A model generated the notes under the pieces. It saw only the letters and a list, made by a program, of their open reading frames with translations, was not told the DNA's origin and ran no database searches. Source: Flavobacteria bacterium BBFL7 (lineage in GTDB: Bacteria > Bacteroidota > Bacteroidia > Flavobacteriales > Flavobacteriaceae). Taken from it: a stretch of DNA of 64,000 bases. The stretch is from positions 1,004,958-1,068,957 of the forward strand of contig CH672374.1 in the NCBI GenBank assembly GCA_000153385.1, in the 5' to 3' direction. A program made the translations under genes and the position numbers. Below, piece after piece: positions 1 through 64,000 of this stretch (its first letter is position 1; the number at the start of each line of letters is the position of its first letter).

Positions 1-314
1 TCTAACAGTTGATACTTATCAAACAATGCTATCTCTGCGGGATTATCTCTAGTTCTCTTTTTTAGTAATAGATATTGGTTCCATTCTGCAAAGGAATGAC
101 TTGGAATATCATTTAAAAAATTTTCATTTAAATCGATTAAATCTCTAGGCTCTGAAATTAATAACTTAAGTATTCTATCATCTGTAAAAAAGTCTCTAAT
201 TTCAATTGGAACTGAAGCATGAGATTTGAATTGATTAATTCGAACAAGCATATCTCTCTTATGAATATCAAGAGCATGTAATATTTTATGAGAGTTTTTA
301 TCTAAAAATATCAT
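1..314 (-). CDS. Partial gene downstream of the AAA ATPase (3' end outside window)
   Basis: An open frame begins with ATG at 312-314 on the minus strand and runs without a stop to the left edge, giving 104 residues that start MIFLDKNSHKILHALDIHKR. The ATG lies 2 bases after the stop codon of the upstream ATPase gene, so the two are very probably co-transcribed and translationally coupled. The visible part is charged, has no signal peptide or membrane segment, and I do not recognise a family. ABC-type defence ATPases are often paired with an HNH or other nuclease (Septu, for example), so an effector partner is a reasonable guess. The diagnostic C-terminal part is not visible. Confidence 0.6.
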   Translation of the reverse strand, partial: MIFLDKNSHKILHALDIHKRDMLVRINQFKSHASVPIEIRDFFTDDRILKLLISEPRDLIDLNENFLNDIPSHSFAEWNQYLLLKKRTRDNPAEIALFDKYQLL

Positions 315-316
315 AT

Positions 317-2233
317 CTATCTTTTTAATAATCTCTGCAAATACTCGGTTTCTTTCTCAATCATCGCCTGAATAAACTGATTATCTGGCTTAACTTCATA
401 TAGCATTTCCATAAGTTTCCTCTTGAGGACCGGTTCTTCTATAATTGCGATAATATTTTTATAATGCTCGTAGTCTTCTATAACAATATCTCCTTTTTTA
501 TTGACATTACTATTTATCCATTTGATTGTTTCATTAATTTTAGATAAAGCAAAATCGCCTATTAATTCATCATCAAGGAAGAACGAATCAGCCAATAAAT
601 CCGAAACATTCGCTGCAAACGATTTTTCTGGTCTATCACCTGCTTCAAGAACAAACGTTTTTCCTTTGTTTCTATTAAGATAAAGTATGTTATAATTTGG
701 AATATCACTTAAACTGATTGGGTCATGAGTAGAAAAAATGATCTGAGCTGTACAGTCATTTTTCTTAAAAAAGTCTTTGCTAAACTCAATTAATGTAGCA
801 ACGAATGATTTTTTCCAAGCGGGATGGTACCCCATGTCCACTTCATCTAGAAATAAAATGTAATGAGATTTTTTAATTAATGATTTATTTCTGGAAAGAT
901 TTGTATTGAAAAAATCATACAGTTTGCTGTAAAACGATAACATTGCGGTTTCTCCAGAGCTCAAAGCTCTCTCAGCAAAAATTGGATTGACAAAAGTTTG
1001 TAGATGAGAATATGATTGAACAATAGTATCTTGTTCATCATTTACTTTTAGAAAGTAATTTGGTATTGCTGCCAGGAGTTCTTCGTTCAAATCAAGTAAC
1101 TCATTTAGCGCCTTTTCTTTAAAAAACAAAGAGTAAGAATTCCAATTAAGCACATTTCCTTCATCCTTTGTAAAATCGTCAGACTCTATGTAATTAAATA
1201 GAAATTCCAAAATGTTTTTAATTTCTTTATTTGGCAGAACATTTTTGTCAATAGTTAAAAACGAATGATTTTCTAGAAAATATAAGAATTTCATATAAGG
1301 AGAAAGGTCTGATACTTCTATATGCTTAGCTTTTCCACTATCATCCATTCGACCGTAATCCTTTTTGAAAGAATGAGTTTCTAAAAGAGTTACTATTAAA
1401 CAGAAAGCATCCATTAATAGAAAATTTTTAAATTTTTTCTTATCCTCATTATATCCAGTGGGTCCTCCTAAACTTATTTTACTAAAAGAATCGTATTCTC
1501 TACGTATATCTAAGAATATGGAATTTAACAAACTTCGAAAATCTCTAGGTGTATTTTTAAAACTTATACCTTGAGTCGTTGCATTAATTTTATGTCTTGT
1601 AAATACAACTTTAAACAATTTATCACTAAGAAGGCTATATCTTTTATTTATAGAGGTGGCAACGGAACTTCTTTGAAAATTAATAAATCTCTTATAGTTT
1701 TCTCTTTTCAACCTTTCCGATATAATCACTTTTTTATTAGCATCATACGTAGAATCTATATTTACAAGATCTTGTGACAAGTATCTATCAGCACTTATAT
1801 CAATACCTGCCATTGGTAATTTATGATCCAAATAAGGTGAGTAATAAATTGACTCAAAGCTTAAATCTGGTTCAACTTTATAGGAAAAATTCACACAATT
1901 AGGTCTAGTGTTCCAATTATAATTGTGGATAATAACTTTATGTCCCTTTTCGAAAATTAAAAATCCAGATTTATATCTATCGTTTAAAAATTCTATTATG
2001 TTTTTGATAAGTGTCGTTTTACCACAACCATTTTTCCCAACAATAGCCGATATTTCAGTAATAACTTTTCCTTGATCAAAAAAATTCTTAATATAATTTT
2101 GTTTTAGAAACCTTATTATCTCAACAGGACCATTTCCAAATCTGGTTTTATAATTATATTTTCCTCCAAGATTATAGGTTATGCCTGAACCAGTAGTTTC
2201 TTCATCCTCAATAAATACCGCTGCTAAAATCAT
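317..2233 (-). CDS. ABC/OLD-like AAA ATPase, probable defence protein
   Basis: A 638-residue cytosolic ATPase of the SMC/ABC-like AAA_15/AAA_21 class. A Walker A motif GKNGCGKTT is at residues 66-74. After a long helical insertion come an ABC signature LSSGE (424-428), a Walker B YILFLDEVD (458-466) and an H-switch STHD (501-504). Spacing and order match stand-alone ATPases found in bacterial anti-phage systems such as Septu PtuA-like and retron or OLD-associated ATPases. It is the fifth gene of a minus-strand operon after hsdR, abiH, hsdM and hsdS, 64 bases downstream of hsdS, and is followed 2 bases later by a second gene cut by the window edge. I infer a two-gene toxin/sensor module appended to the restriction system. 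The exact system type cannot be named without the partner. Confidence 0.75.
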   Translation of the reverse strand: MILAAVFIEDEETTGSGITYNLGGKYNYKTRFGNGPVEIIRFLKQNYIKNFFDQGKVITEISAIVGKNGCGKTTLIKNIIEFLNDRYKSGFLIFEKGHKVIIHNYNWNTRPNCVNFSYKVEPDLSFESIYYSPYLDHKLPMAGIDISADRYLSQDLVNIDSTYDANKKVIISERLKRENYKRFINFQRSSVATSINKRYSLLSDKLFKVVFTRHKINATTQGISFKNTPRDFRSLLNSIFLDIRREYDSFSKISLGGPTGYNEDKKKFKNFLLMDAFCLIVTLLETHSFKKDYGRMDDSGKAKHIEVSDLSPYMKFLYFLENHSFLTIDKNVLPNKEIKNILEFLFNYIESDDFTKDEGNVLNWNSYSLFFKEKALNELLDLNEELLAAIPNYFLKVNDEQDTIVQSYSHLQTFVNPIFAERALSSGETAMLSFYSKLYDFFNTNLSRNKSLIKKSHYILFLDEVDMGYHPAWKKSFVATLIEFSKDFFKKNDCTAQIIFSTHDPISLSDIPNYNILYLNRNKGKTFVLEAGDRPEKSFAANVSDLLADSFFLDDELIGDFALSKINETIKWINSNVNKKGDIVIEDYEHYKNIIAIIEEPVLKRKLMEMLYEVKPDNQFIQAMIEKETEYLQRLLKR

Positions 2234-2297
2234 TCAATTATTATTTATAATTCTTTTTATATTCCAATTCTCGCTAAGTAACCTTACCTAACTCACC

Positions 2298-3704
2298 TTA
2301 TTCTTGCACATAACCACTCTCGACTGCGCTCGAACTGACATTTATTTTATTCTTAAATTTCGACTTTGATTTTGATTTTGCCTTTGATTTTTTATTCAAG
2401 TTCGAGTTCGATTTCAAGTTCTTTATTTGTTCCAACAACTCCACCGCACTACCATCACTATCCAGCTGCTCCACAAGTTCCCCTTTAAAGGCTTTGTGTA
2501 AAATGGCTTGCGGTAAACTGTCTATTTGTAATTTTAACTGCTCATAACGCTGCTCTATAGCCGTAGCTTTTTCAAACAGACTTTCTACACGGCGAACGAT
2601 TTCTTGTTGTTCTGGAACACTAGGTAATGGAATAGTTGCTTTCTTAATTTTTTTAAGTACCACACGCTTAATTGCTGTTCCTGTCATTTTACCTGTAAAC
2701 TCCGAAAAACCAATTGAGCTTTGAATAAAATATTTCAAGTAAGCAGGAATTAATTTTTTCTTATCAGTCTTAATTAAACAAACACTTGATAGTAAACTAA
2801 TCGGCTCATCAAATTCATTCAATGTTACATTACCAGTGCTTGCGCCATCTTTTGTCAAAAGAACATCCCCAAATTCTGGGCTACATCTTGGGTAAATTGT
2901 ATTATGAAAATCTTCATTTACATAAGTCAAAGTATCCAGTTTCATATAGTCATTCCTAATGTTTTTAGAAGTGACATATGGAAACATATTTTTTTCTCTT
3001 ATAGGAGAAACGTATTTAGGTGAATGATGTGCTCCATCTTGAATTTTATGACAACAATCTTCCAAAGCAACTCTTTCAATATTTCTTTCAAAAGATTGAT
3101 TCAACACTTGCTGCCTGAAATCTTTTAAAAGTTGTGGAATACGCTCCATCGCTTGCTGTATCGCAGCGTGTTGCGCCATTAACGCATCTACTTTTGCCAC
3201 GATACGGTCTTGCTCTGCTCGTGGTGGTAGTGGAAATGGAATTTTATCTAGGTTTCTTCTTGATATACGTTTACGAGTACTACCTGATGCTAATTCACTT
3301 ATATTTTTATGAAATACGGGACTATTTATCCAATGAGATAACCATTTATAATTAATATGTTTTTTACTAGGTCTAATAATTGCCACATCAACTACTGTAA
3401 CGTTTTCTCCTTTAAGTGGAAATAGACAAGATCGTCCAATTGGATCTGGCATTCTAGCCACTAAAATGTCATTTTGTTCAAGAAAATTACAGTTGAGTCT
3501 TTCAGCGGTTTCTTGATTTAAAAATCTTTGAGATTTATCCCTAAAATTTCCCAATCCTATATCTGCTAACTGTATTAGCCTGACATTTCCGTTAGGATCT
3601 TGGTCTTTTGATTCCACCCAATCTCCATCCTTAAACAATCCTGTATCATCTACTAATGATGAAATATTCGTTTCCACCCAACCTTTTGGTAATTCCTTTT
3701 CCAT
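2298..3704 (-). CDS. hsdS: Type I restriction-modification specificity subunit HsdS
   Basis: A 468-residue DNA-recognition subunit that selects the target site for the HsdM methylase and HsdR motor. It has the classic two-repeat layout: target recognition domain 1 (about 1-155), a conserved helical spacer beginning PLPPRAEQDRIVAKVDAL (about 159-206), target recognition domain 2 (about 207-357) and a second spacer PLPSVPEQQEIVRRVESL (about 359-411). Its ATG overlaps the hsdM stop by one base (TAATG), so translation is coupled. The C-terminus is odd: a low-complexity Lys/Ser tail (about 434-455) followed by SSSAVESG, which is translated from a REP-like element (2318-2340). The tail seems to be recruited non-conserved DNA rather than part of the fold. 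Confidence 0.93.
   Translation of the reverse strand: MEKELPKGWVETNISSLVDDTGLFKDGDWVESKDQDPNGNVRLIQLADIGLGNFRDKSQRFLNQETAERLNCNFLEQNDILVARMPDPIGRSCLFPLKGENVTVVDVAIIRPSKKHINYKWLSHWINSPVFHKNISELASGSTRKRISRRNLDKIPFPLPPRAEQDRIVAKVDALMAQHAAIQQAMERIPQLLKDFRQQVLNQSFERNIERVALEDCCHKIQDGAHHSPKYVSPIREKNMFPYVTSKNIRNDYMKLDTLTYVNEDFHNTIYPRCSPEFGDVLLTKDGASTGNVTLNEFDEPISLLSSVCLIKTDKKKLIPAYLKYFIQSSIGFSEFTGKMTGTAIKRVVLKKIKKATIPLPSVPEQQEIVRRVESLFEKATAIEQRYEQLKLQIDSLPQAILHKAFKGELVEQLDSDGSAVELLEQIKNLKSNSNLNKKSKAKSKSKSKFKNKINVSSSAVESGYVQE
2318..2340. repeat. REP-like element forming the end of hsdS
   Basis: The stretch begins TCTCGACTGCGCTCGAACTG and resembles repeats seen in many Bacteroidota intergenic regions. 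It shares its first ten bases (TCTCGACTGC) with the element in hsdM at 3901. Here it is translated as SSSAVESG near the HsdS C-terminus. Confidence 0.5.
2341..2420. repeat. Low-complexity hexamer-like repeat at the hsdS 3' end
   Basis: The + strand shows degenerate units such as TTTGAT, TTCGAC and TTCGAG. On the coding strand these give a Lys/Ser-rich tail (residues about 434-455). This kind of tract can change length by slippage. It lies after the second HsdS spacer, so changes should not alter DNA specificity. Confidence 0.5.
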
Positions 3705-5191
3705 TAGCCTAATTCTTTTATCATCGCTTTCAGTTGTTTTTGAATGGCGCTGAGTTCGTTAAGGGCTTCGGTGGCTATTTCTACAGGTTCGCCCAGGTCT
3801 TCGGCTTTGCTTACGCTGTCGTCTGCGATCAGGCCTAGGTCTAAGCTGTCGTTTTTAGAAGCGATTACTTCTCTAGTAATGTAGTTCCATCTGGAATCGT
3901 TCTCGACTGCTCCTTCGACAGGCTCAGGATGACCATCTTGTGGTCGATTAGCTATAGAACCGTCGTAGTTTTTTTCTAGATCTGCGATAGTTTTGCCGCC
4001 TGTGTAGGCTTTTACAAAATCTGCGAAAGCGGTTCTGGTAAACGGCGTGCGTTTTCCATAGTTAGGAACGTTGGTTCTCATGTCATAGAACCAGATTCCT
4101 TTGGTGTTGTTTTTCTCTGTTTTCCCTCTGGTAAAAAAGAGCACATTGGTCTTTACGCCTGCGGCATAAAAGATTCCTGTAGGTAATCTAAGAATGGTAT
4201 GTAAATCGCATTTATCCATAAGATCGCGACGTATCTTCTGTCCATCGCCATCTTCAAAAAGAACGTTATCTGGCAATACTACCGCTGCTCTTGCCTTGCC
4301 GTCTTTTTTTAAACTTCTATAGATGTGTTGTAAAAAATTGAGTTGCTTGTTACTCGTAGGAAAGGTAAAATCGTCCCTGGTAGGTTTCTCGCCGCCTTTT
4401 TTAGTGCCAAAAGGTGGATTTGCCAGCACGCCATCATAACCGTTTAGGTTTTTACCCATTTCAGTAAGCGTGTCGCCCAGAATGATCTCGCTTTCCATAC
4501 CGTGCAATCGCGCATTCATTAATGCCAATCTATGCGCATCGCCTACCAGTTCTACACCGCTAAAGGCTTGCTCTTTCTGGAACTTGCGGTCTTTATCTCT
4601 TAGTGCATAATAATTCTCATACTTGCTGCGCAAATACTCGTCCGCAGCGATCATAAAGCCAAAAGTTCCAGCCGCAGGATCGTTCCATCGCTCGCCCAAC
4701 TTTGGAGCAAGCAATTGCGTCATGATATTGATCAGCGGTCGTGGTGTAAAATACTGTCCAGCACCACTCTTTTTCTCGCCCGCATTTTTCTCTAGCAAGC
4801 TCTCATAAATATCGCCCATCACATCGCGATCGTTCTCTTCATACCAGTCCAGTTTTTCTATGGACTGCACCAGCGTATTAAAGTTCACCGGTTTACGTAA
4901 ACTCGTACTCGCATTATTATAAATCTCTTTAATACTAGGACTGGTCGTCACACCAGATATACTTACCAGGAATTTCTTGTAACGTTCAAAAGCCTCGTTA
5001 TTATCGTGCTCTTCTACAAAACCACGCCAGCGGTATTCCGCTGGTATATGTTCTTCAAAATCCTTAACCTCAGTCAGTTTTAAAAACAAAATGTATGTCA
5101 ACTCATTAAGATACTGGTGATACGTCACACCATCATCTCTCAAGACATTACATAGGTTCCATAATTTATTAGCAATTTCATCTGCACTCAT
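3704..5191 (-). CDS. hsdM: Type I restriction-modification methyltransferase HsdM
   Basis: A 495-residue N6-adenine DNA methyltransferase of a type I system, working as M2S for modification and R2M2S for restriction. An N-terminal helical HsdM domain (about 1-130) is followed by GAGQYFTPR (143-151), AdoMet motif I DPAAGTFGF (171-179) and the catalytic motif IV NPPF (258-261). Length is typical of the family. Residues 420-427 read GHPEPVEG, translated from a REP-like element at 3901-3933, an in-frame insertion in a C-terminal loop. The reading frame is intact, so the enzyme is probably active. It is followed directly by hsdS with a one-base overlap. Upstream lies abiH across a 104-base spacer containing two different palindromic repeats. 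Confidence 0.95.
   Translation of the reverse strand: MSADEIANKLWNLCNVLRDDGVTYHQYLNELTYILFLKLTEVKDFEEHIPAEYRWRGFVEEHDNNEAFERYKKFLVSISGVTTSPSIKEIYNNASTSLRKPVNFNTLVQSIEKLDWYEENDRDVMGDIYESLLEKNAGEKKSGAGQYFTPRPLINIMTQLLAPKLGERWNDPAAGTFGFMIAADEYLRSKYENYYALRDKDRKFQKEQAFSGVELVGDAHRLALMNARLHGMESEIILGDTLTEMGKNLNGYDGVLANPPFGTKKGGEKPTRDDFTFPTSNKQLNFLQHIYRSLKKDGKARAAVVLPDNVLFEDGDGQKIRRDLMDKCDLHTILRLPTGIFYAAGVKTNVLFFTRGKTEKNNTKGIWFYDMRTNVPNYGKRTPFTRTAFADFVKAYTGGKTIADLEKNYDGSIANRPQDGHPEPVEGAVENDSRWNYITREVIASKNDSLDLGLIADDSVSKAEDLGEPVEIATEALNELSAIQKQLKAMIKELG
3901..3933. repeat. REP-like element inside hsdM
   Basis: The segment contains CTCCTTCGACAGGCTCAGGA, a motif familiar from dispersed repeats in Bacteroidota and other genomes. 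On the coding strand it is read in frame as GHPEPVEG within HsdM. No stop or frameshift results. Confidence 0.6.
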
Positions 5192-5205
5192 ATCTTTCCT
5201 TTGTC

Positions 5206-5226
5206 ATGCTGAACTTGATTCAGCAT
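5206..5226. repeat. Inverted repeat (REP-like) between abiH and hsdM
   Basis: Arms ATGCTGAA (5206-5213) and TTCAGCAT (5219-5226) flank a 5-base loop. This is the GTCATGCTGAA...TTCAGCAT type of dispersed hairpin. It lies 15 bases upstream of the hsdM start and could act on mRNA stability between the two cistrons. Confidence 0.5.
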
Positions 5227-5271
5227 CTTGATTGTTTTATCTATTGTTGTGTTCTCGCTTTCTTTTTGTCT

Positions 5272-5287
5272 CGCTTTCGCGAAAGCG
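5272..5287. repeat. 16-bp palindrome CGCTTTCGCGAAAGCG (copy 1)
   Basis: A perfect 16-bp palindrome 8 bases downstream of the abiH stop codon, in the abiH-hsdM spacer. It is one of 11 copies in the window. Confidence 0.9.
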
Positions 5288-5295
5288 TAATTAAA

Positions 5296-6582
5296 TCAAA
5301 GTAGTGGTTCACAATATTGTTTGTTCACTACACGATCTCTCAGTTTCTGTTTATCATTAAAGTTTCTAGTAATATTGCGTACAATATCGCTATAATTATC
5401 ACTTCCATCCTTTTTTAGATGATAATAAGGTTTAATAGAAACGCAGTTATCATGTTCAAATAAGGTGTTGAGTAAAGTCCTGTCTGAATTACCACAAGAA
5501 TGCCCCATAATTACCACCTGATATTGATCACTATTCACAAATTCCAGCAGCCTTTTATAATTATCACGATCAAGATATTTTACGGACTTAATGTTTTCTA
5601 AGTAGCGGTTGTCATCTAGCTTCTCTATATCCAGGTAATCATCATCCAACTCATCACCATAGCCAAAAATGATTGGGTTGTCATCTTCTTCATGAATAGA
5701 ACCATGGATGTGAATAGGCTTAATATATGCTGGTTTTTCCTTTGGAAAACTTACATAAACATCCGAATGCTGATAAAAATTTGTGGTAGCAGTATAATTG
5801 AAACTGAGTAATAACGATTGTTTTACTGGAACATATTTAACGCCATTCATATCCTCACTAAGAAGATAATTACGAATCCCATTTATTGAAAAATCACCTC
5901 TCAAATCAGCAATAAAAATTTGATCAGTTTCCTCTAAATCTGAAATTTCAATTTTCCCTGATTTTAAACCTTCGAATGTTACTTTAAATCGATTAAATTT
6001 TTCTACCGCACGTTGATTGATGTAGTTTTCAGCAAAGTCTTTTAGCCTTGCTCGTTTATATATTTTAGAACCTATAGATTTTCTATGTTTCCAAAATTCA
6101 GGATTTTCATCTTTATACTTTTCTTTAAACTTTTCTTCAATAGAAATTAAATATTGATTTAATTTATTCTTAATTACCTTAAAATCAGCATTCAATTGAT
6201 CAATTTGTTTTTTACTAGCTTCAGTTTGCTGCTGTTGATCAATTTTATAGCATTCTGTAAGTGTTACATAATATTCCTTTTCAATATCTACCCAGCTATT
6301 GACGTATTGTCTCTTTACAACTTTTTCAAAAAATTTATTTTTATAATGAATAGTTGAGAAATGTCGCTCGACTTTTCTTTTTGCAGACTCATTGCTATCA
6401 ATATCCTCCCAAAACCCATGGAAATTTGAAACTGAAACTAACTCATTCTGATAACCAGCCACACCATTTTGATAAGCCTTTCCTAAAACTTCTCTCCATA
6501 GATAATCTAAAAAGTCATTATACGACGTTTTCATCCCATGTGCGAGATCAAATCCATTCCCTATTAATACGATTCTATTCAA
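5296..6582 (-). CDS. abiH: AbiH-family abortive infection protein
   Basis: A 428-residue protein. Its N-terminus MNRIVLIGNGFDLAHGMKTS, with the glycine-rich GNGFDLAHG motif at 8-16 followed by SYNDFLDYLW, is the signature of the AbiH family (bacteriophage abortive infection protein, first described in lactococci). The C-terminal half has IHIHGSIHE and NPIIFGYGDELD, also typical of the family. The biochemical activity of AbiH is not established. The gene lies between hsdR (4 bases away) and hsdM, so it is an internal cistron of the type I operon. The same order is seen in other Bacteroidota defence islands. I infer a back-up suicide function linked to restriction. Confidence 0.82.
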   Translation of the reverse strand: MNRIVLIGNGFDLAHGMKTSYNDFLDYLWREVLGKAYQNGVAGYQNELVSVSNFHGFWEDIDSNESAKRKVERHFSTIHYKNKFFEKVVKRQYVNSWVDIEKEYYVTLTECYKIDQQQQTEASKKQIDQLNADFKVIKNKLNQYLISIEEKFKEKYKDENPEFWKHRKSIGSKIYKRARLKDFAENYINQRAVEKFNRFKVTFEGLKSGKIEISDLEETDQIFIADLRGDFSINGIRNYLLSEDMNGVKYVPVKQSLLLSFNYTATTNFYQHSDVYVSFPKEKPAYIKPIHIHGSIHEEDDNPIIFGYGDELDDDYLDIEKLDDNRYLENIKSVKYLDRDNYKRLLEFVNSDQYQVVIMGHSCGNSDRTLLNTLFEHDNCVSIKPYYHLKKDGSDNYSDIVRNITRNFNDKQKLRDRVVNKQYCEPLL

Positions 6583-6586
6583 CGTC

Positions 6587-9500
6587 TTATGCGGTATATA
6601 AATGGTTATTAATGGAATCTATGACTTGCTCTACTTCCTCCTGAAACTGCTTGTTAATTCTTTTAAATCCGCCATCACTTTTAAAAGGTTCTTTGTCTAA
6701 ATCTTCTTTGGTAAGAACCGTTTCGGCTAGCATTTGGGCTTCAAAACGTGTCAACCATTTTAATTGTAACGCATTAAAGTTTTTACTTTGTTTCACTTTC
6801 GCGAAAGCGGACTTAATACGGTCCTCATGGGCAACCAGTGCTTCTCCTAGAGCAGCGGTTCTTATATAACTTACAATATCTGCTGCAATGTCCTCATTTT
6901 TGGACTGTCGCCATGCCGCGTTTAAATAACGCTCGTTAAATCCATCTTGGTCCAGCATCATCTTCAACTCCTTAAGCGATGTACGGTCTAGGGAATTAGG
7001 ACTGGTCAATATGGTTTTAATAGCCAGTACCTTATTGCGATGTGTTGCGATATAATGATTGAAACTCTCAATATAATCTCCAGGCTTTTGCGCCTCACCA
7101 AATTTCTGTTCCATGGCTATGAACTCGTCTTCTTGATCTGCCACCATTTGCATGCCTGGTCTAGTAAACTTTTGATCTAGAAATTTCCATAAACTGCCGT
7201 ACTCTTCTATAATCGTTGCCACCTCGCTGCCTTGTGCATTCTTGAAGATATTCAGTAGTTCATCTGCTGTTTTACCTTGGGCATTGTATTGCAGCTCTTC
7301 ATTGCGGTCTACTTTTTCAATTTGGCGTTTTTTCACTTGAAATTTTGCAATGATTTTTTGCATCTGGCGTTGTGCGCGATCATCATTATCAATATGTTCC
7401 ATCTCTTGCGCTAGTTGCTGGAACGATATACGTGGATCTGACACAGGACGTATTTGTATAAAATCTTCTAATGCTTCATACAATCGTACGGCATCATAAA
7501 TTTTAAATACCTCTTTATTGATCTCGTCACATTTTCTAGTCGCACGACCTACCATTTGTTCATACAAAATACGTGAGCGTACTCGTCTTAAGAAAACAAG
7601 GTTGGTAATTTTAGGAACGTCTATTCCTGTAGTTAATAAATCTACCGTCACCGCAATCGTTGGAAATTTTTCGTTCTTGAATTGCGTAGTTAACTCCTGC
7701 GGATTATAAGATTTACCTGTAATTTTTTCAATAGTTCCTTGCTCTACTCTACATCCTATTGCGTCAAATTCTTCCTTGAATATTTTCACAATCAAATCTG
7801 CATGTTCATCTCTAGCTGCAAATATTAATGTCTTTTCTTCACTTTCAGGATCGATGATTTGCACCAGTTGTTTGATAACGGCACGGTTAAAAGGCTCGGT
7901 AATCACCAATTTATTAAACTGGTCTATTTCAAATTTCAACTCATCGTCTAGTGCTGCCAGTTCTTCAATCTTACCAGTTTCTGGATTATAGGCTTTAGGA
8001 CGTTCTCCTTTTTTCCAAACGATTCCTTCAGAATTGAGTTTAGTTTTAATATTATATGGTGGCTCATAATCAATCAAGTGACCATCAAGAACTGCCTGTC
8101 TATAAGAATAACTAAACACAGGTTCTCCAAAAATTTGAGTAGTATGTAACGCTGGCGTTGCAGTTAAGCCTATGATATAAGCATTAAAATACTCTATCAC
8201 TTTTTTATACTGACTCACATAATCGTCCTGATCTTTAAAGCTCAAGTCGTCCTCATCAATTTCTTTATCTAGGTTATAACCTCTGTGTGCTTCATCAATG
8301 ATGATACAGTCATAACTATCTATAGGTAAAGGATCTTCATTATAAAATAATCGTTTTACCATACTTTGCACGGTAGCAAAATGCAATCGAGTCTCGCCAT
8401 CTGGTGTGGTGTCTTTTAATTCTTCTAGTTGGTAAACATCTGCAAACGTATTGAGGTTTTCAATCTTGTTATCTTGATAGTTTCCTATCGCTTGTGTCGC
8501 GAGCATTCTTCTATCTGTCAAGAATAGAATGCGTTTAAAACGATCTGACTTTATAAGTCTGTATGACAAACCTATTACCGTTCTGGTTTTACCTGTACCA
8601 GTTGCCATGACTAATAAAGAACGTTGTTCTTCTGGTCGTTCTATAATTTTTTTCTCGACCTTTTTAATAGCGTCTATTTGATAATCACGTAGTGAAAGTC
8701 CTGTTTTATCTGCTAAGTAATCATAATCGCTTTTCTCTAATCGATCGTTAGATTCATCTATATCGCGCTCGTATAATTCTACAAGACCTTGCGGAGAAAA
8801 CCATCCTTTTAAAGCAGCTGCATGATTGTCTTTTTTTCTAATATCTAGATACCATATCCCGCTTTTAGTTTTGAGTTGTTCTAAAAATTCTCTACCGTTT
8901 GTACTGAAAAGAAATGGAACTTTATAGCCATGCCAATTACCTAACCGCTCAATATCTTGTGCATCTGTAACGCGTTCTGCATATATTTTAGACTGACGTA
9001 AATCAGTAGAAATATCACTGCGGTATCTTTTAGCTTCTACAATTCCGTAAAGTGTGGTTCCAACAAACAAAGCATAATCTGCCCATTTGCCATCGCAATA
9101 CCATTCGGCTATCGCCATGTTGCGACCTTTTTCAGGAAGTGTTTTATGCGTTTTATAATTCAGTAAATCAGTATCTACTTCCCAACCTGCTTTTTTAAGA
9201 GCTGGATCAATTAAAAGTATTCTCGTGTCGTGCTCGTTAAGATCAATATTACGCGCACTTTTATTGGATCGTGATTTACGAGTCTCCTGAACTTCCTTAG
9301 AACTATTGAGTTTTTCAATTTTTGCTTTGTAATCTTGTAACTGCTGTTCTAAAAAATCTAGTTGACCTTGTAATTCGTGAGCACGTTCATCAACCACTAC
9401 TGGTAACTCATATGCTGGTAACTCAAGAAAATCATTTTCATAGGTTTCATAAAACCATTTGGAAAGCTTGAATGTCTTTTTAAGAATAAACTTGGCTTGA

Positions 9501-9799
9501 TCAAAAGAACCTGTCCCATAATGACTTGCCTGATTTCCAGATTTTCTGATGGTATGGAATATACCTTCAATAACCTCAGGCAAGATATTAGAATAAGCCA
9601 ATCTATTAAGCCTATCCAATTGAGTGCCATTGAAATCTCCCATTTGCTCAAAATCCCAAATCAATTGAGACATCTTTTCAGCCAGCAAACGAGTCTTAGA
9701 CAAAGATGAACTAGGATCTACATGAATGAGCTGTTCAGATAATTCGGCTATCACAAAAAGTGTAGGATAATCATCTTTAAGAAAATTGAAATGGCTCAT
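6587..9799 (-). CDS. hsdR: Type I restriction endonuclease/translocase HsdR
   Basis: A 1070-residue ATP-dependent translocase and nuclease, first gene of the defence operon. The N-terminal region (about 1-130) looks like DUF4145. A coiled coil follows (about 140-175), then the PD-(D/E)XK-type nuclease core with D241 and EAKRY (255-259). The SF2 helicase motor has Walker A ATGTGKT (399-405), the DEAH box (502-505), a GLTATPA motif and motif VI VGRATRK. The order matches EcoEI/EcoR124-like HsdR proteins and the length is normal. The codons around residues 1021-1026 (SAFAKV) come from a copy of the dispersed palindrome at 6796. A hairpin followed by a T-run lies 29-76 bases upstream of the start. 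Confidence 0.94.
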   Translation of the reverse strand: MSHFNFLKDDYPTLFVIAELSEQLIHVDPSSSLSKTRLLAEKMSQLIWDFEQMGDFNGTQLDRLNRLAYSNILPEVIEGIFHTIRKSGNQASHYGTGSFDQAKFILKKTFKLSKWFYETYENDFLELPAYELPVVVDERAHELQGQLDFLEQQLQDYKAKIEKLNSSKEVQETRKSRSNKSARNIDLNEHDTRILLIDPALKKAGWEVDTDLLNYKTHKTLPEKGRNMAIAEWYCDGKWADYALFVGTTLYGIVEAKRYRSDISTDLRQSKIYAERVTDAQDIERLGNWHGYKVPFLFSTNGREFLEQLKTKSGIWYLDIRKKDNHAAALKGWFSPQGLVELYERDIDESNDRLEKSDYDYLADKTGLSLRDYQIDAIKKVEKKIIERPEEQRSLLVMATGTGKTRTVIGLSYRLIKSDRFKRILFLTDRRMLATQAIGNYQDNKIENLNTFADVYQLEELKDTTPDGETRLHFATVQSMVKRLFYNEDPLPIDSYDCIIIDEAHRGYNLDKEIDEDDLSFKDQDDYVSQYKKVIEYFNAYIIGLTATPALHTTQIFGEPVFSYSYRQAVLDGHLIDYEPPYNIKTKLNSEGIVWKKGERPKAYNPETGKIEELAALDDELKFEIDQFNKLVITEPFNRAVIKQLVQIIDPESEEKTLIFAARDEHADLIVKIFKEEFDAIGCRVEQGTIEKITGKSYNPQELTTQFKNEKFPTIAVTVDLLTTGIDVPKITNLVFLRRVRSRILYEQMVGRATRKCDEINKEVFKIYDAVRLYEALEDFIQIRPVSDPRISFQQLAQEMEHIDNDDRAQRQMQKIIAKFQVKKRQIEKVDRNEELQYNAQGKTADELLNIFKNAQGSEVATIIEEYGSLWKFLDQKFTRPGMQMVADQEDEFIAMEQKFGEAQKPGDYIESFNHYIATHRNKVLAIKTILTSPNSLDRTSLKELKMMLDQDGFNERYLNAAWRQSKNEDIAADIVSYIRTAALGEALVAHEDRIKSAFAKVKQSKNFNALQLKWLTRFEAQMLAETVLTKEDLDKEPFKSDGGFKRINKQFQEEVEQVIDSINNHLYTA
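6796..6807. repeat. Palindrome core CTTTCGCGAAAG in hsdR (copy 2)
   Basis: A 12-bp core (one flank degenerate) is read in the HsdR frame as AFAKV. It is a member of the dispersed CGCTTTCGCGAAAGCG family. Confidence 0.75.
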
Positions 9800-9827
9800 C
9801 TAGAATTTAATGTTTAATAATAAAAAA

Positions 9828-9875
9828 CCCTAAAACGCACTTATCCAATGATGTAGGAAAATTTGTGTTTTAGGG
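9828..9875 (-). terminator. Terminator-like hairpin in the hsdR leader
   Basis: Arms CCCTAAAACGCA (9828-9839) and TGTGTTTTAGGG (9864-9875) pair with one mismatch around a 24-base loop. On the minus strand the stem is followed directly by TTTTTT, as in an intrinsic terminator, 28 bases before the hsdR ATG. No minus-strand gene lies upstream that it could terminate. It is therefore placed to attenuate hsdR transcription, or it may be an operator. Confidence 0.5.
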
Positions 9876-9909
9876 GAATGTGAATATATGAAATCAAATT
9901 GTAATTATT

Positions 9910-9917
9910 CAAAATTA
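9910..9917 (-). promoter_or_regulatory. Candidate -7 element for the hsdR operon
   Basis: The minus strand reads TAATTTTG, an exact match to the Bacteroidota -7 consensus TAnnTTTG, about 110 bases upstream of hsdR and upstream of the leader hairpin. No convincing -33 TTG is at the right distance, so this is tentative. Confidence 0.35.
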
Positions 9918-10076
9918 GAGGCAAATCGGTTGAGTAGAAGTCATCATATAATGTATAAAATTGAACCAGATTAATTATCGATTAAAATTTGACAAACGAT
10001 ATTTTCATTGCTTTTAACTTGCACTCATAATGGTGAAGGAGCTACCAGTAAATGCTCATTTTAAAATCAATAATTT

Positions 10077-10181
10077 ATGTCAGCTTTTAAAGAAGGCTAT
10101 GAGCCTACACAAGATGATCTAGACAATAGATCTGACCAACTTAACCCTAATAACGATGAGTATAAAGGGAATAACGATTAA
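10077..10181 (+). CDS. Small acidic protein, 34 residues (putative)
   Basis: An ATG-initiated frame encodes MSAFKEGYEPTQDDLDNRSD followed by 14 further residues rich in Asn and Asp, ending in TAA. It is hydrophilic with no membrane segment or Cys. A GC-rich hairpin (10208-10229) lies 27 bases after the stop, as expected at the end of a short transcript. The composition is coding-like, but there is no strong ribosome-binding site, which is normal in this phylum. Function unknown. It precedes the unknown gene at 10241 on the same strand. Confidence 0.45.
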   Translation: MSAFKEGYEPTQDDLDNRSDQLNPNNDEYKGNND

Positions 10182-10207
10182 ATTTTAATCACAATTTATT
10201 TAAATTT

Positions 10208-10229
10208 ATCCCGCTGTAAAAGGCGGGAT
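10208..10229 (+). terminator. GC-rich hairpin after the small ORF
   Basis: Perfect 7-bp arms ATCCCGC (10208-10214) and GCGGGAT (10223-10229) enclose an 8-base loop. No strong T-run follows, so it may be a weak terminator or an mRNA-stabilising structure in the leader of the gene at 10241. Confidence 0.5.
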
Positions 10230-10240
10230 ATATATTTATT

Positions 10241-11050
10241 ATGAAAGCCATACTTCCACATTTTTTTGAATTTTTAAATTCCAAGATGCCTGAATATATA
10301 GGTGTACTTGAAGAATTGGCTATTCAAAAAAGTGGTTCCAAAGAAAAATTAAAAAAAGAACTTGCTGCTCGTATCCAAAATGATGGAGAAACTAAGGCAT
10401 TTCTAGATGTATTAATGCCTATTCGAGAATGGCAAGAGAATGATTTAGTACATATCGAAAGTATCGAAGAAATGCAAGGCTTCAATGATTTCATTGATGG
10501 TATAGTTAGCACTGATTTAGGGAAGGTGATCATAGATTTTGAGGGGATTTCTAAAACCGTAAATCCATTAGGAATAGCTCTGACCACAATAGGTATTTTT
10601 GAGTGGTTGGACACAAAAGTGATGTCCATGGATTCCTTAGAGTATGATATAGACATGAGTAAAAATACACGTCGTACTTGGCTCAATTTCTTCTTTGAAA
10701 ATACTATTTACCATTCTAATAAATCTCAAAAAGAGTATCGCTTTTACAATGTTCGTAAAATCACACCAAGAGATTATGTTGAAATATGGATAAAGTTTGT
10801 ATTGGTTGATATTTCTAACTTTAAACCGAAGATAAAAAGAACTGTAAAAGCCCTAAGAAATGGTTGGGTAGTCTCTAAAGAAGATTTAAAAAAAGCTTAT
10901 AACAAGAGACCTGAACATATCAAAGCGGCTTTATTAGATGCTGTTGATCAACCTGATTATCCAGATTCTTGGCCTAAAGTGATTCCTGATAAGGATAAAT
11001 TTCCTTATAGTGTTTCTTTGTTTATTGCCCGTGAACTAAGCATTAGTTAG
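10241..11050 (+). CDS. Uncharacterised 269-residue protein
   Basis: An intact 269-residue frame beginning MKAILPHFFEFLNSKMPEYI. It has no signal peptide and only one mildly hydrophobic stretch (VNPLGIALTTIGIFEWL), and is rich in charged residues. The C-terminal third (PKIKRTVKALRNGWVVSKED) is basic and could contact nucleic acid. I do not recognise a family. It is transcribed away from the hsdR operon and lies between that operon and the replication/mobility genes, a typical cargo position. A defence or regulatory role is only an inference from location. Confidence 0.7.
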   Translation: MKAILPHFFEFLNSKMPEYIGVLEELAIQKSGSKEKLKKELAARIQNDGETKAFLDVLMPIREWQENDLVHIESIEEMQGFNDFIDGIVSTDLGKVIIDFEGISKTVNPLGIALTTIGIFEWLDTKVMSMDSLEYDIDMSKNTRRTWLNFFFENTIYHSNKSQKEYRFYNVRKITPRDYVEIWIKFVLVDISNFKPKIKRTVKALRNGWVVSKEDLKKAYNKRPEHIKAALLDAVDQPDYPDSWPKVIPDKDKFPYSVSLFIARELSIS

Positions 11051-11077
11051 GTGACTAATTAAGAACCACTTCTGTTC

Positions 11078-11093
11078 CGCTTTCGCGAAAGCG
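11078..11093. repeat. 16-bp palindrome CGCTTTCGCGAAAGCG (copy 3)
   Basis: A perfect copy of the dispersed palindrome, 27 bases downstream of the unknown + strand gene. There is no T-run, so it is not an obvious terminator. Confidence 0.9.
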
Positions 11094-11140
11094 AGATAAA
11101 TAAACTTTTAAAATAAATAAGACCTTATAGGAAATCAAAA

Positions 11141-11340
11141 TTGTCATACAGTTGCAGGTTGCAAGGGTTTTCAATCCACTATAATGATAAAAACCTGTCT
11201 GTCAATTAATTAAATATTTGTATTACTGTCACTTAACCTATTTGTCACACAACTAATAAGAACTAATTAATACAATGTCACTCATCTTGTCACACATAAA
11301 AGACCCAGAATAATAATCTATATTATGCTGTTGTCATACA
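11141..11340. repeat. Four copies of TTGTCAYACA
   Basis: TTGTCATACA occurs at 11141-11150 and 11331-11340, and TTGTCACACA at 11242-11251 and 11287-11296. All four are on the same strand, with partial copies (CTGTCACTT, ATGTCACTC) between them. This array in a gene-free spacer beside a DUF3987-type ATPase gene looks like protein-binding sites, for example of a replication or transfer origin or a repressor. Confidence 0.6.
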
Positions 11341-11460
11341 AAATAGGCGAAGTCCTTTAAAAGCAACTGGCAACTAGCAACTTTGGCTATAAACACTTTA
11401 AGTACTTAAATATCATATGTTTAAGTATTAAATTGATACAGTTGCGAGTTGTCGGTTGCT
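11150..11460. repeat. Heptameric iteron-like arrays (AGTTGCN)
   Basis: Three clusters have 7-bp periodicity: two units at 11150-11163 (AGTTGCA GGTTGCA), three inverted units at 11363-11383 (GCAACTG GCAACTA GCAACTT) and three units at 11440-11460 (AGTTGCG AGTTGTC GGTTGCT). The last overlaps the stop codon of the minus-strand ATPase gene. The periodic layout recalls iterons, but similar GTTGC tracts occur as junk repeats in flavobacteria. Confidence 0.5.
11403..11427. repeat. AT-rich inverted repeat downstream of the DUF3987-type gene
   Basis: Arms TACTTAAA (11403-11410) and TTTAAGTA (11420-11427) flank a 9-base spacer, 32 bases beyond the stop of the minus-strand gene at 11459. It is too AT-rich for a strong terminator and may be a binding site. 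Confidence 0.4.
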
Positions 11461-12721
11461 ATGATGCATATTTATTCCATTTTTTAGAAATTGTTCCTTT
11501 ATGTAGACCTGTAATTTCTGCAACAGCTTTTTGCGATGCATTGTTTTTGATTGCCATTCTTACAACATCATCAACATTCATTTTACTTTGTGAAGAATTA
11601 AAATGACTTCTTACGATGAGTTGAAAGTTCATAAAATAAAATTCGTTTAATTCTATGGCTAAGTTGACATCGGCCATGTCTAGTTGTGATTTAAAAGTGC
11701 TTTCTTGCGCACGACACATCATAAATACAAGTATGCATAGTTTATGAATTGAGATACTCATTTTTGAATAGTACTCTTCATAAGGTTTTACAGCTATAGA
11801 TTGTCTGTTTAAAAGTTGCTGTGTGTAATCAAATAAAGTTCTGTGAGCCTCATCTGTTAAGCTAATAGTTAATTCTTTTATACTTTCATTTGATTTCTCG
11901 CTCTGTCTCTTATAGGCTAGAATATTTTCTATTGAGTGATTATATTTTGAAATGACTTTTTCTTCAATATTACCAAAAGTCATCTGCTTATTTCTTTGAA
12001 GGATATTAGTAAACAGTATTCTATCAATAAAACCACTTTCTAGATTACCATTAGCAAACATCTTAGGTAAAAACTGGTGCTGTAGCCCACCTATTAACGT
12101 AAGATAGGTTTTCTTAATCCTAAAACTATCCGTTGTTTTCCTACCGATATCTACAAACTTGTTGGTATAACTTTCTAATAGAAAAGTTCTCCATTTCTGT
12201 CCATCGCGGCTATTTGAGTTAGACATATTTTGTATTAAGTCAAATATTTCATCCTTACATATTCCTATACCGCTAGGATTATTTTCATGTGATAGCTGAG
12301 CCGATTCTATGGTTGCATCCTGTAATAGAATTTGTTTACGCTTTATTGGAGGATCTTCGTCTGTTTGATTGGACTTGTTTTCCCTGTACTTATCATAGTC
12401 TTTATCATCACTAATCTTAAGTGGAGCGGTCGCAATACTTATAGCTTCCGACTTTGTATCTCCTCTACTGCCTATTATTGTGAAGTAGGCATTTCCATAA
12501 TTTGAATAACCCAAAGCATCTAATTTAAAAACTAATCCAACTGACGAACTAATTGTAAATAAAATAGAGCTAAGCATATATTCTTTAGGCACTCTTTTAT
12601 AGATGTATGATTGCTCAATAAGTTCCGAATAATTGTTGGGAAGTTGATTAAGAATTTTATCACGTTGCTCTATCAATTCTTTTGAGAGTAGCTGTATTAC
12701 TGGTGAAGTTGTGTTTTCCAT
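11459..12721 (-). CDS. DUF3987-type ATPase/primase-associated protein of a mobile element
   Basis: A 420-residue cytosolic protein with the layout of DUF3987 proteins, which sit in replication or mobilisation modules of Bacteroidota integrative elements and phages. After helical YKRVPKEYMLSSILFTISSS comes the segment TIIGSRGDTKSEAI, which takes the place of a Walker A loop (normally a G-x4-GKS form). The C-terminus DDVVRMAIKNNASQKAVAEI, continuing TGLHKGTISKKW, is a helix-turn-helix. It is 6 bases downstream of the RHH-like gene and is last in the excisionase operon. The degenerate P-loop lacking a canonical GKS is odd but is common in this family as far as I recall. A role in element DNA replication is inferred. 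Confidence 0.7.
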   Translation of the reverse strand: MENTTSPVIQLLSKELIEQRDKILNQLPNNYSELIEQSYIYKRVPKEYMLSSILFTISSSVGLVFKLDALGYSNYGNAYFTIIGSRGDTKSEAISIATAPLKISDDKDYDKYRENKSNQTDEDPPIKRKQILLQDATIESAQLSHENNPSGIGICKDEIFDLIQNMSNSNSRDGQKWRTFLLESYTNKFVDIGRKTTDSFRIKKTYLTLIGGLQHQFLPKMFANGNLESGFIDRILFTNILQRNKQMTFGNIEEKVISKYNHSIENILAYKRQSEKSNESIKELTISLTDEAHRTLFDYTQQLLNRQSIAVKPYEEYYSKMSISIHKLCILVFMMCRAQESTFKSQLDMADVNLAIELNEFYFMNFQLIVRSHFNSSQSKMNVDDVVRMAIKNNASQKAVAEITGLHKGTISKKWNKYAS

Positions 12722-12727
12722 AATCGT

Positions 12728-13210
12728 TTATTTTATATGTACCACACGTTCATTGTTTTCATCAAATCGCACCGTATGTATAAAATCATTTAGCTGCAAA
12801 TAATCAAAGCCTCCAGAATTTGGAAATTCAAAATAGCCATTTCCATTCTCACCATTTATGCATCTAATTAATTCCCTTTGAACCTTACGAAATTCCACCA
12901 TTAGGTTTTCTGGGAATATTGGGTGGCTCTCCATTTCTGTAATTAGTTTTACATGTTGTTCATAAAGAGTAGGACACTCTGAATCATCAGGATCAAATCT
13001 TTTATCCATGATCCAGAAGATCAATTCTGCAAAACCAAAAGTTTGCAGAATTGCGGTATCTAAAAAGTCATTCTGGTGTGACAACGATAAATATGAATCA
13101 ATAGCATCACGCGCTACAGCAGATGCTGATTTATTTTGTGCAATTCCTACTTCATCTAGAGCTTCTCTAGTGTTAGTGTTTAATCTCAAGTTTAGTATTG
13201 AAGTTTTCAT
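12728..13210 (-). CDS. Ribbon-helix-helix-like DNA-binding protein
   Basis: A 160-residue protein whose first 45 residues (MKTSILNLRLNTNTREALDE, then KSASAVARDAIDSYLSL) have the strand-helix-helix pattern of Arc/MetJ or MobC-like proteins. The remainder has no recognised motif. The start overlaps the stop of the upstream small gene by 4 bases (ATGA). The position in an excisionase-ATPase operon suggests a transcriptional regulator or an accessory protein for mobilisation or plasmid-type maintenance. The fold assignment rests on sequence pattern only. Confidence 0.55.
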   Translation of the reverse strand: MKTSILNLRLNTNTREALDEVGIAQNKSASAVARDAIDSYLSLSHQNDFLDTAILQTFGFAELIFWIMDKRFDPDDSECPTLYEQHVKLITEMESHPIFPENLMVEFRKVQRELIRCINGENGNGYFEFPNSGGFDYLQLNDFIHTVRFDENNERVVHIK

Positions 13211-13542
13211 TCTATTATATCTAAAGTTTCTTTAAAATGAAAATTTTTTATTCCATTCTCTAATTCAACAATTGTTCTTTCTCCATTAATCTGGTAAAAT
13301 GGCGATTCATTTACATCTTTAGAAATTGCCTGATTAATTATAAAGAGTCGTTCTGCACCATCTTGAATGTTTTGAATCTGACAGTGTTTCTTGACGTTAT
13401 CAAACTCCCAACATGCATTTTTCATGCAATACTCCAATGATTTTGGATGATCTCTATATAAGGGCATCTTGTATAGATGTATTCCTAACTGGTTAAGACT
13501 ATAGTAAAGTCCTTTGTAATGTGATTCTTTAAATAATTCCAT
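13207..13542 (-). CDS. Small uncharacterised element protein, 111 residues
   Basis: A 111-residue hydrophilic protein starting MELFKESHYKGLYYSLNQLG. It contains two Cys (in KNACWEF and KKHCQIQN) but no recognisable domain. It overlaps both neighbours, by one base with the excisionase-like gene and 4 bases with the RHH-like gene, so it is certainly part of the same polycistronic unit. Proteins of this size are common between excisionase and primase genes in Bacteroidota elements. Function unknown. Confidence 0.65.
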   Translation of the reverse strand: MELFKESHYKGLYYSLNQLGIHLYKMPLYRDHPKSLEYCMKNACWEFDNVKKHCQIQNIQDGAERLFIINQAISKDVNESPFYQINGERTIVELENGIKNFHFKETLDIIE

Positions 13543-13829
13543 TATCTTTTGTATTTTAAAGATTTAACTTCAGATAATGCGTTATCAATAGACTCTGTGT
13601 CTATAAGAATACGTCCTCGAATTTTACTTGCAGAAATAAGTCCACGCTTTATATAGTTGCGTACGGTTTGTGTGTCCACTTTCAGCTGCTTTGCAGCTTC
13701 TTTAATGGTTGTGTGTTGTTGTTTAGCGACTTGTCGCTCCTTGTTATCATAGTATTTGGATAAACTATGATTTACCGATTCGTTTACGAGCTTTTCTAGC
13801 TCTTCTGTAGTTGTTACTATTAGTTTCAT
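13542..13829 (-). CDS. Excisionase-like helix-turn-helix protein
   Basis: A 95-residue protein with a winged HTH of the HTH_17/excisionase type: TTIKEAAKQLKVDTQTVRNY is followed by IKRGLISASKIRGRILID (about residues 41-78). The N-terminal 40 residues (EELEKLVNESVNHSLSKYYD) are helical and probably dimerise. In Bacteroidota integrative elements such proteins direct excision together with the tyrosine recombinase or regulate element genes. It is the first gene of a four-gene operon. An inverted repeat (13830-13859) lies directly before its ATG and is a plausible autoregulatory operator. Confidence 0.75.
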   Translation of the reverse strand: MKLIVTTTEELEKLVNESVNHSLSKYYDNKERQVAKQQHTTIKEAAKQLKVDTQTVRNYIKRGLISASKIRGRILIDTESIDNALSEVKSLKYKR

Positions 13830-13859
13830 ATCAGATATAATTTATTATTGTTATCTGAT
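13830..13859. promoter_or_regulatory. Inverted repeat before the excisionase-like gene, candidate operator
   Basis: Arms ATCAGATA (13830-13837) and TATCTGAT (13852-13859) enclose 14 bases, starting one base upstream of the ATG. Another ATCTGATA half-site occurs near 13935. The geometry suits an HTH or RHH repressor made by the operon itself. Confidence 0.45.
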
Positions 13860-14012
13860 GGTAAAACTAGAATGAGATCTAAGTTTAAAAACTAAGATAA
13901 AACAACGAAATCAAATTAACACACAATCACAAAAATCTGATATTCAATTATTTAATAAATATTCACTACGAAACGACACTATGACAGTTATTAAGCTAAA
14001 ACAAGAATGCTT

Positions 14013-15053
14013 TTAAGGTATTAAATTATGGATATAGGCATATTTTGGATGTAATTCACCCTCATTTATAATGGAATGTTGTGCTAATAAATCCGATGCC
14101 GTTTGATTATGTTCTATTTTCAAAAACTCGCCATTCTTTTTAATTACAATAAAGCATTTTTGAAACCAAATACGGAAATAATGTTTTTCAAAAGTCTGGC
14201 AGAAGCGTTCCCTTAAGTTGAAGAATAAAAAACCAATTTGTTTTGTAGATAATCTTTCATTTCTCAAATCTAGAGATATTTTATCAATGTCATCTTTATA
14301 ATAATTATCGACTATTCTTTGCAAAAATTCATCTCTGGTTAAGGAAATTGTTTTGAGAGTAATTAATGAATTATATAGTACGTTTATGGCTTCTGGAAAA
14401 TTATCAAAAGGCTTACAACCTTTAGCCAATAAAGAAAGAACAGCTTTTTGCCTGGCCTCAACTTCTTCAGAATCTATAGGATTCTTAATTCTTTGTTCGG
14501 CAAGATCTTTCATTAAAACATGACCTAAACATAGTAATGGTGTTTCAATATAAAGATTATGACTTTTAAGTTTCCATGCCTCTACTAAGAGTATAGCATT
14601 CGCATTTGAGATTTCGTAAACTCCTTTATTAAATAGATAATTTTCAAGATCAATAAGTGCATTTTCAAAATTCAATTCAATGTTATCATAGAGTTTTCTA
14701 CGGAAAATCTCTTGTAACATTATTAAAGCGTATTCATCAAATTCATTTGAATCTATAGAAACTACACTTTTTAATAAATTAGGAAAATCGGTTTTTTGTA
14801 AAATCTCTAAAGATTTCACATAACAGTCGTAAGGCTTAAATGACAATGATGCTATTACATAATAAAAACCACTAAAGTCCTCTTTCATTTGATTTACACA
14901 ATTAGACTCTTCTACTAATGAATAACTATCAACTTTATTTTTACAAACTTTAAATATTACCTTTATTTCGTTGATTAATCGTATTCTTAATTCATTATTT
15001 GCATTAAGAAATTTATTTTCCGCTGTTTTGTATTCAAGTGCATTTATATTCAC
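14013..15053 (-). CDS. Uncharacterised 346-residue protein beside the integrase
   Basis: An intact frame starting MNINALEYKTAENKFLNANN, predicted almost entirely helical, without signal peptide or membrane segments. The C-terminal third has a conserved-looking aromatic/Cys block (FEKHYFRIWFQKCFIVIKKN followed by GEFLKIEHN). I do not recognise a family. A remote resemblance to RteC-like regulators of conjugative elements was considered but is not supported by any clear motif. It stands alone between the integrase and the excisionase operon, separated by about 85 and 180 bases. It could be a regulator or a cargo gene. Confidence 0.65.
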   Translation of the reverse strand: MNINALEYKTAENKFLNANNELRIRLINEIKVIFKVCKNKVDSYSLVEESNCVNQMKEDFSGFYYVIASLSFKPYDCYVKSLEILQKTDFPNLLKSVVSIDSNEFDEYALIMLQEIFRRKLYDNIELNFENALIDLENYLFNKGVYEISNANAILLVEAWKLKSHNLYIETPLLCLGHVLMKDLAEQRIKNPIDSEEVEARQKAVLSLLAKGCKPFDNFPEAINVLYNSLITLKTISLTRDEFLQRIVDNYYKDDIDKISLDLRNERLSTKQIGFLFFNLRERFCQTFEKHYFRIWFQKCFIVIKKNGEFLKIEHNQTASDLLAQHSIINEGELHPKYAYIHNLIP

Positions 15054-15139
15054 AGTTTATTGATTTAAGGAATTTATTCACATTAACTAAATTATACTAA
15101 TTTGATTACTTAACTTTCTTAAACAATAATTTATTAAAA

Positions 15140-16384
15140 TCAAAAATGAATATCAAATACCGCATTAACTGCCTCCTTCTTCTCATCACTATCTACCTGA
15201 TAATAAGAGTTTAGTGTCTTCATATCACGGTGGCCAGTGATTTTGGAAATCAGCTTATCACTTTTACCTTCTCTTTTCATCATAGTGATAAAAGTCCTGC
15301 GTGCCGTATGACTGCTTACTCTATCGTAAAATAACATATCTTCTCTAATCACTTCTTTACCTCTAGTTGTGATTTTTTGTACTATGTGTTTAAAACCTGC
15401 ATCTTCAAAAACATCTTTAATGTATTCATTGTGTTTTTGATTTGCTATTATAGGTAATTTATAATCATATTTTTCAAGAATATGAATAGCAACCTTGCTT
15501 AATGGAATGGATCGCATTTCTTTTTCAGATCCTTTCTCTTCTTTCAAATGAAAGGTATTATTAGTAATGTTTGTTTTGGTTACATATTTAAGTTCGCCAA
15601 ATCTCATTCCTGTAACAGCTGAAAAAACAAAAACGTCCCGAACACGCTCTAAAGACTTCAATTTAAACTGATGTTTCATTAGCTTTTCAAGGTCTTCTTT
15701 GTCTAATACAACTTGATTTGTAATTACTCGTTCTTTTTTCTTGAACTTCTTAAATTCGTCATTATAAGTGTAATTTTTATCGAGTGCCCAGAATAAAAAC
15801 GTTTTAACTAATCCTAGATTACGTGCATAGGTGTTATTAATATGTTTCAAAGTCCCCATACAATAATCGGTAAACTCACTATGAAAAGTGCTGTTTATAC
15901 TATTAAATGAAAGTTTGTATCCCTTAGACTTCTCGAAATTTTCTAAAATAGTTTTAATATTGGCATACCTTGTAATTGTTGCGGGAGACCAATCTCGATT
16001 CATCTTTTTCTCTTTCACAAACTCATCATAAAAATCAAAAAAAGTTTTTCTAGACGATACCTTCTTAAATGCTAAATCTAATTTACCCTTTACATCTGCA
16101 ATCGTAAAATCCATATCAAGTATTTCATATTGTGAAATGATTTTATGAAATTCAGTTTGATATCTATTGAGTTGTGATTGAACATCTCGGTTTTTTATTG
16201 CTTGTAATCCTTTACCTTTAATATTTACAGGCATTTTATTTTCCTTGTCCCAAAATTTTGGATTAATAGTTTCACCTGTACTGTATTTAAGGTATTTTGC
16301 TTCAGAAGGGAATCGAGCTCTTAAAAAGATTAAAGTTTCCTTTTTAGCCGAAGGATCTTTTAAATTAAAGGTATGATTTATCAT
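15140..16384 (-). CDS. Tyrosine recombinase (integrase) of an integrative element
   Basis: A 414-residue site-specific recombinase. It has an N-terminal arm-binding domain (about 1-95, with PKFWDKENKMPV), a SAM-like core-binding domain (about 110-215) and a catalytic domain with R261 (TGMRFGEL), H359-x-x-R362 (SSHTARRTF), H385 (TGHRDMKT) and nucleophile Tyr394 or Tyr395. All catalytic residues are present, so it is probably active. The domain plan matches Bacteroidota transposon/genomic-island integrases. Two direct 11-bp repeats (16423-16445) and a likely attachment site lie just upstream, as expected for an integrase at the end of its element. Confidence 0.93.
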   Translation of the reverse strand: MINHTFNLKDPSAKKETLIFLRARFPSEAKYLKYSTGETINPKFWDKENKMPVNIKGKGLQAIKNRDVQSQLNRYQTEFHKIISQYEILDMDFTIADVKGKLDLAFKKVSSRKTFFDFYDEFVKEKKMNRDWSPATITRYANIKTILENFEKSKGYKLSFNSINSTFHSEFTDYCMGTLKHINNTYARNLGLVKTFLFWALDKNYTYNDEFKKFKKKERVITNQVVLDKEDLEKLMKHQFKLKSLERVRDVFVFSAVTGMRFGELKYVTKTNITNNTFHLKEEKGSEKEMRSIPLSKVAIHILEKYDYKLPIIANQKHNEYIKDVFEDAGFKHIVQKITTRGKEVIREDMLFYDRVSSHTARRTFITMMKREGKSDKLISKITGHRDMKTLNSYYQVDSDEKKEAVNAVFDIHF

Positions 16385-16422
16385 GAGCTATTTTTCTACT
16401 TTCAAAGTTAACCCTTAAAAAC

Positions 16423-16445
16423 TAGGGGCATAATTAGGGGCATAA
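16423..16445. repeat. Two direct repeats TAGGGGCATAA before the integrase
   Basis: Exact 11-bp copies at 16423-16433 and 16435-16445, a 12-bp period, lie 38 bases upstream of the integrase start. They are likely arm-type binding sites for the integrase N-terminal domain. Confidence 0.6.
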
Positions 16446-16549
16446 AAAGTTATTAACCTTATCTATTTTAAAGTAGTTAAGAACAATAAAACCCTTATTT
16501 TATAGCGGCTTAAGGCCCATTATGATTGAAATAAGCAATGATTCACATT

Positions 16550-16580
16550 AAATACCGTAATTCTCTCCGACTCCACAATA
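16550..16580 (+). other. Putative attachment site (RNA-gene 3'-end-like)
   Basis: The segment around TAATTCTCTCCGACTCCACA looks like the acceptor side of a tRNA-type RNA (CTCTCCG plus discriminator, as in many tRNA-Ser) and is followed immediately by a strong + strand terminator. No T-arm or upstream tRNA body is present. The arrangement fits the short duplicated RNA-gene end left after integration, next to the integrase. The intact RNA gene would be at the far end of the element, left of this window. Identity of the RNA is uncertain. Confidence 0.35.
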
Positions 16581-16607
16581 AACCATCTCTTTTAGAGATG
16601 GTTTTTT
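16581..16607 (+). terminator. Intrinsic terminator
   Basis: Perfect 10-bp arms AACCATCTCT (16581-16590) and AGAGATGGTT (16594-16603) with a TTT loop, then TTTT. No + strand gene lies directly upstream, so it seems to be the orphaned terminator of an RNA gene disrupted or displaced by integration. Confidence 0.85.
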
Positions 16608-16613
16608 ATTTAA

Positions 16614-16831
16614 AGCTTACTCTTTGTATATAGAAATAAAACCAAATTTCAATTATTACTTCAACGTTTGCAAGAGTACCTACATGTCTGGCTAGCTACT
16701 ATAAAATCAATAAACTACAGTCAACCATCCTTTTACTTTATAAAAGATCACGTATATAAACATGATAAATGTCAGTTGTAAAAATCACTGTTACAACATA
16801 GAAAGAAGTAACTTTAAACAAACTTAATTAC
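16614..16831. other. Spacer between element end and uspA-like gene
   Basis: AT-rich. I see no small ORF, RNA gene or repeat in it. It presumably carries the promoter of the stress-protein gene, but no clear TAnnTTTG is close to the start. Confidence 0.4.
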
Positions 16832-17659
16832 ATGAAAAATATCATCATCCCAGTCGATTTCTCAATACATTCAGAATATGCATTAAAAACGGGTGCTATG
16901 CTAGCTAAAAAGCATGATGCGACCTTACATGTTTTACACATGCTAGAATTATCAGATTCATTGATATCTCATTCTGCAAACGAGAACAAAAACGAAATGA
17001 TGTTTCTACTAGCACTTACTAAAAAGAAATTTGAACCATTTCTTGAAAAAGGTTTTTTAGAAGGTGTAAAAGTTGAGGCTGTCATAAAACATCATAAAGT
17101 TTATAAAGAGGTAGATGCACTGGCTCAAAAAGTAAATGCCGATTTAATTATTATGGGTTCTCACGGATTAATGGCTCACGAAGGGATTTTTGCAGGTTCT
17201 AACGCAGAGAAAATGGTGCGTAATAGCAATACTCCGGTATTAACGATTAAATCAGATCCAAATAATACAGATTTTAATAAAGTTGTTCTAGCAACCGATA
17301 TGAGTACTAAAAGTGTAGCAGCTTATCAAAAAGCAAAATCCATATTCTCAACCTTGGGTAGTACTATACAATTGGTATATATCAATAGACCACATCATAA
17401 TTTTATAAGTACCCAAGAGTTTAAAGAATTAAGAAAAGACTTTGCAAAAGCCGGTGGTACTGATCAAGTAGAATTTATATCGGGCTACACCGTCGAAGAC
17501 GGACTTTTTGAGTATGCAGATGATACAAAGGCTGATTGTGTCGCTGTAAGTACTAATGCAAGAAAAGGAATATCGCATTTTTTTAAAGGAAGTATATCAG
17601 AGGATGTAGCAAATCATTCTAAACTACCTGTCATGAGTTTTAAAATTGAAAAGAGGTAA
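16832..17659 (+). CDS. Universal stress protein, two UspA domains
   Basis: A 275-residue cytosolic protein of two tandem Usp domains, about 1-145 and 148-275. The first opens MKNIIIPVDFSIHSEYALKT and carries the nucleotide-loop pattern GSHGLMAHEGIFAGSNAEKM before VPVL-like NTPVLTI. The second opens KVVLATDMSTKSVAAYQKAK and ends with GISHFFKGSISEDVANHSKL and PVMSFKI. Tandem UspA proteins are common in flavobacteria and respond to stress or energy limitation. It is monocistronic, with a hairpin (17676-17710) following. Confidence 0.9.
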   Translation: MKNIIIPVDFSIHSEYALKTGAMLAKKHDATLHVLHMLELSDSLISHSANENKNEMMFLLALTKKKFEPFLEKGFLEGVKVEAVIKHHKVYKEVDALAQKVNADLIIMGSHGLMAHEGIFAGSNAEKMVRNSNTPVLTIKSDPNNTDFNKVVLATDMSTKSVAAYQKAKSIFSTLGSTIQLVYINRPHHNFISTQEFKELRKDFAKAGGTDQVEFISGYTVEDGLFEYADDTKADCVAVSTNARKGISHFFKGSISEDVANHSKLPVMSFKIEKR

Positions 17660-17675
17660 TATATAGGTAACCATT

Positions 17676-17710
17676 ACGGCTGTTGATTAGTTTCTCTAAC
17701 TGGCAGCCGT
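17676..17710. terminator. Hairpin between convergent uspA-like and BLUF genes
   Basis: Arms ACGGCTG (17676-17682) and CAGCCGT (17704-17710) are followed by TTTT on the + strand. It lies in the 52-base gap between two convergent genes and probably ends the + strand transcript. Confidence 0.55.
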
Positions 17711-17711
17711 T

Positions 17712-18131
17712 TTAAACTTCTCTAAACATCATAAAAGGAGCTAATAAACGCGCTAATTTATCACACCTACTATCGTACCTATTGGACTCTAAATATCTAT
17801 TAATATCATCCAGATCTTCTGCTGTTTTTATAATGCTGAATTTGCTATTATACTCTTTAAATATCAGGCTATCTGTTTTTTTATTAAAAACTTCATAGAT
17901 ATTTTTATGTCTAGAATCCTCAAGGATTCTGGAATATAATGGATCAATCACAGCTTTATCACCTTCTAATATCTGTAAGTATTTACCAGCTATATGTAAA
18001 AAAATACCATAGATATTATGAGCGTTATTAAAGGATGTGCTTTTATCAAAAAGAGCCTCCATGTCTGCCTCACTTAAGGTTACCGTTTCATCGCTGAAAT
18101 AGCAAATGGTGTAGTTGTTATGATTTTCCAT
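17712..18131 (-). CDS. BLUF-domain blue-light sensor protein
   Basis: A single-domain 139-residue protein matching BLUF (sensors of blue light using FAD). The flavin-pocket residues appear in order: Tyr11 in ICYFS, Asn35/Asn36 in FNNAHNIYG and Gln53 in KYLQILEGD, followed by the typical helix VIDPLYSRILEDSRHKNIYE. The usual ITG after the Asn is IYG here. There is no attached output domain, so signalling would go through a partner protein. It is monocistronic and convergent with the uspA-like gene. Stand-alone BLUF proteins are usual in marine flavobacteria. Light response of this copy is inferred from the conserved Tyr/Gln pair. Confidence 0.8.
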   Translation of the reverse strand: MENHNNYTICYFSDETVTLSEADMEALFDKSTSFNNAHNIYGIFLHIAGKYLQILEGDKAVIDPLYSRILEDSRHKNIYEVFNKKTDSLIFKEYNSKFSIIKTAEDLDDINRYLESNRYDSRCDKLARLLAPFMMFREV

Positions 18132-18314
18132 AGAAACCTATTTTCATATTTTCATTTATTGTTTAATAAAAATACTAAAACAATTATCTTATTTAAACAA
18201 TTAGTTTTCGATTTTTCAAAACGAAAAGAAATTTCCTTAATATTTTATAAAAGCGACAGGTTTCGGGTTAAATTTTAAATGTAATTTTTACCTTGTATCA
18301 TATAAATAATAATT

Positions 18315-20021
18315 ATGTATTCACTTGCCATTATTGGTTTAGGTCCTAGAGGCTTATATGCGCTAGAGTGTTTAATGGTATCGCTTTCGCGAAAGCGAGA
18401 CACCCATAATCCTAAAGTTGCACTTATAGAATCTCAACAATTTATAGGTTGTGGTAGTGCCTGGAATATTCACCAACCAGATGCTAATACTATCAATATT
18501 TCTGATCGTGATTTAAAAGGATTACCAGAACGTAGTGTGATTAAAGGTAACGGATTCCATATCACTGCGTTTCCGTCTTTTATAGATTGGGTAAAAGTGA
18601 ATTACAATCATCAATTAGATGACCATAAGGACACTTACTTTAATCGCAACGTGATGGGTAAATATTTACATCTACGTGCAAAAACTATAGTAGATCATTT
18701 AGTTGCACAAGAAATTGTGTCCTTAATCAAAGCTAGAGCGACAAGCATTGTTTTCAAAAATCAAATTGCAGAAATCAGTTTTAAAAATGGTATTCATGCC
18801 TCTATACTAGCCCAGCATACCTTATTAACTACAGGACATCTATCAGAAAATATGTCTTTACAAGATCAGGGATTTTATCAACATGCAACGCAAAAAGAAG
18901 ACGTATTCTATATTCACAATCCATATACAGAAAAGGCATACAGCCTATACAGCAGTTTTCATCGTGTAGCTATTAAAGGTATGGGATTAAGTATGATTGA
19001 TATAGTCCATTTATGCATTGATCGATTACAAGGAAAATTTATACCTAAAAAAAACGGCCCATTTCTGAGCTTTGAACACAATACTAATGATGAACTAAAA
19101 ATATATCCATTTTCACTAGATGGATTACCAGTAATGCCTAAGCCTATAGGCAAAACTGTTGATAACCAATTCAATATAGAATCATCAGTAATTGAGGAAT
19201 TAAAGAAAGAGTTAGAGAAATTAATAGAACATCCCAATTTTCTAAATATTGAAGACATTTTAACGCCTATAGTTGATATTATTAAAAATAAATATCAACA
19301 GCTGGACTCTAGCTTACCTGATGTAAATATCCACCAATTGATCATGAGCTGGCTGCTCGATGAAAGAGTAGAAAGCTCATTATGGTTGGATACAGATTTA
19401 CAGACTGTAGAATATCTTAAACAAGCTAGTCTTATGGCTTGTGGTATGCGTCCGTTTACATTAGATTATACCATAGGTCAGGTATGGAGACAATTGCAAC
19501 CTGTGCTTTATCCCATTTTTACACATAGTAATTTATCACCAGAACTACAGAGCAAATTTATTCAGACTGATGAACTTACAAAACGATATTCCTATGGACC
19601 ACCTGTAGAACGTGTTTTACAACTAATTGCTCTTTCTGAAAGTGGAATTTTAGATTTCGGTCTGGTAACCAATCCAACAATTAAAGAGAATAAAGACGGC
19701 TGGATTTTGAAAAATAAAACTAATGAAAAATTGGTGCAATCCATGATCAATGGAGTGCTAGCCAGCCCTCAATTAAAAAATATCGATGACTCTTTAATTA
19801 ATGAATTATTCAATCTTAATTATTTAGAACCTTTTCACAAACAACTAGGAATTAAAACTAATGAACATGCACGTGTGCTAACAGAATCTGAGACTGCATT
19901 AGAAATATCTGTATTAGGTAGAAATGCTAAAGGTTCTGTGTATGGTGTAGATGCCATTTTAGAGTGTTTCAGCCCTAAAGTAATGGCATGGGCAAATCAG
20001 TTTACAAAGGACTATATTTAA
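18315..20021 (+). CDS. FAD/NAD(P)-binding protein (YdhS/HI0933-like)
   Basis: A 568-residue protein with an N-terminal Rossmann dinucleotide motif SLAIIGLGPRGLYALECLM (GxGPxG about residues 8-13), as in the FAD-NAD(P)-binding family PF13454. Further pocket motifs are GCGSAWNIHQPDANTINISD and VAIKGMGLSMIDIVHLCIDR. Substrates of this family are mostly unknown. One study case is hydroxyhistidine-type biosynthesis, but no such context exists here. Residues 23-28 (LSRKRD) derive from a dispersed palindrome copy at 18382, located in the loop after the first helix of the Rossmann fold. A bidirectional terminator follows. Confidence 0.75.
   Translation: MYSLAIIGLGPRGLYALECLMVSLSRKRDTHNPKVALIESQQFIGCGSAWNIHQPDANTINISDRDLKGLPERSVIKGNGFHITAFPSFIDWVKVNYNHQLDDHKDTYFNRNVMGKYLHLRAKTIVDHLVAQEIVSLIKARATSIVFKNQIAEISFKNGIHASILAQHTLLTTGHLSENMSLQDQGFYQHATQKEDVFYIHNPYTEKAYSLYSSFHRVAIKGMGLSMIDIVHLCIDRLQGKFIPKKNGPFLSFEHNTNDELKIYPFSLDGLPVMPKPIGKTVDNQFNIESSVIEELKKELEKLIEHPNFLNIEDILTPIVDIIKNKYQQLDSSLPDVNIHQLIMSWLLDERVESSLWLDTDLQTVEYLKQASLMACGMRPFTLDYTIGQVWRQLQPVLYPIFTHSNLSPELQSKFIQTDELTKRYSYGPPVERVLQLIALSESGILDFGLVTNPTIKENKDGWILKNKTNEKLVQSMINGVLASPQLKNIDDSLINELFNLNYLEPFHKQLGIKTNEHARVLTESETALEISVLGRNAKGSVYGVDAILECFSPKVMAWANQFTKDYI
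18382..18397. repeat. 16-bp palindrome (copy 4) inside the FAD-protein gene
   Basis: A perfect CGCTTTCGCGAAAGCG read in frame as L-S-R-K-R near the N-terminus. Confidence 0.9.
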
Positions 20022-20030
20022 AAAAATAAA

Positions 20031-20060
20031 AAAAGCCAGTAATTTTTATTACTGGCTTTT
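20031..20060. terminator. Bidirectional terminator
   Basis: Arms AAAAGCCAGTAA (20031-20042) and TTACTGGCTTTT (20049-20060) with a 6-base loop and flanking A/T runs, between convergent genes. Confidence 0.9.
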
Positions 20061-20083
20061 TATTTAGACAAAAATAAATGATA

Positions 20084-20560
20084 TTAATCTACAATATCTT
20101 CTAATTTTTGAATTGTATTAAGCGTATTTTCTATTCCATTAAGTTGGTTTCTAACGACGTCTTTATATTCATGCAAGTATTCTTGATTTTCAAGTACATC
20201 TTTATATTCTGATACTGCAGCTTTATCTCCTCGTATACATTCCTCTAAGATGGCTTCTTCGTTTTTGCCAGTAAAAGCCGTTTTAAAATCCATCCATGTT
20301 CGGTGTGCAGCAGCTGTAGCACTACCTTTTTCTACTGGTGTAGCATTTAATAGTCTTAACGATGCATCTAATTCATTTACATACTGACTTCTTTTAGCTG
20401 CCTGAGTTTGAAAATAAGATTTAAGTCTGCTGTTATCTACATCTGTTAAAGCATTTTTATATCCTTGTTCGGCATCATAGTTTTTTTCTAATAGAGCATT
20501 TAATGCGTTTACTGTTGCATCATGTGATTTTCTGTGAGCTTCTTCTCTTGTCGTTTCCAT
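20084..20560 (-). CDS. PA2169-family four-helix-bundle protein (DUF2383)
   Basis: A 158-residue all-helical protein. The N-terminal half (DATVNALNALLEKNYDAEQG, then YKNAL) and the later HRTWMDFKTAFTGKNEEAIL-EECIRGD block match the ferritin-like DUF2383/PA2169 family. The biochemical role is unknown, and the genes are often stress-induced. Ten bases upstream ends a 43-residue ORF on the same strand, so the two probably share a transcript. A terminator follows at 20031-20060. Confidence 0.8.
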   Translation of the reverse strand: METTREEAHRKSHDATVNALNALLEKNYDAEQGYKNALTDVDNSRLKSYFQTQAAKRSQYVNELDASLRLLNATPVEKGSATAAAHRTWMDFKTAFTGKNEEAILEECIRGDKAAVSEYKDVLENQEYLHEYKDVVRNQLNGIENTLNTIQKLEDIVD

Positions 20561-20570
20561 AGTTAGTTTT

Positions 20571-20702
20571 TTATTTAGTTAATGATTCATTAAGTTGGCG
20601 CTTCATCTCTTTGACCTCTTTACTACGCTTATGTTCCATATAGTAGTTATAAGCTTGAAAAGCGAGTTGCGCAACGGTCAATACTTTAAAGAACTTTTTC
20701 AT
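20571..20702 (-). CDS. 43-residue basic small protein
   Basis: ATG at 20700-20702 and TAA at 20571-20573 give MKKFFKVLTVAQLAFQAYNY followed by YMEHKRSKEVKEMKRQLNES and LTK. The first 22 residues form an amphipathic or weak membrane helix and the rest is a charged helix. It ends 10 bases before the PA2169-type gene, suggesting a two-gene operon. Function unknown. The clean helix pattern and operon position support it being real. Confidence 0.6.
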   Translation of the reverse strand: MKKFFKVLTVAQLAFQAYNYYMEHKRSKEVKEMKRQLNESLTK

Positions 20703-20823
20703 AGTTTTTATTTTAAAGATATTGATGAATCATGGTTAAAACAGATACTTTAGCACTATTTAACGACTTTATTATAAGGATTTATTAAAAAACAGTAGTT
20801 ATTAATAAATTTTGTGAATTTAA

Positions 20824-22113
20824 TTAACACTTATTAGTTCCATCTGGAAATTTACTCCTTATCTGTTCGAGACCCAAGTTATGAATACTACCTATATGAG
20901 TATGATGTTTTGATGTATCTGGAACATACGTACCATTTTCCACTTGCTCACCTATAGTTTTATACGCCTCTCTGAAAGATGCTCCATCTACCACAAGGTT
21001 ATTGATATTATCTACAGTAAATAGATATTGATATTTCTCGTCATTAAGGTCGATATCCTTAACTATAATCTTCTTTATAGAATAATTAAAGATTTCTAGA
21101 ATGTCGTTTAATTCTATAAAAGAAGCGATCACATTCTCTTTAATCAATTGAAAATCTCTGTGATAACCACTAGGCAAATTGTTTGTTATCAATAACATTT
21201 CAGTTTGTAAAGCTTGTATTTTATTGCACTTACCACGTATCAATTCAAAGACATCTGGATTCTTTTTATGTGGCATGATGCTACTACCTGTCGTTAACTC
21301 ATCAGGGAAACTTATAAACCCAAAATTCTGACTCATGTACAAACATATGTCCATCGCAAATCGAGAAAGTGTATTGGCTACATTTGATAAAGCAGCAGCA
21401 ATGCTACGTTCATTTTTACCTCTAGTGAGTTGCGCAGCCACTACATTATACTTTAACGCTGCAAAACCCATTTCTTGAGTTGTAAATTCTCTATCAATAG
21501 GAAAAGAACTTCCATAACCTGCAGCACTTCCTAACGGATTTTGATCTACAATACGCATCGTAGCGTCTAGAACATACACATCATCCACCAGCAACTCTGC
21601 ATAAGACGAGAACCACAAACCAAAAGATGATGGCATCGCTACCTGTAAATGAGTATATCCTGGTAACAATTGATTTTGATGTGCCTCAGCTAAATCTAAC
21701 AAGGTATCAAACAATGTTTTTGCACTAGTTCTCGTTTGCCCCAGTGCCTCTTTATAATACAATTGTAACGCCACTAGAACTTGATCATTTCTGGATCTAG
21801 CGGTGTGAATCTTCTTCCCTACTTCTCCCAGTTGTACAGTAAGTTCGTGCTCAATTTTAGAATGTACATCTTCAAACTGTTCGTCAATAATAAAAGTGCC
21901 TTCTTCTATTTGTACGGCAATGGCATCCAGTCCAGATTCTAATTGTTTTAATTCTTCACTAGATATGATATTAATCTTTGCTAGCATTCTAGCATGTGCA
22001 CGAGATGCTATTACATCATAAGGAGCAATATGTAGATCGATCTCACGATCATTACCTACTGTAAATTGTTCCATTTTTTTATCTATTGCAATTCCTTTAT
22101 CCCAAAGTTTCAT
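20824..22113 (-). CDS. argH: Argininosuccinate lyase
   Basis: A 429-residue lyase that splits argininosuccinate into arginine and fumarate, the last step of the pathway. It belongs to the fumarase/aspartase superfamily. The substrate loop signature TGSSIMPHKKNPD is at 275-287, the conserved TARSRND at 104-110 and PGYTHLQVAMPSSFG at 151-165. It is slightly short at the C-terminus but complete. It is the last cistron of the arg operon, 10 bases after argE. Cytosolic, homotetramer in known members. Confidence 0.95.
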   Translation of the reverse strand: MKLWDKGIAIDKKMEQFTVGNDREIDLHIAPYDVIASRAHARMLAKINIISSEELKQLESGLDAIAVQIEEGTFIIDEQFEDVHSKIEHELTVQLGEVGKKIHTARSRNDQVLVALQLYYKEALGQTRTSAKTLFDTLLDLAEAHQNQLLPGYTHLQVAMPSSFGLWFSSYAELLVDDVYVLDATMRIVDQNPLGSAAGYGSSFPIDREFTTQEMGFAALKYNVVAAQLTRGKNERSIAAALSNVANTLSRFAMDICLYMSQNFGFISFPDELTTGSSIMPHKKNPDVFELIRGKCNKIQALQTEMLLITNNLPSGYHRDFQLIKENVIASFIELNDILEIFNYSIKKIIVKDIDLNDEKYQYLFTVDNINNLVVDGASFREAYKTIGEQVENGTYVPDTSKHHTHIGSIHNLGLEQIRSKFPDGTNKC

Positions 22114-22123
22114 AATTCTATAT

Positions 22124-23188
22124 TTAAAAAATACTAGTTAATAAATTGATGTATATATCGATGCCGTCTTCAATCTCTTCTAGATATATAAATTCATCTG
22201 CGCTATGAGATCGTGTGCTATCGCCAGGACCTAATTTTAAAGAAGGACAACTTAAACACGCCTGATCTGATAGGGTAGGTGATCCATAAGTGGTTCTTCC
22301 CATCGCTATTCCTGCTTGCACCAGTTCATGTTCTACAGGAATAGAAGAAGAATTTAATCGTAAACCACGTGCAATAATCTCATGACATGGCGACTGCTCT
22401 TTCAACATTTCTGCAATCTCTTGATTGCTGTATTTATCGTTGACTCTTACATCAATGACCAGTTCTACCTCTGACGGCACAGCATTATGTTGCACGCCAG
22501 CTTTAATTTGCGTTACCGTCATTTTTACATCACCTAATGACTCAGACGATTTTTCAAACTTAAAATCTTGAAACCATTTTAAAACCTCTATAGAATTATA
22601 AATCGCATTATTATCGTTAGGGTGAGCAGCATGTCCTGGAGTACCTTTTACTTTGGCATCAAAAACGACCAATCCTTTTTCAGCGACTGCTAGATTCATT
22701 AACGTAGGCTCGCCCACAATAGCCACATCTATATGTGGTATGATATCTAGCATACTATTTAAACCATTTGGGCCGCTGCTTTCCTCTTCGGCGCTAGCGA
22801 CTATGACCAGGTTATATTTTAAATCTTTTTGATTATAAAAATGAGTAAACGTGGCGATTAAAGAAACCAGACAACCACCAGCATCATTACTGCCTAGACC
22901 GTATAATTTACCATCTTCAACTATTGCTTTAAATGGATCTTTTGTGTAGGCTTTATTGGGTTGTACCGTATCGTGATGTGAGTTCAACAACAATGTAGGT
23001 TTCCCTTTTTCAAAATATTTATTAGTCGCCCATATATTATGATGGTCTCTTTTAAATGGAATTTCATGATTATTAAACCATGATTCTATCAGTAAAGCAG
23101 TTCCCTCTTCTTCACTAGAAAACGATTGTGTTTCTATCATTTTTTTCAACAACTCTAGAGCCTCTTTTTTTAAATCTTGATGTTTCAT
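22124..23188 (-). CDS. argE: N-acyl-L-ornithine/citrulline deacylase, M20 family
   Basis: An M20 di-zinc amidohydrolase that removes the acyl group late in arginine synthesis. The start is set at 23188 because that ATG overlaps the argB stop by one base (TAATG). The longer frame to 23287 would overlap argB by 100 bases with no homology. That gives 354 residues. Metal-site motifs are NSHHDT (69-74), GSNDAGG (99-105) and the catalytic/metal pair in AEEESSGPNG (133-142). In an argF'-containing pathway the substrate is acylcitrulline rather than acylornithine, and with Ser89 in ArgF' that is probably N-succinylcitrulline. Confidence 0.9.
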   Translation of the reverse strand: MKHQDLKKEALELLKKMIETQSFSSEEEGTALLIESWFNNHEIPFKRDHHNIWATNKYFEKGKPTLLLNSHHDTVQPNKAYTKDPFKAIVEDGKLYGLGSNDAGGCLVSLIATFTHFYNQKDLKYNLVIVASAEEESSGPNGLNSMLDIIPHIDVAIVGEPTLMNLAVAEKGLVVFDAKVKGTPGHAAHPNDNNAIYNSIEVLKWFQDFKFEKSSESLGDVKMTVTQIKAGVQHNAVPSEVELVIDVRVNDKYSNQEIAEMLKEQSPCHEIIARGLRLNSSSIPVEHELVQAGIAMGRTTYGSPTLSDQACLSCPSLKLGPGDSTRSHSADEFIYLEEIEDGIDIYINLLTSIF

Positions 23189-23964
23189 TAGTTCGATATT
23201 GTAGTGAATAAACTGTTTGAATTTTGAAGCATTTCTGGCAATCCTACACATACTTTTTGCACGCCATTTTGAATAGCTTGAAAACAATTTTGCATTTTAG
23301 GCAGCATTCCGTCGGCAATAATTCCTTGTGATTTTAAATCTTGATAATTTTCTAGATTGATATTTTTAATTACAGAATTCTCATCTGAAATATTCTGTAA
23401 GACTCCTTTTTTCTCAAAACAGTAATACAGTTCTGTTTCATAGTTTTTAGCAAGTGCAATAGCGAGTTCAGCAGCAAGAGTATCTGCATTTGTATTTAAC
23501 AATTGACCATGTCCGTCGTGCGTTATGGCGCAAAATACTGGAGTACGCTTTCGCGAAAGCAACACCTCAACAATCTCTGTATCTACTTTTACAACATCTC
23601 CTACATAACCAAAATCCACCTCTTCTACATCTCGCTTTTTAGACAAAATGGTATTCCCATCAGCTCCTGTAAACCCTATGGCATTGCACTGCTTAGCCTG
23701 CAATTTTGCTACAATAGTTTTGTTTACTTTACCAGCGAAGACCATAGTGGCAATGTCCAATGTTTCCGAATCTGTGATACGGCGACCATCTATCATTTTC
23801 ACTTCAAGATTCATTTTTTGAGCCAATTCTGTAGCCACTTTTCCACCTCCATGAATAAGAACTTTAGGTCCTTTTACCGCATTAAATGTGGTTAAGAAAT
23901 CATCTAGTGCTTGCTGGTCATTAATAATGTGCCCACCTATTTTTATAACTTTAAGCTGTTCCAT
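23188..23964 (-). CDS. argB: Acylglutamate kinase
   Basis: A 258-residue amino acid kinase that phosphorylates N-acylglutamate. The lysine/glycine ATP motif KIGGHIINDQ (8-17), the substrate loop LIHGGGKVATEL (36-47) and GRRITDSETLD (60-70) are conserved. Residues 135-140 (LLSRKR) before TPVFCAITHD are encoded by a copy of the dispersed palindrome, so a repeat lies inside a conserved metabolic enzyme without breaking it. One-base overlaps (TAATG) couple it to argF' upstream and argE downstream. Confidence 0.94.
   Translation of the reverse strand: MEQLKVIKIGGHIINDQQALDDFLTTFNAVKGPKVLIHGGGKVATELAQKMNLEVKMIDGRRITDSETLDIATMVFAGKVNKTIVAKLQAKQCNAIGFTGADGNTILSKKRDVEEVDFGYVGDVVKVDTEIVEVLLSRKRTPVFCAITHDGHGQLLNTNADTLAAELAIALAKNYETELYYCFEKKGVLQNISDENSVIKNINLENYQDLKSQGIIADGMLPKMQNCFQAIQNGVQKVCVGLPEMLQNSNSLFTTISN
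23547..23560. repeat. 14-bp palindrome (copy 5) inside argB
   Basis: GCTTTCGCGAAAGC is read on the minus strand as L-L-S-R-K-R, ahead of the conserved TPVF strand of the kinase. Confidence 0.85.
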
Positions 23965-24902
23965 TATTCTATATATTCTAAAATATTTTTTAAAACCACT
24001 TGAGCTGCATAGGTTCTATTATTTGCCTGCTCGATGACAATGGAATTCTCACTATCTAGCACAGCATCTTCTACCACAACGTTTCTTCTTACTGGTAGAC
24101 AGTGCATAAATTTTGCATTACCTAATTTTTTCTGAGTCATCATCCAACTTGCGTCTTGACTTAAAATCTTACCATAATCGGTATAACTGCTCCAGTTTTT
24201 CACATAGACAAAGTCGGCTTCTTTCAAAGCCTCTTCTTGATCATAAATCACCGGTGTATCTTTTACAATCTCATCAGATAATTCATATCCCAGCGGATGC
24301 GTAATCGTAAGATCTACGTTTGCCATTAGCATCACTTCTATAAATGAGTTTGCTACCGCTTGTGGTAATGCCTTGGGATGTGGCGCCCAGGAAATAACCA
24401 CTTTAGGTTTTTTCTTAGTTTTCAATTCTTCCATCGTAATAACATCTGCAAGGGCTTGTAGAGGATGAGCAGTTGCACTTTCCATATTTACGACAGGCAC
24501 TGACGCATATTTTATAAAACTATTTAGGACTACTTCTTGAGCATCCTTTTCCTTGTCTACTAAAGAAGGGAAAGCTCTTACCGCAATCACATCTGCATAT
24601 TGTGAGATGACCTGAGCAGCTTCTTTGACATGTTCAGAAGTGTCTGCATTCATCACCGTTCCATCGTCAAATTCTAGTTTCCAAGAATCATTCACATTTA
24701 ATATTTGTACTTCTAGCCCTAAATTCTTTGCTGCTTTTTCTGTGCTTAATCGTGTTCTTAAACTAGCATTAAAAAACAACATGACTAGAGTTTTATTCTT
24801 ACCTAGATGTTGAAATTCATATGGTGTTTGCTTGAGTGAGATTGCCTCATTAACTAGTTGAGAGAGGTCTTTTATATCTTTAAGTTCTGTGTACTTTTTC
24901 AT
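23964..24902 (-). CDS. argF': N-succinyl- (or acetyl-) ornithine carbamoyltransferase
   Basis: A 312-residue carbamoyltransferase of the Bacteroidota/Xanthomonas branch that acts on acylated ornithine. The carbamoyl phosphate loop is FFNASLRTRLS (43-53), replacing the STRTR form of ordinary OTCases. Other conserved blocks are WKLEFDDGTVM (74-84), MESATAHPLQALADV and HCLPVRRNV. The residue before EH at 90-91 is Ser89. This aligns with Glu92 of acetylornithine enzymes and Pro90 of the Bacteroides fragilis succinylornithine enzyme. As I recall, replacing Glu92 by Ser, Ala, Pro or Val switched specificity to succinylornithine, so succinyl is favoured. It overlaps argD by 4 bases and argB by one. 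Confidence 0.88.
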   Translation of the reverse strand: MKKYTELKDIKDLSQLVNEAISLKQTPYEFQHLGKNKTLVMLFFNASLRTRLSTEKAAKNLGLEVQILNVNDSWKLEFDDGTVMNADTSEHVKEAAQVISQYADVIAVRAFPSLVDKEKDAQEVVLNSFIKYASVPVVNMESATAHPLQALADVITMEELKTKKKPKVVISWAPHPKALPQAVANSFIEVMLMANVDLTITHPLGYELSDEIVKDTPVIYDQEEALKEADFVYVKNWSSYTDYGKILSQDASWMMTQKKLGNAKFMHCLPVRRNVVVEDAVLDSENSIVIEQANNRTYAAQVVLKNILEYIE

Positions 24903-26023
24903 AATTCAGCTTTTAAAGCGTTAAAGAATAAATCGATATGAGATTCTTTAATCGTTAATGGCGGCAAGATTCTTATCACGTTAGGACTCTTTGCACTGCC
25001 AGTAAAAATGTGATGATTAAATAGAAGGTTCTTTCGTAATGTCGCAATGGGAAAATCAAATTCTAGTCCCAACATTAATCCGCGTCCTTTTACATTTTTA
25101 ACCTGTGGCAATTCTTGAGCTCTTTTTAAAAAGTGAGCAGATACTGCTTTTGCATTATCCATTAATTGCTCCTTTTCTATAACATCCAGCACTGTAGAAA
25201 CTGCGGTACATGCTAAATGATTACCGCCAAAAGTCGTTCCCAGCAATCCATAAGAAGCTTTAATTTTTGGATGGATCAAAATACCTCCTACAGGAAATCC
25301 ATTCCCCATACCTTTTGCCATAGAAATAATATCTGGTTCTAGTCCATGTTTTTGAAATGCAAAAAAATCACCAGTTCTACCAAAACCAGATTGCACCTCA
25401 TCTGCAATAAAAGAAGTATTGTACTGTCGGCACAAAGACTGCAAACCTTGATAAAACACAGTAGTATCTTCATCTAGGCCACCTACTCCTTGAATACATT
25501 CTACAATTACCGCGCAAACATTATTCTTATCTAGTGCTTTCTCTACAGCTACCAGATCTCCTAATTCAATAATTTCTACCTCTTGTTGTGCATTTATTGG
25601 TGCGATAATTTTTGCATTATCTGTAGCCGCCACTGCAGCAGATGTACGACCATGAAAACCATTTTTAAAAGCGATGACCTTATGCTTTTTATTATGAAAA
25701 GATGCTAGTTTTAATGCGTTTTCATTGGCCTCTGCACCAGAATTACACATGAATAGTTGGTAATCTTTACAACCTGAAAAGTCAACTAGTTGATGAGCTA
25801 GGGCTTCTTGTAATAGGTTTTGAACCGCATTACTATAAAAGCCTAGTTTAGAAACCTGCTCGCTTATATTATTTACATATTCTGGATGAGAATGACCTAT
25901 AGAAATAACAGCATGACCACCGTATAAATCTAGATACTCGACATCATTATGATCATAGACATAAACATCTTGTGCACGCACAGGTGTCACGTTAAAAAGT
26001 GGATATACTTCAAATAAACTCAT
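24899..26023 (-). CDS. argD: Acylornithine aminotransferase
   Basis: A 374-residue class III PLP aminotransferase converting acylglutamate semialdehyde to acylornithine. Cofactor motifs are CNSGAEAN (93-100), the aspartate in ADEVQSGFGRTG (207-218) and Lys237 in SMAKGMGNGFP. The enzyme is complete and of the usual length. It lies 27 bases after argC, the longest gap inside the operon, and overlaps argF' by 4 bases. The acyl group cannot be told from this sequence. Context suggests succinyl. Confidence 0.93.
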   Translation of the reverse strand: MSLFEVYPLFNVTPVRAQDVYVYDHNDVEYLDLYGGHAVISIGHSHPEYVNNISEQVSKLGFYSNAVQNLLQEALAHQLVDFSGCKDYQLFMCNSGAEANENALKLASFHNKKHKVIAFKNGFHGRTSAAVAATDNAKIIAPINAQQEVEIIELGDLVAVEKALDKNNVCAVIVECIQGVGGLDEDTTVFYQGLQSLCRQYNTSFIADEVQSGFGRTGDFFAFQKHGLEPDIISMAKGMGNGFPVGGILIHPKIKASYGLLGTTFGGNHLACTAVSTVLDVIEKEQLMDNAKAVSAHFLKRAQELPQVKNVKGRGLMLGLEFDFPIATLRKNLLFNHHIFTGSAKSPNVIRILPPLTIKESHIDLFFNALKAEL

Positions 26024-26050
26024 ATCTGTTTCTCTTTAATCGTATTAATT

Positions 26051-27028
26051 TTAAAAAAAGTTGGCTTTAAGTTGTAAACCTTGATCTTCAGAAAAATCGA
26101 ACATCAAATTCATATTCTGTACTGCCTGCCCAGACGCACCTTTCAATAAGTTATCGATCACACTCGTTATCAATAAAATGTCGTTATGCTTATGTAGGTG
26201 TATTAGACACTTATTAGTATTAACTATTTGCTTTAAATGCACCTCTTTATCAGACACAAATACAAATGGTGAGTCTTTATAATAGTCCTTATAAAAGTTC
26301 TTTATATCTTCAAGTGGCAAGTCTACTTTAGTATAAGCTGTCGCAAAAATCCCTCTACTGAAATCACCACGATTAGGTACAAATAGCACATTAGAATCAA
26401 AATCTTGTTGCGACTGTCTTAAAGTCTGATTTATTTCTCCAAGATGCTGATGTGTGAAAGCTTTGTAGTGTGAGAAATTATTATCTCTCCAGGTAAAATG
26501 TGTTGTTGGTGATAAACTTGTACCTGCACCTGTTGCACCAGTAACTGCATTTACGTGTACATCTTCTTTTATCAATTGCTGTACAGCTAGTGGTAAAATG
26601 GCAAGTTGTATCGCTGTTGCAAAACATCCTGGATTTGCCACATGAGTAGCTTTTTTAATCTCTTCTTTTTGATACTCGCACAGTCCGTATGTGAACTCGC
26701 TTTCGCGAAAGCGTGCATATTCCATCAACCTAAAATCATTACTTAAATCGATCATTTTTGTACTTGTTGAAAATTGATGTTTCTCTAAAAACGATTTTGA
26801 ATTGCCATGACCTAGACATAAAAACAAAACATCTACATTACTATTTAATTGGTATGTAAACACCAAATTTGTAGTGCCTAAAAGATCTTGATGCACATCG
26901 CTCACCGCATTACCAGCATTAGAAGTTGAGTATATAAAATCTATGACTACCTCATCATGATGAATTAAAAGTCTTATTAATTCTCCTGCTGTATAACCAG
27001 CACCACCTATTATTCCTGCTTTAATCAT
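26051..27028 (-). CDS. argC: N-acyl-gamma-glutamyl-phosphate reductase
   Basis: A 325-residue NADPH-dependent reductase. Rossmann motif GIIGGAGYTAGELIRLL (5-21), active-site Cys135 in VANPGCFATAI and the C-terminal His region NKCLIHLHKHNDILLI are visible. Residues 106-110 (RFRES) in the segment before FTYGL derive from a dispersed palindrome copy read in a third frame. The start overlaps the argG stop by 4 bases. Confidence 0.94.
   Translation of the reverse strand: MIKAGIIGGAGYTAGELIRLLIHHDEVVIDFIYSTSNAGNAVSDVHQDLLGTTNLVFTYQLNSNVDVLFLCLGHGNSKSFLEKHQFSTSTKMIDLSNDFRLMEYARFRESEFTYGLCEYQKEEIKKATHVANPGCFATAIQLAILPLAVQQLIKEDVHVNAVTGATGAGTSLSPTTHFTWRDNNFSHYKAFTHQHLGEINQTLRQSQQDFDSNVLFVPNRGDFSRGIFATAYTKVDLPLEDIKNFYKDYYKDSPFVFVSDKEVHLKQIVNTNKCLIHLHKHNDILLITSVIDNLLKGASGQAVQNMNLMFDFSEDQGLQLKANFF
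26698..26713. repeat. 16-bp palindrome (copy 6) inside argC
   Basis: A perfect CGCTTTCGCGAAAGCG translated as R-F-R-E-S, so the element has been accepted in a third reading frame. Confidence 0.9.
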
Positions 27029-28221
27029 GATTCTTGATGTATCTGGTTATAAATCTTATTGCTGTTTCCTATGATCTTGATAAAACCTATGGCCTCACTT
27101 GCTGTCCATGCTTTATTCTCCTCTCCATAAGTACCGAATTTTGCATTCATTAAATCGTTTACCGATTCTATACCGTCCAGAGTAAAGTGATAAGGTTGTA
27201 AAGTGACATAAACATCTCCAGTAACCTTAGACTGACTACTTTCTAGAAAAGTCTCTATGTCACGCATTACAGGATCGAGGTACTGACCTTCATGCAGGTG
27301 CATACCGTAAAAACTAGACAGATAATCTTTGTGTTGTAACTGCCACTTAGTAAGTGTGTGTTTTTCTAATAAATGGTGTGCTTTTATAGTAATCAACGCT
27401 GCTGCGGCTTCAAAACCGACTCTACCTTTCATACCTACTATGGTATCGCCTACATGGATATCTCTACCTATAGCATATGAAGAAGCAAGGTCATTGAGTT
27501 GTTGTATCACCAATTCTGAAGATTGCTCTTTCCCATTTACTGCAATTAATTCTCCTTTTTTAAAGGCCAGTTTTACTTGTTCCTTTCCTTCTTTTTGAAG
27601 TTGTGATGGATAAGCTTCTTCTGGTAATGCCTTGAGCGAGGTCAGTGTTTCTGCACCACCTACACTAGTTCCCCACAGTCCTTTATTTACAGAATATTGA
27701 GATTTTTCCCAAGACATGGCTATTCCATTTTCTTTGAGATAATCTATCTCTTGTTTACGTGATAGTTTACCATCTCTTATAGGTGTAATAATTTCTATAT
27801 GTGGTGCTAGAGTTTGAAAAATCATATCAAAACGCACTTGATCATTTCCTGCACCAGTACTTCCATGAGCTATAAATTGTGCGTCTATGGTTTTTGCATA
27901 TTCTATAATCTCAATGGCTTGCACAATACGCTCTGCACTTACCGATAGCGGATAGGTATTATTCTTTAATACATTTCCATAAATCAAATACTTAACGACT
28001 TTATCATAAAAAGTGCTTACTGCGTCTATGGCTTTAAAAGTGCTCACGCCCATTTTATAAGCGTTAGATTCTATAGTTTTAAGATCTTCTTGAGTAAAAC
28101 CACCTGTATTTACACACACCGCATGAACCTCATAACCTAGATCTTGTGAAAGGTATACGGCACAATATGAGGTGTCCAGTCCGCCACTATATGCTATTAC
28201 TAATTTTTTATTATTGTTCAT
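27025..28221 (-). CDS. argG: Argininosuccinate synthase
   Basis: A 398-residue ATP-dependent ligase joining citrulline and aspartate. The N-type ATP pyrophosphatase loop AYSGGLDTSYC (10-20) and downstream STGAGNDQVRFD and the EKSQYSVNKGLWG stretch identify the family. It overlaps the upstream GNAT gene by 11 bases and argC by 4, so it is translated as part of the operon. Placing argG second in the operon is common in Flavobacteriia. Confidence 0.95.
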   Translation of the reverse strand: MNNNKKLVIAYSGGLDTSYCAVYLSQDLGYEVHAVCVNTGGFTQEDLKTIESNAYKMGVSTFKAIDAVSTFYDKVVKYLIYGNVLKNNTYPLSVSAERIVQAIEIIEYAKTIDAQFIAHGSTGAGNDQVRFDMIFQTLAPHIEIITPIRDGKLSRKQEIDYLKENGIAMSWEKSQYSVNKGLWGTSVGGAETLTSLKALPEEAYPSQLQKEGKEQVKLAFKKGELIAVNGKEQSSELVIQQLNDLASSYAIGRDIHVGDTIVGMKGRVGFEAAAALITIKAHHLLEKHTLTKWQLQHKDYLSSFYGMHLHEGQYLDPVMRDIETFLESSQSKVTGDVYVTLQPYHFTLDGIESVNDLMNAKFGTYGEENKAWTASEAIGFIKIIGNSNKIYNQIHQES

Positions 28222-28834
28222 TTTGATCTTTTTTGAGGATAAGCGTTTGCTTAATTTGTTTTAATCTGTTGAAAACAGACTTTTTAATAGGTTTCTTTTC
28301 TTCGGTTGTTTTTTTAGAAGGATCATAGATCATTCCTGTACATAAACACATTTTTTGTTCTGTACGTTGTAAGATGTCGTAGTTCTTACAGGTCTGGCAA
28401 CCGTTCCAGAATTGCTGGTCGTCTGTTAATTCAGAAAAAGTAACTGGCTTATAACCTAGGTCACTATTCATTTTCATAACAGCAAGTCCAGTGGTGATGC
28501 TGAATATCTTTGCATCAGGAAACTTTTCTTTTGATAGTAAAAAGATGCGTTCTTTAATTTGTTTGGCCAGTCCTAGATTTCTATAATCTGGATGTACAAT
28601 AAGACCTGAGTTTGCGACAAACTTGCCGTGTCCCCATTTCTCTATGTAACAAAAGCCTGCAAATTTCCCGTTATCCAGTGCGATTACCGCGTTGCCGTTT
28701 TCCATTTTGGTAGTGACATATTCTGGCGTACGTTTTGCGATTCCTGTACCGCGCACCTTGGCAGCGTCGGCTATAGTATCACAAATGATATGCGCATATT
28801 TAGAATGCGATTTATGAGCAATAACAATTTCCAT
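28211..28834 (-). CDS. GNAT acyltransferase, probable N-acylglutamate synthase
   Basis: A 207-residue GNAT protein heading the arg operon. The acyl-CoA loop VHPDYRNLGLAKQIKERI (80-97) contains the R/Q-x-x-G-x-A/G motif. After the GNAT fold comes a Cys cluster, CQTC (146-149) and CLC (163-165), that could bind zinc or an iron-sulfur centre, then a basic tail. No argA or argJ is present in the cluster, so this enzyme is the natural candidate for the first step. A Bacteroides GNAT was, as I recall, assigned this role from mutant fitness data. Whether it uses acetyl- or succinyl-CoA is open. Confidence 0.72.
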   Translation of the reverse strand: MEIVIAHKSHSKYAHIICDTIADAAKVRGTGIAKRTPEYVTTKMENGNAVIALDNGKFAGFCYIEKWGHGKFVANSGLIVHPDYRNLGLAKQIKERIFLLSKEKFPDAKIFSITTGLAVMKMNSDLGYKPVTFSELTDDQQFWNGCQTCKNYDILQRTEQKMCLCTGMIYDPSKKTTEEKKPIKKSVFNRLKQIKQTLILKKDQNEQ

Positions 28835-28878
28835 TGTGATTGATTTTATAAATTAAAAAGTGTAAAGTGTAGTTGTGA

Positions 28879-29031
28879 AAAGAAGAACCGGACGCACCTA
28901 AATTCCCAAAAAGAAAGGACCCTTACGGGCGTCGACGTCGTAAAGTAGGACGCACAGAAAAACCGTTCCTAGAAGGAGCAGTTAAAAAAGCTGTATATAG
29001 TAATGGAAATGAATTCAATGTAAAAAAATAA
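28879..29031 (+). pseudogene. Start-less 50-codon Arg/Lys-rich frame
   Basis: Between an in-frame TGA (28876-28878) and TAA (29029-29031) a 50-codon frame reads KEEPDAPKFPKRKDPYGRRR, then RKVGRTEKPFLEGAVKKAVY and SNGNEFNVKK. Codon use looks genuine, but there is no ATG, GTG or TTG in frame. It may be the remnant of a small basic protein gene that lost its start, or lie downstream of a frameshift. It runs antisense to the arg leader. Confidence 0.3.
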
Positions 29032-29274
29032 AAATGGATATCTAGGTGCTAATTGAGATTAAGCACAGCGGCGTCGCAAATTACTGCGATCCGTATAGGA
29101 TATATTTTTATTTTGAAATGAAATCATGATGCAAAAGTAATTAAATATTTGGATTAGCAGTCAGTAATATTTACAATCTTCTCAAATTTAGCATATTGCT
29201 AACTTTTCACATTTTCTATCGGCCAACTCTAATAAGATAGATAAAAATAGTGTTGGGCAATTTCTCCAAAAAAC

Positions 29275-29282
29275 TATCTTCG
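29275..29282 (+). promoter_or_regulatory. Promoter of the DMT permease gene
   Basis: TATCTTCG (one mismatch to TAnnTTTG) lies 4 bases before the ATG at 29287, with TTG at 29253-29255, 19 bases upstream. The transcript would be leaderless or nearly so. Confidence 0.6.
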
Positions 29283-29286
29283 CGGC

Positions 29287-30186
29287 ATGTGGATGTATTT
29301 AGGCTTATTAGCCGCTTTATTTTTAGGATTACACAATCTATGTAAGAAGCATGCTGTGCGTGGTAATGAGGTGTTTCCTGTTCTACTAGGAACATTAATC
29401 GCTGGTTTTTTATTGATTTTACCTTTTTACATTGGTTCTATCTATGCACCTGAAGCAACTAAAGAAATAGGCTTTTTTGTGGAATCCATTCCATGGTCCA
29501 CACATGGTTTTATTATCATTAAATCTATGATAATGGCAGCATCATGGATATTAGCTTATCAAGCACTAAAGCATCTACCTCTAACAATTGTCACTCCTAT
29601 TAGGTCTGCTGGTCCATTTTTTACATTTATCGGCGCAATATTTATCTATAAAGAAGCGCCTAACAATTATCAATGGATAGGCTTCTTTTTAATCATCTTA
29701 TCTGTGTTGCTATATTCGAGAATTGGTAAAAAAGAAGGGATCCATTTTAAAAGTAATAAATGGATTTTTGCAATAATAGGCGCTACATTTTTAGGAGCTT
29801 CTAGTGGATTATATGATAAGTTTTTGATACAATCGTTGATGCTCAATCCGCAAACGCTGCAATTCTGGTTTTGCTTTTATACCATTTTGATTCTACTAAT
29901 TATTTTATCGATTACATGGTTTCCATATGCTCAGAAGCGTAAGGAATTCAAATTTAGATGGTCCATTCCTGCAGTTGGTATTTTATTACAAACCGCTGAC
30001 TATTTTTATTTCAAAGCTCTTCAAGATCCTGAGGCAATGATCATGTTACTATCTGCTATTAAACGCAGCCAAATCATCATTGCTGTAGTCATAGGAGGAT
30101 TAATTTTTAAGGAGCAAAACAAACGAAAAAAACTTATACCTCTAACAGGTATAATGATCGGAGTATTTCTAATATTATATTCTTAA
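29287..30186 (+). CDS. EamA/DMT-superfamily permease
   Basis: A 299-residue inner-membrane protein with about ten hydrophobic segments, from MWMYLGLLAALFLGLHNLCK to the final PLTGIMIGVFLILYS. The internal two-fold repeat is typical of EamA transporters, including PLTIVTPIRSAGPFFTFIGA and the second-half AIKRSQIIIAVVIGGLIF. The substrate is unknown; EamA proteins export amino acids, nucleosides or drugs. Divergent from the arg operon and convergent with the PAP2 gene. A link to arginine export is possible but rests on position alone. Confidence 0.82.
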   Translation: MWMYLGLLAALFLGLHNLCKKHAVRGNEVFPVLLGTLIAGFLLILPFYIGSIYAPEATKEIGFFVESIPWSTHGFIIIKSMIMAASWILAYQALKHLPLTIVTPIRSAGPFFTFIGAIFIYKEAPNNYQWIGFFLIILSVLLYSRIGKKEGIHFKSNKWIFAIIGATFLGASSGLYDKFLIQSLMLNPQTLQFWFCFYTILILLIILSITWFPYAQKRKEFKFRWSIPAVGILLQTADYFYFKALQDPEAMIMLLSAIKRSQIIIAVVIGGLIFKEQNKRKKLIPLTGIMIGVFLILYS

Positions 30187-30194
30187 TACTAGAT

Positions 30195-31043
30195 TTAAAA
30201 AGAGTATACCACTCCTATTCTATTACCCGTGAAGGTAAAATTTAATGAGGTTAGATCATCAGTAGAAGTAGCGTTATACTTTTGCTCATACTTCTTATCT
30301 AGGTATTTATCAATACTCTCCACTACAAAATAACTTAAAACCCAACTTAAAAAGACATCACTTGCCCAGTGCTGTTCTTCATATATACGAGTTAAACCTG
30401 GAGTGACACCTATAGCATAGATAGGCCCTTTAATCCACCAGCTATCAAATTGTTTTGCAATCACGTGTGCGTTAGTAAAAGTCAGTACTGCATGACCCGA
30501 TGGAAATGATCTATAACCAGCAGATCCACCAAAAGGTTTGAAATGATTTTTACCTAGATTCGTCTGTGGTCTGGCTCTTCCTGTTACCGACTTTGTTAAT
30601 TGCTGTAAAAATCCTGTCGCCGTCGCTGATGACAGCAGTAAAACTCCAGTTCTTCTTAATTTCTCATTACGAGTAAACAGACCAGTAAGATAAACGGCAC
30701 CAGTAGCACCATAGTTGTTTTGTGGACTACCAGCATACCATCCATAATCCAGTATCAAATTAGGCACGTTTTCTTTATGCTCTACAAAATAACGCCTTGA
30801 TTGATCATCAATTGAGTAAAGCCCTAAGGTAATAGCAGTTGTTGCTCCTAACTTATAAAAATCGTCTTGTTGCCAGTAAATAGGTCTAGAATAAGCATAA
30901 CCTACACCTTGAAAAACATTACCCATATCATAGGTGAAATCTTTCCATAAAGATTGATTTGATTGGGTAAAACTATTGCTATTAGATTGCCCTGATAATG
31001 TCCAAGCAGCTAATAAACATAAGCCGTAAATAATTTTTTTCAT
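30195..31043 (-). CDS. PAP2-family phosphatase, exported
   Basis: A 282-residue protein with signal peptide MKKIIYGLCLLAAWTLSGQS. The acid phosphatase signature is complete: KSVTGRARP (151-159), RSFPSGHA (178-185) and RIYEEQHWASDV (219-230), supplying the nucleophilic and acid/base histidines. The family dephosphorylates lipid phosphates such as undecaprenyl pyrophosphate or phosphatidic acid. Only weak membrane segments are seen, so the active site is probably periplasmic at the membrane surface. Its -7 element TATTTTTG lies 4 bases upstream of the ATG. Confidence 0.88.
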   Translation of the reverse strand: MKKIIYGLCLLAAWTLSGQSNSNSFTQSNQSLWKDFTYDMGNVFQGVGYAYSRPIYWQQDDFYKLGATTAITLGLYSIDDQSRRYFVEHKENVPNLILDYGWYAGSPQNNYGATGAVYLTGLFTRNEKLRRTGVLLLSSATATGFLQQLTKSVTGRARPQTNLGKNHFKPFGGSAGYRSFPSGHAVLTFTNAHVIAKQFDSWWIKGPIYAIGVTPGLTRIYEEQHWASDVFLSWVLSYFVVESIDKYLDKKYEQKYNATSTDDLTSLNFTFTGNRIGVVYSF

Positions 31044-31047
31044 TTTG

Positions 31048-31055
31048 CAAAAATA
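31048..31055 (-). promoter_or_regulatory. -7 promoter element of the PAP2 gene
   Basis: The minus strand reads TATTTTTG, an exact TAnnTTTG, 4 bases before the ATG. This indicates a leaderless or very short-leader mRNA. Confidence 0.6.
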
Positions 31056-31095
31056 GGATAAATTATCCTTAACAGCTTTTTATGAGCAACTATCG

Positions 31096-31103
31096 TATCT
31101 TTG
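31096..31103 (+). promoter_or_regulatory. -7 promoter element of the HYC_CC_PP gene
   Basis: TATCTTTG is an exact consensus, 4 bases before the ATG at 31108. Together with the PAP2 promoter it forms a compact divergent pair. Confidence 0.65.
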
Positions 31104-31107
31104 TAGC

Positions 31108-31524
31108 ATGTATTGTAAAATGCTTAAAAATATAGGTGTTATAACTTTAACAATGATTGTGTTATTCTCAACACTATCATTTAGTGTACACAAGCATTTC
31201 TGCGGTCCATTTTTAAAAGACATTTCTGTAATAGTCCCTTCGCATGGCTGCGGCATGGAACAGGACAACACAATTAAAGATTGTGCAGTTGCACTAGAAA
31301 AAAGTTGCTGTAATGATATTGTAGAACTCGTAAAAGGTCAAGATGATTTAAAACTATCCTGGGATAGTTTTAAGCTGGACCAGCAACAATTAATAATTCT
31401 CTTTAGTCATTCATATTTCTACTCAATCACCGGTGATGATTTTGTAGACACACCTTTCACTTCCTACTCGCCGCCTCTGGTCACACGGGACATACCTGTG
31501 TTGCATCAGTCTTTTCTTATCTAG
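31108..31524 (+). CDS. HYC_CC_PP-family protein
   Basis: A 138-residue exported protein with an N-terminal hydrophobic segment (NIGVITLTMIVLFSTLSFSV). It carries the three marks that name the family: HKHFCGPF (about 28-35), KSCCNDIVE and YSPPLVTRDIPVLHQSFLI. These proteins are typical of Flavobacteriia and usually sit before genes for metal-related outer-membrane proteins, which holds here. The conserved His and Cys suggest metal binding. The start at 31108 is supported by a consensus -7 element 4 bases upstream. Molecular function unknown. Confidence 0.75.
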   Translation: MYCKMLKNIGVITLTMIVLFSTLSFSVHKHFCGPFLKDISVIVPSHGCGMEQDNTIKDCAVALEKSCCNDIVELVKGQDDLKLSWDSFKLDQQQLIILFSHSYFYSITGDDFVDTPFTSYSPPLVTRDIPVLHQSFLI

Positions 31525-31589
31525 ATAAAGTCGTATTCTACATGCCTTAAGGGCATTGATTAAGATTACTAACTTTATTTTATAACACT

Positions 31590-32354
31590 ATGAAACATAT
31601 TATTATGGTGGCTTTGGTAGTTTTCGCTTTCGCGAAAGCGTATGCACAAGGTCCACCCATTACAGCAGATAAACCTATCATGCTAGGAGGCAATAGCTTC
31701 ACAATGAAAACCCTAACAGAAATAAGAAATACGGAACGTGGTACAGCCATTTATGTCCCTGTAATGCTGCATTATTTACCTACTGCAAATTCATTAATCG
31801 CATTACATATACCTTATGTAAATTATAACTTAAGTGATACTAGTGGCAGTGGACTAGCAGACATGAAAATCATGGGTAAATATCAATTTTACCGTAAAGA
31901 TGGTACCGGAAAAACATTTCGTATGGTTGCAAAGACCTTACAATCTTTACCTACCGGACAGGAAATTGATGTGATGGACATTTCTACAGGGAAGTATTCT
32001 GGTTATTACGGTATTGTATCTGGATTAGAAACCTTAAAATACGGTATTTCTACAGAGATCGGTTATAACTGGATGCCAGATGGTACCTTGGATGAATTCA
32101 GAACAAAACTTGGTTTTGGGCTTCCTTTATTAAAACCACAATATCCTAATAAGCAGCTAAATTTATACTTTGAATATAGTAGTGTCTGGTTACATGAACG
32201 CGATTGGTATCAGCTATTATATGCTCAAGGAATTCAATATGCACGCAAGAATATCACCTTTGACCTTGCGGTTCAATTACCGCTTATTCAGGAAATCGCT
32301 GATGATCGAGCCTTAAATTATTCTGTTTTTGTAGGAACACGATACACTTTTTAA
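31590..32354 (+). CDS. Putative outer-membrane beta-barrel protein
   Basis: A 254-residue protein with signal peptide MKHIIMVALVVFAFAKAYAQ. The mature part is rich in alternating, aromatic-ended strands (IALHIPYVNYNLSDTSGSGL, NLYFEYSSVWLHERDWYQLL) and ends in YSVFVGTRYTF, the terminal Phe motif of outer-membrane barrels. It resembles the transporter/MetA-pathway phenol-degradation-like barrels near HMA proteins. Probable role: outer-membrane passage or storage related to the metal locus. The signal-peptide C-region FAFAKA is encoded by the dispersed palindrome at 31625. Confidence 0.7.
   Translation: MKHIIMVALVVFAFAKAYAQGPPITADKPIMLGGNSFTMKTLTEIRNTERGTAIYVPVMLHYLPTANSLIALHIPYVNYNLSDTSGSGLADMKIMGKYQFYRKDGTGKTFRMVAKTLQSLPTGQEIDVMDISTGKYSGYYGIVSGLETLKYGISTEIGYNWMPDGTLDEFRTKLGFGLPLLKPQYPNKQLNLYFEYSSVWLHERDWYQLLYAQGIQYARKNITFDLAVQLPLIQEIADDRALNYSVFVGTRYTF
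31625..31640. repeat. 16-bp palindrome (copy 7) in a signal-peptide region
   Basis: A perfect CGCTTTCGCGAAAGCG is read as A-F-A-K-A just before the predicted signal peptidase site of the barrel protein. Confidence 0.9.
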
Positions 32355-32436
32355 AAAACAAACAATTTAAAATGTCTATATAGGGATCGCATTTACAATT
32401 TCTATATCAATGACATCAATTTAAAATTAAAACACA

Positions 32437-33066
32437 ATGAAATATCTAACTATCATTTTAAGTATAATAATGAGTCTACTTACTTTATCGCAAGTAGATG
32501 CACAATCTGATAATAGCAGAGACCAATTTGAAGTTCAAGTTGATGGTTTAGGCTGTCCATTTTGCGCATATGGGCTCGAAAAAAAGTTTAAAGAATTTAA
32601 AGGAATCAAGGATATAGCCATCGATATCGAAACTGGAGATTTTTCATTTTCTTATCCGGCAGCAAAAGAGTTAACCATGGAAGCTGTTATAGCACAAGTG
32701 GTAAAAGCTGGATACACACCTAATGAAGCAAAAATTACTCGCGCAAACGGTAATATAGAAACAAATGAAGAAGTTAAAAAAGATGCTATAAATAACGTTA
32801 CTACATCTAGTATCTATGTAAATGGAATGTGTGGCATGTGTAAAGCTCGTATTGAAAAAGCTACTTCATCATTAAATGGTGTTGCTAGCTCTGTATGGGA
32901 TGTAGAGACTAAACTGCTTACAATAAGTTATGATCAACAGCTTATAGATGAAAAGAAAATAGAAAAAGCTGTGGCTGGAGTAGGTCATGATACAAATGGT
33001 ACTAGAGCTACAGATGCCAGTTATGACAACTTGCACGCTTGTTGTAAATATGAAAGAGCAAACTAA
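32437..33066 (+). CDS. Periplasmic double heavy-metal-associated (HMA) protein
   Basis: A 209-residue exported protein with signal peptide MKYLTIILSIIMSLLTLSQV and two HMA-like domains. The first has GLGCPFCAYGLEKKF (Cys40, Cys43) and the second NGMCGMCKARIEKA (Cys133, Cys136), followed by a CC pair near the end (HACCKYE). The first site CPFC departs from the usual MxCxxC. It is likely a copper or similar soft-metal binding/relay protein in the periplasm. The stop overlaps the next ATG by one base (TAATG), so it starts a tightly coupled four-gene operon ending at 35381. Confidence 0.8.
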   Translation: MKYLTIILSIIMSLLTLSQVDAQSDNSRDQFEVQVDGLGCPFCAYGLEKKFKEFKGIKDIAIDIETGDFSFSYPAAKELTMEAVIAQVVKAGYTPNEAKITRANGNIETNEEVKKDAINNVTTSSIYVNGMCGMCKARIEKATSSLNGVASSVWDVETKLLTISYDQQLIDEKKIEKAVAGVGHDTNGTRATDASYDNLHACCKYERAN

Positions 33067-33944
33067 TGAGATATTTAATATATATAATCGTGGCTGCTGC
33101 CACGATAGTGTCATGTAAAGAAAAAAATATCGCACCACAAGAATGGCATTTTGAAAAAAATATACCATTAGATGGTATTAACCCGATAGGTATTGCCATG
33201 GATGGTAATGATATTTTTTTAAGTGATGGAGATCATAATCGCGTGGTAAAGATCAATGAAGATGGAAATATTCTATCCGAAATGCCAGGATTTGAAAGAC
33301 CTATGCATATCGAATTTGGAGAAGCAGATTTTGAAATCACAGATAAAGTAACTACTTCTTTACTTAAGGAAAGAGCTCTTTTCATACCAGAATATGGACG
33401 TGATTCCATCGCAGTAATGCGAGATAATAAATTGGATTACTTAGTACTACAAGATTCATTAGATGCTCCAGCAGCAATAAGTGTTTATAATAATGAAATT
33501 GCTATAGCAGATTTCTATTCTAACCGCATACTTTATTATAACAATAATCAATGGATTAACATAGGTACAGAAGGTAAAGAGCTAGGACAGCTCTACTACC
33601 CTACAGATGTACAAATTATGGAAAATTACATTTACGTAGCCGATGCTTATAACCATAGAGCTCAAGTATTTGATAAAACAGGTAAAGCCATAGCATTAAT
33701 AGGAGCTGATCAAAAAATAAATGCAGCAACTGGAATTTTTGTATCAGAAAATGAAATTTACCTTACTGATTTTGAAAATGGTCGTATTCTCATATTTGAT
33801 ATGAACTATAAACTCAAACAAATAATTGATACTGAAATTGATAAACCTACAGATATATTTGTGCAAGGTAAAGTTATGTATATAACAAACTATCGTAAAG
33901 GTCAATTGATAAAATACATACTAAAAGACATTGACCATGAATAA
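33066..33944 (+). CDS. NHL-repeat lipoprotein
   Basis: A 292-residue lipoprotein with signal MRYLIYIIVAAATIVSC, Cys17 being the lipid anchor. The mature part has repeated NHL beta-propeller blades, such as NPIGIAMDGNDIFLSDGDHN, YYPTDVQIMENYIYVADAYN and KPTDIFVQGKVMYITNYRKG. Such propellers are binding scaffolds, and the ligand here is unknown. It is translationally coupled to the double-HMA gene (one-base overlap) and overlaps the next gene by 8 bases. Confidence 0.78.
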   Translation: MRYLIYIIVAAATIVSCKEKNIAPQEWHFEKNIPLDGINPIGIAMDGNDIFLSDGDHNRVVKINEDGNILSEMPGFERPMHIEFGEADFEITDKVTTSLLKERALFIPEYGRDSIAVMRDNKLDYLVLQDSLDAPAAISVYNNEIAIADFYSNRILYYNNNQWINIGTEGKELGQLYYPTDVQIMENYIYVADAYNHRAQVFDKTGKAIALIGADQKINAATGIFVSENEIYLTDFENGRILIFDMNYKLKQIIDTEIDKPTDIFVQGKVMYITNYRKGQLIKYILKDIDHE

Positions 33945-34656
33945 GCTTTTTTTCTTTTCTGTAACATTGTTTTTAATACTATGTAGTTGTGAACATAAGA
34001 AGCAAACAGATTATAAAGTAAAGAATACTGGTGCTTTAATGAACATTATGTCTGGAAGACTAGATGCGACAGCGTCTCTAGATTCTATTCAAGATTTACC
34101 TCATCTCTATGCCCTAGGTGCTTTAGAAAATTTAAAAGGTGAAATTCAAGTATTCGATAGTAAGTCTTATGTAAGTACACAATCTGATGACAACCGTGTC
34201 ACTATAGAATCTCATTTTAATCATCAGGCAGCCTTATTAGTTTATGCGCAAGTTGAAAACTGGAATACAGCAATTGATCTTGATGGATTCTTTGATAACA
34301 ATCAATTAGAGCAGCAATTAGAAATACACGCTATAAAGAATGCCATGGATACAGAAAAACCATTTCCTTTTCTTTTAAAAGGTACTGTTGATTTATTAGA
34401 CTGGCATGTGATTAATTGGATAGATGGCGACCTAGTACACAATCATAAAAAACATAAAGAATCAGGTGCTTATGGTACGATTGAAAACCAAGAAGTAGAA
34501 ATTATAGGTTTTTATTCAAAAAAGCACAAAGCTGTATTTACTCATCACACAACTTTTTTACACATGCACTTTAGAACTATAAGTCCAACCGTTATCGCTG
34601 GTCACGTAGATGGATTAAAAGGTTCTAATTTATCACTCTATTTACCTAAAAAATGA
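33937..34656 (+). CDS. Acetolactate-decarboxylase-like lipoprotein
   Basis: The start is taken at ATG 33937 rather than the TTG at 33931, giving 239 residues. A lipoprotein signal MNKLFFFSVTLFLILCSC precedes a mature domain resembling alpha-acetolactate decarboxylase. The block LYALGALENLKGEIQVFDSK parallels the GTFxxLDGE region, and FLHMHFRTISPTVIAGHVDG carries the HxH...H zinc ligands (His209, His211, His223). Classical enzymes are cytosolic, so an exported lipid-anchored form in a metal operon probably has another substrate or role. It overlaps both neighbours (8 and 4 bases). Confidence 0.62.
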   Translation: MNKLFFFSVTLFLILCSCEHKKQTDYKVKNTGALMNIMSGRLDATASLDSIQDLPHLYALGALENLKGEIQVFDSKSYVSTQSDDNRVTIESHFNHQAALLVYAQVENWNTAIDLDGFFDNNQLEQQLEIHAIKNAMDTEKPFPFLLKGTVDLLDWHVINWIDGDLVHNHKKHKESGAYGTIENQEVEIIGFYSKKHKAVFTHHTTFLHMHFRTISPTVIAGHVDGLKGSNLSLYLPKK

Positions 34657-35381
34657 TGAAACATATTTACCACATAGAAGGCATGACGTGTAATGGTTGT
34701 CGTGCTGATGTTGAGAATAAATTAAATAACATTGATGATGTGGATCATGCAACTGTTACACTAGAAAATGAGCAGGCTGTGATAAACATGGCCTCTCATA
34801 TAAGTTTAGACACATTCCAGCATGCACTTAGTCCTAAGTATCATATAAGTCTGATAGAGGAAAAAAATGTATTTGAGAATTCCGCTTTCGCGAAAGCGGA
34901 ACCAAAACAATCAAAGTTGCAGCAACTGAAGCCTCTATTTTTAATTCTAGGGTATATCACAATTGCTACACTTTTATTGAACTATAGCAGAGAGAACTGG
35001 AATGAAGCGATGCTCGATTTTATGGGATTATTCTTTATTGTCTTTAGTTTTTTTAAAATACTGGACTTAAAAGGTTTTCCAGACAGTTTTAAAATGTACG
35101 ATCCACTAGCCAAATTAATTCCTGGATATGCTTGGGCATACCCATTTATAGAAACAGCGCTAGGTTTAATGTTTCTAATAAGATTTCAAGTTGACCTTGC
35201 GTTACTTATCACCTTAGTAGTCTTAAGCATTACAACTGGTGGCGTAACTAAAACCTTACTAGATAAGAAGTCCATTCAATGTGCATGTTTAGGAACGGCT
35301 TTAAAATTACCGATGACTGAGGCTACATTTATTGAAAATGCAATAATGATTATTATGGCTACAATAATGCTGATAAGCTAA
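34653..35381 (+). CDS. HMA domain fused to a MauE/DoxX-like membrane domain
   Basis: A 242-residue protein. An N-terminal HMA domain has the full metal site EGMTCNGCRADV (Cys13, Cys16), residues about 1-70. A linker (77-85, NSAFAKAEP) is translated from the dispersed palindrome. The rest has four membrane segments, starting LKPLFLILGYITIATLLL, with a conserved KKSIQCACLGTALKLP loop typical of MauE/DoxX-like proteins near HMA genes. It probably hands a metal or thiol electrons across the inner membrane. Its ATG overlaps the previous stop by 4 bases. It is the last gene of the operon and is followed by a terminator. Confidence 0.75.
   Translation: MMKHIYHIEGMTCNGCRADVENKLNNIDDVDHATVTLENEQAVINMASHISLDTFQHALSPKYHISLIEEKNVFENSAFAKAEPKQSKLQQLKPLFLILGYITIATLLLNYSRENWNEAMLDFMGLFFIVFSFFKILDLKGFPDSFKMYDPLAKLIPGYAWAYPFIETALGLMFLIRFQVDLALLITLVVLSITTGGVTKTLLDKKSIQCACLGTALKLPMTEATFIENAIMIIMATIMLIS
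34880..34901. repeat. Extended 22-bp palindrome (copy 8) in a linker
   Basis: The 16-bp core (34883-34898) is extended symmetrically to 22 bp, the longest copy in the window. It is read in frame as S-A-F-A-K-A-E between the HMA and membrane domains. Confidence 0.9.
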
Positions 35382-35395
35382 TATCATTTTAATTT

Positions 35396-35431
35396 AAAAA
35401 GCCCGAAATCAATAATGATTTCGGGCTTTTT
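35396..35431. terminator. Bidirectional terminator
   Basis: 15-bp arms around AAGCCCGAAATC / GATTTCGGGCTT with a 6-base loop, A-run before and T-run after, between the metal operon and the convergent hppD gene. Confidence 0.92.
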
Positions 35432-35450
35432 TATTTGATTTAAATAATAT

Positions 35451-36614
35451 TTATAAAGTACCTCTTCTCGCCTGTTGTCTTTCTATAGCCTCAAATAAAG
35501 CTTTAAAATTACCTACTCCAAAGGATTGGGCACCTTTACGCTGGATTACTTCAATAAACATGGTAGGTCTATCTAATACGTTATTAGTAAATAACTGTAA
35601 CAGGTAACCTTCATCATCTCTATCGATAAGAATACCGTGTTTTTTGAGCAGCTCGATATCTTCATCAATCTCACCTACTCGTTCTAAAATATCATCATAA
35701 TAAGTATCAGGAACATATAGAAACTCAACACCACGTTCTCTCATGGCACTTACTGTCGCAACTATATCATCAGTTGCTACAGCAATATGCTGAACACCAG
35801 GACCATTATAGAAATCTAAATATTCTTCTATTTGAGATTTCTTTTTTCCTTCAGCCGGTTCATTGATAGGGAATTTAACACGACCATTCCCATTGCTCAT
35901 CACCTTACTCATAAGAGCAGTATACTCTGTAGCGATATCATCGTCTGCAAAAGAAATGATTTGAGCAAACCCCATGACTTCACCATAGAACTTACACCAT
36001 TTATTCATTTCATCCCAACCTACATTTCCTACCATGTGGTCTATGAATTTTAGACCTACAGGCTCTGGATTGTAATGAGATTCCCATTTTTCAAATCCTG
36101 GTAAAAAGACACCGTTATAATTTTTACGTTCTACAAATATGTGGACCGTTTCTCCATACGTGTATATACCAGATCGAACGACTTCACCGAACTCATCTTT
36201 TTCTACCGTAGGTTCTAAATAAGGTTTTGCACCGCGTTTAGTCGTTTCTTCAAAAGCACTTCTAGCATCGTCCACCCATAAGGCTACTACTTTTACACCA
36301 TCGCCGTGAACATTGATATGCTCGTTGAGCTCACCACCTTTTTGTAGAGGTGAGGTTAAAACCAGTTTAATTTTACCTTGAGTTAATACATATGAAACGC
36401 GATCTGTAAGGCCTGTTTCTAATCCTGCATATGCAAATGATTGGAATCCAAATGCACTTTTATAATAATGCGCTGCTTGCTTTGCATTTCCTACATATAA
36501 CTCTACGTAGTCCGTACCTAATAATGGAAGAAAATCCTCGGCTTCACTGAAAAGTTTTTTAAGAGAATACTCTGTATTTGCTAGGTTTGTTAAGTTTTTT
36601 ATTTCTTTAGACAT
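35451..36614 (-). CDS. hppD: 4-Hydroxyphenylpyruvate dioxygenase
   Basis: A 387-residue Fe(II) dioxygenase making homogentisate in tyrosine breakdown. It has two VOC-fold halves. The iron ligands are in the second half: His193 (KFIDHMVGNV), His276 (GVQHIAVATDD) and Glu355 (TMFIEVIQR). The C-terminal GVGNFKALFEAIE gating helix is complete. It is monocistronic here with no homogentisate dioxygenase beside it, so the rest of the pathway lies elsewhere. Confidence 0.95.
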   Translation of the reverse strand: MSKEIKNLTNLANTEYSLKKLFSEAEDFLPLLGTDYVELYVGNAKQAAHYYKSAFGFQSFAYAGLETGLTDRVSYVLTQGKIKLVLTSPLQKGGELNEHINVHGDGVKVVALWVDDARSAFEETTKRGAKPYLEPTVEKDEFGEVVRSGIYTYGETVHIFVERKNYNGVFLPGFEKWESHYNPEPVGLKFIDHMVGNVGWDEMNKWCKFYGEVMGFAQIISFADDDIATEYTALMSKVMSNGNGRVKFPINEPAEGKKKSQIEEYLDFYNGPGVQHIAVATDDIVATVSAMRERGVEFLYVPDTYYDDILERVGEIDEDIELLKKHGILIDRDDEGYLLQLFTNNVLDRPTMFIEVIQRKGAQSFGVGNFKALFEAIERQQARRGTL

Positions 36615-36845
36615 AATAATTTTTAATTGTAAATAATGTAATAATAATTTGGGTATAGAGAACTTATATTATTACCACATTGCCCTTACATGAGTAGCTA
36701 TTTTATATGAATAATCGATCATTGTATCTAAAATTTAAAAACTAAAAAGTTACCTTTTAAGATGGCTAGGTAAATATACAGATTTGAATATAACTAATGT
36801 ATTGTGACGAGTTTTTTATGGTGAACACTTACAACCAGTCATAAA

Positions 36846-36872
36846 AAAAGCCGCTCAGAAAGAGCGGCTTTT
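36846..36872. terminator. Terminator after the OmpH/Skp gene
   Basis: 11-bp arms AAAAGCCGCTC and GAGCGGCTTTT with a 5-base loop, 20 bases downstream of the minus-strand gene. The upstream A-run gives a T-run on the minus strand. Confidence 0.9.
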
Positions 36873-36891
36873 AAATTATAAAATATGGTGA

Positions 36892-37380
36892 CTATAATCC
36901 CATTTCAGCTTTTACAGCTTCAGTAATATTTGCAGATTCTTCAGCAAATAAAACAGACCCTACCGACACAATCAGCTTAAATCCTTTTGCCTTAGCAACT
37001 TTTTCAATCGCAGCATTTAATTTATCATAAATTGGCTGCATTAATTCATTACGCTTTGTGGCTAATTTTAATTCGGCTCCTTGCTTTTCAGTATTTAATG
37101 AACCTTCTAATTGTTGAGCCATTTTAATAATCTCTTGTCTTCTTTCTTCTGTTACACCTTCAGACTGAGCCTCTTGTTGTAAAGCTTGAAATCTAGCATT
37201 AGCATTATTTTCTGCCTTAGTGATATCTGCTTGAAGATTACTGGTGTAATTTTTCAATTGAGTTTCTGCAGCACTAACTTCTGGCATTTTAGACATTAAG
37301 AATTCTGCATCAACATATCCTGTTTGTGCAAATGTGAAAGATGAAGCTACTAAAGCTACTAGTAATAATAATTTTTTCAT
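36892..37380 (-). CDS. OmpH/Skp-family periplasmic chaperone
   Basis: A 162-residue exported protein with signal peptide MKKLLLLVALVASSFTFAQT. The mature part starts GYVDAEFLMSKMPEVSAAET, which matches the OmpH/Skp entry strand. A long coiled coil (NLQADITKAENNANARFQAL and onward, about 45-110) forms the grasping helices, and the terminal KGFKLIVSVGSVLFAEESAN is also typical. It holds unfolded outer-membrane proteins in the periplasm. Single gene with its own terminator. Confidence 0.88.
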   Translation of the reverse strand: MKKLLLLVALVASSFTFAQTGYVDAEFLMSKMPEVSAAETQLKNYTSNLQADITKAENNANARFQALQQEAQSEGVTEERRQEIIKMAQQLEGSLNTEKQGAELKLATKRNELMQPIYDKLNAAIEKVAKAKGFKLIVSVGSVLFAEESANITEAVKAEMGL

Positions 37381-37471
37381 GATTGTATTTTAACGGGCAC
37401 AAGATAATTAAAATGTTCCCTATTGTTTATATAAATTTCAAATTCCAATAACTAAGCCAAAGTTATTAAGA

Positions 37472-40087
37472 TTACCTTTTTACCGCAAAAAAACCAGTTT
37501 GCTCTTTTGAGACATTATCGACATCATATTGTAATAAGTACCAGTAAGTACTCGATGGTAAAGGGTTACCATTATAGGTAGCATCCCAACCTATTCCATC
37601 CGGCGAGAGTTGCTTTAATAGTTTTCCATAACGATCAAAAATATAAATACCTGTTACATTAACATCTGCACTATTGATATCTATTCTCCAAAAATCGTGA
37701 TAACCGTCATTATTTGGTGTCATGTAATCTGGTATAATAAACATAGGTTCTTCTGGCTCAGGTATGATAATTGTCGGGTTAATCGTCAATTCAAAACTCA
37801 CTTCATCATCACAGCCTGATGTATTCACATCATAGACATATAATGTAACAGGATAAGTTGTAAAGTCAGTTATGTCAATTACATCACCAGTATTATATGA
37901 AATACCTAGTCCATTACTTTGAGTGAAAAATTGTTGATTACCGCTTAAGTTATTTCCACCTATACTAGGTAAAACATAAGTACCTGTTGCTGTTTGAGCT
38001 CCTATAGGATTTAATTCTGGGTTAGGAATAACATTAATTGTAATTGTTTCTGTTATAGAGTTATTAGTACTTAAACCACTATCTGTAACAGTACATTCGT
38101 ATATAGTAGTGACAAGTGGCGTGGCTGTTAAAGTCATAGCATTAGATAAAATCGTAGTCGTTCCTTGCTCTTGCCATTCATAACTGTATGTTCCTTGAGG
38201 AGTGGTCGGACTCACAATAGCGGTTAAAGTTGTTGATTCACCAGAACAAAAATTATTACTAGTAGAGTTAAGTACTAAACCTAACATAGGCGGATCCATG
38301 ATACCTAAAATAAAACTTTCCTCATCACTACAACTTCCGTTATCATCATAAATATATAAAGCTATAGGTAATACTGCAAAATCTGCAGATGTAACTATAT
38401 CACCAGGATTATACATCGTACCGTTTCCATTAGGTTGTGTATAATATGCCTCTCCACCGGTTAATCCAGTTCCCGTAATCGCAGGAAAAGTGAAACTACC
38501 CGTTACATTTTGATCCATTAAATCATCAATATCAATGACCGGCAACACATTAAAGTCTGTCATATCAAACCCCATATCCGTACCATTCTCAACACCAGAA
38601 TCATTGACGGTAACTGAAACCGTAGTCGCAGCATTTACAGTTACTGTAATGGACGCTGTATTAGGGTAACTTGATCCTTGGGTATCGGCCCAATTAAAGG
38701 TATAATTACCAAAAGCCGTGGCAGGAACTGGTGTTGCAGTTAATGTGACCATTTCACCAGCACATACATCTTGAATTCCACCTGGACTAATTGTCACTTG
38801 CACATCTACAAACTCAATATCAAACTGCTCTATAAGTTCACATCCATTTGAGTCTATACCGTAGACATATATCGTTGCTGGATTAGTCATAAATAAAGCA
38901 GGATCTATTACATCTCCAGTATCCCATGGCGTTCCTGTATGGGCTGCATTATCATAAAAACCAGTATTTGCAGGAATATTAGTCCCAGTTATTGCAGGTA
39001 ATGTATAATTACTATGCGCAATAACATTTGCAATAGGATTCCACGATGGTTGAGGATTTACAGTGACTGTAATACTAGAAGTCGCTATATTATCTGGAGC
39101 GACACGCCCAGAATCTGTAATAGTACATTCATATATTGTAGTCGAATTAATATTAATAGGTAAAGTAGCACTAGTACCTACTACACCTGCTTGACCTTGT
39201 ATGCTCCATTCATAAGAATATACGCCTAATGGCGTTAAAGGATCTGCTGTGGTACTTAGAATTGTATTAGCATTTTGACAATATTCTGGAGCGGCGTTTC
39301 CGTTTGAATCTTCTATTTCTAAACTAATAGAACAAATAACATCAGAAGCGACCTCAGCAGCACCAAATATATCTGAACTCACTAAATTAGGGCAATTTGC
39401 AGTAGTTTGTGCTGTGTTAATATCAACAAAACGTGTATCATTACCGCCAGTGGCTACTAATTCAAAAGTTGGATTAATGGCACATGGATTTGCACTTATG
39501 ATTGTAACTACCCCAAAAACATTATTAAAACCAGACACACTAGGAATGGTTCCTACTAGACTAGAGTTACTTGGATTTGCCACATCGATAAGAACAAGAT
39601 CATTACCGTCTGCACTTAAGTACAGATTACCATTAAAATAAGTTAAGTCTCCTGCACTAGGAAAACCCGTATCTCCTATAAAAGTAGCCGTCATACTAGC
39701 TATATCAAACCTAAATAGTCCACCAGGCGAGTTAGTATGAACACCTAATAAGGTTCCAGGTCCTTCTTTAACTAGCGAATCCACTCTAAAATTTCCAGTA
39801 AACCCAACAATATTTAAAGTACCTAAGGATGTTACAGATCCATTAGACACGTTAATCAAAAATAGTTCATCATTTCGTATTCCATAAAGGGTATCATCCG
39901 TATCACCTTGTGCTATATCAAAAAATGAAGAAGTATGACTTGCAACTGTTGTAGATGTACAACTTCCTAAATCAGCTAGGACAATATCACCATTTGCAAG
40001 ACACAAATAAGAAGAATTTACAGATTGCGCTTTCGCGAAAGCGAAAATAAACAAACATAACAGGCTTAAAATCAGATGCTTTTTCAA
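37472..40087 (-). CDS. Large secreted protein with gliding-type (CHU_C) C-terminal domain
   Basis: An 871-residue protein. Signal peptide MKKHLILSLLCLFIFAFAKA with cleavage before QSV. The N-terminal third is a propeller-like module (NGDIVLADLGSCT, TDDTLYGIRNDEL). The middle has three or four PKD/Ig-like repeats with alternating CxxxxxTLTA and YVYGIDSNGC patterns. The end has TPNNDGYHDFWRID, IFDRYGKLLKQLSP and GNPLPSSTYWYLL, the type B CTD used for type IX secretion. It is probably an adhesin on the cell surface or released. The AFAKA of its signal peptide comes from the palindrome at 40028. Confidence 0.85.
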   Translation of the reverse strand: MKKHLILSLLCLFIFAFAKAQSVNSSYLCLANGDIVLADLGSCTSTTVASHTSSFFDIAQGDTDDTLYGIRNDELFLINVSNGSVTSLGTLNIVGFTGNFRVDSLVKEGPGTLLGVHTNSPGGLFRFDIASMTATFIGDTGFPSAGDLTYFNGNLYLSADGNDLVLIDVANPSNSSLVGTIPSVSGFNNVFGVVTIISANPCAINPTFELVATGGNDTRFVDINTAQTTANCPNLVSSDIFGAAEVASDVICSISLEIEDSNGNAAPEYCQNANTILSTTADPLTPLGVYSYEWSIQGQAGVVGTSATLPININSTTIYECTITDSGRVAPDNIATSSITVTVNPQPSWNPIANVIAHSNYTLPAITGTNIPANTGFYDNAAHTGTPWDTGDVIDPALFMTNPATIYVYGIDSNGCELIEQFDIEFVDVQVTISPGGIQDVCAGEMVTLTATPVPATAFGNYTFNWADTQGSSYPNTASITVTVNAATTVSVTVNDSGVENGTDMGFDMTDFNVLPVIDIDDLMDQNVTGSFTFPAITGTGLTGGEAYYTQPNGNGTMYNPGDIVTSADFAVLPIALYIYDDNGSCSDEESFILGIMDPPMLGLVLNSTSNNFCSGESTTLTAIVSPTTPQGTYSYEWQEQGTTTILSNAMTLTATPLVTTIYECTVTDSGLSTNNSITETITINVIPNPELNPIGAQTATGTYVLPSIGGNNLSGNQQFFTQSNGLGISYNTGDVIDITDFTTYPVTLYVYDVNTSGCDDEVSFELTINPTIIIPEPEEPMFIIPDYMTPNNDGYHDFWRIDINSADVNVTGIYIFDRYGKLLKQLSPDGIGWDATYNGNPLPSSTYWYLLQYDVDNVSKEQTGFFAVKR
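40028..40043. repeat. 16-bp palindrome (copy 9) in a signal peptide
   Basis: A perfect CGCTTTCGCGAAAGCG is read on the minus strand as F-A-F-A-K-A directly before the predicted cleavage site. Confidence 0.9.
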
Positions 40088-40104
40088 GTAGGGAAATTTT
40101 AGCG

Positions 40105-40112
40105 CAAAAATA
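40105..40112 (-). promoter_or_regulatory. -7 element of the CHU_C protein gene
   Basis: The minus strand reads TATTTTTG, 17 bases before the ATG. Confidence 0.5.
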
Positions 40113-40223
40113 TAATAATTATTTACTCTGTACTGACTTAAGGTTAGATTATAGTTAGTTAATCGTTAAAAGACTGATTCTTTTCTTACACTAAACTATC
40201 TTGCATAACAAAATAACTTTTAC

Positions 40224-41120
40224 ATGAAAAACTTTTTATACTTTATTGCCTTACTATCAGGCTATTGTGCAACAGCACAATATGAAATTGTTTACAACCT
40301 TGAAAAAGGTAAATCATATCCACAAAATCAAGTTGTCACTAGTGAGCAACATCAAGTAATTAATGGTATGCCACAAGACATTACAACTATAATTACAACT
40401 GAATCAGATTATGTCGTGACAGATTTCAAAGACGAAATCTACTATTTAGACATCGTAGTAAAAAAAATGTCTACTGAAACGAAATCTCCTATGGGAACAG
40501 AAATAATATCTTCCGATGGTCCTGAATCGAATGCAATGAACACTATTTTTAAAAATATGATTAAGGAACCTATTAAAATGACTATGAATAAACATGGTGA
40601 GATTTTAAGTTTTGACAATAGTGCACAAATAGAAGGATTAACAGATGATGTAGAAATGCCACAAATGCAATTATTACAAGTTGAGGCCGCTTTAAAAAAA
40701 GAAATGAGTATTGAAAAACAAACTTCTAATTATGAACAACTAACTACTATTTTACCTAAAGATAAAGTAGCTATAGGTGATTCATGGAATCAAACGATTA
40801 CGGTTAATTCTATAGCTGCATTTGAGGCAACTAGTAGTTTTCAATTAAAAGAAGTAAATGAAGAATCTTACATTATCAGTTCCAATGCTATTTTAAAAAC
40901 TCCAGATGACGCAAGTACAAGTCTTAATGGCATGAAAGCTACATATACTCTTTCTGGCCCAAGTTCTGGGACTTATACAATTGATAAAAAAACAGGATGG
41001 ATTACAACAGCATCATTACGTCAGGAATTAGAAGGAGATATTATTATCGAAAAATCTGAAATGATGCCTCAAGAAATGAAGATGACAATGAAGACAGAAA
41101 CTACTACTATAATTAACTAG
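40224..41120 (+). CDS. DUF6263-like exported protein
   Basis: A 298-residue exported protein with signal peptide MKNFLYFIALLSGYCATAQY. The mature part is predicted all-beta, with Thr/Glu-rich strands such as QDITTIITTESDYVVTDFKD and SGPSSGTYTIDKKTGWITTA. The layout, including a GDSWNQTITVN mid-segment, is like DUF6263 proteins common in Bacteroidota. Function unknown; probably periplasmic or on the surface. It is divergent from the CHU_C protein gene and followed by a terminator. Confidence 0.65.
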   Translation: MKNFLYFIALLSGYCATAQYEIVYNLEKGKSYPQNQVVTSEQHQVINGMPQDITTIITTESDYVVTDFKDEIYYLDIVVKKMSTETKSPMGTEIISSDGPESNAMNTIFKNMIKEPIKMTMNKHGEILSFDNSAQIEGLTDDVEMPQMQLLQVEAALKKEMSIEKQTSNYEQLTTILPKDKVAIGDSWNQTITVNSIAAFEATSSFQLKEVNEESYIISSNAILKTPDDASTSLNGMKATYTLSGPSSGTYTIDKKTGWITTASLRQELEGDIIIEKSEMMPQEMKMTMKTETTTIIN

Positions 41121-41133
41121 CTATAAAACTTAA

Positions 41134-41167
41134 AAAGCCCATTGAGCTAACAGAATCAATGGGCTTT
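41134..41167. terminator. Bidirectional terminator
   Basis: 12-bp arms AAAGCCCATTGA (41134-41145) and TCAATGGGCTTT (41156-41167) between convergent genes. Confidence 0.88.
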
Positions 41168-41174
41168 ATTTACA

Positions 41175-42524
41175 TTATTTTTTCCTGCGACGATTTGCAT
41201 TTTTATCACCGCGTGTTTTAGGTTTCTTATATTTTTTTGCAATTTCTCTACGATAACTACCTCCTAGATTAACTTTTTTATTCTTTTCACTCTTCTCATG
41301 AAAGGAGGCACCACGTTCTTCTTCTATTACCTTATGCGGATTGAATAATTCACGCACCACAGGTTTTTCTTCAGGAGTTTTTTGATTAGATACCTCAACT
41401 TCTTCTGGAAAAGGAATTTCTGGTATTTTATAATCCATTAAAGCTTCAATAGCTATTTTATCTTCTTTTTCTTTTTCAGTGTAGAATAAAATAGTTTTTC
41501 CTTTTTCCTCGGCACGACCACTACGACCTATACGATGCATGTAGTTTTCAGGAAAAGAAGGAACATCAATATTAATAACATGGGATATTTTTTCTAAATC
41601 TAATCCACGAGCCATAACATCTGTCGCAATCAATATTCTTCGTTCACCTGTATCAAATAATTCTATAGAACGCAATCTATAATTTTGCGTTTTATTGGAG
41701 TGTATAACTGCAATTTCATCACCATATCGTTCTAACATATAATCTTGTAAACGATCTGCGCTTTTCTTATTCCCTACAAAGACGAGTACTTTTTTAAATT
41801 CTTCTACATCTGTAAGTAAGTCCATTAACAGGTTAGCCTTAGTATAAAAATTTTCTACTGGATAACAAGTTTGTTCAATATTCTCCAACCGCGTACCACT
41901 TACAGCTACAGAAACTTTCTCAGGATTAAAAAAGTATGATTTTATAAAGTCTTCAATTTGATCAGTCATAGTCGCACTGAACATTATATTCTGGCGCTTT
42001 TTAGGTAAATGATCAAAAATATTTGTCAACTGAAATCTAAATCCTAGGTCGAGCATTACGTCAACCTCATCTATTACAATTTTCTTACAATATTTTAGTC
42101 GTACTGTTTGTGCAACGATTAAATCATATAAACGTCCTGGAGTGGCAACTATGATGTCGACTCCATCAGTTACAGCTTTCTTTTGTGTATTTATATTAGT
42201 ACCGCCATACACGCCTAATACTCTAATATTGATGTAAGCTGCATAAGCTTCTATTTGCTCTACTACTTGTACTACAAGTTCCCTTGTAGGTACTAAAACA
42301 AGAATTCTAGGATCAAGAGTTTCGGCATATTTCAATTCATGAAGTAAAGGCAACATATATCCTAATGTTTTACCTGTACCTGTTTGTGCGATACCTATCA
42401 TATCTCTACCCGATAAAATTACCGGAAAAGCTTGCTCTTGTATAGGTGTCATTGTGGTAAACCCTAAATCATTAAGGCCATTGCGCAATGGCGTACCTAG
42501 ATTTAGTTCCTCAAAATTCTTCAT
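41175..42524 (-). CDS. DEAD-box RNA helicase (DEVD variant)
   Basis: A 449-residue ATP-dependent RNA helicase. The Q motif (FTTMTPIQEQAF, 22-33), Walker A AQTGTGKT (46-53), SAT (FSATM), and motif VI HRIGRSGR are all present. Motif II is DEVD (152-155) instead of DEAD, a variant seen in some flavobacterial helicases. The C-terminus is strongly basic (YRREIAKKYKKPKTRGDKNA), probably for RNA binding. Likely role in ribosome assembly or cold adaptation. A consensus -7 element TACCTTTG lies 14 bases upstream of the start. Confidence 0.9.
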   Translation of the reverse strand: MKNFEELNLGTPLRNGLNDLGFTTMTPIQEQAFPVILSGRDMIGIAQTGTGKTLGYMLPLLHELKYAETLDPRILVLVPTRELVVQVVEQIEAYAAYINIRVLGVYGGTNINTQKKAVTDGVDIIVATPGRLYDLIVAQTVRLKYCKKIVIDEVDVMLDLGFRFQLTNIFDHLPKKRQNIMFSATMTDQIEDFIKSYFFNPEKVSVAVSGTRLENIEQTCYPVENFYTKANLLMDLLTDVEEFKKVLVFVGNKKSADRLQDYMLERYGDEIAVIHSNKTQNYRLRSIELFDTGERRILIATDVMARGLDLEKISHVINIDVPSFPENYMHRIGRSGRAEEKGKTILFYTEKEKEDKIAIEALMDYKIPEIPFPEEVEVSNQKTPEEKPVVRELFNPHKVIEEERGASFHEKSEKNKKVNLGGSYRREIAKKYKKPKTRGDKNANRRRKK

Positions 42525-42538
42525 GAAAATGATTTTTG

Positions 42539-42546
42539 CAAAGGTA
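42539..42546 (-). promoter_or_regulatory. -7 element of the DEAD-box helicase gene
   Basis: The minus strand reads TACCTTTG, an exact TAnnTTTG, 14 bases upstream of the ATG. Confidence 0.55.
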
Positions 42547-42726
42547 GTTGAATTGATTAAGGTACGACGTTGTTAAATCATTGGTTTTTGGGGTAATTGA
42601 TAGAGAAGCTATTCACTTATTAAAAAGCTAAACGTCATTTATCGACCAAATCTTTTCTACAACTCTATTAATATTGGAAGTGTATTGCAAAGATCATATA
42701 CTGCGATTTAAGTTCAATTACTACCG

Positions 42727-42734
42727 TATCTTTG
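42727..42734 (+). promoter_or_regulatory. -7 element that sets the rlmF start
   Basis: TATCTTTG is followed by CAGCC and ATG at 42740. Because the promoter lies inside the longer frame that begins at 42674, translation must start at or after 42740. Confidence 0.65.
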
Positions 42735-42739
42735 CAGCC

Positions 42740-43609
42740 ATGCATGATAATAATTTACACAAACATGGTTATGATTTAGACTTACTGTCTCAAACGTATC
42801 CAGATTTAAAGTTTCACTTCATAACAAAAGAAGATGGAATGATAAGTATAGACTTTACTAATCCATCATCTGTACTTGCCCTAAATAGTGCGCTGCTTAA
42901 AGAACATTACGGTGTTAATCACTGGGAATTACCTACAGACTATTTGAGTCCTCCTATACCTAGCCGTGTGGATTATATATTGCATCTAGCAGATTTAGTA
43001 GGAGAAAAAAATATTACTGGCCTAGATATAGGGACTGGTGCAAATATGATTTACCCTATTCTAGGAACTGCTATTTATAATTGGAAAATGATAGGTAGTG
43101 AGGTAGATCGTGACAGTTATGATTTTGCAAAGTCATTGCAAGAAAAAATTACCATGCCTAAATCCCGTAAAATCTCTAATATCAAATTGAGATTTCAAGA
43201 AGACCGTGGTTCGATATTAAAAAATATTATTAAACCTCAAGAGCTTTATGATTTCACTATGTGTAATCCACCATTTTACAATAGTGAAGATGAAGCTATA
43301 AAAGCAAACCTGCGTAAGAATAAAAATCTAGGAAATAGTGTTAGCGAACGCAATTTTGCTGGTAAGTCACATGAGCTATGGTGTAATGGTGGTGAAGCAT
43401 TATTTGTAAAAAGACTTATAAAAGAAAGTGTTGCTTATCAATCGCAAGTAGGCTGGTTTACTAGTTTAATTTCACGTAAAGAGAACTTACCTAAACTTGA
43501 AAAACAACTTACTAAATTAAAAGCGACTTATAAAATAGTTCCCATGAATAGTGGAAATAAAAAGAGCCGTTTTATCGCATGGAAATTTGATAGAAAACCT
43601 ACGGAATAA
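42740..43609 (+). CDS. rlmF: 23S rRNA (adenine-1618-N6)-methyltransferase
   Basis: A 289-residue AdoMet-dependent methyltransferase modifying A1618 of 23S rRNA. AdoMet motif GLDIGTGANMIYPILG and catalytic CNPPFYNSEDEA are present, with family blocks YGVNHWELPTDYLSPPIPSR and ERNFAGKSHELWCNGGEALF. The start is set at 42740 (MHDNNLHKHGYD) because a consensus TATCTTTG promoter element sits 5 bases upstream. A start at 42674 would lie before the promoter and add 22 unrelated residues. Monocistronic. Confidence 0.92.
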   Translation: MHDNNLHKHGYDLDLLSQTYPDLKFHFITKEDGMISIDFTNPSSVLALNSALLKEHYGVNHWELPTDYLSPPIPSRVDYILHLADLVGEKNITGLDIGTGANMIYPILGTAIYNWKMIGSEVDRDSYDFAKSLQEKITMPKSRKISNIKLRFQEDRGSILKNIIKPQELYDFTMCNPPFYNSEDEAIKANLRKNKNLGNSVSERNFAGKSHELWCNGGEALFVKRLIKESVAYQSQVGWFTSLISRKENLPKLEKQLTKLKATYKIVPMNSGNKKSRFIAWKFDRKPTE

Positions 43610-43630
43610 TATCGTTATTTTATAAATGTC

Positions 43631-44896
43631 CTATTCAAATTTTTGAGATTTAAAATCATTTAAAAACTGGGTGATTTTATCACCTTTTACATGATCCATT
43701 ACTACGATTTTAAACCATTCTGGATGATTATGATTATCTGGTACTAGTCCATATTTTACAGCAATCAATGGTGTTATAAAATCACGATGAATAGTAATAA
43801 TATTACTATTTTCAAAATGTATAAGTTTCACGTTTAGATCAAGTAGATGATTTTTTAATCTTGTGGTTCTTGCAGCAAGAGCTAGCATACGTTCTGCCCA
43901 GTCATACGGACCGTAATTCATTAAGATTTTATAGATACTTATAGCATTTGCACCACTACGACTACCGACTAATGTACAATCCATACCAGCTACATATTGT
44001 GCGCTGTCTGTCAGACTATATTTAAGCAGCCCTTTTCTAATTACAAAAATTCCTGTACCATAAGGAGCTTGTAACATTTTGTGTGCATCAAGTGTAAAGG
44101 AGTCTATGCGCTTATCATCGAAGGTCAATGGTTGCTCTGGAGTCGTAAAAGGTAGGAAAAAGCCTCCGTAAGCTCCATCAACATGCACTTTGACAGTCAT
44201 ATCCGTATATTGATTGATAACATTCATATAGTCATCTAAAGAATCTACTGAACCAAACATGGTTGTCATCATATTACAAACCAATATTAACTTGTTAACT
44301 CCTTGAGATTGTAATGCATCCAACTGATTTTTTAAATCTACTAAATCGATAGCTCTAGTTTCTGAATGAACTTCGACTTTGGACAGCTTTATATTCAATA
44401 AATTACTTGCCTTATCCATACTATAATGAGCATCTTCACTACATAATATGGCTATAGAACTATAATCTTTATTTAGATCAAACGTCTCATTAAACAAGTT
44501 GCGATAAACCCAAATAGCTTGAATATTACCTTCTGTTCCACCAGAAGAGACATAACCGTCAATAGAATCTGGATTAGCCTTTAATATATCCTCGGCAATT
44601 ATTTTTATGACCTCAGCCTCTAATCTCTGCGTTCCTGAAAAATAAGGCTCTGATAAATCTGTATCTGTATGAACACCTATATGATTAGGATTATTAATAA
44701 GAGTTTTTAGAAATGTAGAACCATCGAGCACTTGAGAATCTGGTGCAAATTCTTGCTTATCTAGATGTGATGCTGGAACACCCATTTTTAAACTATCATA
44801 ATAATTGATATTTTGAGATAATGCATTCACAATCTGTTGATCGATTGTCTCTTTAGAAAGTCTTCTCCAATTCTTATATTCCTGATCGTAAGTCAC
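43631..44896 (-). CDS. PLP-dependent decarboxylase (group II, histidine-decarboxylase-like)
   Basis: A 421-residue PLP enzyme of the group II amino acid decarboxylase family. His157 (CSEDAHYSM) stacks on PLP, HVDGAYGG (238-245) holds the pyridine aspartate and Lys273 in DAHKMLQAPYG forms the Schiff base. The glycine motif SSGGTEGNIQAIW (118-130) is also typical. Substrate cannot be told: histidine, aspartate and diaminobutyrate decarboxylases look alike. Monocistronic, divergent from the VOC gene. Confidence 0.85.
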   Translation of the reverse strand: MTYDQEYKNWRRLSKETIDQQIVNALSQNINYYDSLKMGVPASHLDKQEFAPDSQVLDGSTFLKTLINNPNHIGVHTDTDLSEPYFSGTQRLEAEVIKIIAEDILKANPDSIDGYVSSGGTEGNIQAIWVYRNLFNETFDLNKDYSSIAILCSEDAHYSMDKASNLLNIKLSKVEVHSETRAIDLVDLKNQLDALQSQGVNKLILVCNMMTTMFGSVDSLDDYMNVINQYTDMTVKVHVDGAYGGFFLPFTTPEQPLTFDDKRIDSFTLDAHKMLQAPYGTGIFVIRKGLLKYSLTDSAQYVAGMDCTLVGSRSGANAISIYKILMNYGPYDWAERMLALAARTTRLKNHLLDLNVKLIHFENSNIITIHRDFITPLIAVKYGLVPDNHNHPEWFKIVVMDHVKGDKITQFLNDFKSQKFE

Positions 44897-44945
44897 TTAA
44901 GTAATTTTTATCAATTAAGCCGCTAAAGTATTTAAATTTATAATC

Positions 44946-45374
44946 TTGATGAATGATATTGATCACTTTTGTTCATCTAAAACATATATTTTTAAACATT
45001 CTATGCAACAAGATCTGGCAACTAAGTCGATACGACCCTTTATAGGCTGCAATGATTATGCAGAATCTATTGCTTTTTATAAAGCGATAGGATTTCACGT
45101 GACTTCCGTAGCGACTAACATGAGTGTTTGTCAACTAGGAAATTGCAGTTTCTATCTTCAAGACTCTCAAGTTAAAGATTGGATAGACAACACAATGCTG
45201 TTTCTTGAGGTTAATGATCCCGAAGGCTTTTTAACTTACTTGAAATCTCTAGATTTAAAGAAACAATTCCCAGCGGTTAAACTTAATGACATTGTAGAAC
45301 ACGAATGGGGAAAAGAGTTCTTTTTACACGATCCTAGCAATATATTGTGGCATATAGGATCTTTCAAAGAGTAA
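44946..45374 (+). CDS. Glyoxalase/bleomycin-resistance (VOC) fold protein
   Basis: A small VOC protein with the single-domain layout of bleomycin-binding proteins: IRPFIGCNDYAESIAFYKAI, LFLEVNDPEGFLTYLKSLDL and a final EFFLHDPSNILWHIGSF. Two starts are possible: the first ATG near 44946-44949, close behind a TAATCTTG that resembles a -7 element, or an internal ATG at 45003 (MQQDLATKS), which fits the family's usual N-terminus better. The natural ligand is unknown. Confidence 0.78.
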   Translation: MMNDIDHFCSSKTYIFKHSMQQDLATKSIRPFIGCNDYAESIAFYKAIGFHVTSVATNMSVCQLGNCSFYLQDSQVKDWIDNTMLFLEVNDPEGFLTYLKSLDLKKQFPAVKLNDIVEHEWGKEFFLHDPSNILWHIGSFKE

Positions 45375-45413
45375 TGAACTTATAATTTCCCGACTTCTTT
45401 AAAAACCATCATT

Positions 45414-45578
45414 ATGTTCGGATTATTTAAAAAGAAAAGTGAGTTAGAGAAATTACAAGAAGAGTATCAAAAACTCATGGGAGATTTCCACAGACTTTCT
45501 AAGTCAGACCGCTCTGCTGCAGATGCTGCTTTTGCCAAAGCTGAAGAGATTGGCAAGAAAATGGATGCATTGAAGTAA
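45414..45578 (+). CDS. Lacal_2735-like small protein, 54 residues
   Basis: An ATG-to-TAA frame encodes MFGLFKKKSELEKLQEEYQK followed by LMGDFHRLSKSDRSAADAAF and AKAEEIGKKMDAL. It matches the small flavobacterial family I know as Lacal_2735: an N-terminal FGLFKKK cap and two helices, probably a coiled-coil hairpin. Function unknown. It starts 39 bases after the VOC gene and may share its transcript. REP-type hairpins follow it. Confidence 0.75.
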   Translation: MFGLFKKKSELEKLQEEYQKLMGDFHRLSKSDRSAADAAFAKAEEIGKKMDALK

Positions 45579-45629
45579 GTCCTGAGTTTTTTAGTCCTCT
45601 TCGGGAAGTCTCTTTTTGAAATCCGTCAC

Positions 45630-45728
45630 CTGAATTTATTTCAGCGTCTGGTTGAACTAAGACGTTGGATAATAGTATCTACTGTCTTTCGTTTCTATCG
45701 TGGGCAGATTCTGAAACGAGTTCAGAAT
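45630..45728. repeat. Cluster of REP-like inverted repeats
   Basis: Three hairpins lie in about 100 bases of non-coding DNA: CTGAA/TTCAG (45630-45644), CGTCT/AGACG (45645-45664) and ATTCTGAA/TTCAGAAT (45708-45728). The outer two are variants of the dispersed TTCTGAA...TTCAGAATGAC repeat, like the one at 5206. No gene is seen from 45579 to 45813. Confidence 0.55.
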
Positions 45729-45813
45729 GACAGGTTAAATACGTTTAATTTTATTTTCAAATTCGAGTTTTGAGATTTAAAAACTCACATTTCACAAACT
45801 GGAAAGACTACAT

Positions 45814-47595
45814 CTACATCTGCTCAGGAACTTCTATTCCTAACAATCCACATGCAGACTTAATTACAGCAGCAGTTTTAAAACATAATGCTAAACGGAA
45901 TTGCTTCATATTTGTATTTGATTCCTCCACTATTTTAGGAACGTTCTGATAGAATGAATTAAATTCTTTAACCAATTCGTATACATAATTTGCTACTAGC
46001 GCAGGACTATAATTTCTGGCTGCAGCTTCAATAGTTTCTGGATATTGTTGTAATAACTTAATGACAGCAGCATCTTTATCTGTTAACGCTAAGTCTGTTG
46101 CTACTTTTAAATCGCCCTGTTCAAATCCAGATTTCTTTAATATAGACTTAATACGCGCATGTGTGTATTGAATAAAAGGTCCGGTGTTTCCTTGAAAATC
46201 TACAGATTCCTTAGGATCAAACATCATGCTTTTCTTAGGATCAACTTTAAGCATGAAATACTTTAATGCTCCTAGTCCAATCATTTTATAAAGATCTCCC
46301 TTATCGGCATCACTCATTCCTTCTAGCTTGCCTTGTTCTTGTGCAATCTCTCTAGCAGTATCTGTCATTTCTTCCATGAGCTCGTCTGCATCTACTACAG
46401 TTCCTTCACGTGATTTCATTTTACCAGACGGCAACTCTACCATTCCGTAACTTAAATGGTATAGATTCTCTGCCCAATCGTATCCCAACTTCTTAAGAAT
46501 TAAAAACAATACTTTAAAGTGATAATCTTGCTCGTTACCTACTGTATAAACCATGGAATTTATATCATGATCTTTTACACGTTGTATAGCTGTTCCTATA
46601 TCTTGAGTCATATAAACTGCTGTACCATCAGAACGCAACACGATTTTACGATCCAATCCTTCATCAGTCAAATCAATCCATACAGAACCATCTGGATCTT
46701 TTTCAAATACTCCTTTATCTAGACCTATTTGAACGACATCCTTACCCAATAAATAGGTGTTACTCTCATAATATAAACTATCAAAATTAACACCTAGGTT
46801 TTTATAAGTAGTTTCAAAACCATCATATACCCAACCGTTCATTTTCTTCCATAAAGCAACTACAGCTTCATCACCTTGCTCCCATTTACGTAACATTTCT
46901 TGAGCTGCAATTAATGATGGTGCTTCTTTTTTTGCTTCTTCTTCTGTTTTGCCGGCAGCAATTAAATCAGCGATTTCTTTTTTATACTCTTGATCAAATT
47001 TTACATAATAATTCCCGACCAGTTTATCTCCTTTTAATCCTGTTGATTCTGGTGTTTCACCATTACCGTATTGTTCCCAAGCCAGCATAGATTTACAAAT
47101 GTGAATACCGCGATCGTTGATGATTTGAGTTTTATTCACTTTACGTCCTGTAGCCTCTACTATTTGAGCTACAGAATAACCTAATAAATTATTACGCACG
47201 TGTCCTAAATGCAGTGGCTTATTAGTGTTAGGTGAACTGTACTCAACCATCACACCTGACTTTGTTTTATCTACTGGTGATTTACCATAATCAGATTGAG
47301 ATAAGATATCATTAAAATCCTTAAGATAAACTTCATGAGCTACGGTGATATTTAAAAACCCTTTAATCACTTCGTAAGATGTAATCAAATCTGTTTTTGC
47401 TAGCTCTGCACCTATTTGTTCACCTATAACAGCTGGATTACCTTTGATATGTCTTAACATAGGAAATACCATTACCGTAAGGTCTCCGTTTTGATCTTTT
47501 CGCGTAAGCGTGATCTCTACATTTTCTAATCTAACAGAAAATAATTGTTCAACAGTATTTTTTACAGCAGTTTCCAGTTGATTGTTAAGCGTCAT
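45814..47595 (-). CDS. argS: Arginyl-tRNA synthetase
   Basis: A 593-residue class I synthetase charging tRNA-Arg. The N-terminal Add1-like domain (about 1-100) is followed by HIGH-type motif KPLHLGHVRNN, the tRNA-dependent ATP site, KMSKS counterpart SGKMKSREGTVV and the C-terminal DALR anticodon domain ending SACGLLGIEVPEQM. Complete and of normal length. A consensus -7 element TATCTTTG lies 20 bases upstream. Confidence 0.96.
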   Translation of the reverse strand: MTLNNQLETAVKNTVEQLFSVRLENVEITLTRKDQNGDLTVMVFPMLRHIKGNPAVIGEQIGAELAKTDLITSYEVIKGFLNITVAHEVYLKDFNDILSQSDYGKSPVDKTKSGVMVEYSSPNTNKPLHLGHVRNNLLGYSVAQIVEATGRKVNKTQIINDRGIHICKSMLAWEQYGNGETPESTGLKGDKLVGNYYVKFDQEYKKEIADLIAAGKTEEEAKKEAPSLIAAQEMLRKWEQGDEAVVALWKKMNGWVYDGFETTYKNLGVNFDSLYYESNTYLLGKDVVQIGLDKGVFEKDPDGSVWIDLTDEGLDRKIVLRSDGTAVYMTQDIGTAIQRVKDHDINSMVYTVGNEQDYHFKVLFLILKKLGYDWAENLYHLSYGMVELPSGKMKSREGTVVDADELMEEMTDTAREIAQEQGKLEGMSDADKGDLYKMIGLGALKYFMLKVDPKKSMMFDPKESVDFQGNTGPFIQYTHARIKSILKKSGFEQGDLKVATDLALTDKDAAVIKLLQQYPETIEAAARNYSPALVANYVYELVKEFNSFYQNVPKIVEESNTNMKQFRLALCFKTAAVIKSACGLLGIEVPEQM

Positions 47596-47614
47596 GGTTA
47601 CAAATTTAAGCCTG

Positions 47615-47622
47615 CAAAGATA
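47615..47622 (-). promoter_or_regulatory. -7 element of argS
   Basis: The minus strand reads TATCTTTG, an exact consensus, 19 bases before the ATG. Confidence 0.6.
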
Positions 47623-47665
47623 AGGATTATGAAAGGCTTACGGAACTTTTGAGACTATTAGAAAT

Positions 47666-48091
47666 ATGCTGTATAATGTATCTTATAACGACCCAGAAAC
47701 ACGACGCCTTATTGAAAAAGATGTAGGCAAAGTTTTAAGCTTGCGCCAAAGGTGGAAACTAAACGGCAGCGGTTCGCCAAAACTACACATTGCCTCATCT
47801 AGCATACAGATACATAACTTGCTAGTCGTTGATAATAGTCTTAATGTGTGCAATATCGAACTAAGAGAAAAAGGAATCATCGTCAGGTTTCGTTCTAGAT
47901 TGCAAACCTATGCACTACCTATTCCTTATTATAAGCTTAATATTTACAAAGGTCGCGCTAAAGAATACAGTATTTACAGAGATAATTATTTTATTAAGGT
48001 AAAGGCAAACCGCAAACCTATTCATGATTTTTTCAAAAAAGTAAGTCAGCTAAAAGGTGGTGCTGGTTTTACATATGTGGATGATTTGTAA
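47666..48091 (+). CDS. Conserved-looking hypothetical protein, 141 residues
   Basis: A 141-residue basic protein (MLYNVSYNDPETRRLIEKDV) with alternating beta strands such as IASSSIQIHNLLVVDNSLNV and LREKGIIVRFRSRL, no signal peptide and no Cys cluster. It has the size and pattern of uncharacterised cytosolic flavobacterial proteins. It ends 16 bases before the GH53 gene, so they may share a transcript, but no functional link is evident. Confidence 0.65.
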   Translation: MLYNVSYNDPETRRLIEKDVGKVLSLRQRWKLNGSGSPKLHIASSSIQIHNLLVVDNSLNVCNIELREKGIIVRFRSRLQTYALPIPYYKLNIYKGRAKEYSIYRDNYFIKVKANRKPIHDFFKKVSQLKGGAGFTYVDDL

Positions 48092-48107
48092 ACCTTATAT
48101 TTCACTT

Positions 48108-49229
48108 ATGAAAAAATGCTTTTATCTTATTCTGATTATACTCTTAGTAATCTCTTGCAATACTAATGATAATGACAGTCAACCAAACCAAGAATCCTTC
48201 GACTTTTATAAAGGAATGGATCTTTCTTTTTTACCTGAAATAGAGTCTAACGGAGTGGTTTTTAAAGACGAGAATAATCAAAATATCATTAATAATTATG
48301 CTTATTTAAAAAGTCGAGGTGCTAACATAGTACGCATACGTTTATGGATTAATTATACAAGCGGTCTCTATAACCTCAACTTTGTAAAAGATCAAGCCTT
48401 AAAAGCTAAAGCGCAAGGCATGGATTTTTTACTAGACTTTCATTACTCAGACACATGGGCAGATCCAGGATCACAAGATACACCTAGCGTATGGGCAACA
48501 CAGAACATTACCTCCATGACCGAAAGCATTAAAAATTATTCGCAAAATGTGTTACAAGAGCTAGTTCTTCAAAACACTCCACCAGCGATAGTACAAATAG
48601 GTAATGAAACTAATAATGGGATGTTATGGCCATTGGGCCAAATATATTCTTCTAGTGGTGAAAATTGGGATAACTATATTCAACTCACTAAAGCCGCTAT
48701 TGAAGGAGTATTACTAGCCTCTCCAGAATCTCAAATCATGATTCATCATGCTGGCATAGAAGGCGCAGATTATTTTTACGAGCAATTAATATCTCGCAAT
48801 GTGAATTTTGACATTGCAGGTTTAAGCTACTATCCATGGTGGCATAATAATGATATCGATTTTATTGAAAATCAACTTATAACACTTTCTTCTGATATTT
48901 CACAAAAAATAATGATCGTTGAAACGGCTTATCCGTTTACATTGAACTGGGATGATAATACTAATAATATTGTAGGGCTACAAAATCAACTTATTTCCAC
49001 ATATCCTGCAACACCTGCTGGACAACGTACTTTCATGTTGCGCATTCATAATATGTTGAAGAATTTGCCTAACGATAAGGGTTTAGGTTATTGCTACTGG
49101 GCACCAGATTGGGTTGCACATCATAGTAACAGTTCATCTAATATCAATGGCAGTAGCTGGGAAAATCTCGCGTTATTTAATTTTAATTATGAAGCTAATA
49201 CGGCTTTAGAGATTTATGAACTAGATTAA
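48108..49229 (+). CDS. Arabinogalactan endo-beta-1,4-galactanase, GH53 lipoprotein
   Basis: A 373-residue surface or periplasmic lipoprotein. The start is set at ATG 48108, which gives a proper lipoprotein signal MKKCFYLILIILLVISC (lipid Cys17). The longer frame from 48057 overlaps the previous gene and adds a poor N-terminus. GH53 signatures are MDLSFLPEIESNGVVFKD, the acid/base Glu167 in VQIGNETNNGMLWPLG and nucleophile Glu272 in IMIVETAYPFT. It cuts beta-1,4-galactan side chains of plant or algal-type polysaccharide. No SusC/SusD pair is adjacent, so it is not in an obvious polysaccharide utilisation locus. Confidence 0.9.
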   Translation: MKKCFYLILIILLVISCNTNDNDSQPNQESFDFYKGMDLSFLPEIESNGVVFKDENNQNIINNYAYLKSRGANIVRIRLWINYTSGLYNLNFVKDQALKAKAQGMDFLLDFHYSDTWADPGSQDTPSVWATQNITSMTESIKNYSQNVLQELVLQNTPPAIVQIGNETNNGMLWPLGQIYSSSGENWDNYIQLTKAAIEGVLLASPESQIMIHHAGIEGADYFYEQLISRNVNFDIAGLSYYPWWHNNDIDFIENQLITLSSDISQKIMIVETAYPFTLNWDDNTNNIVGLQNQLISTYPATPAGQRTFMLRIHNMLKNLPNDKGLGYCYWAPDWVAHHSNSSSNINGSSWENLALFNFNYEANTALEIYELD

Positions 49230-49307
49230 TTCTACCTGCAGAATTGTAACATTTCTTAAAATTGATGTACTAACACATCAAATCAATTATTTTAAGAACT
49301 GTTTATT

Positions 49308-50207
49308 ATGATATTAAGCCTTAAAAATGTTTCTAAAACTTATTCTAATGGTGTAAAAGCATTAGATGATGTTACGATTAATATAAACGCAGGAATGTTT
49401 GGTTTATTAGGACCTAACGGTGCTGGTAAATCATCTATGATGCGAACCATTGCAACACTTCAATCACCAGATTCTGGAAGCATACATTTAGATGGATTAG
49501 ATATCTTAAATAATAAGATAGAATTTAGAAAAACATTAGGTTATTTACCTCAAGAATTTGGTGTATATCCTAAAATGAGCGCTCATGATTTACTTCATTA
49601 TTTTGCAAGTCTTAAAGGTATCACCAGCAAGGCAGAACGTAACGCTATCGTTGACAAAGCACTTGAAGTAACTAATTTAAGTGACGTACGCAATAAACAT
49701 GTAGCAGGTTATTCTGGTGGTATGAAACAACGTTTCGGTATCGCACAACTACTATTAAACGATCCTAAATTAATTATTGTTGATGAGCCTACAGCAGGTC
49801 TTGATCCAGCTGAACGTCACCGATTTTTAAATGTGCTGCGTGAGATAGGAACTAATCATATCGTTATATTCTCTACACACATCGTTGATGATGTAAAAGA
49901 ACTTTGTACTGATATGGCAATTCTTAATGGTGGTAAAATACTAGCACAAGCAACTCCTAAACAAATGACTGCTGCACTCGCTGGTAAAATATGGACTACT
50001 ACTGTAGAACGCGATGGAATCGAACAAATGCAACAAGATTTCAATGTAATTTCTTCTAACTATAATGAAGATAATAAACTTAATGTACGTGTTTATGGAG
50101 AAGTTTCTCCTGGCGACGCTTTTGCGAAAGCTGACCCTACACTAGAGGACGTATACTTTACAACTTTAAGTAATGACAAGTTTATTGCTGAAACTGAAAT
50201 CGCATAA
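49308..50207 (+). CDS. ABC transporter ATP-binding protein
   Basis: A 299-residue ABC ATPase. Walker A GPNGAGKS (35-42), signature SGGMKQR (136-142) and Walker B LIIVDEP (155-161) are intact. The C-terminal region is of the type paired with ABC-2 permeases. Its stop is 2 bases before the permease-peptidase gene, so they form one operon and one transporter. Residues near the end (GDAFAKADP) come from a degenerate copy of the dispersed palindrome at 50117. Confidence 0.92.
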   Translation: MILSLKNVSKTYSNGVKALDDVTININAGMFGLLGPNGAGKSSMMRTIATLQSPDSGSIHLDGLDILNNKIEFRKTLGYLPQEFGVYPKMSAHDLLHYFASLKGITSKAERNAIVDKALEVTNLSDVRNKHVAGYSGGMKQRFGIAQLLLNDPKLIIVDEPTAGLDPAERHRFLNVLREIGTNHIVIFSTHIVDDVKELCTDMAILNGGKILAQATPKQMTAALAGKIWTTTVERDGIEQMQQDFNVISSNYNEDNKLNVRVYGEVSPGDAFAKADPTLEDVYFTTLSNDKFIAETEIA

Positions 50208-50209
50208 TC

Positions 50210-53200
50210 ATGTTCTCAACTATATATTTACACGAAGTAAAAACATGGTTTAAGAAACCTCTTTTTTACGTTTATGCAGCTGTTTTATTCTTATTATCGT
50301 TATTAATATCTGCACTTGCGGTAGGTGTTTTTGACAGTGATAACGTTACTGTTACCAGTGCTATTAAATTAAATGGTGCAGTTGGAATTTATGGGTTGCT
50401 AGGCTTTTTTGCGATTCTCACTTATCTATTAATCCCTTCAATTATAGGAGGAACAATACAGCGTGACTTTAAGAACAACATGCACAATGTGCTTTATTCT
50501 TATCCACTGACTAAATGGAATTATTTACTAGCAAAGTTTAGTGCTGGTATGACAATGACCTTATTAATCATCATTGCAAGTTTAATTGGAATCACCTTAG
50601 GTTTTTACTTACCAGGTGCAAATGAAGAATTAGTAGGACCATTTAAAATCATGAACTATCTACAGCCGTTTTTAGTTTACATTATTCCTAATGTGTTTTT
50701 TTATGGTGCTATTGTATTTGCAATTACTGCATTTTTGAGAAATGTCAATATCGGGTTTATGTTTGTCTTAGTCATGATCATTCTGCAATTTGCAGCATCT
50801 TCTAGCGTGCCTACAATGGATGACTCTTATTGGGTAGAATTACTAGAACCTACTGGCGACAGTGCTACTTATAATCAAATAAAATATTGGACACCTGAAG
50901 AACAAAGCACACAATTAATTCCCATAACAGGAACATTGTTATATAATCGTCTAATTTGGCTAGGTATATCACTTATCGTTTTTATTGGTGTTTTACTTGC
51001 TTTCAATTTCTCACAAAACCCAACAAGTTTATCACTAGCAAAAACCAAAGCACAACGTGTTACCAAAAAGAATTTTGGAACCATAACTAAAGTTGTTATG
51101 CCACAAGCTACACAAGATTTATCTTTCTTTGGGCAACTTAAAACAGCATGGATAATAGCAAAATCTGATATCGCATATATTGTTAAAGGATGGCCTTTTA
51201 TAATAATAGCTTCAGTTGCATTTGCATTTTCATTACTTACTATGTTAATCACCGGTCAGCAGTACGGAACTGACATTTTGCCCAAAACTTGGGTAATGCT
51301 TCAATTTGCAGGTGGTATCTTCAGTACGTTTGCATACCTATTAATATACTTATATACTGGATTAATAATGGACCGTGCAAAAGCAGCTCATATTAATCAA
51401 TTAGTAGATGCTACACCTACCAGAAATTGGACCATGCTATTATCAAAGTTTATAGCTATGGTGGTAATGGTCGCCACTATATTATTAATAGTAATTTTAA
51501 GCGGTATAATTATTCAGGCATACAACGGTTTCTTTGAGTTTGAGTTACCTCTATATCTTTTTGACCTTTATGTAATTAATATTTGGGATTTCATTCCTTG
51601 GATTATGATGTCTTTATTAATCCATACCCTAATTAAAAATAAATGGGTTGGTTTAATAGTACTATTAGTTCTTGCCATAGGTGTTCCTCCATTACTAGGC
51701 GCCATCGGTGTTGAGCAAGGTCAATTTATCTTCAATCAAGGTGCCGGTTCTCCTAGCCCTAGTGATATGAATGGTTATGGTAGTGGACTGGCTCGTTATT
51801 TCACCTATAGAGTTTATTGGATTCTGTTAGGTATTGCATTATTTGCTCTAGCAGTATTATTCTACCGCCGTGGTATGGGAACTTCTATGAAAGAACGTAT
51901 CGCATTTGCAAAAGCACGATTATCAAAATCAATCATCGCTGTAATGACGGTCTCGTTACTAGGATTCTTTGCTATAGGTGGATACATGTGGAAAGTAAAT
52001 AACATAGATAATGAGCAGATCTCTGGTAAAGAGCAAGAGGAATTGCGTGTTAATTATGAAAAAGAATTGAGTCAATATGCAAAAGCACCTCAACCTCGGT
52101 TAGTTGCAGTAAATTCATTTATGGACATCTTCCCTAGCACTCGTGATTTTAAAGCTGGAGCGACATATACCTTAATTAATCAGACAGATGTTGCTATAGA
52201 TACTTTGCATGTAAATTATCCTGATAGACCTACAGAAATAATACTAGACAGAGAAACTGAAATAGTTTATGATCAAGAAGATTATGATTATCGTATGTAT
52301 CTCTTTAAAAAAGCGCTACAACCAGGTGACACCTTAATCATGAAGTTTGAGACTGAGAATAAACCGAATACTTTCTTTGACAATAACTCGCCAGTAGTGG
52401 ATAATGGTACATTTATAAATAATAGTATTTTCCCATCCATAGGATATAGTGACCAGTTTGAAATACGTAATACACAAGTGCGTAAGAAGTATGATCTAGC
52501 TCCTAAAGATCGTCTACCTGCACCAGATGCTCCAGGCGCAAGAGATAATAACTATATAGGCGGTAATAGTGACTGGATTGACTTTGAAGCGACAGTAAGT
52601 ACTTCTAGTGACCAAATTGCAATTGCGCCAGGTTACCTCCTTAAAGAATGGGAAGAAGGCGGACGTAAGTATTTTAATTACAAAATGGATTCTAAAATCC
52701 TCAATTTTTATGCATTCTTAAGTGGCCGTTATGATGTTAAGAGAGATGAGCACGATGGTGTGAAATTAGAGATCTATTATCATCCAGATCATGACTATAA
52801 TGTAGACCGCATGATGAATGGTTTAAAAGATGGATTAGATTATTATAATGACAACTATACACCATACCAACACAGACAGGCTCGTATTATTGAGTTCCCA
52901 AGAACTGGTGGTGGTTTTGCACAAGCTTTTCCAAATACGATTCCTTTTAGTGAGGCCATAGGCTTTATTGCAGATGTAGATGATGAAGATAAGGATGCGG
53001 TTGACTACCCATTCAGTATTACCGCTCACGAACTCGCACACCAGTGGTGGGCGCACCAAGTTATAGGAGCAAATGCAAAAGGTGCTACCCTACTTTCAGA
53101 AAGCTTATCAGAGTACAGCTCACTTAAAGTTTTAGAAAAAACCAATGGTAAAGAGCAAATGCGTAAATTCTTAAAAGATGCAATGGATGGTTATTTAATG

Positions 53201-53899
53201 GGAAGAACTGTAGAACAAATTAAGGAAAACCCATTAATGTATAATGAAAACCAGCAATACATTCATTATCAAAAAGGATCTCTCGTTCTTTATGCTATGA
53301 GTGATTATTTAGGTGACGAGAAGTTTAATGCTGTTATAAAACGTTTTGCGGAAAAGCATCAGTTTAAAGGAGCTCCATATCCGGTAGCTACAGAATTCGT
53401 CGATGATATTAAAGCAGTAACACCAGACTCATTACAGTACCTTATAACGGACATGTTTGAAACAATTACTTTGTACAATAACAAGGTAAAAGATGCTACC
53501 TATCAAGAATTACCAAATGGAAAGTTTCTAGTAACGTTAGACGCTCAAGTAATCAAATATCGATCTAATGAAAAAGGAAAGTCTGTGTATAAAAATATCG
53601 CTGGTGATAGTCTAACATTCACACCTGAAGGTAAAACTAAAGCACTACAGTCATTACCACTTGCAGACTATATTGAGGTAGGAGTTTTTGGTGAAACAAA
53701 TGAAGATACTGGAATTGAAAAAGTACTATATCTCAAAAAACTAAAAGTAACTGAGATTTCTAACAGCTTTGACATTATCGTTGACGCTCAACCTGTGGAA
53801 GCAGGTATTGATCCATACAACAAATTGATTGATAGAAATAGTAATGACAATAGGTCTAAATTATCAGAAAAAAAGTTGAGTACTGACGTGAAAGAATAA
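50210..53899 (+). CDS. ABC-2 permease fused to an M1-family aminopeptidase
   Basis: A 1229-residue fusion. The first part (about 1-610) has two ABC-2 permease-like membrane blocks, starting MFSTIYLHEVKTWFKKPLFY. The C-terminal part (about 620-1229) is an M1 gluzincin with zinc site HELAH (940-944) and a third ligand Glu964 in LLSESLSEYSS. Such fusions encoded beside an ABC ATPase are known in Bacteroidota. Topology would put the peptidase in the periplasm. The transported substrate is unknown; coupling of peptide cleavage to transport is plausible. A long hairpin terminator follows. Confidence 0.88.
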   Translation: MFSTIYLHEVKTWFKKPLFYVYAAVLFLLSLLISALAVGVFDSDNVTVTSAIKLNGAVGIYGLLGFFAILTYLLIPSIIGGTIQRDFKNNMHNVLYSYPLTKWNYLLAKFSAGMTMTLLIIIASLIGITLGFYLPGANEELVGPFKIMNYLQPFLVYIIPNVFFYGAIVFAITAFLRNVNIGFMFVLVMIILQFAASSSVPTMDDSYWVELLEPTGDSATYNQIKYWTPEEQSTQLIPITGTLLYNRLIWLGISLIVFIGVLLAFNFSQNPTSLSLAKTKAQRVTKKNFGTITKVVMPQATQDLSFFGQLKTAWIIAKSDIAYIVKGWPFIIIASVAFAFSLLTMLITGQQYGTDILPKTWVMLQFAGGIFSTFAYLLIYLYTGLIMDRAKAAHINQLVDATPTRNWTMLLSKFIAMVVMVATILLIVILSGIIIQAYNGFFEFELPLYLFDLYVINIWDFIPWIMMSLLIHTLIKNKWVGLIVLLVLAIGVPPLLGAIGVEQGQFIFNQGAGSPSPSDMNGYGSGLARYFTYRVYWILLGIALFALAVLFYRRGMGTSMKERIAFAKARLSKSIIAVMTVSLLGFFAIGGYMWKVNNIDNEQISGKEQEELRVNYEKELSQYAKAPQPRLVAVNSFMDIFPSTRDFKAGATYTLINQTDVAIDTLHVNYPDRPTEIILDRETEIVYDQEDYDYRMYLFKKALQPGDTLIMKFETENKPNTFFDNNSPVVDNGTFINNSIFPSIGYSDQFEIRNTQVRKKYDLAPKDRLPAPDAPGARDNNYIGGNSDWIDFEATVSTSSDQIAIAPGYLLKEWEEGGRKYFNYKMDSKILNFYAFLSGRYDVKRDEHDGVKLEIYYHPDHDYNVDRMMNGLKDGLDYYNDNYTPYQHRQARIIEFPRTGGGFAQAFPNTIPFSEAIGFIADVDDEDKDAVDYPFSITAHELAHQWWAHQVIGANAKGATLLSESLSEYSSLKVLEKTNGKEQMRKFLKDAMDGYLMGRTVEQIKENPLMYNENQQYIHYQKGSLVLYAMSDYLGDEKFNAVIKRFAEKHQFKGAPYPVATEFVDDIKAVTPDSLQYLITDMFETITLYNNKVKDATYQELPNGKFLVTLDAQVIKYRSNEKGKSVYKNIAGDSLTFTPEGKTKALQSLPLADYIEVGVFGETNEDTGIEKVLYLKKLKVTEISNSFDIIVDAQPVEAGIDPYNKLIDRNSNDNRSKLSEKKLSTDVKE

Positions 53900-53925
53900 A
53901 TAATTTATTGATCAGAGTAGGTGAT

Positions 53926-53979
53926 AACTTATCACTTTAGAATAGTGTTGCAGCTATTTTAAAGTGATAAGTTTTTTTT
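53926..53979 (+). terminator. Strong intrinsic terminator
   Basis: 20-base arms with a single mismatch (53926-53945 and 53954-53973), including AACTTATCACTTTA / TAAAGTGATAAGTT, and an 8-base loop, followed by a T-run. It ends the ABC/aminopeptidase operon. Confidence 0.92.
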
Positions 53980-54054
53980 ATATCAGTAAGTAACTAATTC
54001 TCTTTTAACAAATCCATGTAGCAATACCATACAATTGCACCTTATCTTTAAGAT

Positions 54055-55479
54055 ATGAAAGTTTTACTCACAGGTGCAAATGGTTATATAGGAATAAGGT
54101 TATTATATGAATTACTTAAACAGGACCATGAAGTAATTTGTGCGGTGCGAAGTGCTACACGACTATCAGTACCACAAGAAATTAAAGATCAAATAGAAAT
54201 AATCGAAATTGATTTTTTAAATCTTAAATCTGATCAAGAACTACCTAAGAATATAGATGCTGCATACTATCTTATACACTCCATGAGCAGTAGCACCGAG
54301 AGTTTTGACACAATGGAGGCAGATAGTGCCATGAATTTTGTACAACTCATCAATACCACAAATTGTAAGCAAGTTATCTATCTATCAGGTATTGTTAATG
54401 AAGAAAAGCTTAGTAAACATTTGCTTTCGCGAAAGCGTGTTGAAGATCTTCTCTATGAATCAACGGCTGAAGTAACTGTACTTAGAGCAGGAATCATTGT
54501 GGGAAGTGGAAGTTCTTCATTTGAAATCATACGTGATTTATGTGAAAAGCTTCCCTTAATGATTACGCCGAAATGGGTGAATACTAAGACTCATCCTATA
54601 GCTATACGTAATGTGATGAGTTATTTAACTGGTGTTCTAGGCCGCGAAGATTGCTATAACCATAGTTATGATATAGGTGGTAAAAATGTTCTTACTTATA
54701 AAGAAATGATGACACGCTATGCCAAGATGCGTAAAATTAAATTATACATCTTTACTGTTCCTGTGATGACGCCTAAATTAAGTTCTTACTGGTTATATTT
54801 TGTGACGAGCACCTCTTATAAACTGGCGCAAAACTTAGTCAACAGTATGGCGATTGAGGTTGTAGCACAACCTAATAATCTACGAGAAAAATTAGGAATA
54901 GAATTATATAGTTATGAAGAGGCACTAGATATGGCGTTTGCTAAAATTGAGCAAAATCAAGTAGCTAGTAGTTGGAAAGACTCTATGGTAAGCGGTCGTT
55001 TTAAACATAATCTCAATAAGTACAAACAAGTACCCAGTTATGGATGTTTAAAAGACGCTCAAGAAATGAAAACAAATGATCCTGCTAGCGCACTAGAACG
55101 TATATGGTCTATAGGTGGTAAAAATGGATACTATTATGCTACATATTTATGGAAAATAAGAGGTTATGTAGATAAGATTATGGGTGGCGTAGGTCTACGT
55201 CGTGGCCGAACAAATACGAACACTATTTATGCGGGAGATTCTTTAGATTTCTGGAGAGTTTTAGTAGCCGATAAAAAAGAAAAGAGGTTACTCTTATTTG
55301 CAGAAATGAGAGTTCCCGGAGAAGCCTGGTTAGAATTTGAAATTGATGAAGATGATGTTGTACATCAAACAGCCACCTTCAGACCACGAGGTATATGGGG
55401 ACGACTATATTGGTATGCAATGCTACCATTTCATTATTTCATATTTGCTGGTATGATGAGACGTATTGCAAAAGGTTAA
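54055..55479 (+). CDS. NAD(P)-binding SDR protein with DUF2867 domain
   Basis: A 474-residue protein. The N-terminal extended short-chain dehydrogenase domain has the TGANGYIG nucleotide motif (6-13), QVIYLSGIV and VLRAGIIVGSGSSSFEII. The C-terminal DUF2867 domain starts around RIWSIGGKNGYYYATYLWKI and ends RLYWYAMLPFHYFIFAGMMR. The two-domain layout resembles bacterial YbjT-like proteins. Function unknown. The segment HLLSRKRVEDLL near residue 124 is read from a palindrome copy. A TATCTTTA element lies 4 bases upstream of the start. Confidence 0.8.
   Translation: MKVLLTGANGYIGIRLLYELLKQDHEVICAVRSATRLSVPQEIKDQIEIIEIDFLNLKSDQELPKNIDAAYYLIHSMSSSTESFDTMEADSAMNFVQLINTTNCKQVIYLSGIVNEEKLSKHLLSRKRVEDLLYESTAEVTVLRAGIIVGSGSSSFEIIRDLCEKLPLMITPKWVNTKTHPIAIRNVMSYLTGVLGREDCYNHSYDIGGKNVLTYKEMMTRYAKMRKIKLYIFTVPVMTPKLSSYWLYFVTSTSYKLAQNLVNSMAIEVVAQPNNLREKLGIELYSYEEALDMAFAKIEQNQVASSWKDSMVSGRFKHNLNKYKQVPSYGCLKDAQEMKTNDPASALERIWSIGGKNGYYYATYLWKIRGYVDKIMGGVGLRRGRTNTNTIYAGDSLDFWRVLVADKKEKRLLLFAEMRVPGEAWLEFEIDEDDVVHQTATFRPRGIWGRLYWYAMLPFHYFIFAGMMRRIAKG
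54423..54436. repeat. 14-bp palindrome (copy 10) inside the SDR gene
   Basis: GCTTTCGCGAAAGC is read as L-L-S-R-K-R, the same peptide frame as the copy in argB. Confidence 0.88.
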
Positions 55480-55482
55480 ATA

Positions 55483-55514
55483 AAAAAAGGGTAGAAATGA
55501 TTCTACCCTTTTTT
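55483..55514. terminator. Bidirectional terminator
   Basis: 14-bp perfect arms around AAAGGGTAGAA / TTCTACCCTTT with a 4-base loop (ATGA), between convergent genes. Confidence 0.92.
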
Positions 55515-55522
55515 ATAATAAA

Positions 55523-56476
55523 TTATTTCTTGATTATACTTTTTGGCAGAAACACTTCAGCCATCATGCATCTTACAGAACCACCGCCTAAGGTTTCTAT
55601 TGTACTAATAGTCGGGTGTAAAATTTCATTGTGCTTTTCTAACTTATTGATTTGTTCAACTGTTAATGACTGATATGCTTGATCACTCATGACGAGTATT
55701 CTATTACCAGATTGATTATGCACTTGCATCATATTACCAGCAAAAGAATTTACTTGATCTTCAGTTATAGCAATTAATTCCTTACCATCTTCTTTTAAAT
55801 GCTTTATAACATTCTTGCGTTCCGTTTTGTCATCTATACAATCTAGACAGATAACTGCATAATTTTCTCCTAGTGCCATCATTACATTAGTATGATAAAT
55901 AGGCAATCGATCATCTTCAACCGTTTGATAAGCTGTGAAGATTACAGGTGTATATTCAAAATCTTCACAAAACTCTATGAATAACTCTTCATCTGCACGT
56001 GGAGAGATACTACAATAGGCCTTTTTATTAATACGATCTAATAGCAAACTACCGGTACCTTCTAAAAAGAACCCTTCATCTTCGGCACTTGTGTAATCTA
56101 TAATATTTTCAATGCTAAAACCTTCTTTCTCGAGTGTATCAAGCACTTCTGGTCTACGCTCTAGACGTCTATTCTCAGCAAACATTGGGTAAAGAGCGAT
56201 ATCTCCATTTTGATGTGTTGATATCCAATTATTTGGGAAAATAGAATCAGGCGTATCATTTTTTTCATCATCTGAAATGACAATTACATTGATCCCTTTA
56301 TTTTTTAAGGCTGTTGTAAAAGCATCAAATTCTTCTTGTGCTTGATTATTGGCAACTTCATTTTTAATACGTTGATGCGCTTCTTGATCTTGATAATAAT
56401 TATTAACAGCTGTTTGCTCGTTCAAACGAAATTGTACCGGTCTTACCATAAAAACCGTATCGGTAATTTGTTTCAT
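55523..56476 (-). CDS. ctlX: Guanidino-modifying enzyme, CtlX-like (citrulline utilisation)
   Basis: The start is set at 56476, whose ATG overlaps the upstream stop by one base (TAATG). The longer frame adds ten residues inside the neighbour. That gives 317 residues. It opens MKQITDTVFMVRPVQFRLNE and contains DSIFPNNWISTHQNGDIALY, PIYHTNVMMALGE and the catalytic Cys303 in GGGSVRCMMAEVF, as in arginine deiminase-superfamily CtlX proteins. The substrate is probably a citrulline- or arginine-type compound. It is co-transcribed with a DDAH-like enzyme. Confidence 0.78.
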   Translation of the reverse strand: MKQITDTVFMVRPVQFRLNEQTAVNNYYQDQEAHQRIKNEVANNQAQEEFDAFTTALKNKGINVIVISDDEKNDTPDSIFPNNWISTHQNGDIALYPMFAENRRLERRPEVLDTLEKEGFSIENIIDYTSAEDEGFFLEGTGSLLLDRINKKAYCSISPRADEELFIEFCEDFEYTPVIFTAYQTVEDDRLPIYHTNVMMALGENYAVICLDCIDDKTERKNVIKHLKEDGKELIAITEDQVNSFAGNMMQVHNQSGNRILVMSDQAYQSLTVEQINKLEKHNEILHPTISTIETLGGGSVRCMMAEVFLPKSIIKK

Positions 56477-57396
56477 TAATCTCTTATTAGTGGTAAAGTA
56501 GAACATCTTAATAAACCTTCTTGTTTAGATATTTCGGCATAGGGAACTTCTTCTACTCTAATGCCATGACTACGCAACCAAGAATTTAAACGTATGAAAT
56601 TTTTCTCTGAAATTACCACATCAGGTGCTATCGAAAAGATATTAGAGTTCATATGATACATTTCTTCTTGTGTAATCTCAAAACAGTTCTCCTTACCAAA
56701 AAAGTCAACTAGATATTGATATTCTTCCTCTTCTAAAAATCCATTTTTATGGATAATACATTTGTCTTTTCCAACCGGTTGAAAGCAGCAATCTAGGTGT
56801 AATGCATTATTGTAAGGATCAAGATTATCCTTGCGCAGGTTAAAGCTTACTACTTTCTTATTAGGAAAAGTTTTTTTCAACCAATCAACAGCTTCCACAT
56901 TTGTGCGAGCGATAATATAATCTGCATAATCTGCTCCTCGATAAGTACCTACAAAAATATAATCGCCGTGTAACATTACATCACCACCTTCTATATGCAC
57001 CTCTTCAGGTGGTCTTATTACATATTTAGAATCAATTTGATCAATGACATATTGGATTGCTTCTATTTCTTCTTCTCGATCTGGTAATATATTTGCCTTG
57101 ACAAAAGTATTATCAATTACAAACCCTATATCTCTCGTGAAAATTTGATTACAATTTTCAATATGCTCAGGTCGATATACTTTAACGCCATATTTCTCAA
57201 AAACACCATTAACGGCTTCCATTTCGGCAACCATATCATCATTTGCAGGATAAGTTCCAGCTATGATATGTTCACGTGATTTAGGATCGTAAGCATCCTC
57301 TAATGCAGGAACAGGACCATTGCTAGCTGCTGTCCCTAGAATGACAGCACGTAAGCGAGACGTCTCATTAATTACACTAAGATTTAATTTATTCAT
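56476..57396 (-). CDS. Dimethylarginine dimethylaminohydrolase-like protein
   Basis: A 306-residue alpha/beta-propeller enzyme of the guanidino-modifying superfamily. Substrate-site blocks are NQIFTRDIGFVI, EVHIEGGDVMLHGDYIFVGT, the active His in NALHLDCCFQPV and the catalytic Cys298 in EGLLRCSTLPLIRD. It resembles DDAH and arginine deiminase-related proteins and would hydrolyse a guanidino compound to citrulline plus an amine. First of a two-gene operon with ctlX. No ornithine carbamoyltransferase or carbamate kinase is adjacent, so it is not a normal ADI pathway. Confidence 0.8.
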   Translation of the reverse strand: MNKLNLSVINETSRLRAVILGTAASNGPVPALEDAYDPKSREHIIAGTYPANDDMVAEMEAVNGVFEKYGVKVYRPEHIENCNQIFTRDIGFVIDNTFVKANILPDREEEIEAIQYVIDQIDSKYVIRPPEEVHIEGGDVMLHGDYIFVGTYRGADYADYIIARTNVEAVDWLKKTFPNKKVVSFNLRKDNLDPYNNALHLDCCFQPVGKDKCIIHKNGFLEEEEYQYLVDFFGKENCFEITQEEMYHMNSNIFSIAPDVVISEKNFIRLNSWLRSHGIRVEEVPYAEISKQEGLLRCSTLPLIRD

Positions 57397-57473
57397 AATG
57401 CGAATTTAATAATATAAGGGTCTATTATTTAAGGAATCAACAATGACTTTATCAACTTTATTTTATAACAAAA

Positions 57474-57502
57474 AACTCTCTAACACAGTGTGCTAGAGAG
57501 TT
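57474..57502 (-). terminator. Terminator after citrate synthase
   Basis: 13-base arms with one mismatch (AACTCTCTA... and ...TAGAGAGTT) around a 3-base loop. The A-run before it becomes a T-run on the minus strand. Confidence 0.85.
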
Positions 57503-57525
57503 CATATATTAATAACTAGAAAATA

Positions 57526-58812
57526 TTACCTTTCAGACACTTCTTTAAATGGTCTGTGATTTTCACCTGTATAAACCTGACGTGGTCTACCTATAGGCTC
57601 TTTATTCTCACGCATTTCTTTCCATTGTGCAATCCATCCTGGAAGACGTCCTAATGCAAACATTACAGTGAACATTTCAACTGGAATTCCCATAGCTCTA
57701 TAAATAATACCAGAATAGAAGTCAACGTTAGGATATAGCTTACGATCTACAAAGTAAGAATCTTCAAGAGCTTCTTTCTCAAGACCTTTTGCGATATCTA
57801 AAATAGGATCATCTACTCCTAATGAGTTAAGCACCTCATCTGCTGCTACTTTAATGATTTTTGCACGAGGATCAAAATTCTTATATACTCTATGTCCGAA
57901 TCCCATTAAACGGAATGGGTCACTTTTATCTTTAGCTTTGGCCATGTACTTTTTAGTATCACCACCATCTTCTTTTATCGCTTCAAGCATTTCTAATACC
58001 GCTTGATTTGCACCACCATGAAGTGGTCCCCATAAAGCATTAATTCCAGCACTCAAACTAGCAAATAATCCTGCATGAGAAGAACCTACAATACGTACTG
58101 TACTAGTTGAACAGTTTTGCTCATGGTCTGCATGAAGAATTAATAATTTATCTAATGCGCTTGCGATTCTTTCATCCACATTATATTCAGCATTAGGTTT
58201 TTTAAACATCATTTTTAAAATGTTCTCAACATAACCTAAGTTGTCATCTCCATAATCTAATGGCTGACCTGTTCTTTTTCTAAGTGCCCATGCAACTAAA
58301 ACAGGGAATTTTCCCATAATGTTAACAATTGCCTTATACATATCCTCTTCACTGTCCACATTTACTGACGATGGATTAAATGCTATCAATGCACTTGTAA
58401 GTGAAGAAAGTACTCCCATCGGGTGAGCAGACTTAGGAAATCCATCTAGAATTTTCTTTACATCTTCATCTACATGAGAATTTGCTTTAATGTCTGCATG
58501 AAATTTATCTAATTGCGCTTGTGTAGGCAATTCTCCAAAAATCAATAGATAAGCTACTTCTAAAAAATCTGCTTTATCAGCTAGTTCCTCAATGGAATAA
58601 CCACGGTATCTTAGAATACCTTCTTCTCCATTTAAAAACGTGATAGCGCTTTCACAACTACCTGTATTTTTATATCCAGGATCAATTGTGGTAACTCCAC
58701 CTGTTGCACCTCTTAAAGCCTTAATATCTATGGCTTTTTCATTTTCTGTTCCAGTGATAATTGGGAATTCATATTTATTCCCATCGATTTCTAAGATAGC
58801 TTTTTCTGACAT
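57526..58812 (-). CDS. gltA: Citrate synthase
   Basis: A 428-residue type II citrate synthase joining acetyl-CoA and oxaloacetate. The catalytic blocks are SSHAGLFASLSAGINALWGP, MGFGHRVYKNFDPRA and the Asp in VDFYSGIIYRAMG. An N-terminal domain resembling the allosteric region of Gram-negative enzymes is present. Monocistronic with its own terminator. Confidence 0.96.
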   Translation of the reverse strand: MSEKAILEIDGNKYEFPIITGTENEKAIDIKALRGATGGVTTIDPGYKNTGSCESAITFLNGEEGILRYRGYSIEELADKADFLEVAYLLIFGELPTQAQLDKFHADIKANSHVDEDVKKILDGFPKSAHPMGVLSSLTSALIAFNPSSVNVDSEEDMYKAIVNIMGKFPVLVAWALRKRTGQPLDYGDDNLGYVENILKMMFKKPNAEYNVDERIASALDKLLILHADHEQNCSTSTVRIVGSSHAGLFASLSAGINALWGPLHGGANQAVLEMLEAIKEDGGDTKKYMAKAKDKSDPFRLMGFGHRVYKNFDPRAKIIKVAADEVLNSLGVDDPILDIAKGLEKEALEDSYFVDRKLYPNVDFYSGIIYRAMGIPVEMFTVMFALGRLPGWIAQWKEMRENKEPIGRPRQVYTGENHRPFKEVSER

Positions 58813-58982
58813 TATAATATTTTGGATTTAACTACTTCAAAAATAATACATAGACCGTTAACTTGTCGTTAATCGGCACCACATATTTAACATATTTAAG
58901 AAAATATTTTGCTTTTATATATCGATTTCGAGATTTATCGGTAATCTAATAGTTATTTAGGAATCAGATTGGTTTTGTAGTT

Positions 58983-59000
58983 ACGCTTTCGCGAAAGCGT
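58983..59000. repeat. Palindrome (copy 11), 18 bp, intergenic
   Basis: The CGCTTTCGCGAAAGCG core (58984-58999) is flanked by A and T to give 18 bp. It lies in the spacer between gltA and the metalloprotease gene, near the protease terminator. Confidence 0.9.
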
Positions 59001-59020
59001 TTTAAAAATAATCAATAAAA

Positions 59021-59048
59021 AAACGGCAATCATAAATGATCGCCGTTT
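59021..59048 (-). terminator. Terminator after the metalloprotease gene
   Basis: Arms AAACGGC (59021-59027) and GCCGTTT (59042-59048) plus an inner ATCAT/ATGAT pairing. The A-run to its left gives a T-run on the minus strand. Confidence 0.82.
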
Positions 59049-59084
59049 CAGCTGTCTGATAGTTCCCAAAAACTTATTCAAACA

Positions 59085-62000
59085 TTATTTTACAATGATT
59101 TGTAAGGTGGCATTTTCTTCTAATGTTGAAACCTTTACTAAGTACATACCACTGCTTAACTTCAACGTTGGCTTTATAGTTAAGCTATTATTGAAAGTTG
59201 CGTCTTGAGTATGTATAATTTGACCTAGAGTATTATATAATACGACAGTAACATCTTTACCATTTAATAAATCACTTTGAATAGTAAATTCTCCACTAGT
59301 AACTGGATTAGGGAATATCCTCATGTTACCTTGAAGATTAACATCATTATTAGATAGTGTAACATTTTCAAAAACAATTTCAAATCTGTTTACATCATTA
59401 CTAGCAGCATCACCAGGCACAACATCAAAATCGATAGCATTAGCTCCTTGCACAAGATCTGTGCGACTTGATGTAAGGTGATCCACTAATACAGGCTTCA
59501 CTCCTACTAGGCCATCTATAAACACCTGCATTGTATATTGTGTTGATCTATAGCGATCGGTAAATAAAGTTATATAATCACCTACCACAGGCATCACATT
59601 CTTATCAATACTTAATAAACTGCCATTATTTACGATAGCTAGCGTTTCATCTTGATTGTAAAATTTAACCGCATCATTTTGATCGACTTGCGGATTGTTA
59701 GAACTATTTATTCGTCGTACTGTTTGGTCAACTATAGTTTGAGTAGTACGATTTACAAGACTTACAATAACGCTAGAATTATTTTGTGGCTGACTGAAAA
59801 TATTATTCAAATCTTCACTTACTGCTTTATGAGATTCTTTAAACGTAATATTAGTTGCTCCAGTAGCTTGAATGAATACAGACTGGCCTGGTTGCATATA
59901 TTTATTTGCGTTACTAGCAAATGGTATAGGATCACCATTAGCTGTACTCATATCTATGGTAGCATATCCACCTCTAGTATTTAAGTTAGGGTCCCAATAG
60001 TAGGCATAATTAACATTTAATCCTGATGTCGAGACATCGTTAAGAACAGTTTTAAAGTCAACATTTGCTTGATATGGATTTGCAATCATTATAAAGTCTC
60101 CATTACTTGTTGCAAGTGAACTATTAAAGTCTCCTAAATGTAAATTTCCTTTAGCTCTCAATGTCGTATTAGTCGCTGTAGGAGCATTTTGCGTTATATC
60201 TACTGTCCTATCACCTCTGACCATTAATCGATATGCGGTACCTACTTGCAAAGTACTGACATCAGTATTAGCTTGATTCACCCATGTAGAATTTATCGCA
60301 TCATAAGTAAACATTGATGCGTTACCAGATGCTGTCATATCAAATCCATTTGCACCAGTAAGTGATCCTGTTATATGTGTTCCTAAGCCTGCTGCAGTTG
60401 AACCGTTTTCTTGCCAATTTTGATAAATTGAGTTTGTTGAGTTCACTGAAGAAGCAATTAATCTAAAGGCTCTTTTTGCAGGTATATATCGTTCCACTTG
60501 AACTACACCATTGATAGTTGCATTACTAGCATCATCTAATTGAGCAGTACCGTTCATATCACTGCGGAATACAATATTACCATTTGTGTTTATAGTAGTA
60601 CTCGCCGGAGTGAACAAGTCGTGTATATTCATTATAGAAGTAATTGAAATTGTATTGGATCCAGTCATAGTTACCTGACCTATATCAATAATTCCATCAC
60701 CAGAAATCGATTGTGCTCCAGAACCTGAAAAAACTAATTCACCATCAGGAGCACCAATGTATCCATCTGTAGACAAATTACCTAGGATAGTAAAGCTAGT
60801 ATTAAGAAATAAACTGTTAGAATTCCCTATAACTTCAAAATTATTAATCTGAGCATCTGTACCAACAATAGCTAATCCATTAATAACTTGTGCATTTAAG
60901 GAACCAGTATCTGCATTAGGAGCAAAAGGAGTCCAACCATTGTCAAAAATTAATGTAGGCTCTTCAATAGAAATATTGAAAGTCTGAGCATTCATTAAAG
61001 TATTAGAATCACCTAAAGCTGTGAAGTCAAAACTATCTGTTAATTCAAGCTCTACAGAATTATGATTATAAACAACCCTATCATTATTAAGATCTGCTTG
61101 AGTAAATGTATCACCTAAATTAAGAGCAACGCTACTTAATTCTAATGTACCTTGTCTAGGTAGACGAGTCAAAACATATACCATGTTTGCGTTAGTGGTT
61201 CCTGTTTGTTGAGTTCTCAGCAAAGTCTGATCAATTATAGAATTTGCTCCATATGCTGTGGTAAGCAAGTTATTTCTATTGTTATCAATGTCATTCACAT
61301 ATTGTAGTCTACCACAAACTGTTACACTAAATTCTTCAAATGTCCCACCAGTACCTGATGTTCTATCAGTTGCTAATAATACCCATTCACCTTGTGCGCT
61401 TAATCCATTAAATCTTGAAAATGCCTGTCCAGGTCTTAAATTACCAGTTAGAGCGCCTGTGTATCCAGGATTACACGCAAATGCTGCAGTACCTTGATCG
61501 CTTACAATCAAATCAAAGTCTCTACCTGCAGCGCATTCTCTATTATACACTTCTGAGAAGCGACCAGAAGGTGAACTTAACTGCATTTTAATATGACCAG
61601 TGTCATTATGATCTGCTCGCATATAGAAACTTAAGTTAGTAATTTCAATATCATCTGGAACATTAACACGAGCACTTACTGCGTTAACATCTGTCTCCCA
61701 AATATTATCGCCATTTTCAAAATACTCATTATCATAAACATTACATACGTCTTGAGCTGTTTGGAATGCCGCTATAGATGCTATTGATCCTGTTACGCAA
61801 CCATTTGATGGCGTTATTCTCCAATAATATATCTGAGACGGGTTAAGGAGTGTTGTCTGTAAAGAAGTTTCATTTACAATAGTTGAACTTTCTACGATTG
61901 ACGCAAAATCAGAGGTTGTAGAAACTTCTACTAAATAGCTAGAAGCACTAGGTAAGTCTTGCCATTCTAGTAATGGGTTGGCTACCTGATTACCAGCTCC

Positions 62001-64000
62001 ATTTAAAGGCGATAAAATTGTAACCTCACCTATATTAGAATCAAATATTTTCAAACTGAAATCCTCTTCGATAGTTGCCGAATTTGCAGTGGCTACTACT
62101 TTAAAATTATATAGATCTGCATCCACTTGGTCTGTTCCAGATATAACCACATTCACTGCCGTAGAACTAGATGTTGATGCAGGAGTGAAAGATGCTGTAA
62201 GTCCAGCAGGCAATTGCAACGTACTAAATGTTGCTACTTCACTAAATCCTGGTGCAGCATTGTAGTCGAAACTGAAGCTAGCATCTGATGGTTGACAAGT
62301 CGAAACATCTAATGATGCTGCTGACAGTTCAAATGTACCTTCTTTAATTTCAAAGTCATTCTCTGAAATATTGAAAAAATAATTACCGACTGCTTCTACC
62401 ATTACACGAGCTTGGGTCGTTTTTATTCCTGTAGGTAAATTAAGTGTATGATTACCATCATTTGCGGTACTATTAACAAGTACTACAGGATATGTATATC
62501 CACCATCTAACGACAATGATATTTTAACTTGAGTCGCATAGGTAGCAGTATTGGTTCCATTTACTGCCCATGTAATTGTTCTACTCTCACCTTCAAACCA
62601 TGTTTCACCACCGGATGGTGAATTAACCAATACAGGTCCGTTAGCACCTACAGTTACAGTAAGACCAGAATAGTCAGTTTGACCACCATTTGGATTATTA
62701 TCTCTTATTGTACAGAAAAACCTCATGTCTCTTTGAACACTAGGAAGTGTTTCCCATGTTGGATCCACTCCGTTAACTAAATCTTCTAAATTAGGGAAAT
62801 ATCTGGTAGGACTAGTTGTTGCGAACTTAGATCTAAACATAGGTCCTGATGCATTGGTAGGTACTGGAGGCTGAGTTGCACCAGTATTAGCGGCAGCACC
62901 GGTATCTAATTGTTCCCAATTATAAGTATATATCTCACCAGTATCCGGTGGCGTTGAAGAACTAGCCGTCAATTTAAAAGGTGTAGATTTCGGTATTGTT
63001 TTGGATCCATCATTAACAGCTGTAGGTGCCGTAACATTCCCATTTAAACTCAAATCTATTTCATCATCACAGGTATCACCATCAGAATTATTTTGCATTT
63101 GAAACAAACTAATTAGGTGAAAATAAGCGTCACTATTCTCTTGAACGTTAGGCGCACAAATCCCAGCATAACCCATAATAGTACTAGCACTACCTGACTC
63201 GTATGGTGATGATGATGGTGAACCACCAAAACAACCATTATAGAAAGTATGTGCTGCACTAAACTGATGACCAATCTCATGACATACATAATCAATATCA
63301 AATGGATCAAACTCTGGTGTTACAATACCTGTAACTCCTTCTCCTTTTGTATTTGCACAAGGACTTTGACCAGCAATTCCACCACCACCAGTAGAAAAGA
63401 CATGACCTATATCATAATTGTTAGTACCGATTCTATTATTAATATTACTAGTGTTTGTTCCTAGCATTTGAGAACCACTATAATTATCATAAGGATCTGC
63501 AAAACCTTGATTATTTTGGTCACCGAAATATATCAATCTATCATTATTAGCAACTAATGTAAACCTAATCGACATTTCTTGCTCGTAAACACTATTAACA
63601 CGAGCTAGAGTAACAACTATTGCCGCAAGTGCATCTGCCCGAGCATCGCCATTAGCAGCATTACCATCATCGTGATAAGAAGTATACTCAGAGGTTGCCG
63701 CTATAGCTATTTCATAGGTTTTAAACGTTAAATCTCTAAAAGCCTTAGTTTGAAAATCATTAATTTCAGGTGTAGTAGAATTGTTTGCTAACTCATCAGT
63801 ATGACATTCAAAACTTAAGTCTGTACGAACTAAATCTCGACGATCATAAATCATGATATCATCTGGCATTACTTTAGAGAACGGATCCATGTATATAATA
63901 CTTTCACCTGTAATAACACCTCTAAATCCTTGAGGTGTTATGGTAAAGTATATTTTATTCAGTGAAGTGTCAGAATATCCGTAATAAGAGTGAATATTAG
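59085..64000 (-). CDS. Reprolysin-like T9SS metalloprotease (5' end outside window)
   Basis: A large secreted protease. The ATG at 63890 is not the start: the frame stays open to the window edge (YGYSDTSLNKIYFTITPQGF), which matches the propeptide/N-terminal part of reprolysin-like proteins. At least 1637 residues are encoded here. Counting from 63890, the metzincin zinc site is HEIGHQFSAAH (204-214) with Met-turn STIMGYAGIC. A P-domain-like segment (IEITNLSFYMRADHNDTGHI), a CSPG/cadherin-like block (LNNDRVVYNHNSVELELTDS) and a type A sorting domain (FPNPVTSGEF) at the end follow. Probably surface-bound or released by type IX secretion for protein degradation. Confidence 0.88.
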   Translation of the reverse strand, partial: NIHSYYGYSDTSLNKIYFTITPQGFRGVITGESIIYMDPFSKVMPDDIMIYDRRDLVRTDLSFECHTDELANNSTTPEINDFQTKAFRDLTFKTYEIAIAATSEYTSYHDDGNAANGDARADALAAIVVTLARVNSVYEQEMSIRFTLVANNDRLIYFGDQNNQGFADPYDNYSGSQMLGTNTSNINNRIGTNNYDIGHVFSTGGGGIAGQSPCANTKGEGVTGIVTPEFDPFDIDYVCHEIGHQFSAAHTFYNGCFGGSPSSSPYESGSASTIMGYAGICAPNVQENSDAYFHLISLFQMQNNSDGDTCDDEIDLSLNGNVTAPTAVNDGSKTIPKSTPFKLTASSSTPPDTGEIYTYNWEQLDTGAAANTGATQPPVPTNASGPMFRSKFATTSPTRYFPNLEDLVNGVDPTWETLPSVQRDMRFFCTIRDNNPNGGQTDYSGLTVTVGANGPVLVNSPSGGETWFEGESRTITWAVNGTNTATYATQVKISLSLDGGYTYPVVLVNSTANDGNHTLNLPTGIKTTQARVMVEAVGNYFFNISENDFEIKEGTFELSAASLDVSTCQPSDASFSFDYNAAPGFSEVATFSTLQLPAGLTASFTPASTSSSTAVNVVISGTDQVDADLYNFKVVATANSATIEEDFSLKIFDSNIGEVTILSPLNGAGNQVANPLLEWQDLPSASSYLVEVSTTSDFASIVESSTIVNETSLQTTLLNPSQIYYWRITPSNGCVTGSIASIAAFQTAQDVCNVYDNEYFENGDNIWETDVNAVSARVNVPDDIEITNLSFYMRADHNDTGHIKMQLSSPSGRFSEVYNRECAAGRDFDLIVSDQGTAAFACNPGYTGALTGNLRPGQAFSRFNGLSAQGEWVLLATDRTSGTGGTFEEFSVTVCGRLQYVNDIDNNRNNLLTTAYGANSIIDQTLLRTQQTGTTNANMVYVLTRLPRQGTLELSSVALNLGDTFTQADLNNDRVVYNHNSVELELTDSFDFTALGDSNTLMNAQTFNISIEEPTLIFDNGWTPFAPNADTGSLNAQVINGLAIVGTDAQINNFEVIGNSNSLFLNTSFTILGNLSTDGYIGAPDGELVFSGSGAQSISGDGIIDIGQVTMTGSNTISITSIMNIHDLFTPASTTINTNGNIVFRSDMNGTAQLDDASNATINGVVQVERYIPAKRAFRLIASSVNSTNSIYQNWQENGSTAAGLGTHITGSLTGANGFDMTASGNASMFTYDAINSTWVNQANTDVSTLQVGTAYRLMVRGDRTVDITQNAPTATNTTLRAKGNLHLGDFNSSLATSNGDFIMIANPYQANVDFKTVLNDVSTSGLNVNYAYYWDPNLNTRGGYATIDMSTANGDPIPFASNANKYMQPGQSVFIQATGATNITFKESHKAVSEDLNNIFSQPQNNSSVIVSLVNRTTQTIVDQTVRRINSSNNPQVDQNDAVKFYNQDETLAIVNNGSLLSIDKNVMPVVGDYITLFTDRYRSTQYTMQVFIDGLVGVKPVLVDHLTSSRTDLVQGANAIDFDVVPGDAASNDVNRFEIVFENVTLSNNDVNLQGNMRIFPNPVTSGEFTIQSDLLNGKDVTVVLYNTLGQIIHTQDATFNNSLTIKPTLKLSSGMYLVKVSTLEENATLQIIVK

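Follow-up and report, generated by a model that had tools for sequence, protein, structure and literature searches.

What is the short palindrome that recurs along a 64,000-nt stretch of the genome of Flavobacteria bacterium BBFL7 (the window), and what keeps it both inside genes and between them? The host belongs to Nonlabens (Flavobacteriaceae). Exactly eleven cores, CTTTCGCGAAAG, are present in the window, and all eleven positions given in a preliminary description of this DNA were recovered. Eight of them are part of the perfect 16-mer CGCTTTCGCGAAAGCG; the other three each carry a single mismatch, which falls at one end of the 16-mer, within the outermost two bases. Positions 50117-50132 hold a further, degenerate copy (CGCTTTTGCGAAAGCT) with two mismatches, and because its 12-bp core is intact in three out of three aligned relatives, it is probably a lost site.

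The core occurs 566 times in the complete 3,103,424 bp, that is, once per 5.5 kb; the reversed control gave no occurrence. A count against Markov or shuffled expectation, suggested at the outset, came out far above chance: a 380-kb genome sample contains 63 cores where 0.006 are expected (order-3 Markov), an excess of some 10,000-fold, and 100 out of 100 dinucleotide shuffles of the window yielded none. Base composition is ruled out as the cause by these shuffles and the Markov expectation. We found no published description of the palindrome in the literature searched. Its appearance is that of an address label for the whole genome, which may serve in the recognition and uptake of own-kind DNA. 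The preliminary description holds in so far as it recognised that the palindrome is dispersed, tolerated in different reading frames and unlike a transposon end in its behaviour, compared it to HIP1 of cyanobacteria, and named uptake, chromosome organisation, methylation and repair as roles to consider; the likeness that it saw to Rickettsia palindromic elements is not supported, and it missed the symmetry of the flanks, the evenness of the spacing, the excess between genes and the all-or-none distribution described below.

Placement and conservation of the sites

Eight of the eleven window copies lie inside ORFs, as first described, and the peptides into which they are read in the different frames (gene families by Pfam) are likewise borne out. 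LSRKR is encoded three times: by the perfect 16-mer at 18382-18397 in an FAD-NAD(P)-binding gene (18315-20021, forward strand), where the core is kept in three of three aligned relatives (74-78% identity); by CGCTTTCGCGAAAGCA at 23546-23561 in an argB-like amino-acid-kinase gene (23188-23964, reverse strand); and by TGCTTTCGCGAAAGCG at 54422-54437 in an NAD(P)-binding/DUF2867 gene (54055-55479, forward), with the core kept in all three aligned relatives. AFAKA also occurs three times, always from a perfect 16-mer: close to the N-terminus of ORF 31590-32354 (forward; 31625-31640), the protein of which has no Pfam match; in an HMA/MauE gene (34653-35381, forward; 34883-34898); and close to the N-terminus of a CHU_C gene (37472-40087, reverse; 40028-40043). 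The first and the last are kept in 3/3 aligned relatives, the core at 34883 in 2/3, being broken in genome G184. The single AFAKV is read from CACTTTCGCGAAAGCG at 6794-6809 in an HsdR-like gene (6587-9799, reverse), and the single RFRES from the perfect 16-mer at 26698-26713 in an argC-like semialdehyde dehydrogenase gene (26051-27028, reverse). The perfect 16-mers at 5272-5287, 11078-11093 and 58984-58999 are intergenic, the last of them kept in three of three aligned relatives (81-83% identity).

No aligned relative is available for the copies at 5272, 6794 and 11078. The part of the window for which no relative aligns, about 16 kb, holds three sites. Sites occur in island-like and core DNA alike, as had been noticed before. 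The lack of depletion in this small island-like part is counted against an uptake signal and differs from Neisseria, where acquired DNA is depleted.

Of 74 sampled sites of this genome, 45 lie within ORFs and 29 are intergenic, with only about 10% of the bases being intergenic; the density of sites between genes is some four times the average. Coding sites in Nonlabens are, moreover, concentrated in the first 40 codons (24 out of 76 versus 9.5 expected). In Dokdonia it is not clear that the N-terminal part is likewise enriched (5 out of 33 versus 3.6 expected), which is also counted against an uptake signal.

Cores at aligned positions in close relatives are intact in 25 out of 26 cases, as compared to 20-48% of other 12-mers. 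Both sites in the arginine genes are kept in four of four close relatives. Two of two aligned distant relatives lack the core at 23546 and carry a different, gap-free sequence at 26698. These distant Nonlabens (G182 and G189) have different bases at both window sites that can be aligned, and the objection named in the preliminary description, that ordinary ancestral codons might stand there in distant relatives, did not hold at either. None of the 140 Dokdonia sites has alignable Nonlabens DNA, among that sampled, at the orthologous place. A rise in identity to relatives near the sites, looked for as a sign of recombination centred on them, was not seen, and this too is counted against an uptake signal.

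Hundreds of near-identical copies could suggest a selfish or mobile short repeat, such as the remnants of a self-copying transposon, a REPIN or a palindromic element. We disfavour this origin and consider it highly improbable, as none of eleven alignments of site with no-site sequences shows a 14-16 bp insertion (the gaps are of at most three bases), the flanks show graded base preferences only, the spacing is even and not clustered, and 45 of 74 sites stand inside ORFs. The claim that the palindrome is no transposon end is sustained by these eleven alignments, which also speak against the likeness to the rickettsial elements. Those of Rickettsia are insertions of greater length that keep the reading frame; they and REP/REPIN sequences have in common with the present sites that they are dispersed palindromes, but here there is no sign of insertion, the copies are unclustered, and more of them lie inside genes than between genes.

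Spacing and flanking sequences

The sites are more evenly spaced than expected by chance. Over the first 100 sites on contig 1, the coefficient of variation of the spacing is 0.57 versus 0.99 by chance, an evenness matched by none of 10,000 random sets, and the site counts in 19 stretches of 20 kb have an index of dispersion of 0.27 (P 8e-4). All sampled stretches of this genome contain sites, except for a short one of 4.9 kb; this spread is a further difference from Noc/ParB-type chromosomal binding sites.

On either side of the palindrome, base preferences extend symmetrically over about 20 bp, with T/G to the left and A/C to the right. This graded signal is present in both Nonlabens and Dokdonia and is the same at coding and intergenic sites, which rules out a codon effect. 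Loss of cytosine around a break was considered as the sole cause; a binding preference fits the flanks better, because G is enriched and A is depleted as well. The flanks do not share a 10.5-bp helical period in Nonlabens and Dokdonia; the strongest period is 9-9.5 bp in the former and 6-7 bp in the latter.

A perfect dyad with two-sided flanks and even spacing would suit a dimeric binder, and the sites might thus organise the chromosome: a nucleoid protein (a ParB/Noc-like clamp, an SMC loader or a bending protein) would bind the palindrome with its flanks, and domains of about 5 kb would be set by selection for even spacing. We regard this as unlikely. The 16-bp palindromes bound by Noc and ParB-type proteins share the TTTC..GAAA theme, a point in its favour, but the two halves are separated by two bases here and by four there, and the copies are far more numerous here; known Noc, SlmA and MatP sites number far below the approximately 570 found. 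The canonical parS/Noc words, TTTCACGTGAAA and TTTCCCGGGAAA, are absent from the 837,855 bp of Nonlabens DNA that were sampled, and distant Nonlabens carry their sites at other places than the genome studied here. Dense, even and conserved sites would also serve break repair or supercoil relief, as another DNA-form signal kept by selection, i.e., Chi-like control of recombination or a gyrase-type site; however, the Chi sites known so far lack symmetry and those of gyrase are degenerate, and we consider such a role quite unlikely.

Distribution among genomes, phages and plasmids

The density of the palindrome across the family is all-or-none. The high-count genomes (the counted Nonlabens and Dokdonia, and one g190) have 297-937 copies; in a family sample of 397 genomes, the count for the 391 others is 0-19. 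The carriers do not form one clade in the rpoB phylogeny (AU p 0.022), where Leeuwenhoekiella is the sister of Dokdonia/g190; L. marinoflava and L. palythoae have only 12 and 16 copies, which argues further against a chromosome-organising site.

The palindrome is absent from two Nonlabens phages (71.4 kb) and from plasmid contig G189:C2 (29.2 kb, with Rep3 and Mob genes; stretches L402 and L407), which would suit an organising site. Seven small extra contigs (L400 to L406) hold 4, 1, 0, 2, 2, 0 and 1 sites, respectively; only L402 was kept as plasmid. Of the other six, all set aside, L400 and L401 resemble, by their ORFs, chromosomal genes duplicated in inverted orientation, and the ORFs of L403 give no clear picture. 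A plasmid collection compared with a made-up consensus returned partial matches only, to Enterococcus-type plasmids. A scan of viral contigs gave at least 120 stretches with matches, mostly single ones. One IMG/VR stretch of 11.3 kb has three sites and is counted against an uptake signal. In other genera, shared islands contain copies that are perfect and carry the flank signature.

The comparison with HIP1 made in the preliminary description is fair: both are perfect palindromes in high copy number, in and between genes and in any reading frame. HIP1 consists of 8 bp (GCGATCGC) in cyanobacteria, in contrast to a 16-bp core of different sequence with flanks of about 20 bp in Flavobacteriaceae. 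A repair model for HIP1 is given in the available part of one study (PMC4390886). A resident methylase and biased mismatch repair could by analogy create and keep an iterated, conserved palindromic word without a selected site function; some mismatches are indeed tolerated at positions 1, 2, 6 and 7 of the 16-mer. The methylation role proposed earlier has so far gained no support, given that no family of the three methylase families covered occurs throughout the 29 genomes of Nonlabens and Dokdonia: N6/N4 (PF01555) occurs in 12, C5 (PF00145) in 15 and D12 (PF02086) in 13. Genomes G189, G190, G202 and G174 lack all three, and yet G202 has 664 14-mers, G174 has 634 cores and G189 has six sites in a 20-kb stretch. 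To our knowledge, no methylase site is as long as the 16-bp core plus flanks, and we consider a HIP1-like origin improbable.

A candidate DNA uptake signal

The reading that we prefer, with a confidence falling just short of even, is by analogy: the palindrome would be the core of a symmetric DNA recognition site of about 50 bp that functions in the manner of Haemophilus and Neisseria uptake signals and owes its spread to bias in DNA uptake and to recombination. A postulated DNA-binding component of the competence apparatus would prefer site-bearing DNA; uptake of such fragments, and their recombination into the chromosome, would be more frequent, and the sequence would therefore spread to about one site per fragment length (4-6 kb), wherever the harm is small. 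The same reader would have to operate in Nonlabens and Dokdonia/g190, either through transfer of the system or through old ancestry followed by losses.

Counted in favour of an uptake signal are the even spacing, the intergenic and Nonlabens N-terminal excess, the flanks, the conservation, the lack of insertion, the two Nonlabens phages and the Rep3/Mob contig without sites, and ComEC. The ComEC domain is present in 29 out of 29 genomes of Nonlabens and Dokdonia; it is also present in 12 out of 12 low-count genomes (41/41 in all), which is counted against. In the literature search listings consulted, we saw no account of competence for either Nonlabens or Dokdonia, and no candidate for the receptor emerged; both points are counted against as well.

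In the available parts of the sources, known uptake sequences are described as evenly spaced and not palindromic (PMC1939737), the latter counting against an uptake signal here, as having originated by point mutation, with AT-rich flanks, and being scarce in acquired and constrained DNA (PMC7811141), and as occupying permissive, mostly intergenic places with strong conservation (PMC2397512). Those of H. influenzae occur about once per kb (PMC7811141, in part), a higher density that is likewise counted against. When transformed, Riemerella columbina shows a preference for its own DNA, according to the part available of another report (PMC7965970). The Nonlabens sites resemble the USS of Pasteurellaceae and the DUS of Neisseriaceae in being genome-wide, lineage-specific, spaced more evenly than by chance, enriched between genes and conserved, without sign of insertion, absent from the phages and plasmid contig tested here, and with an AT-rich flank preference outside a strict core. 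They differ in being perfect palindromes with two-sided flanks, although asymmetry is a shared trait of USS and DUS and not their definition, in occurring about once per 5 kb instead of 1 kb, and in the host phylum, Bacteroidota.

More broadly, it is possible, though we hold it only tentatively and with somewhat less than even confidence, that Flavobacteria take up DNA in a sequence-specific manner by means of a palindromic signal, a single DNA-reading receptor shared by lineages that do not form a clade having led molecular drive to write a word of 14-16 bp some 300-940 times per genome. A neighbouring clade may use another dialect, YTTCNGAAR, at roughly 0.4-1.1 per kb.

If the palindrome is an uptake signal, motif-based self-recognition in natural transformation would reach beyond Pasteurellaceae and Neisseriaceae, with the first Bacteroidota uptake-sequence system that has an identified motif, and the first palindromic one, within the literature searched; marine flavobacteria would also gain a handle for genetic work. 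Should the palindrome be a nucleoid site, it would constitute a chromosome address system of unusual regularity. Under either reading, the motif can tag DNA from donors of the Nonlabens/Dokdonia type, because the copies in shared islands of other genera are perfect and bear the flank signature.

Density, word form and placement of the palindrome

The window carries 11 copies of the 12-bp palindromic core CTTTCGCGAAAG, eight of which sit in a perfect CGCTTTCGCGAAAGCG, as well as a twelfth, degenerate copy of the palindrome. The BBFL7 genome (3,103,424 bp) contains 566 palindrome copies and none of the reversed pattern, and in 380 kb of sampled BBFL7 DNA the 12-mer was observed 63 times, where an order-3 Markov model predicts 0.006. 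Perfect 16-mers account for 62 of the 74 cores found in 448.9 kb of BBFL7 DNA. In an 838-kb Nonlabens set, which joins BBFL7 DNA with stretches from its relatives (picked regardless of the motif and partly orthologous), we counted 118 perfect 16-mers, while those with a single mismatch deviate at position 1 (26), 2 (3), 6 (6) or 7 (6), and never at positions 3, 4, 5 or 8.

The sites are spaced evenly. On contig 1, gaps among the first 100 sites average 5.13 kb with a CV of 0.57 versus 0.99 for random placement, a value as low being reached by none of 10,000 random sets, and only one gap is shorter than 1 kb against 17.5 expected; the number of sites per 20-kb stretch, taken over 19 stretches, gives an index of dispersion of 0.27 (Poisson P 8e-4). 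Placement is permissive: 45 of the 74 BBFL7 sites lie within ORFs, though ORFs cover 90% of the bases, so that the density of the 29 intergenic sites is about four times the average and nearly six times that of coding DNA. Sites within ORFs number 39 of 75 in the stretches from relatives and 18 of 35 in Dokdonia. Coding sites in Nonlabens fall within the first 40 codons in 24 of 76 cases (9.5 expected); the excess is not clear in Dokdonia (5 of 33; 3.6 expected).

BBFL7 probably belongs to Nonlabens; over its best stretch, the window shares up to 94% identity with the same-genus genome G199. DNA from up to four close relatives could be aligned at eight of the 11 window sites, and sites 5272, 6794 and 11078 aligned with no relative among the stretches compared. 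Of 26 such comparisons, 25 show an intact core, the relatives not being independent of one another; other 12-mers in the same alignments are intact in 20–48%. The copy at 50117 is broken in BBFL7, and its core is retained in three relatives. In more distant Nonlabens (G182, G189, G196 and G201), the palindrome occurs at other places, and the 11 site/no-site alignments with them contain no insertion at the site, gaps being of three bases at most.

Identity to relatives does not rise toward the sites. At 34.0–36.0 kb, two 1-kb bins reach 96% identity to G199 between bins of 84–88%, and around site 34883 identity is 99% over 312 bp; this patch looks like a recent exchange. The arginine genes (21–29 kb) are 91–96% identical to four relatives, with neighbouring bins mostly at 68–88%, which suggests either an exchange shared by these genomes or a strongly constrained cluster.

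A probable recognition site longer than the 16-mer

The site extends past the 16-mer. A two-sided base preference appears outside the word, T and G on the left and A and C on the right, which is most marked within about 20 bp of the core, is gone by about 36 bp and is alike in intergenic and coding sites. Sums for 182 Nonlabens sites and 147 Dokdonia sites, all distinct, show it in both genera. Left and right flanks are not correlated across these sites (0.05 in Nonlabens, −0.09 in Dokdonia). A BLAST search with a window stretch also returned short matches spanning the site and its flanks in other Nonlabens genomes. A flank score trained on BBFL7 sites was compared with its values at random places: it exceeds their 99th percentile at 38 of 68 sites in Dokdonia, at four of 13 in the Leeuwenhoekiella-like genome G144 and at none of 17 14-mers from unrelated phyla.

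Distribution among lineages and replicons

Genomes reached via the loci hold 297–720 copies in 10 Nonlabens, 394–937 in 11 Dokdonia and 1–13 in 12 others. In a family sample of 149 genomes, only BBFL7 and G010 are dense, the rest having 0–19 copies. A larger family sample (397 genomes, 237 genera), counted by the 14-mer, includes as dense genomes four Nonlabens (551–664 copies), one genome sharing the site coordinates of D. sinensis (857) and G252 of the genus labelled g190 (408); the remaining 391 have 0–19, with a single match overall for the reversed control. Of two metagenome bins labelled Cytophagaceae, one has 383 copies and the other 112. Of the 107 stretches listed as matches in a contig scan with the 14-mer, 25 bear the title Nonlabens and 45 Dokdonia, together 70. 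The 16-mer is weaker at its outer bases in G252 (7 of 17 cores perfect) and in the 383-copy bin (2 of 16). On an rpoB tree, Dokdonia and G252 group with Leeuwenhoekiella (12 and 16 copies) and Nonlabens is placed elsewhere; a single group of all nine carrier rows was rejected (p-AU 0.022, a modest value from one gene).

Nonlabens phages P12024S and P12024L (71.4 kb together) and a Nonlabens contig of 29.2 kb that carries Rep3 and Mob_Pre genes are devoid of the palindrome. This is countered by three sites each in the window's first 16 kb, which have no aligned relatives and show about genome density, and in the 11.3-kb viral-collection stretch IMGVR_UViG_2617271332_000001 (IMG/VR; by the 14-mer), perhaps a prophage of a carrier. 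Two small contigs of a close Nonlabens (L400 and L401; G184:C2 and G184:C3), with ORFs repeated in inverted order, are probably assembly artefacts.

Some low-count genera have a few copies in shared stretches (L040, L110, L112 and L116, from Aquimarina, G078, G087 and Altibacter). These are mostly perfect, bear the Nonlabens/Dokdonia flank signature and include one pair exactly 933 bp apart. In Aquimarina, the pair lies inside a gene whose translation, judged by eye, reads as a TolC-like efflux protein, adjoining a copper-oxidase-like gene (likewise judged). The shared stretch looks like gene transfer out of carrier lineages.

Proposed recognition and uptake, and a second palindrome

No match to GCTTTCGCGAAAGC was found in the literature searched, which comprised neither subscription papers nor preprints, and none of the ten papers containing TTTCGCGAAA is by title on Nonlabens or Dokdonia. 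By term search, the main text of an article on HIP sequences (PMC4390886) lacks Bacteroidetes, Flavobact and TCGCGA, and that of a REP survey (PMC12306157) lacks Nonlabens and Dokdonia.

The palindrome fits best as the recognition site of a DNA-binding protein; methylation is a less likely source. Biased DNA uptake followed by recombination could write such sites across the genome and would lead to even spacing, permissive placement, an origin by point changes and lineage-specific spread. These four traits are reported for the USS and DUS of Pasteurellaceae and Neisseriaceae (excerpts of PMC7811141, PMC1939737 and PMC2397512). The BBFL7 motif differs from known uptake sequences in being palindromic and less dense. 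A function in the nucleoid predicts much the same pattern. Because of the palindromy, the lower density and this near-equal prediction, our confidence in biased uptake and recombination as the writer of the sites is moderate at best. Self-preference in transformation is described in Riemerella columbina, where a motif is not established (excerpts of PMC7965970).

A shorter palindrome, YTTCNGAAR, exceeds the reversed control more than fourfold in eight of the 149 Flavobacteriaceae genomes (G012, G022, G027, G039, G054, G063, G078 and G101), with 4360 versus 642 in G063 and 3732 versus 539 in G039. It is not enriched in BBFL7 (291 versus 372 reversed). Seven of the eight are present on the rpoB tree, all in one ten-member clade, whose member G118 has no enrichment (333 versus 553 reversed). 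YTTCNGAAR may be another dialect of a system akin to that of the 16-mer palindrome.
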